Shown here: positions 1-64,000 of the stretch, piece after piece
How positions within the stretch are numbered: position 1 is the stretch's first letter
Layout of the letters: every line of letters begins with the position of its first letter
Assembly: GCF_024609765.1 (NCBI RefSeq)
Contig: NZ_JANFDG010000015.1
Location: 62,001 to 126,000 of the forward strand
From: Shinella pollutisoli
GTDB taxonomy: Bacteria; Pseudomonadota; Alphaproteobacteria; Rhizobiales; Rhizobiaceae
Length of the DNA: 64,000 bases
Direction of reading: 5' to 3'
Made by a program: the position numbers and the translations under genes
The notes under the pieces: model-generated
What the model saw: only the letters and a program-made list of their open reading frames with translations
What the model was told of the DNA's origin: nothing
Database searches by the model: none

Positions 1-174
1 CGCGATCGCCTCCGCGGTGCGCCGCGCGGGGCTGACATAGCCGAGCTCCGCGGCGGCGGCGAGGATCCGCCTGCGCTTCTCCGCGTCGAGCGGCGCTCCC
101 GGCAGGAAGGCGCGGGAGACCGCCGACAGCGAGACGTTGGCGGCATGCGCGACCTGTTTGGCGGTGGGCTTCAT
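1..174 (-). CDS. LacI-family transcriptional regulator, N-terminal part
   Basis: The first 58 codons of a gene that runs off the left edge. The translation opens with a classic LacI/GalR helix-turn-helix: MKPTAKQVAHAAN, then the recognition helix VSLSAVSRAF, then the hinge-side run RRRILAAAAELGY. LacI proteins are dimeric repressors whose C-terminal periplasmic-binding-like domain senses a sugar or related ligand. That part lies outside the window, so the effector is unknown. The gene is divergent from the HisD-type dehydrogenase at 273, and an imperfect dyad fills the shared promoter region (188-216). It is therefore the likely repressor of that operon. Family call is firm; target is inference. 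Confidence 0.9.
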   Translation of the reverse strand, partial: MKPTAKQVAHAANVSLSAVSRAFLPGAPLDAEKRRRILAAAAELGYVSPARRTAEAIA

Positions 175-187
175 GGCGGATCCTGTG

Positions 188-216
188 AAAGTTTTTCATG
201 ATCATACTGAAAACTT
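188..216. promoter_or_regulatory. Candidate LacI operator dyad
   Basis: AAGTTTTTCA at 189-198 and TGAAAACTT at 208-216 are inverted copies (one extra T in the left arm) around the 8-bp palindrome ATGATCAT. The AT-rich dyad sits between the divergent LacI gene and the dehydrogenase start at 273 in otherwise GC-rich DNA. Position and symmetry suit an operator for the LacI protein. Binding is inference. Confidence 0.55.
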
Positions 217-272
217 GCACCGGAGCGCAAGGCCGCCTTATCGTTCGCTGGAGAGCAAGAGGAGTGTGTGCC

Positions 273-1583
273 ATGCCCGTTCGCCATCTGAAGACCGGAA
301 AGCCCGCCGCGGATCGGGCGGACGACGACGCGAAGGTCCGCGCCGTCGTCGAAGCCACCCTGAAGGACATCGAGGAGCGGGGCGACGCCGCCGTCCGCGC
401 GCTCTCGGAGAAATTCGACCGGTTCTCGCCTCCCTCCTTCCTGCTGTCGCCGTCGGAGATCGAGGCGGCGATGAACCGGGTGTCAGAGCGCGACATGGCC
501 GATATCCGGTTCGCGCAGAAGCAGATCCGCAATTTCGCGCAGGTCCAGCGGGATTCTATGAAGGACGTCGAGGTCGAGACCTATCCGGGCGTCATCCTCG
601 GCCATCGCAACATCCCCGTGCAATCCGTCGGATGCTACGTTCCCGGCGGGAAGTTCCCGATGGTCGCCTCGGCGCACATGTCCGTCCTGACGGCGTCGGT
701 GGCCGGCGTGCCGCGCATCGTCGCGGCCGCGCCGCCGCAGAAGGGCGAGCCGCATCCGGCGATCGTCGCGGCCATGCACATGGGCGGGGCGCACGAGATC
801 TACGTGCTCGGCGGCATGCAGGCGGTCGGCGCGATGGCGCTCGGCACGCAGACGATCCGGCCGGTCGACATGCTCGTCGGCCCGGGCAACGCCTTCGTCG
901 CGGAAGCCAAGCGCCAGCTCTACGGCCGGGTCGGGATCGACCTGTTCGCCGGCCCCACGGAAACGATGGTGATTGCCGACGAGACCGTCGATGCGGAGAT
1001 GTGCGCGACCGACCTGCTCGGCCAGGCCGAGCACGGCTACAATTCGCCGGCCGTCCTCGTGACGAATTCCGAAAGGCTGGCGCGCGGCACCCTTGCGGAG
1101 ATCGACCGCCTCCTCTCCATCCTGCCGACGGCGGAGACGGCCGCCGTGTCGTGGAGGGACTACGGCGAGGTCATCGTCTGCGACACGTACGAGGAGATGC
1201 TCGACGTCGCCAACGACATCGCCTCGGAGCATGTCCAGGTGATGACCGACCGCGACGACTGGTTCCTGGAGAAGATGCACTCCTACGGCGCGCTGTTCCT
1301 GGGTCCGAGGACGAACGTCGCCAACGGCGACAAGGTGATCGGCACCAACCATACCCTTCCGACCAGGAAGGCTGGACGCTACACCGGCGGGCTGTGGGTC
1401 GGAAAATTCATCAAGACCCATTCCTACCAGAAGGTCGTCACGGATGCCGCGGCCGCGGAGATCGGTGCATACTGCTCGCGCCTGTGCCTGCTGGAGGGCT
1501 TCGTCGGCCACGCGGAACAGGCGAACGTGCGCGTCCGCCGCTACGGCGGCCGCAACATCCCCTACGGCGCGGCGGCGGAGTGA
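273..1583 (+). CDS. HisD-family polyol/sulfonate dehydrogenase, HpsN-like
   Basis: 436 aa, full length for the histidinol dehydrogenase family. The conserved metal/substrate set is present: Q251 and H254 in QAEH, the catalytic pair E319-H320, D353 and H360 in GDKVIGTNH, then E408 and H413. The pattern [17 protein letters not shown] followed by [13 protein letters not shown] is closer to sulfopropanediol 3-dehydrogenase (HpsN, which oxidises dihydroxypropanesulfonate to sulfolactate with NAD) than to biosynthetic HisD. No other his gene is nearby. The start is the ATG at 273, 7 bp after AAGAGGAG; the longer reading from 198 has no ribosome site. It is followed after 27 bp by an SDR, as in hps-type clusters. 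The exact substrate, sulfonate or other polyol, is not settled by sequence. Confidence 0.8.
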
Positions 1584-1610
1584 CCGGCGCGCGATCCCTC
1601 CGATGACAGG

Positions 1611-2390
1611 ATGAACGCCATGTCTCCATCGCTTCCCCGCACCCCGTCCTTCCGGCTGGAGGGCAAGTCGGCGCTCGTCGCCGGCGCGTCCTCCGGCATC
1701 GGGCTCGGGGCGGCGATGGCCCTTGCGGAGGCCGGAGCGTCCGTCTCGCTGGCGGCCCGGCCGTCGGCGAGGCTGGAAGAGGCCGCCGATGCGATCGCCC
1801 GCGAGGGATACAAGGCGAGGGCGCTGCCGCTCGACGTCGCCGACGTGCGCGGGACGGCGGAGGCCGTGGCGGCGAGCGGGCCCTTCGACGTCCTCGTGAA
1901 CAGTGCGGGCATCGCCCGCCACGGCGCGGCCGTCGAGACGACGCCGGAGGATTTCGACGCGGCGTTCGCCGTGAACGTGAAGGGGGCCTATTTCCTCGCC
2001 CAGGCGGTCGCCAAGGGCCTGATGGCGGCGAAAAGGCCCGGCTCGATCATCACGATCTCCTCGCAGATGGCCCATGTCGGCGGCATCGACCGCGCGGTCT
2101 ACAGCGCGACCAAGCATGCGGTCGAGGGCTTCACCAAGTCGATGGCCATCGAATGGGGGCCGCACGGGATCAGGGTCAACACCATCTGCCCGACCTTCAT
2201 CCGCACGGCCCTGACGGAGCAGACCTTCGCCAATCCCGAGCGCGTGAAGTGGATCACCGACAAGATCAAGCTCGGCCGGCTCGGCCGGGTGGAGGACATC
2301 ATGGCGGCCGTCGTCTATCTCGCGTCGGACGCCGCGGCGATGGTGACCGGAACGGCCCTGATGGTCGACGGCGGCTGGACCGCCGACTAG
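1611..2390 (+). CDS. Short-chain dehydrogenase/reductase
   Basis: 259-aa classical SDR. It has the NAD(P) motif GASSGIG (residues 25-31), NSAG (97-100), catalytic Ser150/151, Tyr164 and Lys168 (YSATK), and the C-terminal VDGGW ending. It sits 27 bp after the HpsN-like gene and is probably cotranscribed. In characterised hps loci an SDR (HpsO) interconverts the C2 alcohol and ketone, so a matching redox step on the same substrate is plausible. An alternative start is the ATG at 1620. The family is certain; the substrate is not. Confidence 0.82.
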   Translation: MNAMSPSLPRTPSFRLEGKSALVAGASSGIGLGAAMALAEAGASVSLAARPSARLEEAADAIAREGYKARALPLDVADVRGTAEAVAASGPFDVLVNSAGIARHGAAVETTPEDFDAAFAVNVKGAYFLAQAVAKGLMAAKRPGSIITISSQMAHVGGIDRAVYSATKHAVEGFTKSMAIEWGPHGIRVNTICPTFIRTALTEQTFANPERVKWITDKIKLGRLGRVEDIMAAVVYLASDAAAMVTGTALMVDGGWTAD

Positions 2391-2560
2391 CCCCGGCCGC
2401 ATCGGCATCGGATCGTCCGACATGCCCAAAAAAGCGGCAGATGGAAGCAATTCGTTAAGCATGGCCGCATAACCTGCCGGAACGAAGCTTCTCGGCTTCG
2501 AGGAGGACCGCGGACGATGCCGGAGCATCGGGCAGCGGAGCGTTTTGGGGGACATGAAAT

Positions 2561-4768
2561 ATGCTGCTGAGTTCGGCCACCGGCCGCAACATCTTCGCGG
2601 TCGCCGCCTGCGGCCTGATCGCGACCATCACGGCTTCGGCCGTGCTGTTCTATCGCTCCTACGAGGACGTGCGGAGCACCAGCCTCGACCGCATGCGGCA
2701 GATCGCCAAGGCGGAAGCCCTGGCGTCCGAAAACCGCATCGGCGGCACCGTGCGCATCATCGACGGGCTCGGGGCGGTGCTGGAGACCATGAAGGAGAAC
2801 GGCGAGGCCGAGCGTGCCAGGGCCGACCGGGTCGTCCACCACATGCTCGAGCGCAGCCCCGACATCCTCGCGCTCTGGACGGGCTGGGAGCCGGATGCCT
2901 TCGACGGCAGGGACGCCGATTTCGTCAATGCGGAAGGCTACGACGCCACGGGCCGCTACGTGCCCTATTTCGTCCGCGGCGCGAACGGCGAGATCTCCAA
3001 CACGGCGCTCACCGACTACGCGGTGCCGGGCCCCGGCGATTTCTACCAGTTGCCCTTCACGCAGCAGAAGACCGTCGTCATCGAGCCCTATCCTTACGCG
3101 ATCGACGGCAAGGACGTGCTGATCACCTCCGTCTCCAAGCCGATCGTCGTCGGCGGCAAGGTGATGGGCGTCGCCGGTCTCGACCTCTCGCTCACCGAGA
3201 CGAGCAAGGCGCTTTCGGCCATCCACCCCATGGAGACGGGCTATATCAGCCTGGTGAGCGGCGGCGGCAAGATCGTCGGCCACCCCAACGCGGCGCTGAT
3301 CGGCAAGACGCTCGCCGAGGGCGGCGCGGAGACGGCCGGGTGGGACGCGCTCGTCGCCGACCCGGGCGCCGAGCGCGAGATCGCGGCGCCGGACGGCACG
3401 GCCTACCTCGCCGTCGCGTCGCCGGTGACGCTCACCCCGGAGATCACGTGGTATGCGATCGTCGCGGTTCCGAAGAGCACGGTCTTCGCGCAGCTGAACG
3501 CGATGATGCGCGACGCGGCCCTGATCGTCGCCACCGCCGCCGCGCTGCTTGCGCTCGCGGGCTGGCTGATCGCCCGCCGCTTCATCGGCCGCATCTCCAA
3601 CATCATCGGCGAGACGGCGCAGATCGCCCAGGGCAATCTGCAGCTCGAATTGAAGGACAGCCAGGTCAGGGACGAGATCGGCGACCTCGCCCGCTCGCTC
3701 GAGGTGCTGCTCGACAACAACCGGGAGAAGGCGCGGCTCGAACAGGAGGCGGACGCGAACCGCAGCCTCAGCGAGGAGGAGCGCATCGCCCGCGAGCGCA
3801 AGGCGGCCAAGGAGGCGGCGGACATCAAGTTCGCGGTCGACAGCTTGGCCGAGGCCCTGTCGAAGCTCGCCGACGGCGACGTCTCCTGCCGCATCGAGCA
3901 GGCCTTCGTGGCGCAGCTCGATGCCGTCCGCGAGGATTTCAACAGCTCCGCCGCCAAGCTGCAGGATGCGCTGCTGCGCGTCGCGGAGAACGCGCGCGGC
4001 ATCGACGCCGGCGCGAACGAGATCAAGTCGGCCGCCGACGACCTGTCGAAGCGGACCGAGCAGCAGGCGGCCGCCGTCGAGGAGACCGCCGCGGCGCTGG
4101 AGGAGATCACGACGACCGTCAAGGACGCGGCCAAGCGCGCCCACGAGGCCGGGCAGCTCGTCTCCCGCACGCGCGTCGGGGCGGAACGGTCCGGCGAGGT
4201 GGTGCGCCAGGCGGTGATCGCGATGGAGCGGATCGAGAAATCCTCGAACGAGATCTCCAACATCATCGGTGTGATCGACGAGATCGCCTTCCAGACCAAC
4301 CTCCTTGCCCTGAACGCGGGCGTCGAGGCGGCGCGCGCGGGAGAGGCCGGCAAGGGCTTCGCCGTCGTCGCGCAGGAGGTGCGCGAGCTCGCGCAGCGCT
4401 CGGCGAGCGCCGCCAAGGAGATCAAGGCGCTCATCACGACGTCGAACCAGCAGGTGGAGGAGGGCGTCCAGCTCGTCGCCGACACCGGCCGGGCGCTCGA
4501 TGCGATCGTCGCGGAGGTGCAGGAGATCAACCAGCACGTCGCCGCCATCGTCGAATCCGCGCAGGAGCAGTCGGCCGGGCTCCAGCAGATCAACACGGCG
4601 GTCAACACCATGGACCAGGATACCCAGAAGAACGCGGCGATGGTCGAGGAGACGACCGCCGCGAGCCACAGCCTCGCCATGGAGGTCAACGCGCTCAACC
4701 AGCTCCTGCGCCAGTTCAGGCTGGGCTCGAAGGCCGGCGGCGAGCGCCAGGTGAGCAGGGCGGCCTGA
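2561..4768 (+). CDS. Methyl-accepting chemotaxis protein
   Basis: 735-aa inner-membrane chemoreceptor. The first transmembrane helix is at about 9-29, followed by a periplasmic sensor of about 285 residues resembling a double-Cache domain (motifs near WTGWEPDAF and [15 protein letters not shown]). The second helix is at about 316-340. A HAMP domain follows, then a second HAMP-like stretch near 420-470, and the long signalling coiled coil. The hairpin tip [20 protein letters not shown] is near 572-591. It would pass ligand signals to CheA/CheW to bias flagellar rotation. It ends in SRAA without an evident CheR-tether pentapeptide. The start ATG follows a GGGGG ribosome site. A strong hairpin terminator lies 23 bp past the stop. 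Double-Cache receptors often bind amino acids or organic acids; the ligand here is unknown. Confidence 0.92.
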
Positions 4769-4791
4769 CCGCCCGCCCGATCGATCGAAAG

Positions 4792-4822
4792 ACGGGCGCC
4801 CGGCCTGCCGCCGGGCGCCCGT
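4792..4822 (+). terminator. Rho-independent-like terminator after the chemoreceptor gene
   Basis: Perfect 12-bp stem ACGGGCGCCCGG / CCGGGCGCCCGT with a 7-nt loop (4804-4810), followed by a short T-containing stretch. It begins 23 bp after the receptor stop codon. Confidence 0.75.
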
Positions 4823-4867
4823 CGCCGTTTCAGCGGGCGATCAGCCGCGGAGCTCGGCCGGCGCACG

Positions 4868-5077
4868 ATGGACGCGCTGCTCTCGAAGGAGATACAGATC
4901 GCGCTCCTCGAAAACACCGTCCGCCGCCCGAGCCGCAACGACATCGTGGTGAGCGACCACGTAGCCCTGCCGGCCCTCGACGCGATCAACATCTTCGCGA
5001 CGGACGAGGCGGAAGCGGCGGCGCAGCGCGAGGCGTTTCTCGGCTGCTGGCAGGCCTATCTGCAGGCCGCCGACTGA
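4868..5077 (+). CDS. Small hypothetical protein
   Basis: 69-aa ORF with strongly GC-biased third codon positions, as in the real genes around it. It is soluble, acidic in the second half and rich in alanine (DEAEAAAQREAFLGCWQAYLQ), with no signal peptide or membrane helix. No family is recognised. The ribosome site is weak: a GGAG lies about 15 bp upstream of the ATG. It sits after the chemoreceptor terminator and before an AraC remnant, so it could be a small real gene or a fragment of something larger. Confidence 0.4.
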   Translation: MDALLSKEIQIALLENTVRRPSRNDIVVSDHVALPALDAINIFATDEAEAAAQREAFLGCWQAYLQAAD

Positions 5078-5131
5078 AGGACCCTGCCAAAGACGGATGC
5101 CGTCCGGTGCGGTCGTGCCGGGCGGCCGCCC

Positions 5132-5257
5132 TCAGGCCCGGCGGTGTCTGGGCGTGACGCCGTAGGTCTTCTCGAAGGCCGTCGTGAAGCTGGAGGGATC
5201 GCGGTATCCGGCGAGATAGGCGGCCCGGGCGTGATGCAGGCGCTGCTCCGTCCGGAG
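5132..5257 (-). pseudogene. AraC-family regulator, C-terminal remnant
   Basis: The minus strand reads the end of an AraC DNA-binding domain: GYRDPSSFTTAFEKTYGVTP followed by RHRRA and a stop. Before it comes RTEQRLHHARAAYLA. In intact AraC proteins roughly 12-15 residues (the LPVAEIA-type helix) separate the ARxLL helix from GYxDxSxF; here they are missing and no upstream domain exists. It fills the gap after the betaine-type permease stop at 5265. I read it as a decayed gene with an internal deletion. Confidence 0.7.
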
Positions 5258-5264
5258 CCGCCCG

Positions 5265-6758
5265 TCAGGGCGACTGCCGGCCCTGGACGATGCGGTCGAG
5301 GACGATCGCGCAGAGCAGGATGGCGAGGCCGGCGAGGAGACCCTGGCCCTGCGCGGCATATTGCAGGGCGTGCAGCACGTCCTCGCCGAGGCCCTTGGCG
5401 CCGATCAGGGCGGCGATCACCACCATGGACAGGCACATGAGGATCGTCTGGCTGACGCCGGCCATGATCGAGGGCGCAGCCGTCGGCAGGTCGATCCTGA
5501 AGAGGATGAAGGTGCGCGACGCGCCGAAGGCGACCGCTGCCTCCCGCACGGCGGCGGGAACCGAGGCGATGCCGAGCGCCGTCAGCCGCACGACCGGCGG
5601 AATGCCGAAGATGACGGTCGCGATGATGCCGGACGGCTTGCCGATGCCGAACAGCGCGATCACCGGGATCAGATAGACGAAGGCGGGCATGGTCTGCATG
5701 AAGTCGAGCAGCGGACGCATGACCGCCGCGACCCGCCGGTTGTAGCCGCACAGCACGCCGAGCGGGATGCCGATCGCTACGGAGATCAGCGCCGCCGTGC
5801 CGAGGAGGGCGACGGTCTGCATGCTCTTTTCCCAGTAGCCGAGGATGGCGAGATAGCTGACGGCGACGAAGGTCAGCAGGAAGACCCGGAAGCCGGCGAG
5901 CTGCCAGGCGAGGGCGAGGATCACGGCCATGACGACGGGCCAGGGCGTGCCGGTGAGGATGCCCTCCATCAGGCCGAGCATGGCGTCGATCGCCGCTGTG
6001 AGGCGGCCGGCCACGGGCGACGCCGCGCCGCTGACGGCGGCGACGCCCGCATTCAGCCGGGCGGCGGCGGCCGAGTTCCAGGCGGGATCGCTCGGAACGG
6101 CGTCGAACAGCGTGCGGTCGGCGAAGTGGAGGAAGACGATCGGGACGAAGACGGCAAGCAGGCCGGCGGCGCCGGCGGCGTGCAGCAGGCTGAAGCCGGC
6201 CTTGCCGGCGTCGCCTTCCAGCCGCCATTCGCGGAAGCGGCGCTCGGCAATATGGTCGGCGAGACCGCCGGCGGCAAGGCGCGCCAGGAGGAGCAGGCCG
6301 CCGCCGATGGCGACGATCAGCGAGGCGCCGGACCTCGCGTCCTCCGCCGCCTGCCGTGCATCCTTTGCCGCCTGCTCCAGTGCTGCGGCGGAGCGCGTCA
6401 GGGACTTGGCCATGGCGGAGCCGGGATCCGCATCGTTCGCGGTCCTCGCCTCGGCGAGGCGCGTGGCGGCAAGGGTCGCGAGGCGGTCGGCGCGGGCGCC
6501 CTGTTCTCCGCTCGCTCCGCCCGAAAGCGCGAAGGCGATGAGCACGGCGGCGAGCAGGTCGGCGACGAGGACGGGCCAGAAGGCCGACCACAGGCGGCGC
6601 CCGCCGAACCAGACAGGCCCGAACAGGGCGGCGGCGACATTGAACGAGGGCACGTAGCCGCGCCGCTCGCCGATTCGCCGGAAGGCCCTGCGGTAGTAGG
6701 AGCCGTTGATGCCGGCGAAGCGCGAAACGGCCTCGTCCCAGGCGCTGTGGTCGCTCAT
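5265..6758 (-). CDS. Betaine-type ABC transporter permease with N-terminal extra module
   Basis: 497 aa. The C-terminal ~280 residues are a ProW/OpuAB-like permease: helices, then the EAA-type loop FGASRTFILFRIDLPTAAPS and the family signature around MPAFVYLIPVIALFGIGKP. ProW-type proteins are usually 280-350 aa. This one carries about 210 extra N-terminal residues: a stretch resembling DUF2628 (FNVAAALFGPVWFGGRR plus helices), an Ala/Arg-rich probable coiled coil at about 80-145, and further helices. The start at 6758 overlaps the ATPase stop by 4 bp (ATGA), deciding it over the upstream ATG. It forms the membrane channel for the binding protein at 7608. Substrate class (quaternary amine or osmolyte) is inferred from family. 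Confidence 0.87.
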   Translation of the reverse strand: MSDHSAWDEAVSRFAGINGSYYRRAFRRIGERRGYVPSFNVAAALFGPVWFGGRRLWSAFWPVLVADLLAAVLIAFALSGGASGEQGARADRLATLAATRLAEARTANDADPGSAMAKSLTRSAAALEQAAKDARQAAEDARSGASLIVAIGGGLLLLARLAAGGLADHIAERRFREWRLEGDAGKAGFSLLHAAGAAGLLAVFVPIVFLHFADRTLFDAVPSDPAWNSAAAARLNAGVAAVSGAASPVAGRLTAAIDAMLGLMEGILTGTPWPVVMAVILALAWQLAGFRVFLLTFVAVSYLAILGYWEKSMQTVALLGTAALISVAIGIPLGVLCGYNRRVAAVMRPLLDFMQTMPAFVYLIPVIALFGIGKPSGIIATVIFGIPPVVRLTALGIASVPAAVREAAVAFGASRTFILFRIDLPTAAPSIMAGVSQTILMCLSMVVIAALIGAKGLGEDVLHALQYAAQGQGLLAGLAILLCAIVLDRIVQGRQSP

Positions 6759-7603
6759 GCGAAGGCCCTGACTCTGGCGGAAGGCTGTGCGTCGCACGCG
6801 GGGAGGCGGGCGTTGCGGACAAAGCGGCGGACGTAATCGTCCGCCGGGCGGCTCGCCAGGGCCTCGGCCGTGCCCGTCTGCACGATGCGGCCGGCGCGCA
6901 TGAGGACGACGCGGTCGGCGATGCGGAAGGCCTCGTCGACGTCGTGGGTGACGAAGACGGTCGTCTTGCCGAGCTCGCGCGACAGCGCCATGAACTGGGT
7001 CTGCAGGTCGTGGCGGATCAGCGGATCGAGCGCGCTGAACGGCTCGTCCATCAGCAGGATGTCGGGATCGGCGGCAAGCGCCCGGGCAAGGCCGACGCGC
7101 TGCTGCATGCCGCCGGAAAGCGCGCCCACCCGCCGGTCGCCGAGGCCGTCCAGCCCGACGCGGGCGAGGAGCTCGTCCGCCCGGTCCTCGCGCTTCGTGC
7201 GCGCGACGCCGCGGATCTCGAGCGGCAGGGCGACGTTGTCGCGCACGGAGAGATGGGCGACGAGCGCATGCGACTGGAACACCATGCCAATGCGCCGCGA
7301 GCGCAGCTCGCGCAGCGCCTTCGGCCCGAGCGAGAGGATGTCGCCGCCGTCGATCCGCACCCGACCGGCGCTCGGTTCGAGCAGCCGGTTGACGAGGCGC
7401 ACGAGCGTCGACTTGCCGCTGCCGGAAAGACCCATCAGGCAGACGAGCTCTCCCTTCCCGACGGAAAGGCTGGCGCCGGCCACGCCGACGACCGCGCGCA
7501 GGCGCTTGAGGACGGCTTCGTCGGGCGCGTCGCGGCGGGCTTCCCGGAGGATCGCCCGCTCGTCCGCGCCGAAAACCTTCCAGACGTCCTCGAGCTCGAT
7601 CAC
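6755..7603 (-). CDS. Betaine-type ABC transporter ATP-binding protein
   Basis: ProV/OpuAA-like ATPase, 282 aa from the GTG at 7603, which lies 4 bp after the binding-protein stop. Walker A GLSGSGKST is at 58-66. The signature LSGGMQQRVGLARAL, Walker B ILLMDEPF and switch histidine (VFVTHD) all follow. The ~40-residue stretch before Walker A (KRLRAVVGVAGASLSV) is typical of ProV. E. coli ProV is about 400 aa with C-terminal CBS domains that sense ionic strength; this protein stops soon after the ATPase fold, so it is unlikely to be osmo-gated through CBS. An ATG at 7669 inside the upstream gene would add 22 residues and is less likely. Confidence 0.88.
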   Translation of the reverse strand: MIELEDVWKVFGADERAILREARRDAPDEAVLKRLRAVVGVAGASLSVGKGELVCLMGLSGSGKSTLVRLVNRLLEPSAGRVRIDGGDILSLGPKALRELRSRRIGMVFQSHALVAHLSVRDNVALPLEIRGVARTKREDRADELLARVGLDGLGDRRVGALSGGMQQRVGLARALAADPDILLMDEPFSALDPLIRHDLQTQFMALSRELGKTTVFVTHDVDEAFRIADRVVLMRAGRIVQTGTAEALASRPADDYVRRFVRNARLPACDAQPSARVRAFA

Positions 7604-7607
7604 GGGA

Positions 7608-8576
7608 TCAGTTCCCGAGCCAGCCGGCGACGACGTCCGGATTGGCGGCGAGCCATTCCCGGGCCGCATCGTCCGGCGCCTTGCCCTCGACGGCGATCGC
7701 GAAGGCGAGCCTGCTGACGGCGTCGGTCGTGAACGTCACCTTCTCCAGGATCGCGGCCACCTCCGGCGCGCTCTCGGCGAGCGACCTCGAATAGGCGATG
7801 TGGATCTCGGCATCCTTGTAGGCCGACTTGATCGAGGATTTCTCCAGCCAGTTCGGATCGGACGGCTCGACGAAGGTCCAGTTCGCGGCGTCGTGCGCCG
7901 GCTCCTCCAGGACCGCGAGCTCGTAGCGGGCGAAATTCTGGTGCGGGCCGTAGCAATAGCCGATCCAGCCGGTGCCGGCCTTCACGGCGGCGTCGAGGTC
8001 GGCGGTCGCGACCGCCTCGTCCGTCGTCTGCAGCTCGAAGAAGTCGGCGAAGCCGTAGTCGCGGGCGCGCACCGTCTCGATGTTGGTGGAGAGCCAGCCG
8101 GCGGCGCCGATCCAGATGCGGCCCTTGCCCTTGCCGTCGGCCGAGAAGACGGCGGCCTTCGCCGGGTCGGAGAGGTCGAAGACGGAACGGATGTCGTGCT
8201 TGTCGGCGGTCGCCTTCGTGGTGCAGTAGCCCTGCGTGCCGGCGTAGGAATTGGCGGCGAGCTTCACCTTGCCGCCTTCGCCGGCATACTGGCCGACGAG
8301 CGCCTGCTGGTTCGGCAGCCAGACGTCGGTCCAGATGTCGATCTCGCCGGCATTGCGGTTGAGCGCTTCCCAGATGACCGGCACGGAGCCGGCCTTCACG
8401 GCCTGGACCTCCTTGCCGAGCTGATCTTCGAGCAGCGCCTTCACGACATAGGCGGTACCCTGCGCGGTGGCGTAGCCGGGATCAGCGACGGTGATGGGAG
8501 CGGCCTGCGCGAGCGCTGGCCAGAGCGTGGCGAGCGCGGCGGAGGTTGCGAGAAGGGCTTTGACGGCGGTGAGCAT
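7608..8576 (-). CDS. Betaine-type ABC transporter substrate-binding protein
   Basis: 322 aa, ProX/OpuAC-like. The Sec signal peptide runs MLTAVKALLATSAALATLWP to the cleavage site at about AQAA. The mature protein has the family opening DPGYATAQGTAYVVKALLE and several Trp/Tyr residues (WTDVWLPNQ, WIGYCYGPHQ) of the kind that form aromatic boxes around quaternary ammonium groups. It should deliver ligand in the periplasm to the permease and ATPase encoded just downstream. The ligand could be betaine, choline or a related onium compound; the flavin monooxygenase next door suggests a compound that is then oxidised. Confidence 0.87.
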   Translation of the reverse strand: MLTAVKALLATSAALATLWPALAQAAPITVADPGYATAQGTAYVVKALLEDQLGKEVQAVKAGSVPVIWEALNRNAGEIDIWTDVWLPNQQALVGQYAGEGGKVKLAANSYAGTQGYCTTKATADKHDIRSVFDLSDPAKAAVFSADGKGKGRIWIGAAGWLSTNIETVRARDYGFADFFELQTTDEAVATADLDAAVKAGTGWIGYCYGPHQNFARYELAVLEEPAHDAANWTFVEPSDPNWLEKSSIKSAYKDAEIHIAYSRSLAESAPEVAAILEKVTFTTDAVSRLAFAIAVEGKAPDDAAREWLAANPDVVAGWLGN

Positions 8577-8614
8577 CGTTGCGTCCGTTCGTTTCGGGGT
8601 TGGTGTCTTGGATG

Positions 8615-9964
8615 TCAGGCGCGGCTGCGGACCCGCGACGGTCCGTTGCGCGCGAGGGCGGGCAGGCCGAGCCGCTCGCGCAGTGAGCCGTTCTCCGGGC
8701 CGGGGTCGAGAAGGCCGCGCGCACGCAGCAGCGGGACGACGCCGGCGATGAAGTCGTCCTGGCCCTGCGGGAACGTAGGCGGCAGCAGCATGAAGCCGTC
8801 GGCGGCGCCGCTTGCCGTCCAGTCCTCGATCTGGCCGGCGATCTCCTCCGGCGTGCCGACGACCTGCCAGTGGCCGCGGGCGCCGGCGATGCGACGGGCA
8901 AGCGCGCCGACGGATAGGCCTTCCTTGCGGGCGAGGTCGACGAGCAGCGACTGGCGGCTGCGGATGGAGTTCGAGACCGGCAGGTCGGGAAGGGGGCCGT
9001 CGATGTCGACGCCGGAAAGGTCGACGTCGCCGAGATAGGTCTCCAGCAGCGAGAGCGCGACGTCCGGCTGGATCAGGCTCTGCAGCTCCGCATACTTGTC
9101 CTCCGCCTCGCTCCTGGTGGCGCCGATGACGGGGAAGATGCCGGGCAGGACCAGCACGTCGTCGGCGCTCCTGCCGTCGACGGCGCGGCGCTTGCGGATG
9201 TCCTGGCGGAAGCCGCGGGCCGACACGATGTCGGTCTGCGCGGTGAAGACGACGTCGGCCGTCCGGGCGGCGAGCGCCTTGCCGGCGTCGGAGGAGCCAG
9301 CCTGGACGAGCAGCGGCCGGCCCTGACGGGACGGAATGACGTTGAGCGGCCCCCGGCTGCGGAAATACCGCCCTTCGTGGTCGACGCGCGTCACGGCATC
9401 CGCCTCGAAGAAGACGCCGCTCTCCTTGTCGCGCACGAGACGCTCGGGGGTCCAGCTTCCCCAGAGCGCGAGCACGGCGTCGACGAACTCGTCGGCGCGC
9501 GCATAGCGGGCGGCATGGCCGAAATCCGGTCCGGGATTGAAGTTGTCGCTCTCCTGCTGCAGCGACGAGGTCACGATGTTCCAGCCGATGCGGCCGTTGC
9601 TGATGAGGTCGAGCGACGCGAGCAGGCGGGCGAGATTGTAGGGCTCGTTGAAGGTGGTGGAGGCGGTCGCCACGACGCCGATCGTCTGTGTCGCGGTCGC
9701 CACGGCGGCGGCGAGGGTGAGCGCCTCGAAGCCGTGCGACCACTCGTCGATGCGGCGAAGGGCCTCCGGCCGGCTCTTCGGCACGCCGAGGCGATCGGAG
9801 ATGAAGGCGATCTGGAACCCCGCCGCCTCGGCGGCGCGCGCCGCGCGAATGTAGTGGCCGACGTCGACATTGGCATCGACCTGGGTGGCGGGATGCCGCC
9901 AGGCGGCGACGTGGTGGCCGCTGGGATAGAGGATGGTGCCGAGAACGATTTTGCGCGGGGACAT
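8615..9964 (-). CDS. LLM-class flavin-dependent monooxygenase (NtaA/SnaA/DszA type)
   Basis: 449 aa from the ATG at 9964 (MSPRKIVLG). These FMNH2-dependent TIM-barrel monooxygenases attack C-N or C-S bonds of chelators, sulfones or similar compounds, with a separate flavin reductase. Family marks seen: the HVAAWRHP opening region, STTFNEPYNLARLLASLD, GRIGWNIVTS, NFNPGPDFGHAARYARADEF and QAGSSDAGKALAAR. The gene lies between an amino-acid-type and a betaine-type ABC system on the same strand, so imported compounds are likely substrates. A TTG at 9979 is an alternative start and is better spaced from a GGGAGG ribosome site. No reductase partner is present in this operon. Confidence 0.85.
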   Translation of the reverse strand: MSPRKIVLGTILYPSGHHVAAWRHPATQVDANVDVGHYIRAARAAEAAGFQIAFISDRLGVPKSRPEALRRIDEWSHGFEALTLAAAVATATQTIGVVATASTTFNEPYNLARLLASLDLISNGRIGWNIVTSSLQQESDNFNPGPDFGHAARYARADEFVDAVLALWGSWTPERLVRDKESGVFFEADAVTRVDHEGRYFRSRGPLNVIPSRQGRPLLVQAGSSDAGKALAARTADVVFTAQTDIVSARGFRQDIRKRRAVDGRSADDVLVLPGIFPVIGATRSEAEDKYAELQSLIQPDVALSLLETYLGDVDLSGVDIDGPLPDLPVSNSIRSRQSLLVDLARKEGLSVGALARRIAGARGHWQVVGTPEEIAGQIEDWTASGAADGFMLLPPTFPQGQDDFIAGVVPLLRARGLLDPGPENGSLRERLGLPALARNGPSRVRSRA

Positions 9965-9980
9965 GGGCGTGGACTTCAAA

Positions 9981-9995
9981 GGAGGAATTTCCTCC
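9981..9995. promoter_or_regulatory. Perfect 7-bp palindrome at the monooxygenase ribosome site
   Basis: GGAGGAA-T-TTCCTCC reads the same on both strands apart from the central base. It overlaps the probable Shine-Dalgarno of the monooxygenase, and an AT-rich stretch (10021-10065) lies just upstream. It could be a regulator site, or an RNA hairpin that hides the ribosome site. Confidence 0.4.
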
Positions 9996-10102
9996 CGAAA
10001 ATACGGGAATCCGCGGGGCGTACGAGAAATTTCTATTTAATTTATATATTGCATGAGAAATGGAAATCCGGCATCGCCGCCGCTTCCCTCCGGCGGTTGC
10101 GG

Positions 10103-11167
10103 TCATGCCGTGCGCGGGCACGTCCTGCCGCCGGCGAGCTTCCCTTCGAGCCACTGGCTGTAGCGCGAGGCGCCGAAGCAGATGACGAAGTAGACCGCCG
10201 CCACGACGAGATAGGCCTCGTTGTAGAAGCCGAGCCAGTTCGGGTCGGCCGCCGAGGCGCGGGCGGCGTTGAGCAGGTCGAAGATGCCGATGACGGCGAG
10301 CAGCGAGGTGGCGAGCAGGAAGCCGATCGCGAGGTTCACCATGCCGGGGATGACGATCCGCAACGCCTGCGGCAGGACGACGAGCCGCTGCGTGCGCCAG
10401 TAGCCGAGGCCCAGCGCCGTCGCCGCCTCCGACTGGCCGGGGGGGATGGCCTGGAGGCCGGCGCGGATCACCTCGGCGATATAGGCGGCCCAGAACAGCG
10501 TCACCATGACGATGGCGCGCAGCATCTTGTCGACGGAGAGGCTGTCGGGCAGGGCCATCGGCAGGATCAGCATGGCGACGTAGAGGATGCCGACCATCGG
10601 CGTGCCGCGCATGAGCTCGATGTAGAGGACGGAGAAGGTGCGCAGGCCGCCGAGCGTCGAGCGGCGGGCGAGCGCCAGGAGCACGGCAATCGGCGTCGCC
10701 GCGGCGAAGCAGACGGCCCAGACGAAGAGCGTCACCGGCAGGCCGCCCCACTGGTTCGAGGGGATCGGCGTCGCCGTGAAGGCGCCCTGCATCAGAAGCC
10801 AGCAGGCAAGGATCGTCAGCGGCCAGGCGACAAGCAGCGGACGGCCCCAGAGGCGCGGCAGGGCGCTCGCGACGAGGATCGCCGCCAGCAGCAGGATGAC
10901 GAGGGCCGGGCGCCACTGCAGGCCCGGCGGATAGAAGGCGAACAGGATGAAGCGCAGCTTGGCGGCGACGAAGGCCCAGCAGGCGCCCGCGCGCGTGCAG
11001 GCGGCCGCATCGCCGCCGAAGGTGGCGTCGAGCACCGCCCAGCGGACGAGCGGCGGCACGACCTGCGAGAGCAGCAGGACCGTCGCCACGGTGACGAGCG
11101 TGTTGGCGCGCGTGCCGAACAGCCCGCTGCGCAGCGTCGTAAGGATGCGGGAGAGGGCGGCGGTCAT
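10103..11167 (-). CDS. Amino-acid-type ABC transporter permease (AapM/HisM-like)
   Basis: 354-aa polar-amino-acid permease. It has an N-terminal membrane segment and a long first loop, then the conserved core ending in the EAA motif: EAATALGLGYWRTQRLVVLP followed by QALRIVIPGM. About eight hydrophobic segments are visible. The length and order match AapM of the general L-amino-acid system of rhizobia. The start overlaps the AapQ-like stop by 4 bp (ATGA). It partners the permease at 11164 as a heterodimer. Unlike aap loci, no AapP ATPase follows; the next gene is the monooxygenase. Confidence 0.87.
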   Translation of the reverse strand: MTAALSRILTTLRSGLFGTRANTLVTVATVLLLSQVVPPLVRWAVLDATFGGDAAACTRAGACWAFVAAKLRFILFAFYPPGLQWRPALVILLLAAILVASALPRLWGRPLLVAWPLTILACWLLMQGAFTATPIPSNQWGGLPVTLFVWAVCFAAATPIAVLLALARRSTLGGLRTFSVLYIELMRGTPMVGILYVAMLILPMALPDSLSVDKMLRAIVMVTLFWAAYIAEVIRAGLQAIPPGQSEAATALGLGYWRTQRLVVLPQALRIVIPGMVNLAIGFLLATSLLAVIGIFDLLNAARASAADPNWLGFYNEAYLVVAAVYFVICFGASRYSQWLEGKLAGGRTCPRTA

Positions 11168-12363
11168 CGCACGGTTCCCCTGAGGGCGACGCGGTTGTTG
11201 TAGGTGTTCATCAGCGCCGAGAGCGCGAGGTTGATCGCGAGGAACGTGCCGATCAGGATGATCAGCGCCTCCATCGACTGGCCGGTCGTGTTGGCGGTCG
11301 TGTTGACGATGCTGACGAGGTCGGGAAAGCCGATGGCGACGGCGAGGCTCGAATCCTTGGTGAGGTCGAGATAGCTCGACGTCGTCAGCGGCGTGATGAC
11401 GCGCAGCGCCTGCGGCAGCACGACGAGACGGATGATCTGGCCGTCGTGCAGGCCAAGCGCGCGCGCCGCCTCCCATTGCCCGGTGCCGACCGACTGGATG
11501 CCGGCGCGCACGATCTCGGCGATGAGGGCGGCGAACTTCACGGTGAGGCCGGTGAGCAGCGCCGCGAATTCCGGCGAGAGGTTGAGGCCGCCGCGGATGT
11601 TGAAGCCGGAGAGCGCCGGGGCCTCGGCGGCCGGCCGCGCGCCGGAGGCGAGGAGGAACAGCAGGACGGCGACGAGCGGCAGGGCGAATGCGGCGATGCC
11701 GGAACGCGGCGTCAGCCGGCCGGCAAGGCGCAGCGAGAGGGCAAGGACAATGCCGGCGACGGCGGCGAGCGCCAGCGCGGCGGGAAGGCCGAGCGGGCCG
11801 CCCTCCAGCGACAGTGCCGGCAGGTAGACGCCGCGATTGGTGAGGAACACCGTGCCGAACAGCGCGGAGGCCTGGCGCGGCGCGGGCAGGGCCTTGGCGA
11901 GCGACATCCAGAAGAACAGCTGGAGGAGCAGCGGCGTGTTGCGGGTGATCTCGATGAACCAGCGCACCAGACCGGACAGCAGCAGGTTGCGCGACAGGCC
12001 GGCGACGCCAACGGCGACGCCGCAGACCGTCGCGAGGACGCAGCCGATGAGCGAGACCTTCAGCGTGTTGAGGAGGCCTGCGAGGATCGCCCGGAAATAG
12101 CTGTCGCCGGCGCGGAAGGCGATCGGGCTCTCGCCGATCTCGAAATTGGCCGAGCCCGAGAGGAACCCGAAGCCCGGCAGGATGCCGACGCGCGCCATGG
12201 TCTGGAACACGTTCCCGACGAACAGCGCGCCGACGAGGGCGACGAGCGCCAGAAAGGCGAGCTGGCCGATCGGCCAGCCGCCCAACCAGGCACGGATCCT
12301 GTCGAGGATGCCGGGCCGCGGCGGGCCCGGCAGGACGGTCAGGAGCATGCTCGCGTCCGACAT
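11164..12363 (-). CDS. Amino-acid-type ABC transporter permease (AapQ-like)
   Basis: 399 aa, first permease of the pair. The N-terminal helix (LAFLALVALVGALFVGNVF) is followed by a periplasmic loop, the RNTPLLLQLFFWMSL segment typical of AapQ, a variable middle region, and the EAA loop EAARALGLHDGQIIRLVVLP. Its start codon shares one base with the stop of the binding-protein gene (TGATG), implying translational coupling. It probably transports a polar amino acid or amino-acid-like compound. Confidence 0.87.
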   Translation of the reverse strand: MSDASMLLTVLPGPPRPGILDRIRAWLGGWPIGQLAFLALVALVGALFVGNVFQTMARVGILPGFGFLSGSANFEIGESPIAFRAGDSYFRAILAGLLNTLKVSLIGCVLATVCGVAVGVAGLSRNLLLSGLVRWFIEITRNTPLLLQLFFWMSLAKALPAPRQASALFGTVFLTNRGVYLPALSLEGGPLGLPAALALAAVAGIVLALSLRLAGRLTPRSGIAAFALPLVAVLLFLLASGARPAAEAPALSGFNIRGGLNLSPEFAALLTGLTVKFAALIAEIVRAGIQSVGTGQWEAARALGLHDGQIIRLVVLPQALRVITPLTTSSYLDLTKDSSLAVAIGFPDLVSIVNTTANTTGQSMEALIILIGTFLAINLALSALMNTYNNRVALRGTVR

Positions 12364-13394
12364 CAGCGGAAGGGCGGCGAGTAGAGCAGGCCGCCGTCGG
12401 TCCACAGGCTGTTGTAGCCGCGTTCCCAGCCGAGCGGCTTCAGGTGGCGCTCGAAGATCTCGCCGTAATTGCCGACGGTCTTTATGATATTGTAGGCCCA
12501 CTTGGGATCGAGGCCGAGGTCGTTGCCGAAGGACGGGTCGACGCCGAGGAAGCGCTGGATGGCCGGGTCCTCCGATTTCAGGAACTCGTCGACATTGGCG
12601 GAGGTGATGCCCCATTCCTCGGCCTGGATGGTGGCGTTCACCGTCCAGTTGACGAGCTCCAGCCAGCGGTCGTCGCCGCCGGCGATCGCCGGCGCGAGCG
12701 GCTCCTTGGAGAGGCGCTCGGGCAGGAGCACGTAGTCGTCGGGGTTCTTGAGCTGCGTGCGCTTGCCGACGAGGTCGGAGGAGTCCTGCGTGATGGCGTC
12801 GACGCGGCCGGATTCGAGCGCGTCGATGAACTGCCCCGTGTCCTCGATGGTGACCGGCGTGAAGGTCTTGCCCGTCTTGCGGAAGAAGTCGGCGACGTTG
12901 AGCTCGCCCGTCGTGCCGCTCTGCGCGCCGATCGTCGCGCCGTCGAGGTCGGCCGCCTTGGCGACGCCGAGGTCCTTGCGCACGAGGATGCCCTGGCCGT
13001 CGTAGAAGATCGTCGGGCCGAAGTGGAAGCCGAGCTTGAAGGCGCGGGTGGCGGTGACCGTCACGCCCGAGAGCAGGATGTCGAACTCGCCGCTCTGGAG
13101 CGCCGGCAGGCGCTGCTGCGGCGAGGAGGAGGTGAACTCCACCTTGTCCGGCGTGCCGAAGACGGCGATCGACAGCGCGCGGCCGAAGTCGATGAAGAAG
13201 CCCTGCCATTCGCCGTTGCTGTCGGGGGCGAAGAAGCCGGGCGTCGTGCCGACGCCGACCTTGATGGCGCCGCGCTGGTTGATCTTGTCCAGCGTCGGGC
13301 CGGCATGGGCGATGCCCGAAAGAACGGTCGTCGCGAGGAAGGCTGCCGCCGCGGCCGTCTGGATGGCCCGCCGGAAGGTCTTTTGCACTATCAT
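12363..13394 (-). CDS. Amino-acid-type ABC transporter substrate-binding protein (AapJ-like)
   Basis: 343 aa. A Sec signal peptide ends near SGIAHA (about residue 31). The mature protein has the type II binding fold of family 3: LDKINQRGAIKVGVGTTPGF, the GFFIDFGRALS domain, and the ITQDSSDL hinge region. AapJ/YhdW proteins have this length and bind a wide range of amino acids. It is the first gene of the minus-strand operon that runs to 5265, so the promoter should lie in 13395-13500. The actual ligand cannot be read from sequence. Confidence 0.87.
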   Translation of the reverse strand: MIVQKTFRRAIQTAAAAAFLATTVLSGIAHAGPTLDKINQRGAIKVGVGTTPGFFAPDSNGEWQGFFIDFGRALSIAVFGTPDKVEFTSSSPQQRLPALQSGEFDILLSGVTVTATRAFKLGFHFGPTIFYDGQGILVRKDLGVAKAADLDGATIGAQSGTTGELNVADFFRKTGKTFTPVTIEDTGQFIDALESGRVDAITQDSSDLVGKRTQLKNPDDYVLLPERLSKEPLAPAIAGGDDRWLELVNWTVNATIQAEEWGITSANVDEFLKSEDPAIQRFLGVDPSFGNDLGLDPKWAYNIIKTVGNYGEIFERHLKPLGWERGYNSLWTDGGLLYSPPFR

Positions 13395-13733
13395 GTTGAA
13401 ACGTCCCCATTTTCAAAAAAGTCTAAACTTCCGTCGCACCCAGCTTTCCGCCGGGCTGGAAGGTATTTTTATATTATCCATAAAATTAGTAGATTTAAGG
13501 AACCGGCATCCAAATTTCCGCGGATCGGAAGGAAATTGCTTCCTCGAAGGCGGACATTTCGCGACGGCGCGCCCCAAGCGAACCCCGCGCCGGGGAGTGC
13601 TAGACGACCGGCGAAAGGACGTCTGCGGCCTTCATCCGGAACCGGAAAAGAAACGGCTTCCTCCCGCTTGACCAAAAGGCGGCGGCGTGTGAATGTCTTT
13701 TCAGACCTAAAAAAACATTGAGGGGCTCGTCCG
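13395..13733. other. 339-bp divergent intergenic region
   Basis: No gene is seen. The left third is AT-rich (around 13461-13500, with ATTTTTATATTATCC), a likely promoter zone for the minus-strand transport operon. A TTGACC at 13668-13673 could be a -35 box for the aminotransferase. The A-tract element TAAAAAAACAT lies at 13708-13718, just before that gene. Confidence 0.5.
13708..13718 (+). promoter_or_regulatory. A-tract motif shared with the 17766 promoter region
   Basis: TAAAAAAACAT occurs here 16 bp before the aminotransferase start. An inverted identical copy is at 17766-17776, before the polyamine-type ABC operon. In DNA this GC-rich the match is noteworthy. It may be a common regulator site for this cluster (inference). 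Confidence 0.35.
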
Positions 13734-15104
13734 ATGAACGAACACGCCAAGAATTCCTGGGAGCAGCGCGACATGCAGAGCGTCTTCCACGGCTTCACCG
13801 ATCTGGAAACGCTCAACCGCAACGGCCCGGTGGTGCTCACCCACGGCGAGGGCATCCACGTCTTCGACGTGCACGGCAAAAGCTACATGGACGCCAATTC
13901 CGGGCTCTGGAACAACGTGGCCGGCTTCAACCACCAGGGGCTCATCGATGCGATCTGCGATCAGGCGCGCCGGTTCCCCGGATACCACGCCTTCTTCGGC
14001 CGCATCGCCGACACGACCGTCGCGCTGTCGGAGAAACTGATCCGGCTCTCGCCCTTCGAGGGCGGCAAGGTCTACTACACCAACTCCGGTTCGGAGGCGA
14101 ACGACACGGTCGTCAAGATGCTGTGGATGCTGCACCGCCGCAACGGCCAGCCGCAGCGCCGCAAGATCATCACCCGCGTCAACGCCTATCACGGCGTGAC
14201 GGTCGCCACCGCCTCGATGACCGGCAAGGCCTACAATGCCGAGTTCGGCCTGCCGCTGCCGGGCTTCCTGCACGCCGACTGCCCGCACTACTGGCGTTAC
14301 GCCAGGCCGGGCGAAAGCGAGCGCGAATTCTCCGAGCGCCTGGCGCGCAACCTCGAGGAGATGATCATCAAGGAAGGGCCGGACACGATCGCCGGCATGT
14401 TCTGCGAGCCGGTGCAGGGCGCGGGCGGCGTCATCCCGCCCTCGGAGGGCTATTTCCAGGCGATCCGGCCGATCCTGCGCAAATACGGCATTCCGCTGAT
14501 CGCCGACGAGGTGATCACCGGCTTCGGCCGCACCGGCGAGATGTGGGGCAGCGTGAAATACGACCTCCAGCCCGACGCCATCGTCGCGTCCAAATGCATC
14601 ACGGCGGGCTATTTCCCGATGGGGGCGATCATTCTCGGCCAGGAGCTCGCCGATGCGCTGACGCGCGCGTCCGCGGCGGCCGAGGAGTTCCCGCACGGCT
14701 TCACCGCCGGCGGCAATCCGCTCGGCAGCGCGGTCGCGCTGAAGGCGCTGGAGGTGATCGAGACGGAGGGGCTGCTGGAGAACGTGCGCCGGGTCAGCCC
14801 GCGCTTCCTCGACGGGCTGAACCGTCTCGCCCGGCACAAGCATGCGGGCGAGGCGCGCGGCGTCGGCCTGATGGGAGCCGTCGAGCTGGTCGCCGACAAG
14901 GCCACCAAGGCGCCGCTGGACGGCCGGCTGCAGATCCCCGAGCGCATTGCCAACAAGGCGCTGGAGAAGGGGCTGATCTGCCGTCCGCTCGGCCAGGCGA
15001 TCGTCCTCGGCCCGCCCTTCATCATCACCGAGGCGCAGATCGACACGATGTTCGACATCCTCGAGGAGACGATGGCGGACGTCTTCGCCGACGTGGGCCT
15101 CTGA
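13734..15104 (+). CDS. Class III (omega-amino acid/polyamine) aminotransferase
   Basis: 456-aa PLP-dependent aminotransferase of fold type I. The PLP lysine is K287 (IVASKCITAG). The cofactor pocket shows YYTNSGSEAND, the YHG motif in VNAYHGVT, and FGRTGEMWG after the IADEVITG aspartate. Closest recognisable families are omega-amino acid:pyruvate and putrescine:pyruvate (SpuC-like) transaminases. It heads a cluster with a glutamine-synthetase-like ligase and a polyamine-class importer, so it likely removes a terminal amino group from an imported amine. A 10-bp stem-loop separates it from the ligase gene. Confidence 0.88.
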   Translation: MNEHAKNSWEQRDMQSVFHGFTDLETLNRNGPVVLTHGEGIHVFDVHGKSYMDANSGLWNNVAGFNHQGLIDAICDQARRFPGYHAFFGRIADTTVALSEKLIRLSPFEGGKVYYTNSGSEANDTVVKMLWMLHRRNGQPQRRKIITRVNAYHGVTVATASMTGKAYNAEFGLPLPGFLHADCPHYWRYARPGESEREFSERLARNLEEMIIKEGPDTIAGMFCEPVQGAGGVIPPSEGYFQAIRPILRKYGIPLIADEVITGFGRTGEMWGSVKYDLQPDAIVASKCITAGYFPMGAIILGQELADALTRASAAAEEFPHGFTAGGNPLGSAVALKALEVIETEGLLENVRRVSPRFLDGLNRLARHKHAGEARGVGLMGAVELVADKATKAPLDGRLQIPERIANKALEKGLICRPLGQAIVLGPPFIITEAQIDTMFDILEETMADVFADVGL

Positions 15105-15144
15105 CCCCCGGTCGAATTTCCGGATCGATTTGCGAGATCGTTTC

Positions 15145-15167
15145 CCCCGGCGGGTCGCCCGCCGGGG
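15145..15167 (+). terminator. Strong stem-loop between aminotransferase and ligase genes
   Basis: Perfect 10-bp stem CCCCGGCGGG / CCCGCCGGGG with a 3-nt loop, without a T-run. It lies 41 bp after the aminotransferase stop. It may attenuate or stabilise the transcript rather than end it. Confidence 0.5.
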
Positions 15168-15199
15168 CGAGTACAGGCGTCAACAGGCGGAGGGTCCGG

Positions 15200-16573
15200 A
15201 TGCCGGGTCAAAAACTGAATCTCTCCTCGGTGGAGGAGGTGCGGGCGTTCGTTCGCGAGAAGAGCCCCAGGCACGTGAAGGTCGGCGTCTTCGACGTCGA
15301 CGGCGTCCTGCGCGGCAAGTTCATCGCACGCGACAAGTTCCTGTCGGCGCTCGACGACGGCTACGGCTTCTGCAATGCCCTGCTCGGCTGGGACGTCGCC
15401 GACACGCTCTACGACAATTCGCACTATACCGGCTGGCACACCGGCTATCCGGACGCCAGCCTGCGCATCATCCCCGAAAGCGGGATGATCCTGCCCTTCC
15501 GCAACGAGACCGTCTTCTTCGCCAGCGAGTTCGCCGGCACGGCGGAGGCGATCTGCCCGCGCGGCGTGCTGCGGCGGGTGCTGCGGCGCGCGGCCGACAT
15601 GGGCTTCTCCGTCCGGGCGGCCATGGAGTTCGAGTTCTTCATGTTCCGGGAGACGCCGGACACGCTGGAGGAGAAGGGGTTCCGCGACCTCCAGACGCTG
15701 TCGCACGGCAGCTTCAGCTATTCGGTGCTGCGCTCGCTGGTGCAGGAGGACCTCTATCAGGACATCCTCGACACGTTCGAATCCATCGGCATCGCGCTGG
15801 AGGGCCTGCATGCGGAGACGGGGCCGGGCGTGGTCGAGACCGCGATCGCCGTGGACGACGCGCTCGCCATGGCGGACAAGGCCTCGCTCTTCAAGGCGTT
15901 CATGAAGATCCTGGCGCAGCAGCGCGGCCTGATGGCGACCTTCATGGCCAAGTGGAACGAGACGCTCTCGGGCCAGAGCGGGCACACCCACATGTCGCTC
16001 TGGTCGCGCGACGGGCGGCCGCTCTTCCACGACGCGTCCGACGGCCACGGGATGAGCCGGACGATGCGCCATTTCCTCGGCGGGCAGCTTGCCCATCTGC
16101 GCGAGTTTTCCGCGCTGGTCGCGCCGAACGTCAACAGCTACGCGCGGCTCACGCCCGGCTACTGGGCACCGACCGCGGCGACCTGGGGCATCGACAACCG
16201 CACCGTCGGCATCCGCGTCATCCCGGGCTCGGCGCGGTCGCAGCGGCTCGAATACCGCGTGCCGGGCTCCGACGTGAACCCCTACCTGTCGATGGCCGCG
16301 GCCGTCGGCTCGGGGCTTCTCGGCATCGAGGGCGAGATCGATCCCGGGCCGCCGTCGACGGGCAACGCCTATGCGCAGGAGCCGCCCGAGAACCGGCGCA
16401 TGCCCGGCAGCCTCGAGACGGCCGCCGTGCTCCTGTCGCAGTCGGCGGCGGCGAGGGAGCTGTTCGGCGAGGACTTCGTGCGCCATTTCGCCGATTCCCG
16501 CCTGTTCGAGGCCCGCCAGTTCGCGCGCGCCGTGACCGACTGGGAACTGCGCCGCTACTTCGAGATCCTGTGA
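15200..16573 (+). CDS. Glutamine synthetase family ligase (PuuA/GMAS-like)
   Basis: 457 aa, glutamine-synthetase fold. It keeps the catalytic marks: the metal-binding MEFEFFMF, ETGPGVVE, the GHTHMSLW histidine region, NRTVGIRV and the RLEYRVPGSDVNPY segment. It lacks the adenylylation-loop tyrosine context of GlnA. Such paralogs ligate glutamate to amines: putrescine (PuuA), methylamine (GMAS) or others. The neighbours, a transaminase, a polyamine-type importer and a dimethylformamidase-like amidase, support an amine as acceptor. The start at 15200 follows GGCGGAGGG. Which amine is used is not determinable here. Confidence 0.85.
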   Translation: MPGQKLNLSSVEEVRAFVREKSPRHVKVGVFDVDGVLRGKFIARDKFLSALDDGYGFCNALLGWDVADTLYDNSHYTGWHTGYPDASLRIIPESGMILPFRNETVFFASEFAGTAEAICPRGVLRRVLRRAADMGFSVRAAMEFEFFMFRETPDTLEEKGFRDLQTLSHGSFSYSVLRSLVQEDLYQDILDTFESIGIALEGLHAETGPGVVETAIAVDDALAMADKASLFKAFMKILAQQRGLMATFMAKWNETLSGQSGHTHMSLWSRDGRPLFHDASDGHGMSRTMRHFLGGQLAHLREFSALVAPNVNSYARLTPGYWAPTAATWGIDNRTVGIRVIPGSARSQRLEYRVPGSDVNPYLSMAAAVGSGLLGIEGEIDPGPPSTGNAYAQEPPENRRMPGSLETAAVLLSQSAAARELFGEDFVRHFADSRLFEARQFARAVTDWELRRYFEIL

Positions 16574-16576
16574 GGA

Positions 16577-16595
16577 CCGCCCGGCCGGCGGGCGG
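16577..16595. terminator. Bidirectional hairpin between convergent genes
   Basis: CCGCCCG-gccgg-CGGGCGG in the 26-bp gap between the ligase stop and the aminopeptidase stop. It probably serves transcripts from both sides. Confidence 0.5.
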
Positions 16596-16599
16596 ACCG

Positions 16600-17679
16600 T
16601 CAGTCGCTCTTGCCCGCGCGGCGCAGCATCCCGGTCACCAGGCCCGCGTCGAGAGCCCTGCACACCCGCCCCGGCGGCTTCAGCGTCGTCATGTCCTCGG
16701 CCGCGAGCATGGCGTTGAGGATCGCCTCGTCGGTCGCCTCGACCACCGCCTCGTAGGCGGGGTCCAGGATCTCGTCGTTGAGATGCGAAAGGGTCTGCAG
16801 GGGCGCGTCGAGCTGCGGCAGCGGGCGGGCATTGGCGGTGCTGAAGGCGAGGAAGATGTCGCCGGAACTGTTGCCGCCCGGCGTGCCCGAGCGGCCGATG
16901 CCGATCGCCCCGCGCCGCGCCAGCCGGTCGAGCTGGTCCGGGCGCAGCGGCGCGTCCGTCGCGACGACGACGATGATCGAGCCCTGCTCGCGCTCCAGGA
17001 GACGGTCGCCGGTCAGCTGCCGGCCGACGGGCTCGCCCAGCACGGTCAGCCAATCGCGGCGGCCGTGGTTCGCCTGCACCAGCACGCCGATCGTGTATTC
17101 GCGGCCGGCGAGCGCCACCAGCCGCGAGGCGGTGCCGGTCCCGCCCTTGAATTCGTAGCAGATCATGCCCGTCCCGCCGCCGGCATTGCCCTCGGCGACC
17201 GGCCCGGCCTTGGCGCCGTCCAGCGCGGCCAGCACGTGCTCCTCGCGCAGGTGCTGGCCGTTAATGTCGTTCAGCACGCCGTCATAGGTCTCGGCGACCA
17301 CCGGCATCGCCCAGAGATGATGCTCGCGGAAGGCCTGCGCATAATGCGCGATCATCCACTTCACCGCCGCGTGATGGGCGATGCCGACGCCGTGGGTGTT
17401 GGTGATGCAGATCGGGCCGAAGAAATAGCCGGCGTCGCGGATCCAGTGCGCGCCGGTCATCTCGCCGTTGCCGTTGAGCGCATGGATGCCGGCATGGACG
17501 ATCCGCGGCTCGCGGGCATGGCCGAGGGGAAGGATCGCGGTCACGCCCGTGCGGACCCGGCCCTCCGGCTCGTTCAGCGTCGTCGTGCCGACCAGCACGC
17601 CCTTGACGTCGGTGATCGCATTGCCCGGACCGGGGCGGCCCTGCAGCTTCCAGCCCAGTTTTCGTGCACCTCTGCTCAT
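16600..17679 (-). CDS. P1-family (DmpA-like) aminopeptidase
   Basis: 359 aa. DmpA/BapA enzymes are N-terminal-nucleophile hydrolases that self-cleave before a serine to give alpha and beta chains, and remove N-terminal L- or D-residues or beta-amino acids. The cleavage-site motif GGNSSGDIFLAFST is present at Ser271/Ser272, with the N-terminal family motif NAITDVKGVLVG and the internal NGNGEMTG. It is antisense to its neighbours in the amine cluster and divergent from the ABC operon at 17818, sharing that promoter region. It could trim a peptide-like or beta-aminoacyl substrate before transamination. This pathway role is inference. Confidence 0.87.
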   Translation of the reverse strand: MSRGARKLGWKLQGRPGPGNAITDVKGVLVGTTTLNEPEGRVRTGVTAILPLGHAREPRIVHAGIHALNGNGEMTGAHWIRDAGYFFGPICITNTHGVGIAHHAAVKWMIAHYAQAFREHHLWAMPVVAETYDGVLNDINGQHLREEHVLAALDGAKAGPVAEGNAGGGTGMICYEFKGGTGTASRLVALAGREYTIGVLVQANHGRRDWLTVLGEPVGRQLTGDRLLEREQGSIIVVVATDAPLRPDQLDRLARRGAIGIGRSGTPGGNSSGDIFLAFSTANARPLPQLDAPLQTLSHLNDEILDPAYEAVVEATDEAILNAMLAAEDMTTLKPPGRVCRALDAGLVTGMLRRAGKSD

Positions 17680-17765
17680 CGTCTGCTCACTCCTGCGGGT
17701 TGGGGCGATCCGGCGTCACTTTCTGTGCCTGAAGCGAAGAATGTGTTTGTCGGAACGGTCAAAGT

Positions 17766-17776
17766 ATGTTTTTTTA
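17766..17776 (-). promoter_or_regulatory. Inverted copy of the 13708 A-tract motif
   Basis: ATGTTTTTTTA here is the reverse complement of TAAAAAAACAT at 13708-13718. It lies in the AT-rich divergent region between the aminopeptidase and the ABC operon, about 42 bp before the ATPase start. It is a candidate operator for the local GntR protein at 24402 (inference). Confidence 0.35.
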
Positions 17777-17817
17777 TATTCACAAAAACAAACAAATTAT
17801 ACCCCAGAGGGAAACGA

Positions 17818-18921
17818 ATGGGCTTTTTGCAGATTGCCTCTGCGCACAAGGCGTATCACACGCCCGAGGGCGCGCAGGTTCGCGCGCTGGACGACGTGAC
17901 GATCGACGTCAGGAACAACGAGTTCCTGACGCTTCTCGGCCCCTCCGGCTGCGGCAAGACCACGCTCCTCAAGTGCATAGCAGGATTCGAGGATCTCGAC
18001 GGAGGAGACCTGCTCCTGGAGGGCCGCAGCCTCAAGGGCGTGCCGGCGCACCGCCGCCCCTTCAACACGGTCTTCCAGAACTACGCGCTGTTTCCCCACA
18101 TGACGATCGCCCAGAACATCGGCTACGGGCTCGACGTGGCCGGGGTGCGCAAGCCCGAGCGCGACCGGCGCGTCGGCGAGGCGCTGGAGATGGTCGGCCT
18201 TTCGGGGTTCGACAGCCGCCGCCCCGCCCAGCTTTCCGGCGGGCAGCAGCAGCGCGTGGCGCTCGCCCGCTCGCTGGTGCTGAAGCCGCGCGTCCTGCTG
18301 CTCGACGAGCCGCTCTCGGCGCTCGACCGCAAGATGCGCGAGACGATGCAGATCGAATTGAAGAACCTGCAGCATTCCGTCGGCATCACCTTCATCTTCG
18401 TGACCCACGACCAGGAGGAGGCGCTGGCCATGTCGGACCGGATCGCCGTCCTGTCGAACGGCAGGCTGCAGCAGATCGGCCGCTCGACCGAGGTCTACGA
18501 CACGCCGGCCAACGAATTCGTGGCGAATTTCGTCGGCACCTCGAACCTTTTCACGGGCCGGGTGACGGAGCGCAACGACCGGCTGCTGACGATCGAGACG
18601 GCCAACGGCCGCAGGCTCGCCGCCCGCAGCGACGGTTTCGCCGTCGGCGACGGCGTGACGCTGGTCCTGCGGCCCGAGCATCTGCGCATCGCCGAACCGG
18701 GCGAGGGCGGGGCGGGCTGTACGATCGAGGGCACGGTCAAGGACGCCGTTTTCGTCGGCTCCATCGTCCATGTCCATGTCGACGTGGGCTTCGGGCGGAC
18801 GGCGATCCTGCACCACCGCCACGAGCGGGCCGGCGCCAGCGCCGCCGTCGCGCCCGGTGCTTCCGTCCGCATCGCCTATTCCCCCGAATCGGTGCATCTC
18901 ATCGCCGCCGCGGGAGGTTGA
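17818..18921 (+). CDS. Polyamine-type ABC transporter ATP-binding protein (PotA-like)
   Basis: 367 aa. Walker A GPSGCGKTT is at 41-49, with Q-loop FQNYALFPHMT, signature LSGGQQQRVALARSL, Walker B LLLDEPLSALD and the switch histidine in VTHDQEEA. The C-terminal TOBE region (from about residue 240) is of the PotA/FbpC class. The start follows AGAGGGAAACGA, a good ribosome site. It energises the permeases at 18923 and 19828. Confidence 0.9.
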   Translation: MGFLQIASAHKAYHTPEGAQVRALDDVTIDVRNNEFLTLLGPSGCGKTTLLKCIAGFEDLDGGDLLLEGRSLKGVPAHRRPFNTVFQNYALFPHMTIAQNIGYGLDVAGVRKPERDRRVGEALEMVGLSGFDSRRPAQLSGGQQQRVALARSLVLKPRVLLLDEPLSALDRKMRETMQIELKNLQHSVGITFIFVTHDQEEALAMSDRIAVLSNGRLQQIGRSTEVYDTPANEFVANFVGTSNLFTGRVTERNDRLLTIETANGRRLAARSDGFAVGDGVTLVLRPEHLRIAEPGEGGAGCTIEGTVKDAVFVGSIVHVHVDVGFGRTAILHHRHERAGASAAVAPGASVRIAYSPESVHLIAAAGG

Positions 18922-18922
18922 G

Positions 18923-19828
18923 ATGATCGCCGGCGACACCGTCCGATCCCGCAGGCGGCGCGCGCTGCTCCTGCTCCTGGCGCCGGTCACGCTGCTGCTC
19001 GGCGTCTTCTTCCTGGTGCCGCTCGGCATCATGGTCGTCTACAGCGTCCTCGAGCCCGGCCTCTACGGCGGCGTCGAGTGGACCTGGTATCCGTTCAACT
19101 ACGGGCGCATCCTCGGCTGGCCGCTCAACGACTACGAGGAGTTCGACCCGATCTATCTGTCGATCTTCCTCGGCTCGCTGAAGATCGCCTGCCTCACGGT
19201 GCTGTTCTCGCTGCTGATCTGCTATCCGGCGGCCTTCTGGGTCAGCAGGATGGGCGAGCGGCGCAAGAACTTCGTGCTCTTCCTGATCACCCTGCCGTTC
19301 TTCGCCAATCTCCTGGTCCGCATCTATGCCTGGCTGCTGCTATTGCGCCCGACCGGCTTCATAAACACCCTGCTGCAGGGCCTCGGGCTGATCGCCCAGC
19401 CGCTGGACATGCTGTTCACCAGCTTCGCGGTCGTCCTGGGCATGGTCTACATCTTCACGCCCTTCATGTTCCTGCCGATCTACGCGAACGTGGAGAAGCT
19501 CGACTATTCGCTGGTGCGCGCCTCGCAGGACCTCGGCGCGACGCCGCTGCAGACGTTCCTGCGCGTCATCCTGCCGCTGACGGCGCCGGGCATCGTCGGC
19601 GGGTCGATCATCGTCTTCATCCCGGCGCTCGGCAACTTCATCGTGCCCGCCTTCCTCGGCGGCTCCAAGGTGCAGATGACCGGCAACCTGATCGAGCGGT
19701 CCTTCCTCCAGTCGCGCGACTGGCCGTTCGGGGCGGCGCTGGCGCTGCTGATCATGGCCTCCGTCGTGCTGGTCCTGATGATCCAGCTGACGCGAGCGGC
19801 GCGCACGCAGACGAAAGGGGCAGTCTGA
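18923..19828 (+). CDS. Polyamine-type ABC transporter permease (PotB-like)
   Basis: 301-aa inner-membrane permease with six predicted helices. The characteristic segment is LVRIYAWLLLLRPTGFINTL, and the EAA loop is ASQDLGATPLQTFLRVILPL. It starts one base after the ATPase stop, with GGGAGG just upstream. It forms a heterodimer with the next gene product. Confidence 0.9.
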   Translation: MIAGDTVRSRRRRALLLLLAPVTLLLGVFFLVPLGIMVVYSVLEPGLYGGVEWTWYPFNYGRILGWPLNDYEEFDPIYLSIFLGSLKIACLTVLFSLLICYPAAFWVSRMGERRKNFVLFLITLPFFANLLVRIYAWLLLLRPTGFINTLLQGLGLIAQPLDMLFTSFAVVLGMVYIFTPFMFLPIYANVEKLDYSLVRASQDLGATPLQTFLRVILPLTAPGIVGGSIIVFIPALGNFIVPAFLGGSKVQMTGNLIERSFLQSRDWPFGAALALLIMASVVLVLMIQLTRAARTQTKGAV

Positions 19829-20670
19829 TGTTCAGGGGCTTCAAGACTTTCCGGCTGTGGCCGACGCTGTTCAACGCCTACGGCTTCCTGTTCCTCGCCT
19901 TCCTCTATCTGCCGCTCGGGCTGATCCTGCTCTATTCCTTCAACGCCAATCCCATCAACATGGCGGTGTGGACCGGCTTCACGCTGGACTGGTATGCGAC
20001 GATCTTCGGCGGCGCCGGCGTCAAGGGCTCGTTCGACGCCGCCTTCACCGAGGCGCCCGAACGCATCTTCGCGGTGGTGAAGAACAGCTTCCTCGTGGCA
20101 GTCTCGGCGGCGACGATCTCGACCGTCATCGGCACCGTCACGGCCATCGCGCTGGCGCGCTACAGGTTCGTCGGCAAGCGCTTCTATCAGGCGCTGCTGA
20201 TCCTGCCGATGCTCGTGCCGGACATCGTCCTCGGCATCGCCCTGCTGGTGTTCTTCGTCGGCGCCGGGTTCCAGCTGAGCCTGCTCACCATCATCATCGG
20301 CCACGTGACGTTTCTCTCGAGCTACGTCTTCGTCGTGGTGTCGACGCGGCTCGCCGGCATGGACACCACGCTGGAGCAGGCCTCGGCCGACCTCGGGGCG
20401 GGACCCCTGACGACGTTCCGCAGGGTGACCCTGCCGCAGATCATGCCGGGCGTCGTCGGCGGGTTCCTGCTTGCCTTCATCATCTCGCTCGACGACGTGG
20501 TGATCACCTATTTCATCGCCGGCGTCGGCTCGCAGACCCTGCCGCTGTTCATCCTGGCAATGATGCGCCGCGGCCTCCGGCCGCAGATCACCGCGCTCGC
20601 GGTCCTGATCATCCTGTTTTCTTTCGTCGTGGCGACCGTCGGTCTGCTGCTGCGCAACCGCAAGCCTTGA
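19828..20670 (+). CDS. Polyamine-type ABC transporter permease (PotC-like)
   Basis: 280-aa permease. It opens with a cytosolic stretch and helix FLYLPLGLILLYSFN, a PotC hallmark. The EAA loop is ASADLGAGPLTTFRRVTLPQ, followed by SLDDVVITYFI, a motif conserved in PotC/PotI. Its start overlaps the PotB-like stop by one base (TGATG). Confidence 0.9.
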   Translation: MFRGFKTFRLWPTLFNAYGFLFLAFLYLPLGLILLYSFNANPINMAVWTGFTLDWYATIFGGAGVKGSFDAAFTEAPERIFAVVKNSFLVAVSAATISTVIGTVTAIALARYRFVGKRFYQALLILPMLVPDIVLGIALLVFFVGAGFQLSLLTIIIGHVTFLSSYVFVVVSTRLAGMDTTLEQASADLGAGPLTTFRRVTLPQIMPGVVGGFLLAFIISLDDVVITYFIAGVGSQTLPLFILAMMRRGLRPQITALAVLIILFSFVVATVGLLLRNRKP

Positions 20671-20694
20671 AAACCAAGAAGGGGAGTACGTGAC

Positions 20695-21729
20695 ATGAAG
20701 GGAATGCTCGGTCGGATCGTGGGCATGGCGTCGGTGCTGGCGCTGTCGGCGAACATGGCGGCGGCGGAAGGAAAGCTCAGCCTCTACAACTGGGGCGAAT
20801 ACATCAATCCGGAAATCGTCGACGAGTTCAGCAAGGAATACGGCGTCGAGGTGACGCTGGACACCTATTCCACCAACGAGGAGATGCTGGCGCGCATCCA
20901 GGCCGGGGCGTCCGGCTACGACCTCGTCTGGCCCTCCGTGCACATGCACGACATCATGCAGCAGCTCGGGCTGCTGCAGCCGGCCAATCCCAACCAGATG
21001 CCGGGCTGGGAGAACATCGACAAGGCGGCGCTACGCTCGCACGAGGACCCGAACGGCGACTACTGCCTGCCCTATGCCTGGGGCGCCGTCGGCGTGCTCT
21101 ACAACAAGACGCTGATCCCCGAGCTGACGTCCTGGAAGCAGTTCTTCGAATACGCCAAGGCCAATCCCGGCAAGGTGACCATGCTCGACGACCTGCGCGA
21201 GACGCTCGGCGTCGGGCTGATCATGACCGGGGCCTCCGTCAATTCGCGCGACCCCGACGAGGTGGCGAAGGCCGAGGCCTACATCATGGAGCAGAAGCCG
21301 AACATCGGCGCGTTCCGCTACGACGTGATCCCGCTGGTCACCGCGGGCGACGTCGCGGCCGGCCACTACTATGTCGGCGGGGTGCTGAACGTGCTGCAGA
21401 ACCCGGAGCTCCTCGGCTTCGTCATCCCGGAGGAGGGCGCCACCATGTACCAGGAGGACGTCTGCCTCCTGGCCAATGCGCCGAACCCGGACAATGCCAA
21501 GCTGTTCCTGCAGTTCCTGATGCGGCCGGAGGTCGCCGCGAGGAATTCCGAGCGGCTGACCAACGGCGTCGTCAACACCGCCGCGGTGGATCTTCTGCCG
21601 GACGCGCTGAAGTCCAACCCCTCGATCAATCCGACGGCGGAGGTCCGCGCCAAGCTGCAGATCTTCGAGGACCTCGGCAAGGACCTGCGGCTCTATACCC
21701 GCGCCTGGGACCGCATCAAGACCAACTGA
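20695..21729 (+). CDS. Polyamine-type substrate-binding protein (PotD/PotF-like)
   Basis: 344 aa. A signal peptide ends at about MAAA-E (residue 24). The mature start KLSLYNWGEYINPEIVDEF is the PotD/PotF signature. The acidic and aromatic ligand residues of that family (WGEY, YDLVWPS, the WG of YAWGAVGVLYN) are broadly kept, consistent with a cationic amine ligand. A terminator-like hairpin with a T-run follows 14 bp after the stop, which should raise this protein over the enzymes behind it. Confidence 0.9.
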   Translation: MKGMLGRIVGMASVLALSANMAAAEGKLSLYNWGEYINPEIVDEFSKEYGVEVTLDTYSTNEEMLARIQAGASGYDLVWPSVHMHDIMQQLGLLQPANPNQMPGWENIDKAALRSHEDPNGDYCLPYAWGAVGVLYNKTLIPELTSWKQFFEYAKANPGKVTMLDDLRETLGVGLIMTGASVNSRDPDEVAKAEAYIMEQKPNIGAFRYDVIPLVTAGDVAAGHYYVGGVLNVLQNPELLGFVIPEEGATMYQEDVCLLANAPNPDNAKLFLQFLMRPEVAARNSERLTNGVVNTAAVDLLPDALKSNPSINPTAEVRAKLQIFEDLGKDLRLYTRAWDRIKTN

Positions 21730-21743
21730 CCTCATGAAGAGCT

Positions 21744-21770
21744 GCCGGGGTGCGCGGCGCGCGCCCCGGC
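21744..21770 (+). terminator. Terminator/attenuator after the polyamine-type binding-protein gene
   Basis: 12-bp stem GCCGGGGTGCGC / GCGCGCCCCGGC (one G-U pair) with a 3-nt loop, followed by CCCTTTT. It ends 20 bp before the amidase small-subunit gene. Partial termination here would uncouple binding-protein from enzyme levels. Confidence 0.65.
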
Positions 21771-21790
21771 CCCTTTTGCCGGAGCATGCC

Positions 21791-22117
21791 ATGAGCCGTT
21801 ACCAGATCGACGCCAGCGACCTGCCGTTCGCGCGCGAATTCCTCGCCTCTCCCATCGGCTACCACAGCCCCGGCCTGCAGCGCGTCCTGAACCGGATGCG
21901 CGGGGCCGACTGGGCGTTCAAGTACGTCCTGGTGGTGGAGGAGCGCCACGCCCGCTGGCGGCTCGGCAGGCTGCCGGCCAGGCGCGGCTCCGCCGTCGAG
22001 ATCGTCGAGGGCGTCGTCTACACCGATCTCCTGGAGGCCGAGCGCGACATCTTCCGCCGCCGCTGGCGGGACCTGACCGGCCAGGACCTCGACATCGCCC
22101 TCAACAGCGCCGCATAG
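21791..22117 (+). CDS. N,N-dimethylformamidase small-subunit-like protein
   Basis: 108 aa. The known dimethylformamidase (DMFase) is built from a small (about 130 aa) and a large (about 760 aa) subunit. The segment SPIGYHSPGLQRVLNRMRG and the following KYVLVVEERHARWRLGRLP match, as I recall it, the small-subunit pattern PFGY..HPSPYLQRVHNYFR...YYIYSERE.....R, and the end ERDIFRRRWRDL fits its C-terminal helix. It lies 12 bp before the large-subunit gene, the same pair order as in DMFase loci. The start ATG at 21791 is chosen over 21734, which would begin inside the hairpin region. Confidence 0.72.
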   Translation: MSRYQIDASDLPFAREFLASPIGYHSPGLQRVLNRMRGADWAFKYVLVVEERHARWRLGRLPARRGSAVEIVEGVVYTDLLEAERDIFRRRWRDLTGQDLDIALNSAA

Positions 22118-22129
22118 GACGGAATTCAG

Positions 22130-24373
22130 ATGCTGCCGATCGTTGCCTATACCGACAAGCTGACCGTCGCGGCCGGCGAGACCCTCTCCGTCATGGCGAG
22201 CTCCTTCGGCGCGCGCCAATACCGCGCCGACCTGCGCCGCATCATCCAGGGGGACACCAACCCCGAGGGACCGGGCTACAGGGACGAGGCCGTCGCGCTG
22301 GACCTGGGCGGCAGCCGCCCCGCCGTCGCCAAGGGCTTTTATCCCGGCTCCTGCGTCATCGTTCCGGGCCGCGGGATGCTGGCCGATCTCGAGGACTTCA
22401 CCCTCGCCGCCGCCGTGCGCCCGACGCTGCTCGGCGAGCGCGAGCGCACCGTCATGGCGCTGCCGGGGTTCGCCCGCATCGGCATCGAGGCCGACGGCCG
22501 CGTCTTCGCGGAGGCGCTCGGCCGGCGGCTGGTTTCCGGGGGCCGGATCGCGACGGGCACATGGCACGTCCTCTCGCTCACCTATTCGGCCGCGCAGGAG
22601 CGCCTTTCCCTCGCGGTCTCGACCGACGACGACGCGGCGAGCGAGGACGTGCGCCCGCGGATCGTCACGGCCGAGGCGGCTCCGGCGGGCTACGGCGCCG
22701 ACGAGGTGCTGATCGCCGCGACGCGCGGCGCCGACGGGCGGCCGGCCGGCTTCTTCGACGGCAAGATCGACCGTCCGGCGCTCTTCGACGCGGCGATCCC
22801 GCACGACGCGCTGCGCCGCCTCCTCGCCGATTTCGCGCAGCTGTCGCGCATGCGCAGCCTGCGCGCTGCCTGGGACTTCTCGCAGCGCATGACGACGCAG
22901 ACGATCTGCGACATATCGCCGTTCCAGCTGCACGGCCGCATCCACAACGCCCCGGCGCGGGCGATGACGGGCTGGCTGTGGAAGGGGCAGGAGCTGGACT
23001 GGAAGAAGCGCCCCGACCTCTATTCCGCGATCCATTTCCACGCGACGGACGTCTACGACACGGGATGGGAGGTCGACTTCACCTTCACGCTGCCCGACGA
23101 GCTGAAGAGCGGCGTCTATGCCGTGCGGCTGGTGCCGGACGGAAACGAGGACACCGCCTATTACTGCGTCTTCGCGCTGCGCCCGCCGCGCGACCGGCCG
23201 TCCGGCAACACCGTGGCCTTCCTGTTTCCCACCTGCAGCTATCTCGCCTATGCCAACCACCGCCTGGGCATGGACGTCCCGGGCACGGAGATCGGCATGG
23301 GGCGCGCGGTCGAGCTCGACCGCCACCACATGTTCCTGCAGGCCAATCCCGGCATCGGCCTTTCGGTCTACGAGGTCCACGACGACGAGAGCGGCGTCTT
23401 CCACAGCTCGCGCCTGAGGCCGATCGTCGATCTCCAGCCGAAGGTGAAATCCTTCCTCGGCGGCTTCGGCTCGAACGTCTGGCAGTTCAACGCCGACACG
23501 CACATCCTCGGCTGGCTGGACGCGATCGGCCAGGACTACGACGTCATCACCGACGAGGACCTGCACGCCGAGGGCATGCGGCTCCTCGGCCGCTACCGCG
23601 TCGTCATCACCGGCACTCATCCGGAATACCACACCCGCAACATGATCGAGGCGCTCCAGGGCTTCACCGACCGCGGCGGGCGGCTCATGTATCTCGGGGG
23701 AAACGGCTTCTACTGGGTCGTCAGCTTCAACGACGACATGCCCGGCATCATGGAATGCCGCCGCTCCGAGGCGGGCATCCGCCCGTGGGAGCCGGGGCAC
23801 GGGCAGTTCTACCACGCCTTCACCGGCGAGTACGGCGGCCTGTGGCGGCGCAACGGCCGGCCGCCGAACCATCTGTGCGGCGTCGGCATGACCTCGCAGG
23901 GCTTCGACGTCTGCGAGCCCTACGTGCTCTCCCCGGCCGCGCGCGACGCCCGCGCCGCCTTCGTCTTCGAGGGGCTGACGCCCGGCGCGAAGATCGGCGA
24001 TTTCGGGCTTGCCGGCGGCGGGGCGGCGGGACTGGAGGTCGATCGCGCCGATCCGGCCCAGGGCACGCCCGCCCATGCGCTAGTCCTCGCCTCCTCGACG
24101 CGCCACACCGACATCTACCTCATGACGCCCGAGGACCTGCTCGACCCGACGCCCGACTGGTCGGGCACCCAGGCCGACATCATCCGCGCCGACCTGACCT
24201 TCTTCGAGACGGCCGGCGGCGGCGCCGTCTTCTCGACGGGCTCGATCGCCTGGGCCGGCTCCATGGCGTGGAACGGCTATGACAACGAGATCGCACGCAT
24301 TACAAGGAATGTGTTGCGGCGGTTCGACGATCCCGAGGCCTTCCGGATGCCGGAGGCGGGAGAGGAGGGCTGA
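22130..24373 (+). CDS. N,N-dimethylformamidase large-subunit-like amidase
   Basis: 747 aa, about the length of the DMFase large subunit. The N-terminal half has a lectin/LamG-like beta region (KGFYPGSCVIVPGRGMLADL, then DGKIDRPALFD). The C-terminal half is the catalytic domain of the DMFase beta-subunit family (PTCSYLAYANHR, QFNADTHILGWLDA, GTHPEYHTRNM). Known DMFase uses a mononuclear iron held by two tyrosines and a glutamate; candidates here are Y371 or Y374, Y414 (in SVYEVHDDE) and E499 (in HPEYH), at spacing close to the known enzyme. The reaction would be hydrolysis of an N-substituted formamide or related amide to amine plus acid. The true substrate need not be dimethylformamide. Confidence 0.82.
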   Translation: MLPIVAYTDKLTVAAGETLSVMASSFGARQYRADLRRIIQGDTNPEGPGYRDEAVALDLGGSRPAVAKGFYPGSCVIVPGRGMLADLEDFTLAAAVRPTLLGERERTVMALPGFARIGIEADGRVFAEALGRRLVSGGRIATGTWHVLSLTYSAAQERLSLAVSTDDDAASEDVRPRIVTAEAAPAGYGADEVLIAATRGADGRPAGFFDGKIDRPALFDAAIPHDALRRLLADFAQLSRMRSLRAAWDFSQRMTTQTICDISPFQLHGRIHNAPARAMTGWLWKGQELDWKKRPDLYSAIHFHATDVYDTGWEVDFTFTLPDELKSGVYAVRLVPDGNEDTAYYCVFALRPPRDRPSGNTVAFLFPTCSYLAYANHRLGMDVPGTEIGMGRAVELDRHHMFLQANPGIGLSVYEVHDDESGVFHSSRLRPIVDLQPKVKSFLGGFGSNVWQFNADTHILGWLDAIGQDYDVITDEDLHAEGMRLLGRYRVVITGTHPEYHTRNMIEALQGFTDRGGRLMYLGGNGFYWVVSFNDDMPGIMECRRSEAGIRPWEPGHGQFYHAFTGEYGGLWRRNGRPPNHLCGVGMTSQGFDVCEPYVLSPAARDARAAFVFEGLTPGAKIGDFGLAGGGAAGLEVDRADPAQGTPAHALVLASSTRHTDIYLMTPEDLLDPTPDWSGTQADIIRADLTFFETAGGGAVFSTGSIAWAGSMAWNGYDNEIARITRNVLRRFDDPEAFRMPEAGEEG

Positions 24374-24401
24374 TTTTCCGCAGGATGGACAAGGATTCCC
24401 G

Positions 24402-25280
24402 GTGGACTCGAAAACGGATCTGCAGCTGAGGCTCGTGCGGCAACTGCTGGAAATGATCGTCGATGGCGTGCTGCAGCCCGGGGCCCATCTGCGGGAGGTC
24501 GAGCTTGCGCAGACCTTCGGCGTCTCCCGCACGCCGCTGCGGGCGGCGCTCGCGCAGCTTTCCGCCCTCGGCGCGGCGGAGAAGGGAGAGGGGCGGGGGC
24601 TCTATGTCGGCGCGAACGCCGCCACGGCCGAGCGCCTGCTGGCCGGCTTGCCGCAGGAGGACGAGGAGCAGGTCAAGGAGCGCATCGCCCGCGACTGGTT
24701 CGAGGGGCTGATCCCCCGCGAAGTGTCCGAGAGCTTCTTCCGATCGCGCTACGGGCTCGGCAAGATGACCCTCTCGCGCGTCCTCGCGATGCTGTCGGAC
24801 GAGGGCGTCATCTCGCGCATGCCGGGCTACGGCTGGCAGTTCGAGCCGACGCTGAACTCCCAGGCCGCCAACGACGCGAGCTACGATTTCCGCCTCCTAA
24901 TCGAGCCGGGCGCGATCCTGCAGGCCTCGTTCAGCTACGACAGGGCGGCCGCCGCGGTGATCCGCAGCCGCCACGAGCGCGTCCTGCACGCGCAGACGCT
25001 GAAGCTCTCCGAGCTCTTCCGCCTCGACGAGGACTTCCACCTCTTCATCGCCGAGTGTTCCCGCAACACGTTCGTCGTCCAGGCCGTCGCCCAGCAGAAC
25101 CGGCTCCGGCGCCTGCTGGAATACGAATCCCTGATCGACTCGGGCCGCCTCAACGCCTCGTGCATGGAGCATCTGTCGATCCTCGACGCGCTGGACGCCG
25201 GCGAACGCGACCGGGCGGCGGCGGCGATGGAGAGGCACCTGCTCAACGCGAAGGCCGCCCCGCCGGCGTTCAAGCGGTAA
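24402..25280 (+). CDS. GntR/FCD regulator with two winged-helix domains
   Basis: 292 aa from a GTG at 24402 preceded by AAGGA. Residues about 5-65 form a normal GntR winged helix (VELAQTFGVSRTPLRAALAQ). A second winged-helix-like stretch follows at about 88-145 (LIPREVSESFFRSRYGLGKM, then TLSRVLAMLSDEGVISRM). The remainder, from about 155, is an FCD-type all-helical effector domain (the YDFRLLIEPGAI opening and the DEDFHLFIAECSRN histidine motif that usually binds metal). Most FCD regulators are about 220-240 aa with one winged helix. It is 28 bp behind the amidase gene and probably regulates the 13.7-25.3 kb cluster. Confidence 0.85.
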   Translation: MDSKTDLQLRLVRQLLEMIVDGVLQPGAHLREVELAQTFGVSRTPLRAALAQLSALGAAEKGEGRGLYVGANAATAERLLAGLPQEDEEQVKERIARDWFEGLIPREVSESFFRSRYGLGKMTLSRVLAMLSDEGVISRMPGYGWQFEPTLNSQAANDASYDFRLLIEPGAILQASFSYDRAAAAVIRSRHERVLHAQTLKLSELFRLDEDFHLFIAECSRNTFVVQAVAQQNRLRRLLEYESLIDSGRLNASCMEHLSILDALDAGERDRAAAAMERHLLNAKAAPPAFKR

Positions 25281-25309
25281 CCCCGCCATCTCGCGCCATC
25301 CGGTCGGCG

Positions 25310-25339
25310 GCCCCGCCGCCGCAGGGCGGCGAGGGGCCT
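25310..25339. terminator. Bidirectional hairpin between convergent operons
   Basis: GGCCCCGCCGCC pairs with GGCGGC-ga-GGGGCC around a 4-nt loop, with a 2-nt bulge. It lies between the GntR stop (25280) and the permease stop (25387), separating the amine cluster from the apiose locus. Confidence 0.6.
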
Positions 25340-25386
25340 ATCCGAAGATGTGACGGCGGCGGCGCCTCGGACTGCCTGCCGCGCCC

Positions 25387-26328
25387 CTATCGCAGCCTGC
25401 CGCCCGCACCCGCGACGGAGAGGACGGCGATGATGACCACGCCCTGCAGGATGTCCTGGATGCCGTGGGGCAGGCCGGCGATCTGCAGGGTGGTGACGAT
25501 CATGACGAGGAGGATGCCGCCGTAGAGCGTGCCCATCGCCGTCGCGCTGCCGCCGGCGATCAGGGTGCCGCCGAGCACGACGGCGCCGACGGATTGCAGG
25601 AGATAGGGCGTCCCCATCTCCAGGAAGGCGCCGGCGGCGTAGCCGGAGAGCAGCATGCCGGTCGCCGCCGAGAGGATCGCGCTGACGACGAAGGTCGAGG
25701 CGACGATGCGGCCGGTGCGGATGCCGGTGAGGCGGGCCGCCTCGGCGCTCTGGCCGAGCGCCAGCAGCTTGCGCCCGTAGGCGGTGTAGCCGAGGAGCAG
25801 GCCGGTCGCGGCCGTGACGGCGACGGCGACGAAGAAGATCAGCGGGAAGCCGCCGATCCTGCCCGTCGCCACCCAGGCGAGGAGCGGCGGCGTTCCCATA
25901 CGGGTGACCATGGCGTTCACCATCAGCGTCAGCGAGGCGAGGATGTAGCCGGTCGCGAGCGTGGCGATCATCGCCGGGATGCGCAGGAGGACGACCAGCC
26001 CGGCATTGACGAGGCCTGTCGCGAGCGCCGTGCAGAGCACGGCGGCGAGTGCGGCCGGCAGGCCGGCATTGGTCCCGCCCGAGACGACGACGCAGACATA
26101 GGCGCTGAGCGTCACCGTGCTCGGGATCGACAGGTCGATGTTGCCGCGGCCGGTGGTGATCACCAGCATCTGGCCGAGTGCGGGGAAGATCAGGAAGGAG
26201 GCCGAGGTCGCCACGCCCGTCAGGCTGTAGATGCTGAACCGTTCGGTCAGCATCACGAGGGCCGCCCACAGGAGGAGGACGCCGGCGAGCGGCAGGATCC
26301 AGCGGCGCTCGGTGATGGAATCAAGCAT
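25387..26328 (-). CDS. Sugar ABC transporter permease (RbsC-like)
   Basis: 313 aa, ribose/xylose-class permease. It has about nine to ten hydrophobic segments, the TTGRGNIDLSIPS motif (GxIDLS hallmark of RbsC) and the C-terminal VLGGTLIAGGSATAMGTLYG. Its start overlaps the fused ATPase-permease stop by 8 bp, so the two permease units are made together and probably form a heterodimer. It is the last gene of the long minus-strand operon. Likely substrate is a branched sugar or sugar acid related to apiose. Confidence 0.88.
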   Translation of the reverse strand: MLDSITERRWILPLAGVLLLWAALVMLTERFSIYSLTGVATSASFLIFPALGQMLVITTGRGNIDLSIPSTVTLSAYVCVVVSGGTNAGLPAALAAVLCTALATGLVNAGLVVLLRIPAMIATLATGYILASLTLMVNAMVTRMGTPPLLAWVATGRIGGFPLIFFVAVAVTAATGLLLGYTAYGRKLLALGQSAEAARLTGIRTGRIVASTFVVSAILSAATGMLLSGYAAGAFLEMGTPYLLQSVGAVVLGGTLIAGGSATAMGTLYGGILLVMIVTTLQIAGLPHGIQDILQGVVIIAVLSVAGAGGRLR

Positions 26329-28801
26329 CGTTCTTCCTCCGGATGAGAAACGCCTGGAAGCCGAGGATCAGGATGAGCAGGCCGCCCTGCACGGCGGCGT
26401 TGAAGTCGGTGCTGACGCCGAGGGCGGCGAGCAGCGCGCCGATGAGCGAGAGCGTCACCGCGCCGGCGACGACGCCGGCCGGGGCGATCATGCCGCCGAG
26501 GAGCTGGCAGCCGCCCATCACCACCGCGGCGATGCTGAGCAGCGTGAAGGACGAGCTGGCATTGATGTCGCTCGCATTGTTGGTGGCCGTCACGTAGAGC
26601 CCGGCCGCCATGGCGAAGACGCAGGCGACGAGGTAGCGGCAGACGGCATAGCGCACGGGCGACCAGCCGGCGCGGGCGAGTGCGGCCGCATTGGCCCCGA
26701 AGCCGCGCAGGATCGTGCCCGTCGCCGAGCCGTCGATCAGGATCGCCGCGATGCCGGCAAGGAGGATGAGGACGAGCGGCGTCGGCAGGCCGGGGATGCT
26801 CCAGGAAAATAGCGCCGCCAGCCATTCCGGGCTGCTGCCGCCGGGCGAGGCCTGCAGCGTCTGCCCCGTGCCGATCCAGATGAAGGAGGCGCCGAGCGTC
26901 ACGACGATCGCCGGGATGGCGCGGGCCTGGATGAGGACGCCGATCAGCGCATAGCCCGCGAGGCCCGCGACGAGCGCCGCCGCGCCGAGCAGCGGGCTTG
27001 CGACCAGGAGCGTCGCGCTGATCACGTTGACGAGGCCGGTGAAGGCGCCGACGCCGAGGTCGATCTCGCTGCCGCCGACGACGAACATCTGCGCGAGCGC
27101 GATCAGCACCAGCGGCACGGCCGGCGCCAGAAGCAGTTCCAGGCCGAAGGAGGAGGCGACCAGCGGGTTCTGGATCGACATGGCGAGGAAGACGGCGACG
27201 AGGCTTGCGAAGGGGATGGCCTTCATGATCGCCGGGCCGATCCGCCGCGCCGGCGGGGGTCCGGCATCCGCCGCGCCGCCCGCTGCGGTCTGCTCGGCGA
27301 AGGACGAGGCGACGATCGCGTCCTCGTCGATCTCGGCCCCGCCCAGCTCGCGGATGATGCGGCCCTTCGAGAAGACGAGGACGCGGTCGCATTCGAGGAA
27401 TTCGAGGTCCTCCGTCGAGTACCAGATCACCAGCCGGCCGGATTGCGCGACGTCCTCCACCAGGCGGTAGAAGTCGCGCTTGGCGGCGATGTCGACGCCG
27501 CGCGTCGGGTCGTCGAGCAGCAGCACGTCGAAATCGTCCGCAAGCGCGCGGGCGACGAGCGCCTTCTGCTGGTTGCCGCCGCTGAGCTCCAGGATCTTCG
27601 AGCCGAAGCGGCTCTCGTCGAGGCGCAGGCGGCCGGCGAGCGAGGCGGCATGCGGCCGCTCGGCGGAATCGCGCACCGGCGCGAAGGGGCCGCGCGCGGC
27701 GATCCTGCCGATGGAGATGTTCTGGAGGACGGTCCAGAGCGGGAAGACGCCCTCGTTCGGGCGGTCGCCGGAGATGTAGCGCACCCGGCAGCCGGGCTTC
27801 AGGCCGCTCGCCTCCGGCCGGGAGAAGAGCGCGCGGAGCACGGCGCGCTGGCCGTTGCCCTCCAGGCCGGCGAGGCCGACGATCTCGCCGCGCCGCAGCC
27901 TCGGCGGGTCGATGCCGGCGGCGGTCCGTTTTCCGTCGAGCGTCGCGAGGATCTCGCCCTCGGCGGCCGTGCCCGTCCGCGCCTGCCGCTCGGGCCGGTC
28001 GCCGGCGCCGGGGCCGCCCATCGCCTCCACCATGTCGGGGACGGATGCCTTGGCCGCGCGCTCCTGCCAGACGATGCGGCCGTTGCGCATGGCGACGATG
28101 CGGTCCGAGACGTCGAGCACCTCCGCCAGCTTGTGACTGATGAAGATGGTGGCGAGCCCTTCCGCCGCCCGGCGGCGCACGTAGGCGCGCAGCTGCGCGC
28201 TGCGCTCGCTGCCGAGCGAGGAGGTCGGCTCGTCGAGGATGAGGAGGCGCAGCGCCGGATCGCTCGCCACGCGGGCGATCTCGACCATCTGCCGCTCCGA
28301 CAGGCTGAGATCGGCGACGAGGGCGCGCGTGGAGATGCGTGCGCCCGGGAAGATCGCCTCGATGCTCTCGCGCGCCAGCGTATGATAGGCGCCGCGCCAC
28401 AGGGGTCCGCGGCCCGCGAGCTCCGGGCGCTCGACGTAGAAATTGTCGGCGACGCTGAGGTTGGCGCAGAGCGACAGCTCCTGCCAGACGATGCGGATGC
28501 CCTGCCTCTGCGCGGTGCGCGCCGAGAAGGCATCGGGATCGAGCGCGGCGCCGTCCCAGTGCAGCGAGCCCTCGTCCGGCCGCGTCACGCCGCAGACGAT
28601 GCGCATCAGCGTGCTCTTGCCGGCACCGTTGGCGCCGATCAGGCCGACGATCTCGCCGGGCGCGATGTCGAGCGAAAGGTCGTCGTTGGCGCGGGTGCTG
28701 CCATAGGTCTTGCCGATGCCCCGCAGCGACAGGAAGGCGGGTTTCTCGCCGTCCGGCCTGAAGCCGTCCGTGTCCTGCGGGAGGGCGGTGTTCGCTTGCA
28801 T
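26321..28801 (-). CDS. Fused sugar ABC transporter ATPase-permease (RbsA-RbsC fusion)
   Basis: 826 aa. Residues 1 to about 505 are an RbsA-type tandem ATPase. The first half has Walker A GANGAGKST (56-64), signature region DLSLSERQMVEIARV and LLILDEPT. The second half has the usual degenerate Walker A (GLEGNGQRAV), an intact LSGGNQQKALVARAL and LLLDDPTRGVDIAAK. From about 525 an RbsC-type permease follows (QMFVVGGSEIDLGVGAFTGL, then VVMGGCQLLGGMIAP). These are normally separate proteins. The reading frame is open throughout, so it is a fusion rather than two genes. The start ATG 28801 follows GAAAGGACATGCC. Partners are the permease at 25387 and binding protein at 28874. Confidence 0.9.
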   Translation of the reverse strand: MQANTALPQDTDGFRPDGEKPAFLSLRGIGKTYGSTRANDDLSLDIAPGEIVGLIGANGAGKSTLMRIVCGVTRPDEGSLHWDGAALDPDAFSARTAQRQGIRIVWQELSLCANLSVADNFYVERPELAGRGPLWRGAYHTLARESIEAIFPGARISTRALVADLSLSERQMVEIARVASDPALRLLILDEPTSSLGSERSAQLRAYVRRRAAEGLATIFISHKLAEVLDVSDRIVAMRNGRIVWQERAAKASVPDMVEAMGGPGAGDRPERQARTGTAAEGEILATLDGKRTAAGIDPPRLRRGEIVGLAGLEGNGQRAVLRALFSRPEASGLKPGCRVRYISGDRPNEGVFPLWTVLQNISIGRIAARGPFAPVRDSAERPHAASLAGRLRLDESRFGSKILELSGGNQQKALVARALADDFDVLLLDDPTRGVDIAAKRDFYRLVEDVAQSGRLVIWYSTEDLEFLECDRVLVFSKGRIIRELGGAEIDEDAIVASSFAEQTAAGGAADAGPPPARRIGPAIMKAIPFASLVAVFLAMSIQNPLVASSFGLELLLAPAVPLVLIALAQMFVVGGSEIDLGVGAFTGLVNVISATLLVASPLLGAAALVAGLAGYALIGVLIQARAIPAIVVTLGASFIWIGTGQTLQASPGGSSPEWLAALFSWSIPGLPTPLVLILLAGIAAILIDGSATGTILRGFGANAAALARAGWSPVRYAVCRYLVACVFAMAAGLYVTATNNASDINASSSFTLLSIAAVVMGGCQLLGGMIAPAGVVAGAVTLSLIGALLAALGVSTDFNAAVQGGLLILILGFQAFLIRRKNDA

Positions 28802-28826
28802 GGCATGTCCTTTCAAGTCGCAAGAC

Positions 28827-28856
28827 GTCCCGCCGCCGCTTCCGCGACGGCGGGAC
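28827..28856 (-). terminator. Hairpin between binding-protein and ATPase-permease genes
   Basis: Perfect 9-bp stem GTCCCGCCG / CGGCGGGAC with a 12-nt loop in the 72-bp gap. It has no T-run on the minus strand. It is likely an mRNA-stabilising or attenuating structure that favours binding-protein synthesis. Confidence 0.55.
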
Positions 28857-28873
28857 CTCCATTGCTGCACGGC

Positions 28874-29914
28874 CTATTGCGCAGCCTTGACGAGATTCTC
28901 GTTCACCCATTCCTGGCTGAAGCTGGGGCTGATGATAAGACCCGGCTTCAGGTCCTTCGCCATTTCGGCGAGATTGCTCTCGTCGACGGTGGCGACCGGC
29001 ATGGTCATCTCCTTGGCCGGCGTCGCGCCCTTGACGATCTCGTAGGCCAGCCAGAAGGCTGCGCCGCCGATGCCGGGCGTCGTGTTCATCGAGGTGGTCT
29101 TGTAGCCCTTTTCGGCCTGCTCGGCCCACCAGATGACGAAGTCGGAGGAGCCGCCGCCCTCGATGACCGGCAGCTTCTCGGCATAGGGCCCGCCCGCCTG
29201 GACGAAGGCCTGGGCGATGCCATAGTCGTCGCTGCCGCCTTGGCCGAGGACCGCGTCGACCTGCGGCAGGCTCGGCAAGACGTTGGCGATCGCCGCCTGG
29301 GCGACGGAGGCCGTCGCCTGGCCGAACACCTCGGCGACGATCTTCACGTCCGGATTGGCGTCGAGCACGGCTTTCTGGGCGCTGTACATCAGGTTGTCGG
29401 GGCCGGAGCCCTTGACGCCGCGCACGACGATGACGTTGCCCTTGTTGCCGATCAGCTCCAGCGTCTTCTTCGCCTGCTCCGTCTTGTAGCCGGTGAAGTC
29501 GAACGACAGCTTGTAGGCGCAATCGGCCGTCAGCAGCGAATCGAAGGCGATGATCTTGATGCCGGCCGCGCAGGCCTTCTCGGCAAGGCCGTTCAGCGCC
29601 GTCTCCGAGGCGGCGTTGATGGCGATGGCATCGACGCCGCGCAGGATGAGCTCCGCCATCTGGCTGTTCTGCTGGTTGACGCTGCCGTCGCCGTTGAGGA
29701 CGACGAAGTCGGCGATCTTGCCCTCGGCCTTGGCCTTCTCCGCCTCGGCGGTGAAGGCGTCGACCATCTGGCGGCGCCAGGTGTTGCCGTAGAAGGAGTT
29801 CGACAGCGCGATCACCGGCTGGTCCGGCGAGGCGACGGCCGCCTGGGGCGCCAGCGCGAGCATCGAAATCGATGCCAGCCAGGCGAAGGTGAAGTTGCGA
29901 CGTGATGTGGACAT
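28874..29914 (-). CDS. Sugar ABC transporter substrate-binding protein (family 2)
   Basis: 346 aa. The signal peptide starts MSTSRRNFTFAWLASISML and is cleaved near AAVAS; the SRRNF is twin-arginine-like. The mature protein is a periplasmic binding protein of the RbsB/XylF class (VIALSNSFYGNTWRRQMVDA, a DAIAINAASETALNGL region, the DSLL hinge segment). GGGAGGTCTCC precedes the ATG. It serves the transporter encoded by the next two genes. It lies next to the 3-oxo-isoapionate kinase gene, so apiose, apionate or an oxidised relative are candidate ligands. Confidence 0.87.
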   Translation of the reverse strand: MSTSRRNFTFAWLASISMLALAPQAAVASPDQPVIALSNSFYGNTWRRQMVDAFTAEAEKAKAEGKIADFVVLNGDGSVNQQNSQMAELILRGVDAIAINAASETALNGLAEKACAAGIKIIAFDSLLTADCAYKLSFDFTGYKTEQAKKTLELIGNKGNVIVVRGVKGSGPDNLMYSAQKAVLDANPDVKIVAEVFGQATASVAQAAIANVLPSLPQVDAVLGQGGSDDYGIAQAFVQAGGPYAEKLPVIEGGGSSDFVIWWAEQAEKGYKTTSMNTTPGIGGAAFWLAYEIVKGATPAKEMTMPVATVDESNLAEMAKDLKPGLIISPSFSQEWVNENLVKAAQ

Positions 29915-29997
29915 GGAGACCTCCCGTTCCTGTTGTCCGGCCCTCTTTCCCTCATGGAAATCGCAGCCGGGTCTCTGCTCAAGTTTCCTGCGGCGGA

Positions 29998-31293
29998 TCA
30001 GATGTCGCGGACGATCGTGAAGTAGGCGTCGGTGCCCACCTGACCGCCCTTGAACGCGATTTCGAGTTCTTCTCCCTCCGTCTTCAGGAATGCGGTGCAC
30101 AGCGGCGAGCCGGGGCAACCCGGCAGCGGCGCCAGCAATTCGAGTGCCGATATCGACAGTTCCTTGATGGCATGGCTCGACGTGTCGCCGCCAGCGACGA
30201 CGACGCGCCCGAGGCCGTGGCGGCGGACGATCCCGGCGAGGATGCGGCCGAGCCCGCGGCCGATGGCGTGCCCGTCGATAGCGTCGGCCGCGTCGGCGCT
30301 GCCGAGCGCGGTGTAGAGGAGCGGGCTGCGGCCGGCGCCGAGTGCGGCGGCGGCCGCGTCGAGCGCCGCCCGGACCGCGGGCTCCGCCCCCTCAGCCAGG
30401 GCGGCCGGGTCGACGGGGATGCCCGCGAAGCCGTTTTCGAGCGCGTGGCGGATCTGCCGCGCGGTGGTCGGCGAGCAGCTGCCGGAGACGACGGCGATCG
30501 GCCCGCGGCCGCCCGGTCCCGGCACGGCCCGGACCTTGCCGCTGAGCGGCGTACCCGCGGCTTCCGCGACGAGCGCATATTCGACGCCGGAGGAGCCGGC
30601 GACGAAGCGGCAGTCCGATCGCAGCGACCAGAGGTGCCGGCCCGTCGCCGCCTTCGTCTCCTCGTCGAGCACGTCGAAGAGCAGGATGGCGTCCGCGTCC
30701 GCGCGCCGCGACAGCTCCTCCGGCGGCAGGCCGTTCTTGAGGCGCAGGAAGTCGACGAGGCCGATGGATTTTTCCGTCTGGCGCCCGAGGTGGATGCGCA
30801 GGTCCGCCTCGTCCATCGGCGTCACGGGATGGCGGCGCATCACCGGGTGCCGGTCGATCCGGAAGATGTCGGGGCCGAAATGGGCGAAGAGGTTGCCGAA
30901 GGCCGTGTAGCGCTGGAGCTCGGGCGCGCCGACGACGAGCGGCGTGCAGGCCTGCCCGAAGACGGCGGCGGCGATGTCGATGGCCCGGCCGATGCTGCCG
31001 ACCGCGGGGCTGGAATCGAAGGTCGAGCAGACCTTGTAGTGGCAGAGTGCTGCGCCCGACTCCTTCATCCAGGCGAAGACCGGAGGCAGGTGCGCGTCCA
31101 TCCAGGCGGGCGTCTCGCTGCGGCTGGTACCGGCGATGCCGACCGCCCTGCGGCCGGGGAAGCGGGCGGCCTCCTCGGCCGTCGGGATGCCGGTGAAGAG
31201 GATCGTCGGCGTGCCGCGGGTGGCGAGCGCCTCCATCACGTCGGTGGAGCCCGTCAGGTCGTCGCCGTAGTAGCAGAGCAGCAGCCCGGTCAC
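29998..31293 (-). CDS. oiaK: 3-oxo-isoapionate kinase-like (DUF1537 four-carbon acid sugar kinase family)
   Basis: 431 aa. The N-terminal domain begins LLLCYYGDDLTGSTD, the DUF1537 sugar-binding signature (residues 10-18). The C-terminal nucleotide-binding domain carries VVAGGDTSSHA near 365-373 and ends KGGQVGTDAYF. This family phosphorylates C4-C5 keto acids; OiaK makes 3-oxo-isoapionate 4-phosphate in the D-apiose pathways described by Carter and colleagues (2018). The GTG start at 31293 overlaps the lactonase stop (GTGA). Neighbours ApnL, ApdH and ApnO make the OiaK reading far likelier than erythronate or threonate kinase. Confidence 0.82.
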   Translation of the reverse strand: MTGLLLCYYGDDLTGSTDVMEALATRGTPTILFTGIPTAEEAARFPGRRAVGIAGTSRSETPAWMDAHLPPVFAWMKESGAALCHYKVCSTFDSSPAVGSIGRAIDIAAAVFGQACTPLVVGAPELQRYTAFGNLFAHFGPDIFRIDRHPVMRRHPVTPMDEADLRIHLGRQTEKSIGLVDFLRLKNGLPPEELSRRADADAILLFDVLDEETKAATGRHLWSLRSDCRFVAGSSGVEYALVAEAAGTPLSGKVRAVPGPGGRGPIAVVSGSCSPTTARQIRHALENGFAGIPVDPAALAEGAEPAVRAALDAAAAALGAGRSPLLYTALGSADAADAIDGHAIGRGLGRILAGIVRRHGLGRVVVAGGDTSSHAIKELSISALELLAPLPGCPGSPLCTAFLKTEGEELEIAFKGGQVGTDAYFTIVRDI

Positions 31294-33068
31294 GCGGCGC
31301 CTCCCCGGCGATGTTGCGCGATGCCGTAGGGGCCGAGCTCCAGCGTCGCGCCGTCGACGGCGACGCGGCGTGCGGCGGGCGTGATGTTGGCGACGAGGAG
31401 CGTATCGCCGCCGCCGAGCGCCAGCACCCGCGCCGGGTCGGAACTCTCGACGCCGAGGGCCTCGCTTCCGGCGAGCGCGGCGAGCCATTGCGCGGCCTTG
31501 AAGGCGGGAAGCCGCGTTCCGGCGTCGAGCAGGCCGAAGGGACCGGCGAGGCTGCCGAGCGACAGCACGTCGAGGGAGGCGCCGGCCGTGGCGGCGGCAT
31601 AGCCGACCATCCAGGCGGCGGCGAAATCCGTCGCCTGACGCGGGTCGTCGGCCGTCATCGTCATCCGCCGGTTGTCGGGATTGGCGTTGAGCGACGCGCC
31701 GTAGGGATTGCCGCGCATGCCGATCGCCGACGGGCCGATGCGGTAGGGCATGTCGCCCGCGAAGGCGCGCACGGAGGCGGTGATGAAGGGCAGGGCCTCC
31801 AGCGTCTCCATGACGCTGCGGTCGTCGGCGGCATGCACCAGCGGCGAGGTCGTGTGGGTGATGAAATCCAGCATTCCGACGGGAGGGCGCTTGCGGTTGA
31901 GCTCGGTGAAATAGCTGAACATGCCGCCGCCGAGCGGCAGGTCGGGGAAGGCCGCCCGCGCTGCGGCATAGACCTCGGCGAGCGGCGGGCAGGCCGGCCA
32001 GGCGCTGCCGGGCGGCGTCGACTTCAGGTCCGGCGCCGGGCTGACGGCGATCGCGGAGAGGCGCAGATCCGCCGCGCGGACCATCCGGGCGGCCTCCTGC
32101 AGCTCGTCCGCCGGCAGGGCGCGGCAGGGCAGCACGTATTCCAGCGTCGCCTCGGCCGGATAGGCCGCAAGCAGCCGGGCGTAGCCTTCGAGGACGGCGC
32201 CGTCGTGGCCCGCGAGCGGATCGAAGGCGAGGATCAGATGCTGCGGCGCGACCGCCCGCAGCGCCTCGATATTGTCGAGCGTCTCCGCAAGCTCCTGCGG
32301 GCTGATGCCGAGGCCGAAGGCGGGCACGCGGCCGGCCGCGGGGCGGATCGAAAGGCGGATCGCCTCGTCCGGCCGCGCGGGTCTCGGGATCGTGTCCGGC
32401 TCGCCGCTGAGGAGGACGGTGACGGTCTGGCGGAGGGGCACGCCGCTTTCGAGCGTGTAGGGCCAGGGCAGGGCGAGCGGGCGGACATAGGTCTTGTAGG
32501 AGGCGTCCGACCAGTTGCGCTGGTCCTCCATCTCGAACGTGTCGCCCTCCATGCGGCAGAGCGCCGTCATGCCGGGGGCGATCGCGTGGGTGATGGCGCG
32601 GATGTCGAAGAACGGCTGGGCCGGCTCGATGGCGAGCGGGAAATGCGATTGCTCCAGGCTGCCGTCCGTGTGCTCGACCGTGACCGGCTGCCCGGCCACG
32701 CCGACGATCGGATGCAGCACGCAGAAGCCGCAGCGGTTGGTGCGGAAGTCGCCCTCGGGCACGGCCTCGGCGTCGAAGACGAGCTTTCCGCCGGCGCTGC
32801 CGGTGATGTGGACGTCGACGGCGAGGCGCGCGTCGCCGTCCGTGCATTCCGCCCGGTAGCGCACGGAGAAGTCGGCCTTCGTCTCCTCGACGGTCAGGCC
32901 GGAGATCTGAAGCGCGTGGTTGCCCCAGTTCGCGTCCCGCACGAGATAGGCGATGGCGCGGATCGCCTCGTTGCCATGCCAGCGCAGGGCGCGCAGGTTG
33001 CCGTCCTCCAGCTCGACGGAAAGCGGGCCGGCGGAAAGGATGCGGGCGGCGTGCACGGGCTGCTCCAT
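31290..33068 (-). CDS. apnL: D-apionate lactonase
   Basis: 592 aa. The protein begins with a beta-rich region keyed by LRALRWHGNEAIRAIAYLVR and then a TIM-barrel-like part (SIRPAAGRVPAFGLGISPQE, GGGMFSYFTELNRKRPP, THTTSPLVHAADDRSVMETL). This large, distinctive family is the D-apionate lactonase ApnL, which opens D-apionolactone to D-apionate. No signal peptide is seen, so it acts in the cytosol on the product of the dehydrogenase encoded immediately upstream (1 bp gap). The gene order ApdH-ApnL-OiaK follows the reaction order. Confidence 0.87.
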   Translation of the reverse strand: MEQPVHAARILSAGPLSVELEDGNLRALRWHGNEAIRAIAYLVRDANWGNHALQISGLTVEETKADFSVRYRAECTDGDARLAVDVHITGSAGGKLVFDAEAVPEGDFRTNRCGFCVLHPIVGVAGQPVTVEHTDGSLEQSHFPLAIEPAQPFFDIRAITHAIAPGMTALCRMEGDTFEMEDQRNWSDASYKTYVRPLALPWPYTLESGVPLRQTVTVLLSGEPDTIPRPARPDEAIRLSIRPAAGRVPAFGLGISPQELAETLDNIEALRAVAPQHLILAFDPLAGHDGAVLEGYARLLAAYPAEATLEYVLPCRALPADELQEAARMVRAADLRLSAIAVSPAPDLKSTPPGSAWPACPPLAEVYAAARAAFPDLPLGGGMFSYFTELNRKRPPVGMLDFITHTTSPLVHAADDRSVMETLEALPFITASVRAFAGDMPYRIGPSAIGMRGNPYGASLNANPDNRRMTMTADDPRQATDFAAAWMVGYAAATAGASLDVLSLGSLAGPFGLLDAGTRLPAFKAAQWLAALAGSEALGVESSDPARVLALGGGDTLLVANITPAARRVAVDGATLELGPYGIAQHRRGGAA

Positions 33069-33069
33069 C

Positions 33070-34104
33070 TCAGGCCTCCGGTCTGACGGTGGCGCCCGTG
33101 GCGGCGCTCTCGTAGGCCGCCTCCACGAGGGCGAAGGTCTTGAGGTTGTCGCGGCCGGAGGTCGCCGGCTCCGTTCCTGCCCGGAGGCTCTCGACCCAGT
33201 GCTTCTGGATCAGCAGCACGCTTTCCTGCACGTTGTGCCAGGGCCGGCTCGCCCAGGAGAGCAGCGGCGGGGAGAGGTCGCGCGTCTCGACGCGCCCGTC
33301 GCGGTCGCGGACGGTGAGCGCGTAGCCGGCGGCAAGGCGCAGCGACCCCTCGCTCGCGTCGACGGCGACGAGCGTCTGGGGAAAAAGCTCTTCCGGGAGC
33401 CGGCTCGCATAGCTGCAGTCGACCACGGAGGTGACGCCGTCCGTATGTCCCAGCAGCATGGTGGCGACGTCCTCGCCGGCAATGTCCGCCTTCACGCGGG
33501 CAAGCCGGGCCGTGAGGCTTTCGACGTCGCCGAACAGGAAGCGGGCGACGTCGAGGACGTGGACGCCGAGGTCCTCGACGATGAAGCGTTTGCCCCTGGC
33601 GAGATAGGGCTGGCCGGCATAGACGTCGAAGCCGGAGCGGAAGGAGACCTGCCCCCAGAACGGCCGGCCGATCCGCCCGCTCGCGAGGATGTCCCGCACG
33701 GCGACGAGCGGCGATTGCCAGCGGAAGTTCTCGTGCACCATCAGCGGGATGCCGGCCCTGTCGCAGGCGGCGACGATGGCGCGGGCGTCCTCGACGGTCG
33801 GGGCGAGCGGCTTCTGGCAGATCACCGGCACCTTGCGTGCCGCCGCCAGCTCCACGAGGGCGCGGTGGCTCGGCGCGGTGGTGCAGATGTCGACGAAGTC
33901 GAGGCTCTCCTTCGCCAGCATCTCCGCGGCATCGCGATAGGTGCGGGCGATGCCGAAGGCGGCGGCGACCTCGGCAAGCCGTTCGGCATTGGTGTCGCAG
34001 AGCGCGACGATCCGCGCCGTGCCGTCGCCTGCGGCGATATCGCGCCAGGCGTTCAGGTGGTTGGTCGCGAAGAAACCGCAACCGATGAGGGCTCCCTGCA
34101 GCAT
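33070..34104 (-). CDS. apdH: D-apiose dehydrogenase-like, Gfo/Idh/MocA family
   Basis: 344 aa. The Rossmann motif GCGFFATNH is at 8-16. The catalytic-lysine motif, usually EKP, reads QKP (97-99, K98). The C-terminal alpha/beta domain contains GRPFWGQVSFRSGFDVYAGQ and the EDLGVHVLDVARFLFG histidine region. It would oxidise D-apiose to D-apionolactone with NAD(P). The assignment rests on position between apionate lactonase and oxidoisomerase genes; the family itself is broad. The ATG at 34104 follows GAGGACGGC and is preferred over the ORF start at 34332. Confidence 0.8.
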   Translation of the reverse strand: MLQGALIGCGFFATNHLNAWRDIAAGDGTARIVALCDTNAERLAEVAAAFGIARTYRDAAEMLAKESLDFVDICTTAPSHRALVELAAARKVPVICQKPLAPTVEDARAIVAACDRAGIPLMVHENFRWQSPLVAVRDILASGRIGRPFWGQVSFRSGFDVYAGQPYLARGKRFIVEDLGVHVLDVARFLFGDVESLTARLARVKADIAGEDVATMLLGHTDGVTSVVDCSYASRLPEELFPQTLVAVDASEGSLRLAAGYALTVRDRDGRVETRDLSPPLLSWASRPWHNVQESVLLIQKHWVESLRAGTEPATSGRDNLKTFALVEAAYESAATGATVRPEA

Positions 34105-34115
34105 GCCGTCCGTCC

Positions 34116-34943
34116 TCACGTGATCCGCCGGATGCTCTCGGCGAGCTCCTGGTCGTCGAAGATGCGCTTCCAGTCGTCCTTCATCAGCACGGGGATGCCG
34201 AACTCGATCGCCTTGTTGCAGGCGTCGGAGAAGACGCCGGGCGTCTCCTCGAAGATCACCGCGCCGAGCACGTTCATGTGGCCGAGCAGGAAGTCGCGCG
34301 CAGCCTCCTTCGGCACGCCGCGCTCCACGCACTCGTCCATCGCCTGGCGCATGACGACGAGCAGGCTGGCGCAGAGCGTTTCCGACAGGCCCGGCTCCAG
34401 CATCGCCATCTGCTCGACGGTGATGCGGTGCGAGCGCATGACCGGGGCCCAGATCGTGCGGGCGATCTCCTCGCCGAGCGCATAGGCCTCCTCCGGCCCC
34501 TGCATCAGCGCCGAGACGATGTGCTGCTTGGCCGCGACACCGCCGAAGAAGTCGCGCTTGGCGACGGGATCGGTCTCGTCGTTGAAGATCGGCGGATGGC
34601 AGGGATGGGTGACGAAATAGGTGAGGTCGCCGCGTTCCGGCAGATGGCCGGCGAAGGGGGCGGCGGCGTCGAGGATGACGAGCATGGTGCCGGGCTTCAG
34701 CCTGTCGACGATGCCGGTCGCGACCTTGCCGATGGCGGTATCCGGCACGGCGAGGATGACGACGTCGGCGCCGTCGAGGGCAGCCTCCGCCGGCACCGCG
34801 GAAAGGCCGAGCTCGTCGCGCAGACGGGCCTTGCCCGCCTCGCTCACCTCGACATGGCGGACGTCGAAGCGCGAGCCCTTGAGGTTCTTCGCGAGCCGGC
34901 AGCCCATCTTGCCGCCGGCGCCGAACAGGGCGATCGTTGTCAT
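34116..34943 (-). CDS. apnO: D-apionate oxidoisomerase, copy 1
   Basis: 275 aa. The N-terminal NAD-binding domain carries GAGGKMG (8-14) and VVILAVPD. The C-terminal domain is of the phosphogluconate-dehydrogenase-C type (HPCHPPIFNDETDPVAKRDF, then EQMAMLEPGLSET). ApnO oxidises D-apionate and shifts its carbon skeleton to 3-oxo-isoapionate. A second member with the same landmarks is encoded at 42054 in the other operon. It lies 38 bp downstream of the sugar permease gene and 11 bp before the dehydrogenase gene. Confidence 0.83.
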   Translation of the reverse strand: MTTIALFGAGGKMGCRLAKNLKGSRFDVRHVEVSEAGKARLRDELGLSAVPAEAALDGADVVILAVPDTAIGKVATGIVDRLKPGTMLVILDAAAPFAGHLPERGDLTYFVTHPCHPPIFNDETDPVAKRDFFGGVAAKQHIVSALMQGPEEAYALGEEIARTIWAPVMRSHRITVEQMAMLEPGLSETLCASLLVVMRQAMDECVERGVPKEAARDFLLGHMNVLGAVIFEETPGVFSDACNKAIEFGIPVLMKDDWKRIFDDQELAESIRRIT

Positions 34944-34981
34944 GGCTGGTGTTTCCTTCCGATAGGGTTCATGGCCGGGCC

Positions 34982-35962
34982 TCACTCGCCCGTCAGCGGG
35001 CGGATGGTGCGGCGCTCCAGCTTCTCGATGATGCGCGTGCGCAGCCCGTCGATGGCCACCGCGATGAAGATGATGGCGGCCGTCACCAGCGGATAGATGT
35101 ACGGGTCGGCATTGATGATGTTCAGCCCGTTCTGCACCGTCTTGATGAGGATCGCCCCGAACACCGTGCCGACGACGCTGCCGCGGCCGCCGAACAGCGA
35201 CACGCCGCCGAGCACGGCCGCGGCGATCGCCGAGAACTCGATCTGGTCGCCGTATTTCGGGCCGACCGCGCCGATCTGCGTGATCGACACGAAGCCGCCG
35301 ATGCCCGCGCAGAGGCCGGCGATGACGAAGCAGAGGAAGACGATGCGGCGGACCGGAAGGCCGGCCTTGCGCGCGGCTTCCGGATCGCCGCCGACCGCGT
35401 AGACCTGCCGGCCGAACGGCGTCTGGTGCAGGACCAGCCAGGCGACCGCGAAGACGGCGGCGAAGGCGACGATGGCGGAGGGGACGCCGAGCACATGGGC
35501 GCGGTTGAGGTCGGTGATCGGGTCCGGGAACATCAGCGTGCGGGTGTTGGAGAGCCACATGGCGATGCCGCGCAGGATGAAGAGCGTCGCCAGCGTGACG
35601 ATGAAGGAGGCGACGCCGAGCCGCGTGACGACGCCGCCGTTGACGGCGCCGATCGCGGCCGCCATCGCCATCACCGCGATGAGGCCGAGCGGCCACGGGA
35701 TGCCGGTGAGGTAGATCGCCAGGATGCTCGCCGTCAGGTACATGCTCGCCCCGACCGACAGGTCGATCTGGCCGGTGAGCAGCACGAAGGTCATGCCGAT
35801 CGCGAGGATCGCGATGGGCGCGGCCTGGATGACGATGTTGCGGAAGTTCGCGACGGCGAGGAAGCGGTCGGAGACGAGCCCGAACAGGATCAGCAGCACG
35901 ACGAAGAGCACGTAGGGCGCGTTCTGCAGCAGAAGCAGGACGAGGCGGTTGCCGGTTTTCAT
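34982..35962 (-). CDS. Sugar ABC transporter permease (RbsC-like)
   Basis: 326 aa with the LLTGQIDLSVGA motif of RbsC and the C-terminal VLGGVSLFGGRGSVVGTVFG. The start overlaps the ATPase stop by 4 bp (ATGA). It pairs with the permease at 37489 and ATPase at 35959, and is the last gene of the first transporter set before the enzymes begin. Confidence 0.9.
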   Translation of the reverse strand: MKTGNRLVLLLLQNAPYVLFVVLLILFGLVSDRFLAVANFRNIVIQAAPIAILAIGMTFVLLTGQIDLSVGASMYLTASILAIYLTGIPWPLGLIAVMAMAAAIGAVNGGVVTRLGVASFIVTLATLFILRGIAMWLSNTRTLMFPDPITDLNRAHVLGVPSAIVAFAAVFAVAWLVLHQTPFGRQVYAVGGDPEAARKAGLPVRRIVFLCFVIAGLCAGIGGFVSITQIGAVGPKYGDQIEFSAIAAAVLGGVSLFGGRGSVVGTVFGAILIKTVQNGLNIINADPYIYPLVTAAIIFIAVAIDGLRTRIIEKLERRTIRPLTGE

Positions 35963-37479
35963 GCGCGCATCTCCGTTGCGCCGGCAAGGCCGGTCGCGGC
36001 TGTCATGATGGCCTCGCGGTCGAAGTCGCCGCGCGCGAAGCTGCCGGTCAGCTCGCCGCGGCTGATGGTGAGGATGCGGTCCGACAGGCCGATCAGCTCC
36101 TCGATCTCCGAGGAGATGAGCAGCACGGCGCTGCCGGCCTCCACCAGGCCGTTGACGATGCGGTAGACCTCCTGCTTGGCGCCGACGTCGATGCCGCGCG
36201 TCGGCTCGTCGAGGATGAAGAGGCGCGGGCGGCGGCGCAGCCACTTGCCGATGACGACCTTCTGCTGGTTGCCGCCCGAAAGATGCTTGACCAGCGTGTC
36301 GTCGACCTTCGTCGTCGAAAGGTGCATGGCGCGGCCCATGTCGGCCGCGACGGCGCTGATCCGGCCGCGGTCGATCAGCCCGAGCGCGCCGGCGACCGTC
36401 GGCAGCGAGGCGAGCACCATGTTCTCGGCGATGGTGAAATCCATGATCAGGCCCTCGCCGCGGCGGTCCTCGGTCAGGAAGGCGACGCCTGCGGCCATCG
36501 CCGTCGCCGGCGTCGGATCGACGAGCGGTTTGCCGTCGATGCGGATCTCCCCGCGCGCGAAGCGGTCGAGGCCGAACAGCATGCGGGCGAGCTCCGAGCG
36601 GCCGGAGCCCATCAGGCCGGCAAGGCCGACGACCTCGCCGGCGCGGATCTCGAAGCCGATGTCCTTCGCGACGCCCGGCTGGCTCAGCCCCGAGACGGAG
36701 AGGACGACGTCGTCCTTGGGCTTTACCGACCGTTCGGGATAGATGGCGTCGATCGACCGGCCGACCATCAGCGCGATGATGCGCTGCACGTCGATCTCGC
36801 CCCGTGCGGCGCTGCCGGCGACGTGGCCGTCGCGCAGCACGGTGATGTCGTCGCAGACGGCCATCACGTCCTCCAGCGCGTGGCTGATGTAGATGATGCC
36901 GATGCCGCGGGCTTTCAGCCGGGCGATGATGGCGAAGAGGCGCTCGACCTCCGGGCGCGTCAGCGAGGTGGTCGGCTCGTCGAAGATGATGAGCCGCGCG
37001 TTGCGCGACAGCGCCTTGGCGATCTCGACCAGCTGCCGCTCGCCCTGGCTGAGCTTGGAGACCGGGGTCGAGGGGCGGTGCGGGAGATCGACCTGGGAGA
37101 GGAGTTCCTCGGTCTGGCGGCGGATGCGGGCGCGGTTGATGAAGGGCAGGACGCCTCGGTGCGGGAAGCTGTCGATGAAGAGGTTCTCCTCGATCGTCAG
37201 GTTCGGGAAGAGGTTGAGCTCCTGGTGGATGAAGGCGATGCCGGCGGCCGTCGCCTCCTTCGGACTGGCGGGCGCATAGGGCACGCCGTCGAGCCGCATG
37301 CTGCCGGCGCTCGGCTGGTGGATGCCGCCGAGGATGTTCATGCTGGTCGACTTGCCGGAGCCGTTCTCGCCGACGAGCCCGAGCGCCTTGCCCTTCTCGA
37401 CCGAGAAGCCGACGCCGTGCAGCACGGTGACGCCGAAGAAGGATTTGGTGAGGCCCTCGACCTCGAGAAGCGTTGCCAT
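35959..37479 (-). CDS. Sugar ABC transporter ATP-binding protein (RbsA-like)
   Basis: 506-aa tandem ATPase. The first domain has Walker A GENGSGKST (with a Gly-rich ENG variant), signature LSQGERQLVEIAKAL and LIIFDEPTTSL. The second has the normal degenerate Walker A (GLMGSGRSEL), LSGGNQQKVVIGKWL and LFILDEPTRGIDVGAK. This is the usual RbsA/XylG arrangement in which one site is catalytically strong. It energises the permeases encoded on either side. Confidence 0.92.
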   Translation of the reverse strand: MATLLEVEGLTKSFFGVTVLHGVGFSVEKGKALGLVGENGSGKSTSMNILGGIHQPSAGSMRLDGVPYAPASPKEATAAGIAFIHQELNLFPNLTIEENLFIDSFPHRGVLPFINRARIRRQTEELLSQVDLPHRPSTPVSKLSQGERQLVEIAKALSRNARLIIFDEPTTSLTRPEVERLFAIIARLKARGIGIIYISHALEDVMAVCDDITVLRDGHVAGSAARGEIDVQRIIALMVGRSIDAIYPERSVKPKDDVVLSVSGLSQPGVAKDIGFEIRAGEVVGLAGLMGSGRSELARMLFGLDRFARGEIRIDGKPLVDPTPATAMAAGVAFLTEDRRGEGLIMDFTIAENMVLASLPTVAGALGLIDRGRISAVAADMGRAMHLSTTKVDDTLVKHLSGGNQQKVVIGKWLRRRPRLFILDEPTRGIDVGAKQEVYRIVNGLVEAGSAVLLISSEIEELIGLSDRILTISRGELTGSFARGDFDREAIMTAATGLAGATEMRA

Positions 37480-37488
37480 TCGTCCCTC

Positions 37489-38526
37489 CTACCGGTTGAC
37501 GAGCAGGTGGTGGCGGAAGGTGTCGACCGTCGCCGCGAGCAGGATGACGCCGCCCTTGATGATGTAGATCATGAACAGCGAGGAGCCGAGCAGCTTCATC
37601 GACGTGTCGATCAGGAGCAGGAAGAGCACGCCGAACACGGTCCAGACGATCTTGCCCTTGCCGCCGAAGAGGCTGGTGCCGCCGATGACGACGGCGCCGA
37701 TCACGTCGAGCAGGATGTTCTCGCCGGCGATCGGCGAGCCGGTCTGCATGCGCGAGGCATACATCATCGCCGCGACGGAGGCGCAGGCGCCGCTGATCAG
37801 GAAGGTCAGCATGATCGTGCGGCCGACCGGCACGCCGGAGATGCGCGCGGCGGCGGGGTTGGCGCCGACCGCATAGACCCAGCGGCCGAACTGCGTGCGC
37901 GACAGCAGGACATGCGCCGCAACGCCGATGGCGAAGGCGAGCGCCACCGTATAGGGCACGCCGAGCACCGAGCCGGTGGCGAAGGCGGTGAAGCTCGCCG
38001 GAAGGTCGGCGATCGACGACGAGGTGGAATGGAACGTCACGTACCAGATCGCCAGCCCCGCGAAGAACATGCGCGTGGCGAGCGTGACGATGAAGGACGG
38101 CATGTTGAGCCTGACGACGGAGAGCCCGTTGATCGCGCCCACCGCCACGCCGACGGCGAGCATCGCCAGGATCGCCGCGGGAACGGCGACGGCCGAGCCG
38201 GAGAGATAGCCGTTCGTGCCCGTCATCACCGAGGCGCCGACGACGGCGGCCATGGAGATGATCGCGGTGATGGAGAGGTCGATGCCGGCGATGATCAGCA
38301 CGAAGGTCTGGCCGATCGCCACGACCAGCAGCGGCATCATGTCGCCGAGGATGTTGGAGGCGACCTGCCAGGTGAGGATCTCGGGCACGAAGGGATAGAT
38401 CGCCGCGACGTAGACGACGCAGAGGACGAGGACGAAATATTCGGACAGCAGGAGCTTCGCAAGCCGCAGGGCCCTCGGCCTGTCGGCCGGGGCGGCGGGC
38501 GTGTCCGTTGACGCTGAAGGTGACAT
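37489..38526 (-). CDS. Sugar ABC transporter permease (RbsC-like)
   Basis: 345 aa with a ~25-residue Ala/Pro-rich cytosolic start and about ten hydrophobic segments. It has the LIIAGIDLSITAI motif and VIGGTSLFGGKGKIVWTVFG near the C terminus. Nine bases separate it from the ATPase gene. A 12-bp hairpin lies in the 148-bp gap to the binding-protein gene upstream. Confidence 0.9.
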   Translation of the reverse strand: MSPSASTDTPAAPADRPRALRLAKLLLSEYFVLVLCVVYVAAIYPFVPEILTWQVASNILGDMMPLLVVAIGQTFVLIIAGIDLSITAIISMAAVVGASVMTGTNGYLSGSAVAVPAAILAMLAVGVAVGAINGLSVVRLNMPSFIVTLATRMFFAGLAIWYVTFHSTSSSIADLPASFTAFATGSVLGVPYTVALAFAIGVAAHVLLSRTQFGRWVYAVGANPAAARISGVPVGRTIMLTFLISGACASVAAMMYASRMQTGSPIAGENILLDVIGAVVIGGTSLFGGKGKIVWTVFGVLFLLLIDTSMKLLGSSLFMIYIIKGGVILLAATVDTFRHHLLVNR

Positions 38527-38623
38527 TGCGACCTCGTTGTCGGTCTCGTAAGGCGCCCGGGATGCGCCCGTCGCCCGCCTCGGGCCGAGGAGGGGAGCGG
38601 GCCGCATCGCCCGGGAGGATTGT

Positions 38624-38655
38624 CCCGGCGGAAGGCATCGCTCCTTCCGTCCGGG
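38624..38655 (-). terminator. Hairpin after the apiose-type binding-protein gene
   Basis: CCCGGACGGAAGG pairs with CCTTCCGCCGGG around a 7-nt loop: 12 bp with one bulged A. It lies 19 bp past the binding-protein stop, before the permease gene. It has no T-run; attenuator or 3'-end stabiliser is likely. Confidence 0.6.
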
Positions 38656-38674
38656 TTTTCGCGGGCGGGCGGGA

Positions 38675-39682
38675 TCAGCCCGGGTTCTTCTCCTTCCAGA
38701 GGACGTAGCCCCACATTTCGGGCGCCTTCTCCTCCATGTTCGCCTGGGTGATGGCGAAGCCCGGATCGAGCAGCAGGCGGTCGACCTCCTTGCCCTCCTG
38801 CAGGTCGAGGATCGCCTGGATGGCGAGCTCGGTCTCGTAGAAGAGGTTCTGCACGCCGCAGGCATCCATGTAGCCGTCCTTCATCAGCGCGTAGGCGTCC
38901 GGGAAGCCGTCGAAGCCGGTGAAGATGACGTGGCCGTCCTCGCCGACCTTGTGCCACTTGTCCGCCGACTTCAGCGCCTGCTGGATCTGCGGGATCAGGA
39001 AGTCGGAGGAGGTGAAGAGGAACGAGATGTCCGGGTTGGCCTGCAGCGCGTTGGTGAGGCCCGCAAACGCGGTGTCGGCGTTCCATTCGGTCGGGATCTT
39101 GGCAACCACCTCGATCGTGTCGGCGAACTGCGCGACCGCCTCCTCGAAGCCGTCGCGGCGCTGGATGGCGTTCGGGTCGCCGAGGTCGCCGATCAGGATC
39201 GCGGCCTTGTGCTTCTTGCCGGACTGCTTGGCCACCTCGCAGGCATAGGTCACGGCGTCGCGGGCGATCTTCTGGTTGTCGGCCTGGATGGCGACGGAGA
39301 AGGCGTCGGTCTTGGCCGGCGGGCGGTTGAAATGCACCATCGGGATCTTGGCGTCGTTTGCCGCCTTGATCGCCGGGATGACCGCATTGGAGTCCGTCTG
39401 GACGATGATGATGCCGTCGACCTTGCGGGCGATGGCGGCGCGGACCTGCTCGAACTGCTTGTTGTCGTCCTGGTCCGAGATCGCCTCCATGATCTCGAAG
39501 CCGCGCTTCTTCAGGTCCTCGCGGATGATCTGGATGCCGGCGACCCAGAATTCCGAATAGAGGCCGTCGAAGAGGACGGCGATCGTCTTGGTGCCCTGCG
39601 CGCGCACGGCGAGCGTCATGCCGCTCGTCGCCGCGAGCCCCGCCAGGGTGGCCACGGTGAATTCTCGTCTTGTCAGTGCCAT
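38675..39682 (-). CDS. Sugar ABC transporter substrate-binding protein, probably D-apiose
   Basis: 335 aa. The signal peptide MALTRREFTVATLAGLAATS contains a TRREFT twin-arginine motif, so Tat export is likely; cleavage is near VRAQ. The mature domain is RbsB-like (TIAVLFDGLYSEFWVAGIQI, a DGIIIVQTDSNAV segment, TGFDGFPDAYALMK). GGGAGGAGAACGCA precedes the ATG. It is the first gene of the minus-strand apiose operon and lies directly under the promoter with the GntR operator, so apiose or a close relative is the probable ligand. Confidence 0.88.
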   Translation of the reverse strand: MALTRREFTVATLAGLAATSGMTLAVRAQGTKTIAVLFDGLYSEFWVAGIQIIREDLKKRGFEIMEAISDQDDNKQFEQVRAAIARKVDGIIIVQTDSNAVIPAIKAANDAKIPMVHFNRPPAKTDAFSVAIQADNQKIARDAVTYACEVAKQSGKKHKAAILIGDLGDPNAIQRRDGFEEAVAQFADTIEVVAKIPTEWNADTAFAGLTNALQANPDISFLFTSSDFLIPQIQQALKSADKWHKVGEDGHVIFTGFDGFPDAYALMKDGYMDACGVQNLFYETELAIQAILDLQEGKEVDRLLLDPGFAITQANMEEKAPEMWGYVLWKEKNPG

Positions 39683-39765
39683 TGCGTTCTCCTCCCAGGG
39701 AAACTCTTCCGGACGGCGTCCCGCCGCCCGCCGACCGGACCCTCCTGCCTGTCGGATGCGGCTGG

Positions 39766-39794
39766 ACGTTAGGTCATCATATAAGTAATGTCAA
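39766..39794 (-). promoter_or_regulatory. Promoter of the apiose operon
   Basis: On the minus strand, TTGACA (39794-39789) is followed after exactly 17 bp by TAACGT (39771-39766). The -35 is a perfect consensus. The spacer contains the motif ACTTATATGATGAC, which is the GntR operator candidate, so repressor binding would block RNA polymerase. Confidence 0.65.
39773..39786. promoter_or_regulatory. Candidate GntR operator, site 1
   Basis: GTCATCATATAAGT. It matches site 2 (40637-40650, inverted: GTCATCATATGAGT) at 13 of 14 positions. The two sites flank the GntR gene: this one lies between the -35 and -10 of the minus-strand promoter, the other before the RuBisCO-like operon. Binding by the encoded GntR protein is inference. 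Confidence 0.65.
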
Positions 39795-39876
39795 TCGCAC
39801 TTCGCACCTGTTTGCCGCGGCGTTTCTGATTGCTATGAAGAGAGCCGCGACGGTCGCGCCGCCTTTGGAGAGTGGA

Positions 39877-40590
39877 ATGGAGCCTGTTCAGAAAAAGAAG
39901 CTTTACGTCGAGGTGCTCGACAGGCTGATGGACGCCATCTCGACGTCCGAGTTCCCGCCCGGCTCGCAGCTTCCCTCGGAGAAGGAGCTGATGAACATGA
40001 TCGGCGTCGGCCGCCCGTCGATCCGCGAGGCCATGCTGGCCCTGCAGCAGATGGGGCTGATCAAGATCTCGCACGGCGAGCGCGCCCGGGTGATCAACCC
40101 GACGCCGGACGTCATCGTCGACCAGATCTCGGCGGCGATGATCATGATGCTGGCGACGAACCCGCGCGGCTTGCAGGAGCTGAAGGAGGTGCGCCTGCTG
40201 CTCGAGACCGGCCTCGTGCGCGTGGCGACGCGGCGGGCGACGGCGCGCGACCTGGAGCGCCTCGCCGAATCGATCCGCCAGCTCCAGGAGGCGCGCGGCG
40301 ACCAGACGAAGTTCGTCGCGGTGGACATGCAGTTCCACGCCATCATCGCCGAGATGAGCGGCAACTCGATGATCGCCGCCGTGTCGAAGGGCATGCTCGA
40401 CTGGCTCTCGCGCTTCAAGCGCGACCTCGTCGCGCTGAAGGGCGCGGAACGGCTGACCATCGAGGAGCACGAGCGCATCTACAAGGCGATCGCCGCCGGC
40501 GACGCGGAGGCGGCCGCGACGGCCATGGCCGAGCATATCGACCGGGCGAACGAGCTCTATTCCAAGCTGAAGACCAGCTCCCAGGGCTGA
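39877..40590 (+). CDS. GntR/FadR-type (FCD) transcriptional regulator of the apiose locus
   Basis: 237 aa from the ATG at 39877 (GGAG 6 bp upstream); an in-frame ATG at 39835 is an alternative. The winged helix spans about 5-75 (LPSEKELMNMIGVGRPSIRE). The FCD effector domain follows, with the motif DMQFHAIIAEMSGNSM and, near the C terminus, EHERIYKAIAAGD plus the MAEHIDRA histidine, the usual metal-binding set. It sits between the two halves of the apiose locus, divergent from one and upstream of the other, with matching operator candidates on both sides. A repressor relieved by a pathway acid is the simplest reading. Confidence 0.88.
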   Translation: MEPVQKKKLYVEVLDRLMDAISTSEFPPGSQLPSEKELMNMIGVGRPSIREAMLALQQMGLIKISHGERARVINPTPDVIVDQISAAMIMMLATNPRGLQELKEVRLLLETGLVRVATRRATARDLERLAESIRQLQEARGDQTKFVAVDMQFHAIIAEMSGNSMIAAVSKGMLDWLSRFKRDLVALKGAERLTIEEHERIYKAIAAGDAEAAATAMAEHIDRANELYSKLKTSSQG

Positions 40591-40636
40591 TGGGGCGCCT
40601 TGCATTTAAGGCGAGGGAAATATTTGTCCGTTTCAA

Positions 40637-40650
40637 ACTCATATGATGAC
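40637..40650. promoter_or_regulatory. Candidate GntR operator, site 2
   Basis: ACTCATATGATGAC, an inverted near-copy of site 1, lies 58 bp before the RuBisCO-like gene start. It contains the palindrome TCATATGA. A TTGTCC at 40624-40629 could be the -35 of this promoter. Confidence 0.62.
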
Positions 40651-40708
40651 ATGAACTCTTTTTGGTGCTAATTGCTCCTCCATCGTAAGGTCAGTGCCAG
40701 GAAGTGCC

Positions 40709-41989
40709 GTGCAATCCCGAATCGTCGCCACCTATCTCGTCGAGACGCGCTATCCGCTGGAGGCCGCCGCCGCGGCCATGGCCGGCGAGCAGTCGAGCGG
40801 CACGTTCCGCCCCGTCCCGGGCGAGACGCCCGAGCTTCTGAGCCGCTATGGGGCGCGGGTCGAGGCGATCGAGGACCTGGGCGAGGCGGACGCGCAGGCG
40901 CTGCCGTTCTCGCGGCCGCCCTTGGGCGATCCGTCCGCCCGGCCGCGGCGCGCCCGCGTCACGCTCTCCTGGAACCTCGACAACACGGGGACGATCCTCT
41001 CCTCGGTCTGGTCGACGGTGCTCGGCAATCTCTTCGAGCTCCATCACTTCTCGGCGATGAAGCTCGTCGACCTCGTCCTGCCGGATGCCTTCGCCGACGC
41101 CTATCCGGGTCCGGCCTTCGGCGTCGAGGGCACGCGCCGGCTGGTGGGCGTCTCTGGGCGGCCCGTCATCGGCACGATCATCAAGCCGAGCGTCGGGCTG
41201 ACGGTCGAGGCGACGGCGGAGCTCGCCGACACGCTGATTTCGGCGGGGCTCGACTTCATCAAGGACGACGAGCTGATGGGCGATCCGCCGCATTCGCCCT
41301 TCGCCGCCCGCTTCGGCGCGGTGATGGACGTGATCGACCGCCACGCCGACCGGACCGGGCGCAAGGCCATGTTCGCCGCCAACATCTCCGGCGACATCGA
41401 CCAGATGCGCCGCCGGCTCGACCTGATCGAAAAGCGCGGCGGCACCTGCGCCATGCTCGTGCTCAATTCGGTCGGCCTGCCGGGCGTGGCGGAGGTGCGG
41501 CGCCATTCCTCGGTCGCCATCCACGGGCACCGGGCGGGCTGGGGCCTCTTCAGCCGCTCGCCCGACCTCGGCGTCAGCTACACCGCCTACCAGAAGTTCT
41601 GGCGCGTGGCGGGCGTCGACCACATGCATGTCAACGGCCTGTCGAACAAGTTCTGCGAGCCGGACGAATCGGTCGTCGCCTCGGCGCGCGAGTGTTTGAC
41701 GCCGATGTTCTCGCGTCCCGACCGGCCGGACACGGTGATGCCGGTCTTCTCCTCGGGTCAGTCGGCCGTGCAGGCGGAGGCGACCCATGCGGCGCTCGGC
41801 TCCTGCGACCTGATCTATTGCTGCGGCGGCGGCATCATGGCGCATCCGGGCGGCGTCGCCGCCGGCGTGCGCAGCCTCCGCGAGGCCTGGGAGGCGGCGG
41901 CCGCCGGCATCCCGGCCCGGGACCACGCCGCCACCCACCCCGACCTCAAGGCCGCGCTCGAGACGTTCGGCCGCGGCGCGGGCCGATGA
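40709..41989 (+). CDS. oiaX: RuBisCO-like protein acting on 3-oxo-isoapionate 4-phosphate
   Basis: 426 aa from a GTG at 40709 with AGGAAG upstream (GTG 40694 is an alternative). The RuBisCO large-subunit fold keeps the carbamylation/metal motif KDDE (K185-D187-E188), the loop lysine K159 (GTIIKPSVGL) and a loop-6 lysine K314 (GLSNKF). The phosphate-site region differs (SSGQSAVQAEA, CCGGGIMAHPGG), so it is a RuBisCO-like protein, not a CO2-fixing enzyme. In apionate pathways two such proteins are known: one decarboxylates 3-oxo-isoapionate 4-phosphate; the other cleaves it by transcarboxylation/hydrolysis to 3-phosphoglycerate and glycolate (OiaX/OiaT). I cannot tell which from sequence. No tetrulose-phosphate isomerase is nearby, which mildly favours the second. 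Confidence 0.82.
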   Translation: MQSRIVATYLVETRYPLEAAAAAMAGEQSSGTFRPVPGETPELLSRYGARVEAIEDLGEADAQALPFSRPPLGDPSARPRRARVTLSWNLDNTGTILSSVWSTVLGNLFELHHFSAMKLVDLVLPDAFADAYPGPAFGVEGTRRLVGVSGRPVIGTIIKPSVGLTVEATAELADTLISAGLDFIKDDELMGDPPHSPFAARFGAVMDVIDRHADRTGRKAMFAANISGDIDQMRRRLDLIEKRGGTCAMLVLNSVGLPGVAEVRRHSSVAIHGHRAGWGLFSRSPDLGVSYTAYQKFWRVAGVDHMHVNGLSNKFCEPDESVVASARECLTPMFSRPDRPDTVMPVFSSGQSAVQAEATHAALGSCDLIYCCGGGIMAHPGGVAAGVRSLREAWEAAAAGIPARDHAATHPDLKAALETFGRGAGR

Positions 41990-42053
41990 AAGTTCACGCG
42001 ACAACCCGGCTCGGGCACGCTTCGCCGGCCGGTCCAACAGGGAGAGAGACACG

Positions 42054-42899
42054 ATGACGACTTCGGTGGCACTGCTCGGCGCGGGAGGGAAGATGGGCTT
42101 CCGCGTCACCCGCAAACTGATCGACGCGGGCTACGACGTCCGCGCGGTCGAGATCGGCGAGGCCGGCCGCGCGCGGCTCGCGGAGGCCGGCATCAAGGCC
42201 GTCTCCATGGAGGAGGGCATCCCCGGTGCAGAGGTCGTCGTCATGGCGCTGCCCGACAACGTGATCGGCAAGGTCGCGCGGCAGATCTCGCCGATGCTGC
42301 CCTCCGGCGCGATGCTGCTCATCCTCGATGCCGCCGCCCCCTATGCCGACGACCTGCCGAAGGACCGTCCGGACCTCACCTATTTCGTCGGCCATCCGTG
42401 CCATCCGCCGCTGTTCAACGACGAGACCGAGTGGGACGCCCGCCGCGACTATCACGGCGGCATCGCCAAGCAGTCGATCGTCTGCGCGCTGATGCAGGGG
42501 CCGGAGGAGCACTACGCGCTCGGCGAGGAGATCTGCAAGGCGATGTGGTCGCCGATCATCAACAGCTACCGCGTCAGCGTCGAGCAGCTGGCGATCCTGG
42601 AGCCCGGCCTGTCGGAGATGGTCGCCATGCCCTTCGTCGACACGATGGTGGAGGCGGTCGAGGAGTGCGAGAAGAAATACGGCATTCCCCGGCAGGCGGC
42701 GCTGGATTTCCTGATCGGTCACCTCAATGTCGAGATCGCCATGTGGTTCGGCTATTCGCCGAAGGTGCCCTCCGACGCGGCGCTGCGGCTGATGCGCTTC
42801 GCCAAGGGGGTCGTCGTCAAGGACGACTGGCGCGAGGCGCTTTCGCCGGCGAAGGTCAAGGAGGCCTCCGAGCTCATCGTCCACGGCAAGGGGGCCTGA
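42054..42899 (+). CDS. apnO: D-apionate oxidoisomerase-like protein, copy 2
   Basis: 281 aa. It has the same two-domain layout as the gene at 34116: GAGGKMG at the NAD site, HPCHPPLFNDETEWDARRDY, EQLAILEPGLSEM and a VVKDDWREAL C-terminal segment. The two proteins are clearly homologous but far from identical, so this is an old duplication or separate acquisition. It lies between the RuBisCO-like and decarboxylase-like genes. It may serve as the second oxidoisomerase, or handle a stereoisomer or a related branched acid. AGGGAGAGAGACACG precedes the ATG. Confidence 0.78.
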   Translation: MTTSVALLGAGGKMGFRVTRKLIDAGYDVRAVEIGEAGRARLAEAGIKAVSMEEGIPGAEVVVMALPDNVIGKVARQISPMLPSGAMLLILDAAAPYADDLPKDRPDLTYFVGHPCHPPLFNDETEWDARRDYHGGIAKQSIVCALMQGPEEHYALGEEICKAMWSPIINSYRVSVEQLAILEPGLSEMVAMPFVDTMVEAVEECEKKYGIPRQAALDFLIGHLNVEIAMWFGYSPKVPSDAALRLMRFAKGVVVKDDWREALSPAKVKEASELIVHGKGA

Positions 42900-42901
42900 T
42901 C

Positions 42902-43747
42902 CTGTCCGCGTCCCCGCGCATCGTCTCGGTCTCGACGGCGCTCTTCGACGGCTATTCCATGGCGGAGGCCGTCGAGGAGATCGCCCGTGCCGGCGGCCGC
43001 CATGTCGAGCCGGCCTTCATCAAGGGCTATGTCGATTTCGACGAGGACGCCTTCTCGGCCGCCGCGGCGCGGCGCCTCCACCGCCTCGTCGCGGGCAGGG
43101 GGCTTTCCGTCCATGCGGTCTCCGCGCATCTCGACCTGTCGCGGCCGGGCGCGGCCGAGGATTTGATCCGGCGGATCGGCTTCGCCGCCGACCTCGGCGC
43201 CGCCTTCCTGATCACCAATTCCGGACCCGCCGGGGAGCGGGACGCAATCCGCGCGACGATAGAGGCGGCCCTTCCGAGGCTGGACGCGGCCGGGCTCACG
43301 CTCGCCCTCGAAAACCCGGGCCACGGCAGCGGCAACCTCACCGGCACGGTCGCTGCGGCCGCCGCGTTCCTGCGCGCCGTCGGATCGCCGCGCGTGCGGC
43401 TCAACCACGACACGGGCAATGTCTTCACCTACAGCGGCGAACGGTGCCAGCCGGCGGAGGACTACGCCGCTGCGCCCGACATCGTCGCGCATGCGCATCT
43501 GAAGGACGTGCGCTCCGCGGGCGGCGACTGGGTGTTCTGCGCGCTCGGGGCCGGCGACGTCGCGTTTTCCGACTACTGGAAGGCCGTTCCCGCCGGCCTG
43601 CCGGTGAGCATCGAGCTGCCGCTGCGCCTCGACCGCCCGGGACGGGCGGACCCGCGCCGGCGGCCGGAACCCCTCTCCATCGAGGCGATCCGGCACGATC
43701 TTTCGGCATCGATCGGCTATATCGAGAGGCTGGAAGCGGCCCGATAG
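42902..43747 (+). CDS. oiaC: 3-oxo-isoapionate decarboxylase-like (xylose-isomerase-type TIM barrel)
   Basis: 281 aa if started at the CTG at 42902, 7 bp after AAGGGGG. The first in-frame ATG (42959) would delete the opening strand IVSVSTALF, so a non-ATG start is needed. The AP-endonuclease-2/xylose-isomerase barrel shows metal ligands in LALENPGHG (Glu), LNHDTGN (Asp), HAHLKDV (His) and SIELPL (Glu). OiaC converts 3-oxo-isoapionate to L-erythrulose without phosphorylation. Its position behind oxidoisomerase and RuBisCO-like genes supports that role, but epimerases and isomerases share this fold. The first codon lies 2 bp past the oxidoisomerase stop. Confidence 0.72.
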   Translation: MSASPRIVSVSTALFDGYSMAEAVEEIARAGGRHVEPAFIKGYVDFDEDAFSAAAARRLHRLVAGRGLSVHAVSAHLDLSRPGAAEDLIRRIGFAADLGAAFLITNSGPAGERDAIRATIEAALPRLDAAGLTLALENPGHGSGNLTGTVAAAAAFLRAVGSPRVRLNHDTGNVFTYSGERCQPAEDYAAAPDIVAHAHLKDVRSAGGDWVFCALGAGDVAFSDYWKAVPAGLPVSIELPLRLDRPGRADPRRRPEPLSIEAIRHDLSASIGYIERLEAAR

Positions 43748-43873
43748 GCTCTGCGCCGGCGGCCGGAAGTCCGATCAAACTTGTTTTCCGAATAAACCAA
43801 ATCCTTACGTCGTCGTCGTAACCTCGTCCGAATGGAGTGATCAGGCCCTTCCCTCGGAGCGAGTACCGGATGC

Positions 43874-45199
43874 ATGAGCAGACCTGAAGCCACAGCCCCG
43901 ATCCCCGCTTCGCCGGGCGATGCAGCCCCCGAGGGGACCGTTCCCGGCCGTTCCCGCCAGGAACTGGATTTCTGGATGAACTGCGTCGGCGCGCCGCTCG
44001 TGCTCATGGAAAAGCAGACCCTGACGGTGCGCTACGCCAACCGGAACGCCGCGATCCTGTTCGGCGTCGGCGTGGAAGGCTTCGGCCGGTGTTCGGTGGA
44101 GGAGCTCGTCGGCAGGGAAGCGGCCCAGATGCTGGGCCAGATCTGGAACGTCGCGCCGGTCGGCGTGCCGGGCGAGCCTTTCCTCGTCCACGCGATCGTG
44201 CAGGGCCAGGAGCGCGTGCTCATGGTGCAGGTCACCCGCCTTGCGATCGAGGACGAGGTGCTGCGCCTGTTCACCTTCATGGACGCGCCGCCGCAGGGAT
44301 CGGTCACGCTCGCAGGCTGGCAGGAGAACGTGCTGTCGCTGCTCAACTGGCTGCCGTTCGGCTTCGAGATCGCGAGCGCCGACGACCAGATCCAGTTCGC
44401 CAATTCGACCTTCAAGGACATGTTCGGCTATTCGCAGGACGATATCGCCGATATCGACGACTGGTGGCGGCTCGTCTATCCGGACCCCGCCTACCGCGAG
44501 TTCGCCCGTTCGCTGTGGTACACGTCGATCGCGGCGGCGCGCGCCGAGGACCGCGAGATGACGCCGTTCGATCTCGACGTGACGACGGCGAGCGGCGCGC
44601 TGCGGACGATCCAGTTCCGCCACCGCACCATCGGCAACTTCAACGTCAACCTCTATATCGACGTGACGCGCGAGCGCGCCTATGCGCGGGAGCTCAAGAT
44701 CCTCGCCGACACCGACCCCCTGACGGGGGCGATGAACCGGCGCCGCTTCTTCGAGGAGGCCGACCGGCTGCATGCGGAAGACGACGGCAGGACGGCGCCG
44801 GTCGCCTTCCTCATGCTGGACATGGACCATTTCAAGACCATCAACGACCGCTACGGCCACGGCGTGGGCGACCTCGTGCTCATCGAGTTCACCCGGCGCT
44901 GCCGCGCGGTGCTCGATGCGCAGGACTGCTTCGGCCGGATGGGCGGCGAGGAGTTCGCCGTCGTCCTGAAAAGGCCCCGCCATCAGGCCGTGCTGGAGGT
45001 CGCGGAGCGGATCCGCAGCGCCGTGAGCGTGCGGCCCTTCCTCGTCGATTCGTCCGCCCTGCCGGTCTCGGTCAGCGTGGGCGGCGCGATCTGCACGCCC
45101 GGGGAGAGCGTCGGCTCGGCGATCTCGCGCGCGGACAACGCCCTCTACGACGCGAAGAAGGCCGGGCGCGACCGCGTGATCGTCGACGGCCATCGATAG
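43874..45199 (+). CDS. Diguanylate cyclase with PAS-like sensor domains
   Basis: 441 aa, cytosolic (no membrane helix). A first PAS-like region lies at about 25-150 (LDFWMNCVGAPLVLMEKQ), a clearer PAS at about 155-270 (LLNWLPFGFEIASADDQIQF, then SNTFKDMFGY-like NSTFKDMFGYSQDD). The GGDEF domain spans about 275-440, with DTDPLTGAMNRRRF, LMLDMDHFKTINDRYGHGVG and an intact GGEEF (357-361). It should make c-di-GMP. The RxxD inhibitory site is not present: the four residues at the expected place read DAQD. It stands alone between the apiose locus and the Rrf2 pair. Confidence 0.9.
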   Translation: MSRPEATAPIPASPGDAAPEGTVPGRSRQELDFWMNCVGAPLVLMEKQTLTVRYANRNAAILFGVGVEGFGRCSVEELVGREAAQMLGQIWNVAPVGVPGEPFLVHAIVQGQERVLMVQVTRLAIEDEVLRLFTFMDAPPQGSVTLAGWQENVLSLLNWLPFGFEIASADDQIQFANSTFKDMFGYSQDDIADIDDWWRLVYPDPAYREFARSLWYTSIAAARAEDREMTPFDLDVTTASGALRTIQFRHRTIGNFNVNLYIDVTRERAYARELKILADTDPLTGAMNRRRFFEEADRLHAEDDGRTAPVAFLMLDMDHFKTINDRYGHGVGDLVLIEFTRRCRAVLDAQDCFGRMGGEEFAVVLKRPRHQAVLEVAERIRSAVSVRPFLVDSSALPVSVSVGGAICTPGESVGSAISRADNALYDAKKAGRDRVIVDGHR

Positions 45200-45221
45200 G
45201 GGTTCCGCCGGGCCTGCGGCG

Positions 45222-45695
45222 TCAGGCGGTGCCGCTTGCGCACCTGCCGCCGGGGCCGTTCCTGACCCGATGCGCGGCGAAGCGCCGCTCGAAGTCGTCG
45301 GCCAGATCGGCCACCGTGATCGTCTCGAAACGCGCCATCAGCAGGGCTTCGGCTTCGGCGAGCGTCTGCGCCATGCGCGCGTCGACCGCCTGCTCGACCA
45401 GGCATTCGGGATGGTCCGCATGCGGGCCGATGCTGAACAGGGCGGGCTCGCCGATGGCGCGGTAGACGTCCAGCAGCGTGATGGCGTCGAGGCCGCGGGA
45501 AAGCTCCCATCCGCCGCCATGCCCCTTTTCCGACGTGACGAAACCGCGGTCGCGCAGGCCCGCCATCATCCGGCGCACGACTACCGGGTTGGTGTCGAGC
45601 ATCCTGGCGATCTCCTCCGACGTCGCGCGTTTCACGTGCCGGTCCATGTGGATCAGCACGTGCAGCATGCGCGACATCCGGCTGTCTCTCGGCAT
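45222..45695 (-). CDS. Rrf2-family transcriptional repressor
   Basis: 157 aa from the ATG at 45695. The winged helix is RATSEEIARMLDTNPVVVRR followed by MMAGLRDRGFVTSEKGHGGGW, the Rrf2 hallmark. Only one cysteine (HPECLVEQ) is seen in the region where IscR/NsrR have three, so it probably lacks an Fe-S cluster and senses something else, perhaps thiol oxidation. It is divergent from a CxxC flavoprotein, with an inverted repeat between them. Confidence 0.88.
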   Translation of the reverse strand: MPRDSRMSRMLHVLIHMDRHVKRATSEEIARMLDTNPVVVRRMMAGLRDRGFVTSEKGHGGGWELSRGLDAITLLDVYRAIGEPALFSIGPHADHPECLVEQAVDARMAQTLAEAEALLMARFETITVADLADDFERRFAAHRVRNGPGGRCASGTA

Positions 45696-45788
45696 CCTGT
45701 CTGTCCTTTTTCCGCTGCCTGCGGGTGTAGCATGCATCGGGTCACGTAACAATCCGAGTTTTCTGAGTTGACGGCGATCGCTCAATAA

Positions 45789-45807
45789 CGTAACTCGTAT
45801 AGTTACG
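45789..45807. promoter_or_regulatory. Rrf2 operator candidate
   Basis: Perfect 7-bp inverted repeat CGTAACT-cgtat-AGTTACG directly before the ribosome site of the flavoprotein gene. A further half copy CGTAAC is at 45745-45750. It lies in the 128-bp divergent region between the Rrf2 and flavoprotein genes. Confidence 0.7.
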
Positions 45808-45823
45808 AAAGGAGCGACGAACC

Positions 45824-46738
45824 ATGACCCATGATGTTGTTATCGTCGGCGGCAGCTTCGCCGGACAGGCGGCGGCCCTTCAGCTCGCCCGGGCGCGGCG
45901 GCGCGTGCTGCTGATCGACGCGAAGAGGCCGCGCAACCGCTTCGCCCGGCATTCGCACGGGTTTCTCGGCCAGGACGGCGAGGCGCCGGGGGCGATCATC
46001 GCGGCGGCCGGCCGGCAGCTTGCGACCTATCCGACGGTGGAGGTGCGGGAGGGGACCGTGGTCGACGCGTCGGCCGTTGCCGGGGGATTCCGCGTCGTGC
46101 TGGCGGACGGCACGCGGGAGACGGGCAGGCGGCTGATCCTCGCCATCGGCCTGCGCGACACGCTGCCCGACCTGCCGGGTGCGGAGGAGCGCTGGGGCGT
46201 CAGCCTTCTCCATTGCCCTTATTGCCACGGCTACGAGCTGGACCGGCAGCCGGTCGGGGTCCTCGCCGGCGGGCCGATGGCCTTCCATCAGGCGATGCTG
46301 GTGCCCGACTGGGGGCCGACGACGCTGTTCACGCAGGGCGCGTTCGAGCCGACGCCGGAGCAGCGCTCGGCACTCGCCGCGCGCGGAGTGACGATCGAGC
46401 CTTCGCCCGTCGTCGCGCTGCTCGGGGATGCGCCGGCGCTTGCGGGCGTGCGGCTTGCCGACGGCCGGACGATCGCGGTCGCCGGCCTGTTCCTGGCGCC
46501 GAGGACCGCCCCGGCGTCGGACCTGGCCGAACGGCTCGGCTGCGCCTTCGAGGAGGGGCCGACCGGCCCCCTCATCCGCGCCGACGGACGGGGCAGGACC
46601 TCCGTGCCCGGCGTGTTCGCCGCCGGCGATGCGGCGAGCCCGATGGCGAACGCGACGCTCGCCGCCGCCGCGGGCGTGCTCGCCGCGGGCAGTGCGCATC
46701 ACTCGCTGATCTTCGGCATCGAGCCGGAGCGGGCGTGA
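45824..46738 (+). CDS. Thioredoxin-reductase-like NAD(P)/FAD oxidoreductase
   Basis: 304 aa. The FAD-binding motif is VVIVGGSFAGQAAA at the N terminus. The redox-active CPYC (C131-C134) is followed by HGYE, as in thioredoxin reductases. The second dinucleotide site is atypical (VGVLAGGPMAFHQ in place of GxGxxA). The C-terminal FAD motif is VFAAGDAASPM. GAAAGGAGCGACGAACC precedes the ATG. It is paired with the divergent Rrf2 gene; such pairs often form a small thiol-stress or detoxification switch. The electron acceptor is unknown. Confidence 0.88.
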   Translation: MTHDVVIVGGSFAGQAAALQLARARRRVLLIDAKRPRNRFARHSHGFLGQDGEAPGAIIAAAGRQLATYPTVEVREGTVVDASAVAGGFRVVLADGTRETGRRLILAIGLRDTLPDLPGAEERWGVSLLHCPYCHGYELDRQPVGVLAGGPMAFHQAMLVPDWGPTTLFTQGAFEPTPEQRSALAARGVTIEPSPVVALLGDAPALAGVRLADGRTIAVAGLFLAPRTAPASDLAERLGCAFEEGPTGPLIRADGRGRTSVPGVFAAGDAASPMANATLAAAAGVLAAGSAHHSLIFGIEPERA

Positions 46739-46762
46739 TCGCCGCCGCCGGCGGGCGTGCCG

Positions 46763-47140
46763 TCACACCTCGAACACGTCCTCGAACGCTTCCGGGAAAT
46801 TCTGCCGGGCGACCCGCTCGTCGATGACGAGCAGGGCACCGTAGGACAGCGGGTCGAAGTCCTTTTCGGCCGGCACGACCTCGCGGCCGAAAAGGAGGTT
46901 GAGGCGGGCGGCGTCGAGATTGCCGCGCTCGAACGGCTCGGCGCCGAAATGGTGCCAGAGGGCGTGCAGGAACGCGGCGTCGATGCGGTGCTCCGCCGTG
47001 CCCGGCCGCGCCCGGCGCGGCAGCGCCTTGATCGGCGTCACGCCGCGCGGGTTGGCGCGGCGGATGGTGAACTGGACGCCCGTGCCCGGCATGCCGGAGG
47101 GAAAGCCGCGGTGCTTCGTCATGTCGGGCAGGTTTGCCAT
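46763..47140 (-). CDS. Conserved-looking hypothetical protein next to the YghU-type gene
   Basis: 125 aa with AGGAAGG six bp before the ATG and a 12-bp gap from the transferase gene, so it is very probably cotranscribed. It is soluble, with motifs such as IDAAFLHALWHHFGAEPFER and FDPLSYGALLVIDERVA. It has no cysteine, signal peptide or membrane helix. No family is recognised. Context suggests a small accessory factor for glutathione or peroxide metabolism. Confidence 0.68.
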   Translation of the reverse strand: MANLPDMTKHRGFPSGMPGTGVQFTIRRANPRGVTPIKALPRRARPGTAEHRIDAAFLHALWHHFGAEPFERGNLDAARLNLLFGREVVPAEKDFDPLSYGALLVIDERVARQNFPEAFEDVFEV

Positions 47141-47152
47141 GCGGGACCTTCC

Positions 47153-48067
47153 TTACGGCGTGCCGGCCTGGCCGATCCTGTCCTGCGTCCTCGTCTCGAA
47201 GTCCGAGGCGTCGTGCCGCTCGTGCAGCTGCTCGGACGGATCGCCGCTCAGGCGGTTGACCATGCGGCCGCGCCTGACGGCGGGGCGGGCGGCGATCTCG
47301 GCCGTCCAGCGCTGGACATTGGCGTAGGTCTGCACCTCCAGGAAGGTGCCGGCGTCGCCGTACTGCTTGTTCTGGGCGAGGCTGCCGTACCAGGGCCAGA
47401 TCGCCATGTCGGCGATCGTGTAGTCGGCGCCGGCCATGAAGCGGTTGTCCGCCAGATGGCGGTCGAGCACGTCGAGCTGGCGCTTCACCTCCATGGCGTA
47501 GCGGTCGATGGCGTATTTGATGTGCATCGGCGCATAGGCGTAGAAATGGCCGAAGCCGCCGCCGAGGAAGGGCGCGGAGCCCATCTGCCAGAACAGCCAG
47601 TTGAAGGTTTCTGTGCGGGCGCGCAGGTCGACCGGCAGGAACGCGCCGAACTTCTCGGCGAGATAGAGCAGGATGGAGGCGGATTCGAAGACGCGCACCG
47701 GCGCGCCGCCGCCCTTTGGCGCATGGTCCATGAGCGCCGGGATCTTGGAGTTCGGATTGACCGCGACGAAGCCGGAGCCGAACTGGTCGCCATCGCCGAT
47801 GCGGATCGGCCAGGCATCGTATTCGGCGTCCGAATGGCCGGCGGCCAGGAGCTCCTCCAGCATGATCGTCACCTTCACGCCGTTGGGCGTGGCGAGCGAA
47901 TAGAGCTGCAGCGGATGCCGGCCGACCGGCAGGTCCTTGTCGTGAGTCGGGCCGGCGATAGGGCGGTTGATGCTGGCGAAGGCGCCGCCGTTGCCTTTCT
48001 CCCAGGTCCAGACCTTCGGGAGTTCGTAGCCGGCGGGGAAATTGTCGGCGGGGGATTTCTCGGTCAT
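47153..48067 (-). CDS. yghU: YghU-type glutathione transferase / disulfide-bond oxidoreductase
   Basis: 304 aa. It has the long N-terminal extension of YghU (LPKVWTWEKGNGGAFASINR, then PIAGPTHDKDLPVGRHPLQL), a thioredoxin-fold domain with the Thr/Asn active region SLATPNGVKVTIMLEE, and the NPNSKIPAL cis-proline and VFESASILLYLAEKFG glutathione-binding segments. The helical C-terminal domain follows (NWLFWQMGSAPFLGGGFGHF). YghU binds two glutathiones and reduces disulfides and organic peroxides. The ATG at 48067 has AAGGA at 8 bp spacing, better than 48076. Confidence 0.9.
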   Translation of the reverse strand: MTEKSPADNFPAGYELPKVWTWEKGNGGAFASINRPIAGPTHDKDLPVGRHPLQLYSLATPNGVKVTIMLEELLAAGHSDAEYDAWPIRIGDGDQFGSGFVAVNPNSKIPALMDHAPKGGGAPVRVFESASILLYLAEKFGAFLPVDLRARTETFNWLFWQMGSAPFLGGGFGHFYAYAPMHIKYAIDRYAMEVKRQLDVLDRHLADNRFMAGADYTIADMAIWPWYGSLAQNKQYGDAGTFLEVQTYANVQRWTAEIAARPAVRRGRMVNRLSGDPSEQLHERHDASDFETRTQDRIGQAGTP

Positions 48068-48564
48068 GAATGGCATCCTTGTCGTCGAAGAGCATGTCCA
48101 GCTGCTTCGCGCAGTTCTATACTCTCCCGGGGCAGCCTTCCAGACCGCGTTCGCCGTGCGGTCCGCAGCGGGAAAGGCGGCACCGCCGCAAGCGCGCCGA
48201 CGCCCGTCCGGCGCGCAGAGGGCGTGGCCCCGCGGGTCCGGACGGAGGCGGGCGTGGTCGCCGATGCCGGCAAGAGGGCGGCACGCCGCCGGGGAGGGCC
48301 GGGCGGGTTCCCGTCCGAGCCGGGCCCGGCGACGTCGTGCACGTCCTGCTTCACCCGCACCTCCTCCTGGCGTCGGGCCGGCATCGCAGGGTGGCGGTTG
48401 CGTGGATTTCCTTCCGGCAAGACTTGAAGGCTCCGCCGTTTTGCGGCTCCATACGGCGCGGTTCCCGCGTCCTTTTCAGGCGTCGGGATTCGTGTCGTGT
48501 ATATGTATAGACATTTTCCCGCGAAAATGCTGTCCTTCCGCCGGAGCCGCAACGAGGAGATGCC
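48068..48564. other. 497-bp divergent intergenic region
   Basis: No convincing gene. The middle is GC-rich and non-coding in character. The right end becomes AT-rich and holds a HutC-type operator (48502-48513) and an inverted repeat CATTTTC-ccgc-GAAAATG (48512-48529), the probable control region of the SDR at 48565. Confidence 0.5.
48502..48513. promoter_or_regulatory. HutC-type operator, site 1
   Basis: TATGTATAGACA contains GTATAGAC, an exact fit to the GntR/HutC consensus GTMTAKAC. The identical 12-mer recurs at 49496-49507. The HutC-like regulator is encoded at 56343 in the same cluster. It lies 52 bp before the SDR start. Confidence 0.65.
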
Positions 48565-49332
48565 ATGAGCCGTCCGACCTTCGACCTTTCGCAGCGCCGC
48601 GCCCTCGTCACGGGGGCGAGCCGCGGCATCGGCCAGGCGATCGCCGTGGCGCTTGCCGAGGCGGGGGCGGACGTGGCCGTGACGGCGCGCTCGCTCGACG
48701 GGCTGGCCGAGACCCGCGCGCTCGTCGAGAAGGCCGGCAGGCGCTGCGTGGCGCTGGCGCAGGACGTGCGCGAGGTCGAGGCCTGCGGCGACGTGACGAG
48801 GGCGGCCGCCGGGGCGCTCGGTGGCCTCGACATCCTGATCAACAATGCCGGCTTCGAGAACGTCCGCCCGTCCTTCGACGTGGACGAGACGCTGTGGGAA
48901 TCGATCCTCTCGACGAACCTGAAGGGGGCGTTCTTCTGCGCCCAGGCCGCCGGCCGGCTGATGGCGGCGGCCGGCGGCGGGGCGATCGTCAACCTCTGCT
49001 CGCTCACCTCCTATGTCGGCATCCCGACGGCGGTGCCCTACGGCGCGTCGAAATCGGGACTGCTCGGGATCACGCGGGCGCTTGCCGCCGAATGGGCGCC
49101 GCACGGCATCCGCGTCAACGCCATCGCGCCCGGCTATTTCCGCACGGCGATGACGGAGGTCTTCTACGCGGACGAGGGCTGGCAGGCGCGCATGCTGGAC
49201 AAGATCCCGCAGCGCCGCTTCGGCCGCGACGGCGACATCGGCGGCGTGGCCGTCTTCCTGTGCAGCGATGCGGCGGCCTACGTGACCGGCCACTGCATCC
49301 CGGTCGACGGCGGCTACCTCGCCTCGATCTGA
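48565..49332 (+). CDS. Short-chain dehydrogenase/reductase (FabG-like)
   Basis: 255-aa classical SDR: TGASRGIG near residues 17-24, NNAG (near 93), LCSLTSYVG with the catalytic Ser, YGASKSG with Tyr and Lys, and the PVDGGYLASI C terminus. It likely oxidises or reduces a secondary alcohol or ketone intermediate of the HutC-controlled cluster. It has a HutC-type site upstream, like the ABC operon behind it. Confidence 0.85.
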   Translation: MSRPTFDLSQRRALVTGASRGIGQAIAVALAEAGADVAVTARSLDGLAETRALVEKAGRRCVALAQDVREVEACGDVTRAAAGALGGLDILINNAGFENVRPSFDVDETLWESILSTNLKGAFFCAQAAGRLMAAAGGGAIVNLCSLTSYVGIPTAVPYGASKSGLLGITRALAAEWAPHGIRVNAIAPGYFRTAMTEVFYADEGWQARMLDKIPQRRFGRDGDIGGVAVFLCSDAAAYVTGHCIPVDGGYLASI

Positions 49333-49476
49333 TCCGCCGCCTCCCGATCGGGGTGGGGAAACAGCCCGGCTCGTCTTGCGGCGCCGATGAGACTCGGCGA
49401 CGATAGGCGGAGTTTTTTTGCGGTTGCACAGATTTTGATCATGTGTCATTGCAGCGCAAAAAATACGCATGTTTTC

Positions 49477-49505
49477 TTGACGTCACTTGTACAAATATGT
49501 ATAGA
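49477..49505 (+). promoter_or_regulatory. Promoter of the HutC-controlled ABC operon
   Basis: TTGACG (49477-49482), exactly 17 bp, then TATAGA (49500-49505). The -10 box is embedded in the HutC-type core GTATAGAC, so repressor and polymerase would compete directly. Confidence 0.72.
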
Positions 49506-49511
49506 CAAGTG
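49484..49511. promoter_or_regulatory. HutC-type operator, site 2, within a larger dyad
   Basis: The 12-mer TATGTATAGACA (49496-49507) repeats site 1. It is enclosed by a 7-bp inverted repeat CACTTGT (49484-49490) / ACAAGTG (49505-49511). A dimeric GntR repressor would fit this symmetry. Confidence 0.68.
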
Positions 49512-49594
49512 GCGCAATGCCGGCCTTGCCGGCGCGGTGGAACTGGGCTTCGCGGCGGGCTTTGCGCGCCTGCGGAGCGGGGCAGGGGAATCTC

Positions 49595-50728
49595 ATGGGC
49601 GCTGTCGCTGCCGGCCTCCGTCCGGCCGGGCCGATCGATCGGATCGCGGTTTCCGTCAAGGACGTCAGCATGGTCTTCGGCAATGTCCATGCCGTCCGCG
49701 CCGCGTCCTTCGACCTGCCGAGGGGCCGCTTCCTGACCATCCTCGGGCCCTCGGGCTCCGGCAAGACGACGCTGCTTCGCATGATCGCCGGCTTCGACCG
49801 GCCGACCGGCGGCGAGATCTTCATCAACGGCGAGCCCGTCAATGCCGTGCCGCCGCACAGGCGGGCGATCGGCATGGTGTTCCAGAAGCTCGCGCTCTTT
49901 CCGCACATGACCGCGGCGGAGAACGTCGCCTTTCCCCTCAAGATGCGCCGCCACGACGCCCGCCTGATCCCGCAGAAGGTCGAGCGCTATCTCGATCTCG
50001 TGCGCCTCGGCGGCTACGGCGGCCGGCGCATCAACGAACTCTCCGGCGGCCAGCAGCAGCGCGTGGCGATCGCCCGCGCGCTGGTGTTCGAGCCGGACCT
50101 GCTGCTGCTCGACGAGCCGCTCGCAGCCCTCGACCGCAAGCTGCGCGAGGAGATGCAGCTCGAATTCCGCCGCATCCAGAAGGAGCTCGGCGTCACCACG
50201 ATCAACGTCACGCACGACCAGCGCGAGGCGCTGGTGGTCTCCGACGAGATCATCGTCATGGACGGCGGCACGATCCAGCAGAAGGCGCGGCCCGTGGACG
50301 CCTATCGCGCGCCCTCGAACGCCTTCGTCGCCAACTTCATCGGCGTCACCAACTTCATCGCGGGCAGGGTCACGGAGGTCGCCGCGCCGCGCGTCGCCTT
50401 CGAGGCGAACGGCGTGCCGCTCGCCGGCCTCTCGGCCGATGCCGCCCTTGTTGCGGGCATGCCCTGCGCGGGGGCGCTGCGCGCCGAGCAGGTCCGCATC
50501 GCCGCCGGCAACGGCCGCCTCGACGGGCTGGAGACGGTGGTCGACGGCCATGTCGTCGACTGCATCTTCGAGGGCGAGCGCGTCGTCTATGAAATCCGGG
50601 TTCCGGCTCTGGCGGACACGCTGATGCGCGTCTTCGACCACGATCCGGAATCGCATCTGCAGTTCGGCCCGGGCGACGCGGTTCGCCTCGGCTGGAATGC
50701 AAGGGATATGCATGTCTTTCAAAAATGA
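49595..50728 (+). CDS. Spermidine/putrescine-class ABC transporter ATP-binding protein
   Basis: 377 aa. Walker A GPSGSGKTT is near residues 48-56, with Q-loop FQKLALFPHMT, signature LSGGQQQRVAIARAL, LLLDEPLAALD and VTHDQREA. The C-terminal TOBE domain is present. The ATG at 49595 follows GGGGAATCTC; upstream codons in frame lie in the operator region. It energises the permeases at 52111 and 53052. Confidence 0.9.
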   Translation: MGAVAAGLRPAGPIDRIAVSVKDVSMVFGNVHAVRAASFDLPRGRFLTILGPSGSGKTTLLRMIAGFDRPTGGEIFINGEPVNAVPPHRRAIGMVFQKLALFPHMTAAENVAFPLKMRRHDARLIPQKVERYLDLVRLGGYGGRRINELSGGQQQRVAIARALVFEPDLLLLDEPLAALDRKLREEMQLEFRRIQKELGVTTINVTHDQREALVVSDEIIVMDGGTIQQKARPVDAYRAPSNAFVANFIGVTNFIAGRVTEVAAPRVAFEANGVPLAGLSADAALVAGMPCAGALRAEQVRIAAGNGRLDGLETVVDGHVVDCIFEGERVVYEIRVPALADTLMRVFDHDPESHLQFGPGDAVRLGWNARDMHVFQK

Positions 50729-50760
50729 ACCGTGAAGGTCCAGCCAGAGGAGAACGTCTG

Positions 50761-51876
50761 ATGTCGCATGACAAGTTCCTGTCCATCCCGATCCGCCGCC
50801 GCACCCTCATCGCCTCGATGGCAGCAGCCGGCGCGTCCGCCGGTCTTTCGCCGCTCGGCGCCGGCCGCGCGCTTGCCCAGGAGCCGGAAAAGCCGGCGGA
50901 GATCATCGTCCGCGCCTGGGGCGGAAGCTGGGTCGACGCGCTGAAGGCCGGCGTCTCCGACAGCTTCACCAAGGCGACCGGCATCGCCGTGCGCCACGAC
51001 CTCACCGAGGACAACGAGATTCAGCCGAAGGTCTGGGCCGCCGTCGCCCAGAACCGCGTGCCGCCGATCCACATCAACTGGGACACGACGACGAATGCCA
51101 CCAAGTCGGCGCTGCGCGGCGTGACGGAGGACCTGTCGGACCTGCCGAACCTGAAGAACACCACCGATCTCGCCAAGCCCGTCGGGCTCGACGGCTATCC
51201 GATCGTCAATACCTACGGCTATGTCTACGTGCTCGCCTATCGTCCCTCGGCCTTCCCGGACGGCCCGCCGAAATCCTGGAAGGACCTGCTCGATCCGAAG
51301 CTGAAGGGCCGCATCGCGCTCTACAACGACGGCATCGGCTTCCACTTCCCGGCCCAGGTCGCCGGCGGCGGCAAGCTGGAGGACATTCCCGGCAACATGC
51401 AGCCGGCCTGGGACTTCATCTCGAAAATCAAGGAGCAGCAGCCGCTGCTCGGCGAGGACCCGGACTTCACCACCTGGTTCCAGAAGGGCGAGATCGACGC
51501 CGCCTGCACCATCTCGACCAATGCGCGCGAGGCCAAGAAGAACGGCATCGAGCTCGCTTGGGTCGTGCCGGAGGAGGGCGCCAAGTTCGACACGGACGGC
51601 CTGTGGATCCCGAAGGGCCTGCCGGAGAACGAGCTCTACTGGGCCAAGCAGTACATCAACCATGCGCTGACGAAGGAGGCTCAGCAGGTCTGGCTCGACG
51701 GGCTCGGCCTGCCGGGCGTCGTCCCCGGCCTCAACCCCCCGGCCGACCTCGTCGGCGATCCGTCCTATCCGACCAAGGAGGAGGACTTCGAGCACCTGAT
51801 CCGCATCTCCTCCAAGGTGCAGGTCGAGAACGAGAGCCAGTGGTTCGCCAAGTTCAAGGAAATCATGCAGGGCTGA
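50761..51876 (+). CDS. Extracellular solute-binding protein (PotD-class, family 1)
   Basis: 371 aa. The leader has RRRTLIASMAAAGASAGLSP, a twin-arginine-like motif, with cleavage near ALAQ. The mature domain is a type II binding fold (IIVRAWGGSWVDALKAGVSD, KSWKDLLDPKLKGRIALYND, TWFQKGEIDAACTIS). It resembles binding proteins for polyamines or opine-like compounds in rhizobia. AGAGGAGA precedes the ATG. A mosaic palindromic repeat follows its stop. Confidence 0.87.
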   Translation: MSHDKFLSIPIRRRTLIASMAAAGASAGLSPLGAGRALAQEPEKPAEIIVRAWGGSWVDALKAGVSDSFTKATGIAVRHDLTEDNEIQPKVWAAVAQNRVPPIHINWDTTTNATKSALRGVTEDLSDLPNLKNTTDLAKPVGLDGYPIVNTYGYVYVLAYRPSAFPDGPPKSWKDLLDPKLKGRIALYNDGIGFHFPAQVAGGGKLEDIPGNMQPAWDFISKIKEQQPLLGEDPDFTTWFQKGEIDAACTISTNAREAKKNGIELAWVVPEEGAKFDTDGLWIPKGLPENELYWAKQYINHALTKEAQQVWLDGLGLPGVVPGLNPPADLVGDPSYPTKEEDFEHLIRISSKVQVENESQWFAKFKEIMQG

Positions 51877-51950
51877 TGCCTGCCTGCCCGCCGCGTTTCC
51901 AGGCGGCGGGCGATACTATCGCACATCGAATTGTGAGGGTGCCTTCTGCT

Positions 51951-52073
51951 CCTTCTCCCCGGCGGGGAGAAGGTCGCGGCAGCGGGATGAAGGGGGGCGC
52001 CGCAGGCGCATCGCGGTGCATTCCACCCCCTCATCCGGCCCTTCGGGCCACCTTCTCCCCGCCGGGGAGAAGG
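51951..52073. repeat. Rhizobial mosaic palindromic repeat (RIME-like)
   Basis: Two copies of CCTTCTCCCC-n3-GGGGAGAAGG (51951-51973 and 52051-52073) bracket a GC-rich middle with the small palindrome GGCCCTTCGGGCC. This composite is typical of intergenic palindromic elements spread through Rhizobiaceae genomes. It lies between the binding-protein and permease genes, so its RNA hairpins may shape their relative expression. Confidence 0.8.
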
Positions 52074-52110
52074 GGAGCGGCGGCGCCCTTCGCGAAAGAG
52101 GAACGGTATC

Positions 52111-53055
52111 ATGCGCACTCCCCGTGCCGCCTATCCGCTGACATGGCGCGTCATGGACGGGCTCGAACGCATCGCGGCCGCGCTCTGGCCGGCGAGCTTC
52201 CAGCGCGGCCTGCCCTATCTCATGCTCATGCCGGCGGTGGTGCTCGTGGGCCTGCTCGTGCTCGGCCTCTTCCAGATCGGCGACACCAGCCTGAGGACGC
52301 TCGACACCAACACCTTCCTGATGTCGGAGGACTACACGCTCGCCAACTACCGGCGGGTGCTGACGGAGAATTTTTTCGCCACGGTCGCCGGCCGCAGCCT
52401 GATGGGCGCGGTCATCGTCACCGCGGTCACGCTTCTCTTCGCCTTTCCCTATGCCTATCTGATGGTGCGAACGTCCTCGCCGGCGCTGCGCAAGTTCCTG
52501 CTGGTGGCGCTGTTCCTGCCCTTCTTCATCGGCCAGGTGGTGCGCGCCTACGGCTGGCTGATCATCCTCGGCAACCAGGGCATGGTCAACGAGGCGCTGG
52601 GGCTCGTCGGCGTGCCGCCGATGCGGCTCCTCTACAACTATCCCGCCGTGCTGTTCGGCCTCGTGCAATACATGCTGCCCTTCGCCGTGCTGATGCTGGC
52701 GCCGGCGCTGACCGCTATCCCCGGCGAGCTCGAAGCCGCCGCCGCCTCGCTCGGCGCCGGCTGGGTGAGGACCTTCCGCCACGTCGTGCTGCCGCTCTCG
52801 CGGCCGGGGCTGATCGGCGCCGGCCTCGTCGTCGTCACGCTGTCGCTCACCGACTTCGCCATTCCCGCCATCCTCGGCGGCGGCACGCAGGACTTCATCG
52901 CCAACGCCATCTACGACCAGTTCTTCCGCACCTCCGACCAGGGGCTCGGCGCGACGCTGTCGCTGATGCTCGTCGCCGTCGGCTCGATCGTCGTCGGCCT
53001 CGTCTTCCTCCTGTTCGGGGCGGGCACGCTCGCCATGGCGGAGGCGCGCAAATGA
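52111..53055 (+). CDS. Spermidine/putrescine-class ABC transporter permease (PotB-like)
   Basis: 314 aa with a cytosolic N-terminal helix, six membrane segments (LPYLMLMPAVVLVGLLVLGL first), the VVRAYGWLIILGNQGMVN segment and the EAA loop AAASLGAGWVRTFRHVVLPL. AAAGAGGAACGGTATC precedes the ATG. It is the first gene after the palindromic repeat. Confidence 0.9.
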   Translation: MRTPRAAYPLTWRVMDGLERIAAALWPASFQRGLPYLMLMPAVVLVGLLVLGLFQIGDTSLRTLDTNTFLMSEDYTLANYRRVLTENFFATVAGRSLMGAVIVTAVTLLFAFPYAYLMVRTSSPALRKFLLVALFLPFFIGQVVRAYGWLIILGNQGMVNEALGLVGVPPMRLLYNYPAVLFGLVQYMLPFAVLMLAPALTAIPGELEAAAASLGAGWVRTFRHVVLPLSRPGLIGAGLVVVTLSLTDFAIPAILGGGTQDFIANAIYDQFFRTSDQGLGATLSLMLVAVGSIVVGLVFLLFGAGTLAMAEARK

Positions 53056-53852
53056 CCGACAGCACGAGCAAGACCGTTGTCCTCTGGCTCTTCGTCGCCG
53101 CCGCACTCGTCACGCTGTCGGCGCCGACGATCGTCGTGCTCGGAGCCTCCTTCACCGCCGGCAACATCATCACCTTCCCGCCGGACGGCCTGTCGCTGAA
53201 GTGGTACGGCGCCATCGCCCAGGCGAGCGACCTGCGCCAGGCCTTTCTGCGCTCGCTGATCGTGGCGGCGATCTGCACCGCGGTCGCCATTCCCGTCGGC
53301 ACGCTCGCCGGCATCGCGCTCGCCAAATACCGGGTGCGCTTCGCCCGCTCCATCCAGATCTACCTGCTGCTCCCCTTCACCATCCCGCTGATCGGCTCCG
53401 GCATCGGCATGATGCTGGTCTTCGGCGAGATGGGGGTGCTCGGCCGGCTGTGGCCGGTGGGCATCGCCTGCTGCGTCATCAACCTGCCCTTCATGATCTG
53501 GGCGGTGACGGCGAGCGCCAGCAACCTCTCGCCCGACCTGGAGCTCGCCGCAGCCAATTGCGGCGCGCCGCCGCTGCAGCGCTTCCTCTACATCACGCTG
53601 CCGGCGGTGCTGCCGGGGGTGATCACCGGATCGCTCTTGATGTTCATCCTCGCGCTCAACGAGTTTCTGGTGAGCCTGCTTCTGGTCGATGCGCGCAGCG
53701 TGACGCTGCCGGTGCAGATCTACAATTCCATCCGCTCGATCATCACGCCGGACCTCGCGGCGATCTCCGTGGTGTTCATCGCCTGCGCGGGGCTCGCCAT
53801 CGCGCTGCTCGACCGGCTGGTCGGGCTCGACATCTTCCTCAAATCGAAATGA
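53052..53852 (+). CDS. Spermidine/putrescine-class ABC transporter permease (PotC-like)
   Basis: 266-aa permease with six helices, FPPDGLSLKWYGAI in the first loop (a PotC mark) and the EAA-type loop AAANCGAPPLQRFLYITLPA. It overlaps the PotB-like gene by 4 bp (ATGA) and completes the importer. Confidence 0.9.
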   Translation: MTDSTSKTVVLWLFVAAALVTLSAPTIVVLGASFTAGNIITFPPDGLSLKWYGAIAQASDLRQAFLRSLIVAAICTAVAIPVGTLAGIALAKYRVRFARSIQIYLLLPFTIPLIGSGIGMMLVFGEMGVLGRLWPVGIACCVINLPFMIWAVTASASNLSPDLELAAANCGAPPLQRFLYITLPAVLPGVITGSLLMFILALNEFLVSLLLVDARSVTLPVQIYNSIRSIITPDLAAISVVFIACAGLAIALLDRLVGLDIFLKSK

Positions 53853-53872
53853 CCCCTTCCAAGGACGAGACG

Positions 53873-55201
53873 ATGACCAACGTGTCTTTCTACGATTATT
53901 CCAGGCTCGACGCCGAGGAGAAGGCGGCGCTGCTGCGACGCTCGGAAACCGACCTGTCGGCCTTCGTCGAGAAGGTCGCGCCGATCCTCGACGCCGTGCG
54001 CACCGAGGGTGACGCGGCACTCGCCCGCTTCGGCCGCGAGCTCGACAGGGCCGACGTGACGGAGGCGAACCTCAAGGTAACCGCGGCGGAGTTCGACGCC
54101 GCCTTCAAGGCGGTGGACGGGAGCGTCGTCGAGTCCATCCGCTTCGGCATCGACAATATCCGCAGGTTCCACGAGGAGCAGAAGCCGGAGGCGATGTGGC
54201 TGAAGGAGATCCGGCCCGGCGCGTTTGCCGGCGACCGCTTCACGCCGATCCGCTCCGTCGCGCTCTACGTGCCGCGCGGCAAGGGTTCCTTCCCCTCGGT
54301 GACGATGATGACTTCGGTGCCCGCCGTCGTCGCCGGCGTGCCGGAGCTCGCCATCGTCACGCCGCCTGCCCCCGACGGCTCGGTGGATGCGGCGACGCTG
54401 GTGGCGGCGCGCCTTGCCGGCGTCGAGACCGTCTACAAGGTCGGCGGCGCACAGGCGGTCGCGGCGGTCGCCTACGGCACGGAGACCGTTAGGCCGGCGC
54501 TGAAGATCGTCGGGCCGGGCAGCCCCTGGGTGGTTGCGGCCAAGCGGGCGCTGGCCGGCGTCATCGACACCGGCCTTCCGGCCGGCCCCTCCGAGGTGAT
54601 GATCCTCGCCGACGACACGGTCCACGGCGGGCTCGCCGCGCTCGATCTCCTGATCGAGGCCGAGCACGGGCCGGATTCCTCGGCCTATCTGGTCACGCAC
54701 AGCCGCCGCGTCGCCGAGGAGGCGCTCGCCGCGCTTCCCGAACACTGGTCGCGGATGACGGAACAGCGCGTCGCCTTCTCGAAGGCCGTGCTCACCGGCA
54801 AGACCGGCGGCATCGTGCTGACGTCGTCCATCGAGGAGAGCTACGCCTTCGTCAACGCCTATGCGCCGGAACATCTGGAACTCCTGTCGGAAGAGCCCTT
54901 CGTCCATCTCGGCCACATCACCGAGGCCGCCGAGATCCTGATGGGCACGCATACGCCGGTCTCCGTCGCCAATTTCTCGCTCGGGCCCAACGCCGTGCTG
55001 CCGACGAGCCGCTGGGCGCGGACCTTCGGTCCGCTCTCCGTCACCGATTTCGTCAAGCGCAGCTCGGTCGGCTATGTCACCGCGCCGGCCTATCCGGAAT
55101 TCGCGAAACATTCGCACAACCTCGCGCTCTACGAAGGCTTCTCCTCGCATGCGCTCGCCGTCTCGCCGCTGCGCGACGCCTACCTCAAGAAGGGCGGCTG
55201 A
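53873..55201 (+). CDS. Divergent HisD-family dehydrogenase
   Basis: 442 aa. The fold landmarks of histidinol dehydrogenase are kept (LYVPRGKGSFPSVTMMTSVP, KVGGAQAVAAVAYGT, VGPGSPWVVAAKR, the catalytic EH pair E333-H334, and E421/H426). Important differences: the zinc-site segment reads NFSLGPNAVLPT, so the usual Asp is N367 and the usual His is A374, and the Q of QxxH is E262. These changes imply an altered or absent metal site and a non-histidinol substrate. AAGGA lies 7 bp before the ATG. With the zinc alcohol dehydrogenase, the SDR and the kinase it should process the imported compound. Confidence 0.85.
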   Translation: MTNVSFYDYSRLDAEEKAALLRRSETDLSAFVEKVAPILDAVRTEGDAALARFGRELDRADVTEANLKVTAAEFDAAFKAVDGSVVESIRFGIDNIRRFHEEQKPEAMWLKEIRPGAFAGDRFTPIRSVALYVPRGKGSFPSVTMMTSVPAVVAGVPELAIVTPPAPDGSVDAATLVAARLAGVETVYKVGGAQAVAAVAYGTETVRPALKIVGPGSPWVVAAKRALAGVIDTGLPAGPSEVMILADDTVHGGLAALDLLIEAEHGPDSSAYLVTHSRRVAEEALAALPEHWSRMTEQRVAFSKAVLTGKTGGIVLTSSIEESYAFVNAYAPEHLELLSEEPFVHLGHITEAAEILMGTHTPVSVANFSLGPNAVLPTSRWARTFGPLSVTDFVKRSSVGYVTAPAYPEFAKHSHNLALYEGFSSHALAVSPLRDAYLKKGG

Positions 55202-56218
55202 ATGATGAAGGCGGTGCGGCTCCACGATGCGAAGGACCTCCGGGTGGAGACGGTGGCCGAGCCCGCCGATCCGCCGCCGGGCCATGTCAATCTCCGGGTC
55301 CGCGCCGCCGGCATCTGCGGCTCGGACCTGCACAACTACCGCACCGGCCAGTGGATCACGCGCCGCCCCTCGACGGCCGGCCACGAATTCTCGGCCCGCG
55401 TGACGGCCGTTGGCGAGGGCGTCACCCACGTCGTGCCGGGCGACACGGTGGCCGTCGATTCGCGCGTCTGGTGCGGCACCTGCCCGGCCTGCCGGAGCGG
55501 CCGCGGCAATGTCTGCGAGGCGCTGGGCTTCGTCGGCGAGGTCTGCGACGGCGGCTTCGCGGAGATGGCGCAACTGCCCGCCCGCCTGGTGCTGCGCCAC
55601 GATCCGGCGCTTGCCCCCGCCGTGGCGGCGATGGCCGAGCCGCTGGCGGTGGCGCTCCATGCCGTGCGGCGGCTTGCCGTTCCGGCGGGCGCGCCGGTGC
55701 TCGTCGTCGGCTGCGGCACGATCGGCGGCCTCTCCGCGCTCCTCCTCTCGCGGCTGCACGACGGCCCGCTTCTGCTTGCCGACCTCAATGCCGAAAAGGC
55801 CGGACTGGTGCAGGCGGTGGCGGGCGGCACGGTCGTCGCCCTCGACCGTGCGGAGATCGACGCCGCGCTCGCCGGCGGACGCCTGCGCCATGCGCTCGAC
55901 GCCACCGGCAGCATCCGCGCCATTGCCGGCATCCTCGATCTGCTCTCGGGCGGCGGCGCGCTGGCGCTGGTCGGCATCGGCCACGGCAAGCTCGACCTCG
56001 ATCCCAACATCCTGGTCGAGCGCGAGATCTCGCTGGTCGGCTGCCACGCCTTCGCCGACGAGCTGCCGGAGGCGGTCGGCCTGCTCGGCGACCTCGCGCC
56101 GGCGCTCTCCCGCCTCGTCGAGGTGCTGCCGGGGCTCGACGACGTGCCCGCGGCCTACGAGCGGCTTCTCGCGGGCGAGGGCAGGGCGCTGAAGACGATC
56201 GTCACGGTATCGGACTGA
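55202..56218 (+). CDS. Zinc-dependent medium-chain alcohol/polyol dehydrogenase
   Basis: 338 aa. Catalytic zinc ligands C39 (GICGSDLH) and H61-E62 (GHEF) are present, as are the four structural cysteines 91, 94, 97 and 105. The nucleotide site VVGCGTIGG is at about 178-186. It is close in type to sorbitol, L-idonate or threonine dehydrogenases. It starts directly after the HisD-like stop codon (0-bp gap); a second ATG is at 55205. Together with the HisD paralog and SDR it echoes three-dehydrogenase sulfonate/polyol pathways. Confidence 0.87.
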   Translation: MMKAVRLHDAKDLRVETVAEPADPPPGHVNLRVRAAGICGSDLHNYRTGQWITRRPSTAGHEFSARVTAVGEGVTHVVPGDTVAVDSRVWCGTCPACRSGRGNVCEALGFVGEVCDGGFAEMAQLPARLVLRHDPALAPAVAAMAEPLAVALHAVRRLAVPAGAPVLVVGCGTIGGLSALLLSRLHDGPLLLADLNAEKAGLVQAVAGGTVVALDRAEIDAALAGGRLRHALDATGSIRAIAGILDLLSGGGALALVGIGHGKLDLDPNILVEREISLVGCHAFADELPEAVGLLGDLAPALSRLVEVLPGLDDVPAAYERLLAGEGRALKTIVTVSD

Positions 56219-56222
56219 AGCA

Positions 56223-56259
56223 ATTCCGGCAGACGTGCGCAGCGGTTTGCGTCCGGAAT
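56223..56259. repeat. Short rhizobial palindromic repeat
   Basis: ATTCCGG (56223-56229) and CCGGAAT (56253-56259) frame GCGCAGCGGTTTGCG. The element and its following GAGAAACAGAGGACAGAGC look like a common Rhizobiaceae intergenic repeat. It occupies most of the 124-bp gap before the HutC-like gene. Confidence 0.55.
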
Positions 56260-56342
56260 CGCATGAGAAACAGAGGACAGAGCGTTCTCGCGGTTCGGGA
56301 AAACGCGGAGATGCTTCGGGAAGCGACAGGAGGCCGGCGGCC

Positions 56343-57089
56343 ATGAATGCACTTTCGGATTCCGCCTCGCCGCTCTACGCGAAGGTCAAGGACTTCGTCC
56401 TCGGCAATATCGGCAGCGGCAAGTGGGCCCGCAACAGCCGGCTTCCTTCCGAGAACGAGCTCGTCTCCGCGCTCGGCGTCTCGCGCATGACCGTCCACCG
56501 GGCGCTCAGGGAGCTGACGTCGGAGGGACACCTGCGCCGCATCCAGGGCGTCGGCACCTTCGTCGCGCCGCCGCGGCCGCAATCGACGCTGATCGAGATC
56601 AGCAACATCATCGCCGAGATCACGGCGCGCGGCAGCCGCCACCGGGCCGAGGTCGCGGTGCTGGAGCGCATCCCGCGGCCGGAGGCGGAGCTGCAGCTCG
56701 CCTTCGAGTTCGCGGCGAGCCGGCCCGTCGACCATTCGGTGGTGATCCATTTCGAGAACGACCTGCCGGTCCAGCTCGAGGAGCGCTACGTCAACCCGGG
56801 CCTCGTTCCCGGCTATATCGAGCAGGATTTCACGCAGACCGCGACCTACGACTACCTGCAGAACGCGACGCCGCTGACCGAGGTGGAGCACCTGATCAGC
56901 GCGCGTCCGGCCGGCGAGGCCGAGGCGCGCCTCCTGCACATGCGCCCCGGCGACTGCTGCCTCGTCCTCCACCGCAAGACCTGGACGGGACCGGTCGTCG
57001 CCACGGTCAACACGTTCACCTATGTCGGCAGCCGCTATTCGCTCGGCAGCCGCTACCTGCACGGCGACAGGCCGGGAAGGAAACCATGA
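56343..57089 (+). CDS. HutC-like GntR/UTRA transcriptional regulator
   Basis: 248 aa. The winged helix spans about 10-75 (LPSENELVSALGVSRMTVHR, RIQGVGTFVA). The UTRA effector domain follows (HSVVIHFENDLPVQLEERYV, then the C-terminal SRYSLGSRYL). These motifs closely follow HutC, the urocanate-sensing histidine-utilisation repressor, yet no hut gene is present. Two exact GTATAGAC sites upstream of the SDR and the ABC operon are its likely targets. AGGAGG lies 9 bp before the ATG. Confidence 0.88.
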   Translation: MNALSDSASPLYAKVKDFVLGNIGSGKWARNSRLPSENELVSALGVSRMTVHRALRELTSEGHLRRIQGVGTFVAPPRPQSTLIEISNIIAEITARGSRHRAEVAVLERIPRPEAELQLAFEFAASRPVDHSVVIHFENDLPVQLEERYVNPGLVPGYIEQDFTQTATYDYLQNATPLTEVEHLISARPAGEAEARLLHMRPGDCCLVLHRKTWTGPVVATVNTFTYVGSRYSLGSRYLHGDRPGRKP

Positions 57090-58378
57090 GCCAGACGACG
57101 AGCCGCACCGCGGACATCCGCCGGATCGCCAAGGCCGGGGACGGCGAGGCCGAGCGGCTTCTCGCCGCGCTGCTGCGCGATCTCTTCGCGATCGACCCGC
57201 GCGGCGTGGCGATCAACCACGACCAGTACAGCCTCAACTCGCTGAACGGCTTCTTCGAGACCGACGACGGCCAGTTCTTCTTCAAGTTCCACCAGGAGGA
57301 GGGCGAGGAGGCGATGAGCGGCGAATACTACCGCGCCGACATTCTCGCCCGCGCCGGCCTGCCGGTGGACCAGCCCGTGCTGATGTCGGCGCTGCCCGGC
57401 GAGCAGATCCTCGTCTATCGCCGCCGCACCGACCCGCGCTTCTCCGACGTGCTGCGCGCGCTCGACCTCGCGGACGACGCGGCCCGGCGCGAAAGGGCCG
57501 TGGAGGCGGAACGCGGGCTGAGCGAGGCCGTGCTGAGGGTCTACCTCGACACGCTGCATCCGGTGCGCGCGGAGGAGGTGGCGGCCGAGCCGATCCACCG
57601 GCTGTTCCATGAGCGGCTGATCGACCCGCCCGCCGGCACCTATCCGGGCGGACGCATGGCGCGCTTCTATGTCGGCGAGGATTTCGCCTTTCCCGGCCTG
57701 ACGCTCGGCTGGGAGCGGCTGTCGCGCTGCCGCTTCGCCGTCAACGGCGTGGAATACCGCGACACGATCGGCGACCTCTTCGACGCCGCCCACGCCCGGC
57801 TCGCGCCGGCGCGGCTGGCGGATGCCGGCGGCGTGGTGGCCCATGGCGACGCCCACAATGCCAATGTCTGGTACGAGGAGCGCGAGGGCGCGGCGCGCCT
57901 CGCCTTCTTCGACCCGGCCTTCGCCGGCCGCAACATCCCGACGCTGCTTGCCGAGGTGAAGACGACCTTCCACAACATCCTCGCCCATCCGTTCTGGCTC
58001 TACGATCCGGCGCTCGCGGCGGAGCGGTATTCGGCGCGCGCCGTCCTCGACGGCGACGTGCTGCGCGTCGCCACGGATTTCGCGCCGAGCCCGGTGCGCC
58101 GTGCGCTGCTCGACGTCAAGGCGGAGGCGCTGTGGCGGCCGCTGCTCGCGGAACTCAAGGCGCGCGGCATGCTGCCTGCCGACTGGCGGCGGGTCGTCCG
58201 GCTCGGGCTCTTCCTCTGCCCGACGCTGGTGATGAATCTCCGCGCCGGTGCCGCGACCCATAATCCCGTCTCCTCGCTGATCGGCCTATCGGTCGCGGTG
58301 ATGGCCGGCAGCGAGCCGGTGGCGGGGGAGGACATCGTCTCCCGCTTCCTCGACGCGATCGATCCCGACAGGCCCTGA
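57086..58378 (+). CDS. APH/choline-kinase-like small-molecule phosphotransferase
   Basis: 430 aa. The protein-kinase-like phosphotransferase fold is shown by the catalytic HGDAHNANVWY near residues 252-262 and the metal-binding FFDPAFAGRN after it. A lysine in DGQFFFKFHQEEGEE fits the ATP-binding site. It is longer than aminoglycoside phosphotransferases (about 270 aa) and embedded in a catabolic operon (4-bp overlap with the regulator gene). It is better viewed as a kinase for a pathway metabolite than as a resistance gene. Confidence 0.8.
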   Translation: MSQTTSRTADIRRIAKAGDGEAERLLAALLRDLFAIDPRGVAINHDQYSLNSLNGFFETDDGQFFFKFHQEEGEEAMSGEYYRADILARAGLPVDQPVLMSALPGEQILVYRRRTDPRFSDVLRALDLADDAARRERAVEAERGLSEAVLRVYLDTLHPVRAEEVAAEPIHRLFHERLIDPPAGTYPGGRMARFYVGEDFAFPGLTLGWERLSRCRFAVNGVEYRDTIGDLFDAAHARLAPARLADAGGVVAHGDAHNANVWYEEREGAARLAFFDPAFAGRNIPTLLAEVKTTFHNILAHPFWLYDPALAAERYSARAVLDGDVLRVATDFAPSPVRRALLDVKAEALWRPLLAELKARGMLPADWRRVVRLGLFLCPTLVMNLRAGAATHNPVSSLIGLSVAVMAGSEPVAGEDIVSRFLDAIDPDRP

Positions 58379-58461
58379 CGCTCCGCGGGGCGACCGCGAA
58401 GGTGGACGGGGCGGGCGTCCCGGTGCATGCTGGAGGCGACGGTACGAGGGAGCGGGAGCTG

Positions 58462-58902
58462 TTGTCGATCGAAAAGGGACTGTCGCCGGCGGCGCTCGCG
58501 GAGCGCCTGGAGCTCGTTTCGCGGATGCTGCATTCGCGCGGCTTCGCGCACGACCTCTTCCCCTCGCAATGGATGGCGCTGCGCTATTTCGCCGGGGCGC
58601 GCACGGACCTGTGCACGGCGAGCGAGCTCGCGCGCTTCCAAGGGCTGGCGAACGGTTCGGTCAGCCGCACCGTGCGCACGCTCGTCCACAAGGGGCTTCT
58701 CGCCAAGGCCGCCGCGCAGCCGCGCGGCCGGGCCGAGATCCTGGAGGTGACACCGGCCGGCCGGTCGCTGCTGGCCGTCGATCCGCAGCGCGACCTGGAA
58801 GCCCTGCTCGCCGGCCTTTCCGATTCGGATCGGGAAACGCTCGGCCGCAGCCTGGACCTGATGCTGCGCCGGCTGCCGACGCCGGCCGCCGGCAGGGGGT
58901 GA
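58462..58902 (+). CDS. MarR-family regulator
   Basis: 146 aa from a TTG at 58462 (GGGAG just upstream); GTG at 58423 or 58402 are alternatives. The winged-helix core is CTASELARFQGLANGSVSRT followed by VRTLVHKGLLAKAAAQPRGR and the EVTPAGRSLL wing. It is a small dimeric repressor type that usually responds to phenolics or oxidants. It follows the HutC-controlled operon by 83 bp and may be separate from it. Target unknown. Confidence 0.78.
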   Translation: MSIEKGLSPAALAERLELVSRMLHSRGFAHDLFPSQWMALRYFAGARTDLCTASELARFQGLANGSVSRTVRTLVHKGLLAKAAAQPRGRAEILEVTPAGRSLLAVDPQRDLEALLAGLSDSDRETLGRSLDLMLRRLPTPAAGRG

Positions 58903-58918
58903 TTCCGGCGCCGTATAC

Positions 58919-60325
58919 CTAGAGGATGAAGTCGCCTTTCGTCAGCGCGAGCCGGCCGGCGAGCTCCAGGGTGAAATCGGCGTGCCGGTCGCCGTCGATG
59001 TCGCCCTGGACGAGGGTGACGGGCTTGCCCTTGTCGGTCGTCTGGTACCAGCGCAGGTCCCCGGCGTGGCCGGTGAAGACCTTGCCCTTCGCCGCGAGGA
59101 AGGTGAAGTCGTGGCCGCGCGCCGCGCCGTTGGCGTCGATCGCCGAGAGGTCGATCCGGTCGCGGCCGTGCTCGAAATCGGTGATCCGGTCGCGCGCGCC
59201 GGAGCGCATGCCGATCTCCGCAGCGCTGCGGAAGACGAAGACGTCCGCGCCCGAGCCGCCGGCGAGCAGGTCCGCGCCCCGTCCGCCCTCCAGGCGGTCG
59301 GCGCCGGAATTGCCGTAGAGCCTGTCGTTGCCGGCAAGCCCGAGGAGCGCGTCGCTGCCGCGCCCGCCCGTAAGCGTGTTGGCATGCGAGGAGCCGATCA
59401 GCAGGTCGGCGTCGTTGCGCGCCGAATCGGCGGCGGTGCCGTCGCCGGACAGGTTGCGCGTTCCGGCCGAGGCGATCTGCAGCTCCTCCAGCGCCATCGT
59501 CCTCGCGATGCCGTAGGCGGCCTTCAGGCGGGCGATCGCCGGGGCGAGTTCCTTCTCGACGGCGTCGATCGACGCGAGGCCCTTGATGCGGCCGGCGGCG
59601 TCGGGGTCGTGCGCCTTCTCGTAGGCGAGGATCTTCTGGCGGTGTGCGGTGTACATCAGCCCCGCATCGAGCGCCTCCGCCTTCGTCGCCGCCCTGTCGG
59701 CGGCGTAGAGCTTGAAATGCTCCGCCTCGACGTAGCGTCGGTTGGCGATGCCGTCGTGGCCGCTGCCGTTGGAATTGTAGCGGATCTCGTACCACGCCTC
59801 GGCGCGGTCGCCGGAGAGCACGGCCGCCTTGAGCTTCGGGCCGAGCAGGGACGGGGCGTTCCAGGCCATGCTGAACAGCACGGCCCGCTCCGCCGACGGC
59901 GGGATCCTGGCGATCCAGCGGTCGATCGCCGCCTCGTAGCCGGGCGAGATGGCGGCGAGCGCCTTGCCGACCTGCGTGTCGGAGGCGAAGCCGAAGGTCT
60001 TCGGCGCGTCGGCGTCGTGCGTCGCCTTCCAGTCCGCCATCACCTTGTCGAGGCGGCTGTTGAGAAGCGCGGTCTCGCCGCGGCCGTAGCTCTTGTCGAC
60101 GACCGCCTTCAACCGGCCCTGCAGCGTGACGTTCCAGCCCGTGCCGAGCATCGCCTTCAGCACCGGCTCGAGATTGTAGCGCAGGTTGAAGCCGATGCCG
60201 ATGGTGGGGGCGGGATCGGCGGCCGTGTCGAGATAGGCGCGCCGGGTCGATCCCTCCAGCACCGTCAGCATGGAGAAGACCGTCTGCCGGTAGGCGGCGC
60301 CGGACATCGCGGTGAACTTCAGCAT
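58919..60325 (-). CDS. RTX protein with N-terminal T4-type lysozyme domain
   Basis: 468 aa, no Sec signal. The N terminus has the lysozyme/pesticin triad pattern: E24 in VLEGS, D33 in AYLDTA, T41 in TIGIGFNL. Residues about 318-362 are RTX nonapeptides (GGRGSDALLG, GNDRLYGNSGADRLEGG, GGSGADVFVF), which bind calcium. The C terminus (LELAGRLALTKGDFIL) fits a type I secretion signal. The protein is likely secreted in one step and cuts peptidoglycan, either of rivals or in self-remodelling. No secretion genes are adjacent. No immunity gene is recognisable. Confidence 0.82.
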   Translation of the reverse strand: MLKFTAMSGAAYRQTVFSMLTVLEGSTRRAYLDTAADPAPTIGIGFNLRYNLEPVLKAMLGTGWNVTLQGRLKAVVDKSYGRGETALLNSRLDKVMADWKATHDADAPKTFGFASDTQVGKALAAISPGYEAAIDRWIARIPPSAERAVLFSMAWNAPSLLGPKLKAAVLSGDRAEAWYEIRYNSNGSGHDGIANRRYVEAEHFKLYAADRAATKAEALDAGLMYTAHRQKILAYEKAHDPDAAGRIKGLASIDAVEKELAPAIARLKAAYGIARTMALEELQIASAGTRNLSGDGTAADSARNDADLLIGSSHANTLTGGRGSDALLGLAGNDRLYGNSGADRLEGGRGADLLAGGSGADVFVFRSAAEIGMRSGARDRITDFEHGRDRIDLSAIDANGAARGHDFTFLAAKGKVFTGHAGDLRWYQTTDKGKPVTLVQGDIDGDRHADFTLELAGRLALTKGDFIL

Positions 60326-60479
60326 CGGCCTCGCGCTCCCTCGTCAACGGACCGATCCTAGCGGCCATGGGTAAAGGCCCGGCTCACGGACAGGGGAAAC
60401 GTTTTGCTAACGGCAGGCCTTGCTCCCTCCGGCCGGCGGGCCATATTGCGGGAGGAAACGGAAAGAGGGAGGCCGGAGG

Positions 60480-61037
60480 ATGAACCGGGAGAAGATCGCA
60501 AGCCCGCGCGAGGTCGTCGCCTACTGGTGCGAGACGGTGGCGCCCGCGCTGTGGTGGCAGCCGACGGAGGAGCTCGACGCCGAGGTCCGCACGCGCTTTG
60601 CCGCCACGCATCTCGCGCTCTCGCGCGCGGTCGCGCCCGAATGGCGGGCGGACGCCGAGGCGCGGCTGGCCGCCCTCGTCGTCCTCGACCAGTTCCCGCG
60701 CAACATGTACCGCGCCTCGCCGCTCGCCTTCGCGGCCGACTGGATCGCCCGCCGCGAGGCGCGCCTGGCGCTGGAGGCCGGCGCCGACCGTGCGGTGCCG
60801 CGCGAGTGGCGGCAGTTCTTCTACCTGCCCTTCGAGCATTCCGAGGACCTCGCCGACCAGGACCTGTCCGTCGAGCTGTTCACGGCGCTCGGGGACGAGA
60901 CCTATCTCGACTATGCGCTGCGCCACCGCGAGGTCATCGCCCGCTACGGCCGCTTCCCGCACCGCAACGCCTTCCTCGGCCGGCCGTCGACGCCGGAGGA
61001 GGAGGCCTATCTCGCGGAGCCTGGCGCGGGGTTCTAG
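60480..61037 (+). CDS. DUF924 family protein
   Basis: 185 aa, all-helical, TPR-like. It carries the DUF924 signature elements: VVAYWCETVAPALWW at the start, LVVLDQFPRNMYR in the middle, FFYLPFEHSEDLADQDLSVE and the RYGRFPHRNAFLGR C-terminal motif. GGCCGGAGG precedes the ATG. The family is widespread and uncharacterised. Divergent from the lysozyme gene, with a 154-bp gap. Confidence 0.9.
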   Translation: MNREKIASPREVVAYWCETVAPALWWQPTEELDAEVRTRFAATHLALSRAVAPEWRADAEARLAALVVLDQFPRNMYRASPLAFAADWIARREARLALEAGADRAVPREWRQFFYLPFEHSEDLADQDLSVELFTALGDETYLDYALRHREVIARYGRFPHRNAFLGRPSTPEEEAYLAEPGAGF

Positions 61038-61098
61038 CGCGCCCGCGGATCGGCGGGCCGGTTCCGCCAGCGGTTGCCGGAAACGGGGCTTCGACATA

Positions 61099-61129
61099 AA
61101 TCCTTGAACCGATTCCGATCGAAGGGATT
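61099..61129. promoter_or_regulatory. Imperfect palindrome before the channel gene
   Basis: AATCC-TT-GA at the left and TCGAAGGGATT at the right form an imperfect dyad around CCGATTCCGA in the 146-bp gap before the MscS-type gene. It may be a promoter-associated or dispersed rhizobial element. Function unknown. Confidence 0.35.
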
Positions 61130-61183
61130 ATGCAGTAGAAGAAGCGTCCGCGCCGTCGCGCGGGACCATCGAAGCGAGGAAGC

Positions 61184-63634
61184 GTGTCACCGATCGTCCG
61201 TCTTGCCGCCGCCTTCCTTGCGGCCCTGTTCCTGTCGTTCTCGCCGGTGCTCGCGCAAGGGACCGCCGGCGGCGGCACGGCCGTCGAGCAGGCCGCCCAG
61301 AGCCTCGACAAGGCCGGCGCCCAGCTCGACGCGATCCGCGAGCGGGTGCAGCGCTACCAGGAGGACGACGCCCGGCTGGTCGAGCTGAAGGTCGAGACGG
61401 AGGCGCTGAACCGCGCGATCCTCGCCATTTCCGTCGGCACCCGCCCGCGCCTGGAGGAGATCAAGGCGCGCCAGGCCGAGCTCGGCGACCCGCCGGCCGA
61501 AGGCGCGGCCCCGGAGGCGGCGATCGTCGTGGAGGAGCGCAAGCGGCTCGCCGGCGAGCGCAACGCCATCAACGCGCTCACGGGCGAGGCGGAGAACCTG
61601 TCAATCGAGGCGACCAAGCTCGCCAACCGCATTACCGAGATCCGCCGGGAACTGTTCACCGAGGCGATCCTGAAGCGAACCGAGATCAACGACGACCTGT
61701 TCCGCAACGCGGGCACGGCGATCGACGTCGAGATGCAGACGCTCGGGCGCACCGTCTCCGCCTGGTTCCAGTTCGTCTGGAAGTTCAAGCGGCTCTCGCT
61801 TCTCGCCGCCGTCGGCCTGTCGCTGATGGCGGCCCTCGTCCTGCTGTCGGGCAGCTACCGGCTGTTCGGGCCGCTGATCACCCGCGTGGCGCAGCAGGAG
61901 CGGCCGCACTACATCACGCGCCTCCTCGTCGCCTTCTGGTCGACCATCCTGCCGAGCATGGCGGCGGCGGCCTTCGCGGTGGCGAGCTTCTTCTTCCTAG
62001 ACATGTTCACGGTGCTGCGCGCCGACATCGCGCCGCTCGTCGCCGTCACGCTCGCGGTCGCGGTCGCGATCTATTTCGTCGCCAAGCTCGCGAGCGCCGT
62101 GCTGTCGCCGCGCGACGGCAACTGGCGGCTGGTGCGGGTCTCGAACCGCGGCGCCTTCCTGCTCTGGCTGTCGGCGACGACGATGGCGATCGTCAACGGC
62201 GCGGACTACCTGCTCGGCACGGTGAGCGAGGTGTTCGGCTCTCCCGTCGTCCTCACTGTCGTCAAGAGCTTCGTCGCCTCCATCGTCATCGGCCTCGTCC
62301 TGACGGCGACGGCCTTCATCCGGCCGATCCTGCACAAGGGCGAGCCGCCGGACGCGCAGGGGCGGCCCTGGCCGCGCTCCGTCTTCACCCTGCTGGTGCT
62401 GACCGGCCTCGGCCTGATCGTCGCCGCGCTCTTCGGCTATGTCGGCATGGCGCGCTTCGTGGCGACGCAGATCGTCGTCACCGGCGCGATCCTCGTCACC
62501 ATGTATATCGGCATCCTCTCCGGCCGCGCCGTCTCCGCGCCCAACGCCTTTGCCGAGACGGCGGTCGGCAAGCGACTGGAGACGCGCTTCGGCCTCGGCC
62601 AGGTGACGCTCGACCAGATGGGGCTCGCCGCCGGCCTCAGCATCTACCTCCTCGTCTTCGTCTGCTTCGTGCCGCTCATCCTGCTGCAATGGGGCTTCCA
62701 GGTCGCCGACATCCAGTCCTGGGCCTATCGCATCTTCACGGAGATCCGCGTCGGCTCGATCAGCATCTCGCTCGTCGGCATCCTTGCCGGCCTCGTCCTC
62801 TTCATCGCCGGCCTCGTCGTCACGCGCTGGTTCCAGAAATGGGTGGACGGCAACGTGCTGGCGCGCAGCCAGGTCGACGTCGGCGTGCGCAACTCGGTGC
62901 GCACCGCCGTCGGCTATGCCGGCGTGGCGATCGCCGGCCTGATCGGCATCTCGGCGGCCGGCATCAGCCTTTCGAGCCTCGCGCTCGTCGCCGGTGCCCT
63001 CTCGCTCGGCATCGGTTTTGGCCTCCAGAACATCGTCTCGAATTTCGTCTCCGGCCTGATCCTGCTCGCCGAGCGGCCGTTCAAGGTGGGCGACTGGGTG
63101 GTGGCCGGCACGACGGAGGGCTTCGTGCGCCGTATCTCGGTGCGCGCGACCGAGATCGAGACCTTCCAGCGCCAGACCGTCATCGTGCCCAACTCGGTGC
63201 TGATCAACGGCCAGGTCGGCAACTGGACGCACCGCAACAAGCTCGGGCGCGTCGAGGTGACGATCAGCGTGCATGCCGGCAACGATCCCCTGCAGGTGCG
63301 CGACATCCTGCTCGACGTGGTGCGCGCGCAGCAGGGCCTGCTGCGCAACCCCGAGCCCGCGGTGCTCCTGCAGGCCTTCTCCGCCTCGACCCTCGACTTC
63401 GAGATCCGCGCCTTCCTCGCCGACATCCTCTCGGCGACGGCCGTCAAGTCGGAGCTCAGGGCGGCCATCCTGCAGCGCCTGCGCGACGAGAAGATCGCGA
63501 TCGGCGCGCCGGCCGCGCCGGAGGTGCCGGTGAAGATCTCGCCCGAGGGGGCGAGGATCCTCACCGCGCTCGTCGGCCAGGCGACGGAGGCGATCCGGCG
63601 CCCGGAGGGCGGGGCGGCGGCGCCCGATGCCTGA
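61184..63634 (+). CDS. Large MscS-family mechanosensitive channel (DUF3772 type)
   Basis: 816 aa from a GTG with GAGGA upstream. The signal peptide ends near VLAQG. A periplasmic coiled-coil/DUF3772 region runs to about 180 (AQSLDKAGAQLDAIRERVQR, EAENLSIEATKLANRITEIR). Multiple membrane helices follow (about 200-590). The MscS core has the pore helix VAGALSLGIGFGLQNIVSNF near 596-615 and the beta domain RPFKVGDWV, VPNSVLINGQVGNWT, then the cytosolic C-terminal domain. It would open under membrane tension to release solutes in osmotic downshock. Confidence 0.92.
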   Translation: MSPIVRLAAAFLAALFLSFSPVLAQGTAGGGTAVEQAAQSLDKAGAQLDAIRERVQRYQEDDARLVELKVETEALNRAILAISVGTRPRLEEIKARQAELGDPPAEGAAPEAAIVVEERKRLAGERNAINALTGEAENLSIEATKLANRITEIRRELFTEAILKRTEINDDLFRNAGTAIDVEMQTLGRTVSAWFQFVWKFKRLSLLAAVGLSLMAALVLLSGSYRLFGPLITRVAQQERPHYITRLLVAFWSTILPSMAAAAFAVASFFFLDMFTVLRADIAPLVAVTLAVAVAIYFVAKLASAVLSPRDGNWRLVRVSNRGAFLLWLSATTMAIVNGADYLLGTVSEVFGSPVVLTVVKSFVASIVIGLVLTATAFIRPILHKGEPPDAQGRPWPRSVFTLLVLTGLGLIVAALFGYVGMARFVATQIVVTGAILVTMYIGILSGRAVSAPNAFAETAVGKRLETRFGLGQVTLDQMGLAAGLSIYLLVFVCFVPLILLQWGFQVADIQSWAYRIFTEIRVGSISISLVGILAGLVLFIAGLVVTRWFQKWVDGNVLARSQVDVGVRNSVRTAVGYAGVAIAGLIGISAAGISLSSLALVAGALSLGIGFGLQNIVSNFVSGLILLAERPFKVGDWVVAGTTEGFVRRISVRATEIETFQRQTVIVPNSVLINGQVGNWTHRNKLGRVEVTISVHAGNDPLQVRDILLDVVRAQQGLLRNPEPAVLLQAFSASTLDFEIRAFLADILSATAVKSELRAAILQRLRDEKIAIGAPAAPEVPVKISPEGARILTALVGQATEAIRRPEGGAAAPDA

Positions 63635-63653
63635 TTGCGGACGGATGAACGCC

Positions 63654-63687
63654 GCATTCACGCTGCATTCAGCAGTCCCGCCATAAA
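63654..63687 (+). promoter_or_regulatory. Direct-repeat element and promoter before the last gene
   Basis: GCATTCA occurs at 63654-63660 and 63665-63671, a spacing of exactly 11 bp (one helical turn), followed 10 bp later by CATAAA (63682-63687) as a possible -10. This layout is typical for OmpR/PhoB-class response regulators. Confidence 0.45.
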
Positions 63688-63764
63688 AAGCATGCAAATC
63701 CCGAAGCGGAGCGATAGTGTTCCCAAGGGTCGAAAAAGGGGCGGCGCTCGGGCGCCGGGCAAAG

Positions 63765-64000
63765 ATGAAGCGGATGATCGTGATGCTGCTGCTTTCGGGG
63801 GCGATGGCTGCGCCGGCTCTGGCGGCGACCGTCACCAACAAGGACGACAAGACGCAGGTGCTCGTCATCGTCGAGGGCGGCAGCCGCGCGGAAGTCGCCG
63901 TCGAGCCGGGCTCGACCCAGACCATCTGCCCCGCCGGCTGCTTCGTGACGCTGCCGAACGGTGACCGCGTCGGCCTTGCCGGCGGCGAGACGGTGGAGAT
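63765..64000 (+). CDS. Small exported protein, N-terminal part
   Basis: The gene starts at the ATG at 63765 and runs off the right edge (78 complete codons seen). A clear Sec signal peptide, MKRMIVMLLLSGAMAAPALA, is followed by ATVTNKDDKTQVLVIVEGGS, and a Cys pair occurs in TICPAGCFVTL. The exported domain looks beta-rich. Family not recognised. An ATG at 63774 is an alternative start. Confidence 0.7.
   Translation, partial: MKRMIVMLLLSGAMAAPALAATVTNKDDKTQVLVIVEGGSRAEVAVEPGSTQTICPAGCFVTLPNGDRVGLAGGETVE

Follow-up and report, generated by a model that had tools for sequence, protein, structure and literature searches.

A conserved mosaic variant of the known apiose pathways in Shinella pollutisoli, with two predicted routes from D-apionate

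The locus occupies positions 25387-43747 of a 64,000-nt window of the Shinella pollutisoli contig NZ_JANFDG010000015.1 (62,001-126,000, forward strand); the window is the whole stretch of DNA that was analysed, and all coordinates refer to it. Pfam and NCBIfam profile searches identify 15 genes in two divergent operons. All the families listed in the first-pass annotation are present by family match, namely a lactonase, a Gfo/Idh dehydrogenase, two oxidoisomerases, a DUF1537 kinase, a RuBisCO-like protein (RLP), a xylose-isomerase-type protein, two sugar importers and a GntR regulator.

The minus-strand genes start with importer 2, which consists of an ABC permease of the BPD_transp_2 family (25387..26328; PF02653, E 9e-24), an ABC ATPase and permease fused in a single 849-aa frame (26321..28870; PF00005 and PF02653) and the periplasmic sugar-binding protein SBP2 (28874..29914; Peripla_BP_4, PF13407; 210 bits with 4pe6). 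They are followed by the DUF1537-type kinase (29998..31293; SBD_N/NBD_C, PF07005 and PF17042, E 1e-48 and 8e-32), the D-apionate lactonase ApnL (31290..33068), an ApdH-like dehydrogenase of the Gfo/Idh/MocA family (33070..34104; GFO_IDH_MocA, PF01408, E 9e-24, and PF22725), whose start was picked within a longer frame (33070-34332), and the type 1 D-apionate oxidoisomerase ApnO1 (34116..34943; PGDH_C, PF16896, E 4e-74; 453 bits with 5t57). Importer 1 completes the minus strand with a permease (34982..35962; PF02653), an ATPase (35959..37479; PF00005), another permease (37489..38526; PF02653) and the periplasmic sugar-binding protein SBP1 (38675..39682; PF13407, E 4e-45). On the plus strand lie a NanR-like GntR/FCD regulator (39877..40590; PF00392 and PF07729; start picked from the sequence), the RLP (40694..41989; RuBisCO_large, PF00016, E 4e-64), the type 2 oxidoisomerase ApnO2 (42054..42899; PF16896, E 1.5e-61; 422 bits with 3c24) and a xylose-isomerase-like TIM barrel protein (42896..43747; AP_endonuc_2, PF01261, E 4e-20). 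Motif comparison places one conserved operator-like site between the divergent operons (39773..39794, plus strand) and a second, inverted one directly upstream of the RLP gene (40637..40650, minus strand).

The ends of the locus are real: when the window is aligned by blastn with a 41-kb stretch of plasmid pA of Sinorhizobium meliloti LMB1, the main match covers 25387-43655 at 82% identity. The remaining three matches are paralogue cross-matches within the locus, and nothing outside the block aligns. By sequence comparison, the block is apparently a transferable cassette.

Rhamnogalacturonan II and apiogalacturonan of plant cell walls are rich in apiose, and the enzymes encoded on the minus strand agree with the earlier proposal of an apiose/apionate locus, the substrate being a prediction. 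ApnL scores 781 bits over residues 6-571 of 592 with the NCBIfam equivalog NF049900 (cut-off 750). The ApdH-like protein reaches no NCBIfam equivalog cut-off; it is 65% identical to the Gfo/Idh protein of a second apiose locus in the same genome (C24), the RLP of which passes the OiaX model NF042437 with 784 bits. ApnO1 is 89% identical to the ApnO of that locus. Both paralogues, ApnO1 and ApnO2, are of the PGDH_C type expected of the oxidoisomerases in apionate loci, and the activity is predicted for both.

The kinase is OiaK-like, a putative 3-oxo-isoapionate kinase. It scores 444 bits with the OiaK equivalog NF042436, below the cut-off of 700, which is uninformative here because kinases beside RLPs that pass the OiaX model also miss it (443 and 466 bits). 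In the kinase tree (108 rows; long rows are flagged outside the focal clade) it belongs to a 16-row clade (SH-aLRT 100) of eight kinases from OiaX loci and eight from loci with class-a RLPs, the group to which the window RLP belongs (see below). Clustering of the kinase with tetronate pathways, which the first-pass annotation had named as grounds for abandoning its reading, is not what is seen, because the OiaK model outscores the 3-oxo-tetronate kinase model NF043035 (170 bits, cut-off 350) and the kinase groups with those of OiaX loci; a tetronate kinase is therefore rejected. An OiaK match occurs in all nine class-a genomes, which says little, as 11 of the 12 genomes searched have one. The term 'complete' used for the locus was too strong, because the erythrulose kinase and the LerI/DerI-type isomerase sit on other contigs; Dak1 and TIM-family searches find neither on this contig.

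OiaC is the xylose-isomerase-family decarboxylase of D-apionate degradation, and the TIM barrel protein of the locus is probably OiaC-like, a name that rests on context and residues. The context is provided by its partner: ApnO2 forms a clade of its own in the ApnO tree (86 rows), where each of the 13 loci also carries an OiaC-like gene, and the pair is also found in a genome (G228) that has no RLP or close OiaK. This genome has ApnL-like, ApdH-like, ApnO2 and OiaC-like genes and a Dak kinase, with no RLP match; a 31% kinase match adjoins its ApnL-like gene, so a divergent kinase step is possible there. In another genome (G247), the pair lies apart from the RLP. E139, D172, H201 and E240 are invariant in all 14 aligned sequences, as expected of a xylose-isomerase-like TIM barrel with a four-ligand metal site; by analogy with ketose 3-epimerases, these four would be the metal ligands. 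The protein has no match in NCBIfam and no sequence match in the PDB, and a scan of genome contigs for its close relatives confirmed none.

The xylose-isomerase-type protein might instead act within the RLP route as an isomerase or an epimerase and not be a decarboxylase in its own right, which is considered unlikely. Its predicted structure is a barrel for which the nearest folds are ketose isomerases and 3-epimerases; this model (mean pLDDT 78.7, built from two sequences only, with residues 141-148 and 246-252 below 50) does not separate a decarboxylase from an epimerase. The two arms are linked in all nine family genomes with a close OiaC-like gene (at least 45% identity), as expected of a helper of the RLP. 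No Dak kinase occurs in the fetched stretches of the ten class-a loci, unlike in the loci without an RLP; Dak kinase is present in the fetched stretch of eight of ten OiaC-like loci without a class-a RLP, a set that omits one locus with a group-b RLP and no Dak match (L110) and three weak OiaC-like matches at 29-31% in loci of about 3 kb (two in G015, one in G382). Against the epimerase stand the occurrence of the ApnO2-TIM pair without, or apart from, the RLP, and the distant OiaC-like homologues that lie with Dak kinase, some of them also with LerI- and RpiB-type genes. Because the pair is also encoded where there is no RLP, the reading of the OiaC-like gene as just a component of the RLP route is rejected, although it is kept as a rival.

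The second apiose locus of the genome is a full OiaX locus, and its binding protein is a different one (close to 5ibq and 4ry0, 548 and 547 bits; SBP1 is only 28% identical to it), so the cassette could serve a related substrate. Degradation of another branched sugar or acid, such as D-hamamelose, by apiose-family enzymes of shifted specificity is judged rather improbable. RLPs are functionally diverse and include an oxygenase (PMC10176493); however, the ApnL score and the close identity of ApnO1 and the ApdH-like protein to their OiaX-locus counterparts argue for apionate. So does one genome (G105) in which an RLP-ApnO2-OiaC-like triad without an adjoining kinase lies about 15 kb from an OiaX locus, the OiaK of which is the only kinase match of that genome, and so does a plasmid-borne locus in which a kinase and an RLP other than OiaX are surrounded by genes for pectin-type glycosidases. 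The plasmid searches gave 366 records with RLP matches, of which four were examined, and 21 with OiaC-like matches, of which five were examined via this search and another (L003) via the RLP search.

The first-pass annotation had also offered OiaX as a name for the RLP, and here it has to be corrected. OiaX is the best NCBIfam match of the protein, but the score (438 bits) is well below the NF042437 cut-off of 700. The trees are quick IQ-TREE searches, unrooted (no outgroup) and with SH-aLRT support only; the RLP tree has 115 rows, from 119 before contained rows were dropped, and the same reduction was applied to the other trees. It contains a seven-row OiaX clade (SH-aLRT 100, branch 1.61; attraction between this clade and L165, a long row, is a possible artefact), two members of which were scored with NF042437 and both pass. 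The window RLP lies outside it, in a 10-row clade (SH-aLRT 100) referred to as class a; all ten of these loci also contain an OiaC-like gene. Among 38 aligned RLPs (30 compared first, the other eight afterwards), E32, N112 and H312, the equivalents of Rubisco E60, N123 and H327, are retained in 31 of 31 non-OiaX rows, while the seven OiaX-clade rows all have D, G and Q. These three active-site residues are among 75 positions fixed differently in class a (at least 9/10) and the OiaX clade (7/7). Because it is outside the OiaX clade and keeps the three Rubisco residues changed there, the RLP is not OiaX.

Nor is it a true Rubisco of forms I-III. The KPK motif of Rubisco holds a second active-site lysine (K177 in spinach numbering), which is replaced by S166 in all 23 class a and b rows, and the form III model gives 241 bits against a cut-off of 497. 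No OiaT model is among the NCBIfam matches of the RLPs scored, and neither a Xanthobacter autotrophicus nor an A. radiobacter K84 RLP is among the best 80 of at least 550 confirmed genome RLP matches, ranked against an Ancylobacter RLP. The genes LerI and DerI lie together near four of the seven OiaX-clade genes and near none of 107 other RLPs; the significance (Fisher p 5e-6) is a guide only, because the probes come from one OiaX locus (L051), the flanks are at most 20 kb and the rows are related. L228 and L230, two further loci of the OiaX type that were added later, have no LerI and DerI, which brings the former count to 4/9.

A further alternative held to be unlikely, that the RLP is a diverged OiaX and a simple decarboxylase, which would make erythrulose or its phosphate the end point of either arm, has in its favour the best NCBIfam match, the clade of the kinase and the incomplete LerI/DerI linkage of the OiaX clade, but conflicts with the model score, the separate clade, the differently fixed positions and the lack of LerI and DerI near all the non-OiaX RLPs. 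A class-a RLP with OiaT-like chemistry is the preferred, though unproven, reading, resting on context and residues. Class-a RLPs make up a defined clade that keeps most Rubisco active-site residues yet is unlike the known decarboxylase.

Taken as a whole, the locus is best described as a variant of the known apiose pathways that is mosaic in make-up and conserved, with predicted substrate and reactions, and it is proposed with moderate confidence to be a mobile, co-regulated D-apiose/D-apionate cassette in which two routes draw on a single intermediate. The sugar or acid would be taken up by the two ribose-type ABC importers. ApdH would convert D-apiose to the lactone and ApnL the lactone to D-apionate, which ApnO1 or ApnO2 would turn into 3-oxo-isoapionate. 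In one route, the OiaK-like kinase would phosphorylate 3-oxo-isoapionate and the class-a RLP would cleave the product, most likely in the manner of OiaT (to 3-phosphoglycerate and glycolate) rather than by an OiaX-like decarboxylation. In the other, the OiaC-like protein would decarboxylate unphosphorylated 3-oxo-isoapionate to erythrulose, which would be passed on by kinases and isomerases whose genes lie in other parts of the genome. The two arms form a single unit, by their linkage in nine of nine genomes that have a close OiaC-like gene. That the kinase/RLP route and an independent ApnO2/xylose-isomerase-type route are encoded together, as had been pointed out earlier, is borne out by the linkage, the ApnO2 clade and the operator-like motif common to both.

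An RLP and an unrelated decarboxylase competing for one intermediate under one operator would make the carbon economy of branched-sugar use testable. Two modules (ApnO2 with the OiaC-like gene, and the kinase with the RLP) would have been assembled into one unit, which is also plasmid-borne. More tentatively, and with rather low probability, one bacterium may have three ways to break one branched C5 acid, through OiaX (C24), the class-a RLP and the OiaC-like protein, the last two induced together, with the class-a RLP performing a further Rubisco-type reaction (transcarboxylation, or a CO2- or O2-dependent cleavage); its balance with the OiaC-like protein would then decide between keeping carbon (3-phosphoglycerate and glycolate) and losing it (CO2, with erythrulose).

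The proposed scheme may be compared with the described systems. The route of OiaK and the RLP OiaT (a transcarboxylase/hydrolase) in X. autotrophicus is cited in PMC6302742; by description, not by sequence, it shares with the present locus the ApdH-like protein, ApnL, ApnO, an OiaK-like kinase and a non-OiaX RLP. Here, in contrast, the RLP has its own clade, the kinase is OiaX-associated, and there are an extra oxidoisomerase and an OiaC-like gene. The route of OiaK and the decarboxylase OiaX in A. radiobacter K84 is cited in the same source, and strain LCG007 has an OiaX-type gene set (PMC11747546). The upstream enzyme families are common to this system and the present locus, which differs in its RLP, the absence of LerI/DerI, the binding protein and the regulator. 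Loci with ApnO2 and OiaC-like genes and no RLP (L060 and L061) carry SBP1-type importer genes; here the pair is merged with the kinase/RLP route and has no linked erythrulose kinase. A D-hamamelose pathway with an RLP oxygenase appears in the reference lists of PMC8914248 and PMC10176493 and is similar by description in employing an RLP in branched-sugar catabolism, but ApnL points to apionate here.

The operator-like motif was derived from the same loci in which it was counted, so that the counts show its rarity elsewhere and are no independent discovery; in the scan, L049 and L188 are stretches of one C24 region. Through the common motif, both routes may be induced together, the single GntR/FCD regulator acting at the two conserved sites. 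Eight of the ten class-a loci have both sites. In G376, one site precedes an unlinked ApnO1-ApdH-ApnL-OiaK operon, and in L055, where TRAP genes split the operon, one site lies before ApnO2.

The locus consists of two divergent operons, in which all the gene families named beforehand in the first-pass annotation, and exactly these, are found. From its start, the minus operon encodes SBP1, a permease, an ATPase, a permease, ApnO1 (34116-34943), an ApdH-like enzyme, ApnL, an OiaK-like kinase, SBP2, a fused ATPase-permease and a permease. The plus operon encodes a GntR/FCD regulator, a RuBisCO-like protein (RLP; 40694-41989), ApnO2 (42054-42899) and an OiaC-like, xylose-isomerase-like TIM barrel (42896-43747). 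ApnL passes its NCBIfam cut-off (781 bits against 750), and a GGDEF protein comes next after the cassette, at 43874. A DMFA2_C (dimethylformamidase beta-like) protein and a second GntR/FCD regulator adjoin the cassette at 22130-25280, outside the shared block described below.

The locus is a discrete unit. In blastn, a 41-kb stretch of Sinorhizobium meliloti LMB1 plasmid pA has one main match to the window (25387-43655, 82%) and three further short matches, which are paralogues within the locus; no match was found outside the locus. The fifteen cassette proteins are 71-96% identical to their pA counterparts, and pA is the sole record among 72,556 plasmid records with at least 80% of the locus covered at one place (megablast). 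Because the block is shared and the flanks are unmatched, the cassette would appear to move between genomes.

Score, phylogeny and active-site residues speak against calling the RLP OiaX, the decarboxylase. The RLP scores 438 bits against the OiaX model NF042437 (cut-off 700). In a tree of 115 rows, the OiaX clade comprises seven rows (SH-aLRT 100, branch 1.61), of which the two scored with NF042437 both pass, and the window RLP falls in a separate clade of ten rows ('class a', SH-aLRT 100) beside a large set termed group b. At the positions that we take to be equivalent to Rubisco E60, N123 and H327 (alignment combined with spinach numbering), the residues are D, G and Q in all seven OiaX-clade rows and E, N and H in each of the 31 other aligned RLPs. 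K164, K190, D192, E193, H279 and R280 are invariant across the 38-row alignment; the KPK lysine K177 gives way to S or N and, within the OiaX clade, to A. LerI and DerI are the genes expected for handling the OiaX product; they lie near four of the seven OiaX-clade genes and near none of the 107 other RLPs in the loci compared, and two OiaX-type loci added later, both without them, bring the linkage to 4/9. The transcarboxylase/hydrolase OiaT yields 3-phosphoglycerate and glycolate. According to a review (PMC6302742), 3-oxo-isoapionate-4-phosphate is decarboxylated by the RLP of A. radiobacter K84 and undergoes transcarboxylation/hydrolysis by that of X. autotrophicus. Since these two reactions are known, and in view of the score, tree, residues and linkage, OiaT-like chemistry is the preferred reading for the window RLP, as far as sequence can suggest.

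The DUF1537 kinase, in contrast, bears out its assignment to the OiaK type, with 444 bits for OiaK against 170 for 3-oxo-tetronate kinase. In a tree of 108 rows it falls in a clade of 16 (support 100) made up of eight class-a and eight OiaX-locus kinases. None of the 14 kinases scored reaches the OiaK cut-off of NF042436 (700), the highest being 590 in an Ancylobacter genome; that cut-off is uninformative here, because kinases adjoining OiaX-passing RLPs also fail (443 and 466 bits). ApnO1 likewise clusters with ApnOs from OiaX loci. The locus is therefore a mosaic, its kinase and ApnO1 allied with OiaX-type loci and its RLP set apart from them.

The TIM barrel has no PDB sequence match and no NCBIfam match. 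Its predicted structure (mean pLDDT 78.7) is nearest to ketose isomerases and 3-epimerases, and all 14 of 14 relatives share the four residues that are putative metal ligands. ApnO2 belongs to a separate clade (13 rows, support 100, branch 1.22), every member of which, the window's included, has the OiaC-like gene within the same locus.

The genomic distribution indicates that the two arms, the kinase-RLP route and the putative decarboxylase route, belong together, as had been proposed. Counting the own genome, OiaC-like matches were obtained for 5 of the 297 genomes searched in the order, for 11 of 199 in the family and, by a profile with a stricter limit, for 4 of 398 in the phylum. Nine of the 11 family genomes, representing nine genera, have a match of at least 45% identity, and in all nine this gene sits together with ApnO2 and a class-a RLP; no RLP was found in the stretches examined of the other two (40% and 31%). 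One genome (G829) has the OiaC-like gene and RLP about 20 kb apart. G105 has the RLP-ApnO2-OiaC-like triad about 15 kb from an OiaX locus, whose kinase is the genome's only kinase match, and the kinase sits in a separate OiaX locus in G372 and in a separate ApnO1-ApdH-ApnL-OiaK operon in G376. Loci that contain the ApnO2-OiaC-like pair but no RLP are also known from two genomes. In G247 the RLP and kinase are on a different contig from the pair. G228 has the pair and no RLP match; it also has a single ApnO (ApnO2 type), an ApdH-like gene, a Dak kinase, an ApnL-like gene (631 bits, under the cut-off) and, adjoining the latter, only a 31% kinase match. OiaK is present at 57% identity or more in 9/9 class-a genomes searched, but also at 56% in two genomes without a class-a RLP; with 11 of 12 genomes positive, its presence is weak evidence by itself. 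The ApnL model is matched in 12/12 genomes, above the cut-off in nine; G439, which is of class a, falls short with 733 bits.

Among the best 80 of 550 RLP loci, one, from a Chelativorans MAG, has RLP, kinase, ApnO2 and OiaC-like gene; its RLP is of group b, so that it is apparently a separate assembly. Therefore, co-encoding is rare in the samples examined, yet conserved inside one clade. In L055 (7572-10434; translations read by eye), TRAP transporter genes separate the ApnO2-OiaC-like pair from its RLP, and the genes inserted at this point in L057 (7.0-9.8 kb) are probably of the same kind, judging by their sizes and place. The fused ATPase-permease is a single 849-aa protein (26321-28870) with high-scoring matches in other class-a loci and several group-b loci.

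An operator-like motif, GTCATCAYATRWGT, occurs at 39773 in the divergent promoter region and, inverted, at 40637 before the RLP. With at most one mismatch, this motif, derived from the loci in which it was then counted, has two sites in 8/10 class-a loci and one in the remaining two, and is absent from the seven stretches taken for comparison, which are of group-b, OiaX or OiaC-only type. The single site in L055 is directly before ApnO2, which the TRAP genes part from the RLP, and G376 has one copy ahead of its unlinked ApnO1-ApdH-ApnL-OiaK operon. In its 22-base form the motif matches the window once, and 100 shuffles gave no match. Over 2.88 Mb of fetched loci, ten hits were obtained at up to five mismatches, compared with a mean of 0.28 (maximum 2) for 60 shuffled motifs. 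We infer that the GntR protein would bind these sites.

More distant OiaC-like homologues neighbour a Dak kinase, and some also a TRAP transporter, transketolase, or LerI- or RpiB-type genes. Of the ten OiaC-like loci that lack a class-a RLP (L059-L061, L069-L073, L226 and L227), eight have a Dak kinase in the fetched stretch, which fits erythrulose as product. None of the ten class-a loci, window included, has one there, so that erythrulose enzymes would act in trans here. The own genome has four Dak1 matches and, on contig C26, a LerI/DerI-type pair. On two Rhizobium plasmids (L070, 5662-14509; L071, 3658-11857), distant OiaC-like genes neighbour a 6-phosphogluconate/3-hydroxyisobutyrate-dehydrogenase-type enzyme, an alpha/beta hydrolase, a TRAP transporter and Dak kinase subunits (Pfam for L070 only), a putative acid pathway. 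A Klebsiella variicola plasmid (L073, 2488-14511) has a homologue of about 30% identity among triose-phosphate-isomerase-family, Dak kinase, RpiB-type, transaldolase, transketolase, MFS transporter and 2-hydroxyacid dehydrogenase genes.

The locus is thus real and conserved. It represents a variant of known apiose/apionate catabolism in which two predicted routes are apparently regulated together and the RLP is no longer assigned to OiaX. We hold this reading with a little better than even confidence, marginally less than before the LerI/DerI linkage dropped. In the literature, a different apiose pathway is described for the Enterobacteriaceae (PMC13001218), a rhizobial RLP mutant has a phenotype and a hamamelose RLP paper is among the references (PMC8914248), and RLP functions are listed (PMC10176493). 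Among the titles and abstract openings surveyed, no account of the two routes sharing a locus was noticed; Carter 2018 may contain one. On a Croceibacterium plasmid (L005, 1-31251), an RLP and kinase lie amid alpha-L-fucosidase, beta-galactosidase, beta-L-arabinofuranosidase-domain and GH28 genes, which looks like a set for rhamnogalacturonan breakdown.

The own genome (5.22 Mb, 79 contigs) already possesses an OiaX apiose locus, as seen from the gene set on contig C24: an RLP with 784 bits for the OiaX model (cut-off 700), ApnL (823 bits), a kinase, a Gfo/Idh enzyme, an ApnO 89% identical to ApnO1, and a binding protein matching 5ibq and 4ry0 at 548 and 547 bits, 5ibq presumably having been solved with apiose bound. 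A third ApnO, on contig C67 (16052-16876), is 82% identical to ApnO1 and adjoins a DctP-type TRAP binding protein; both ApnL matches of the genome lie away from it, and this locus perhaps serves D-apionate-only uptake.
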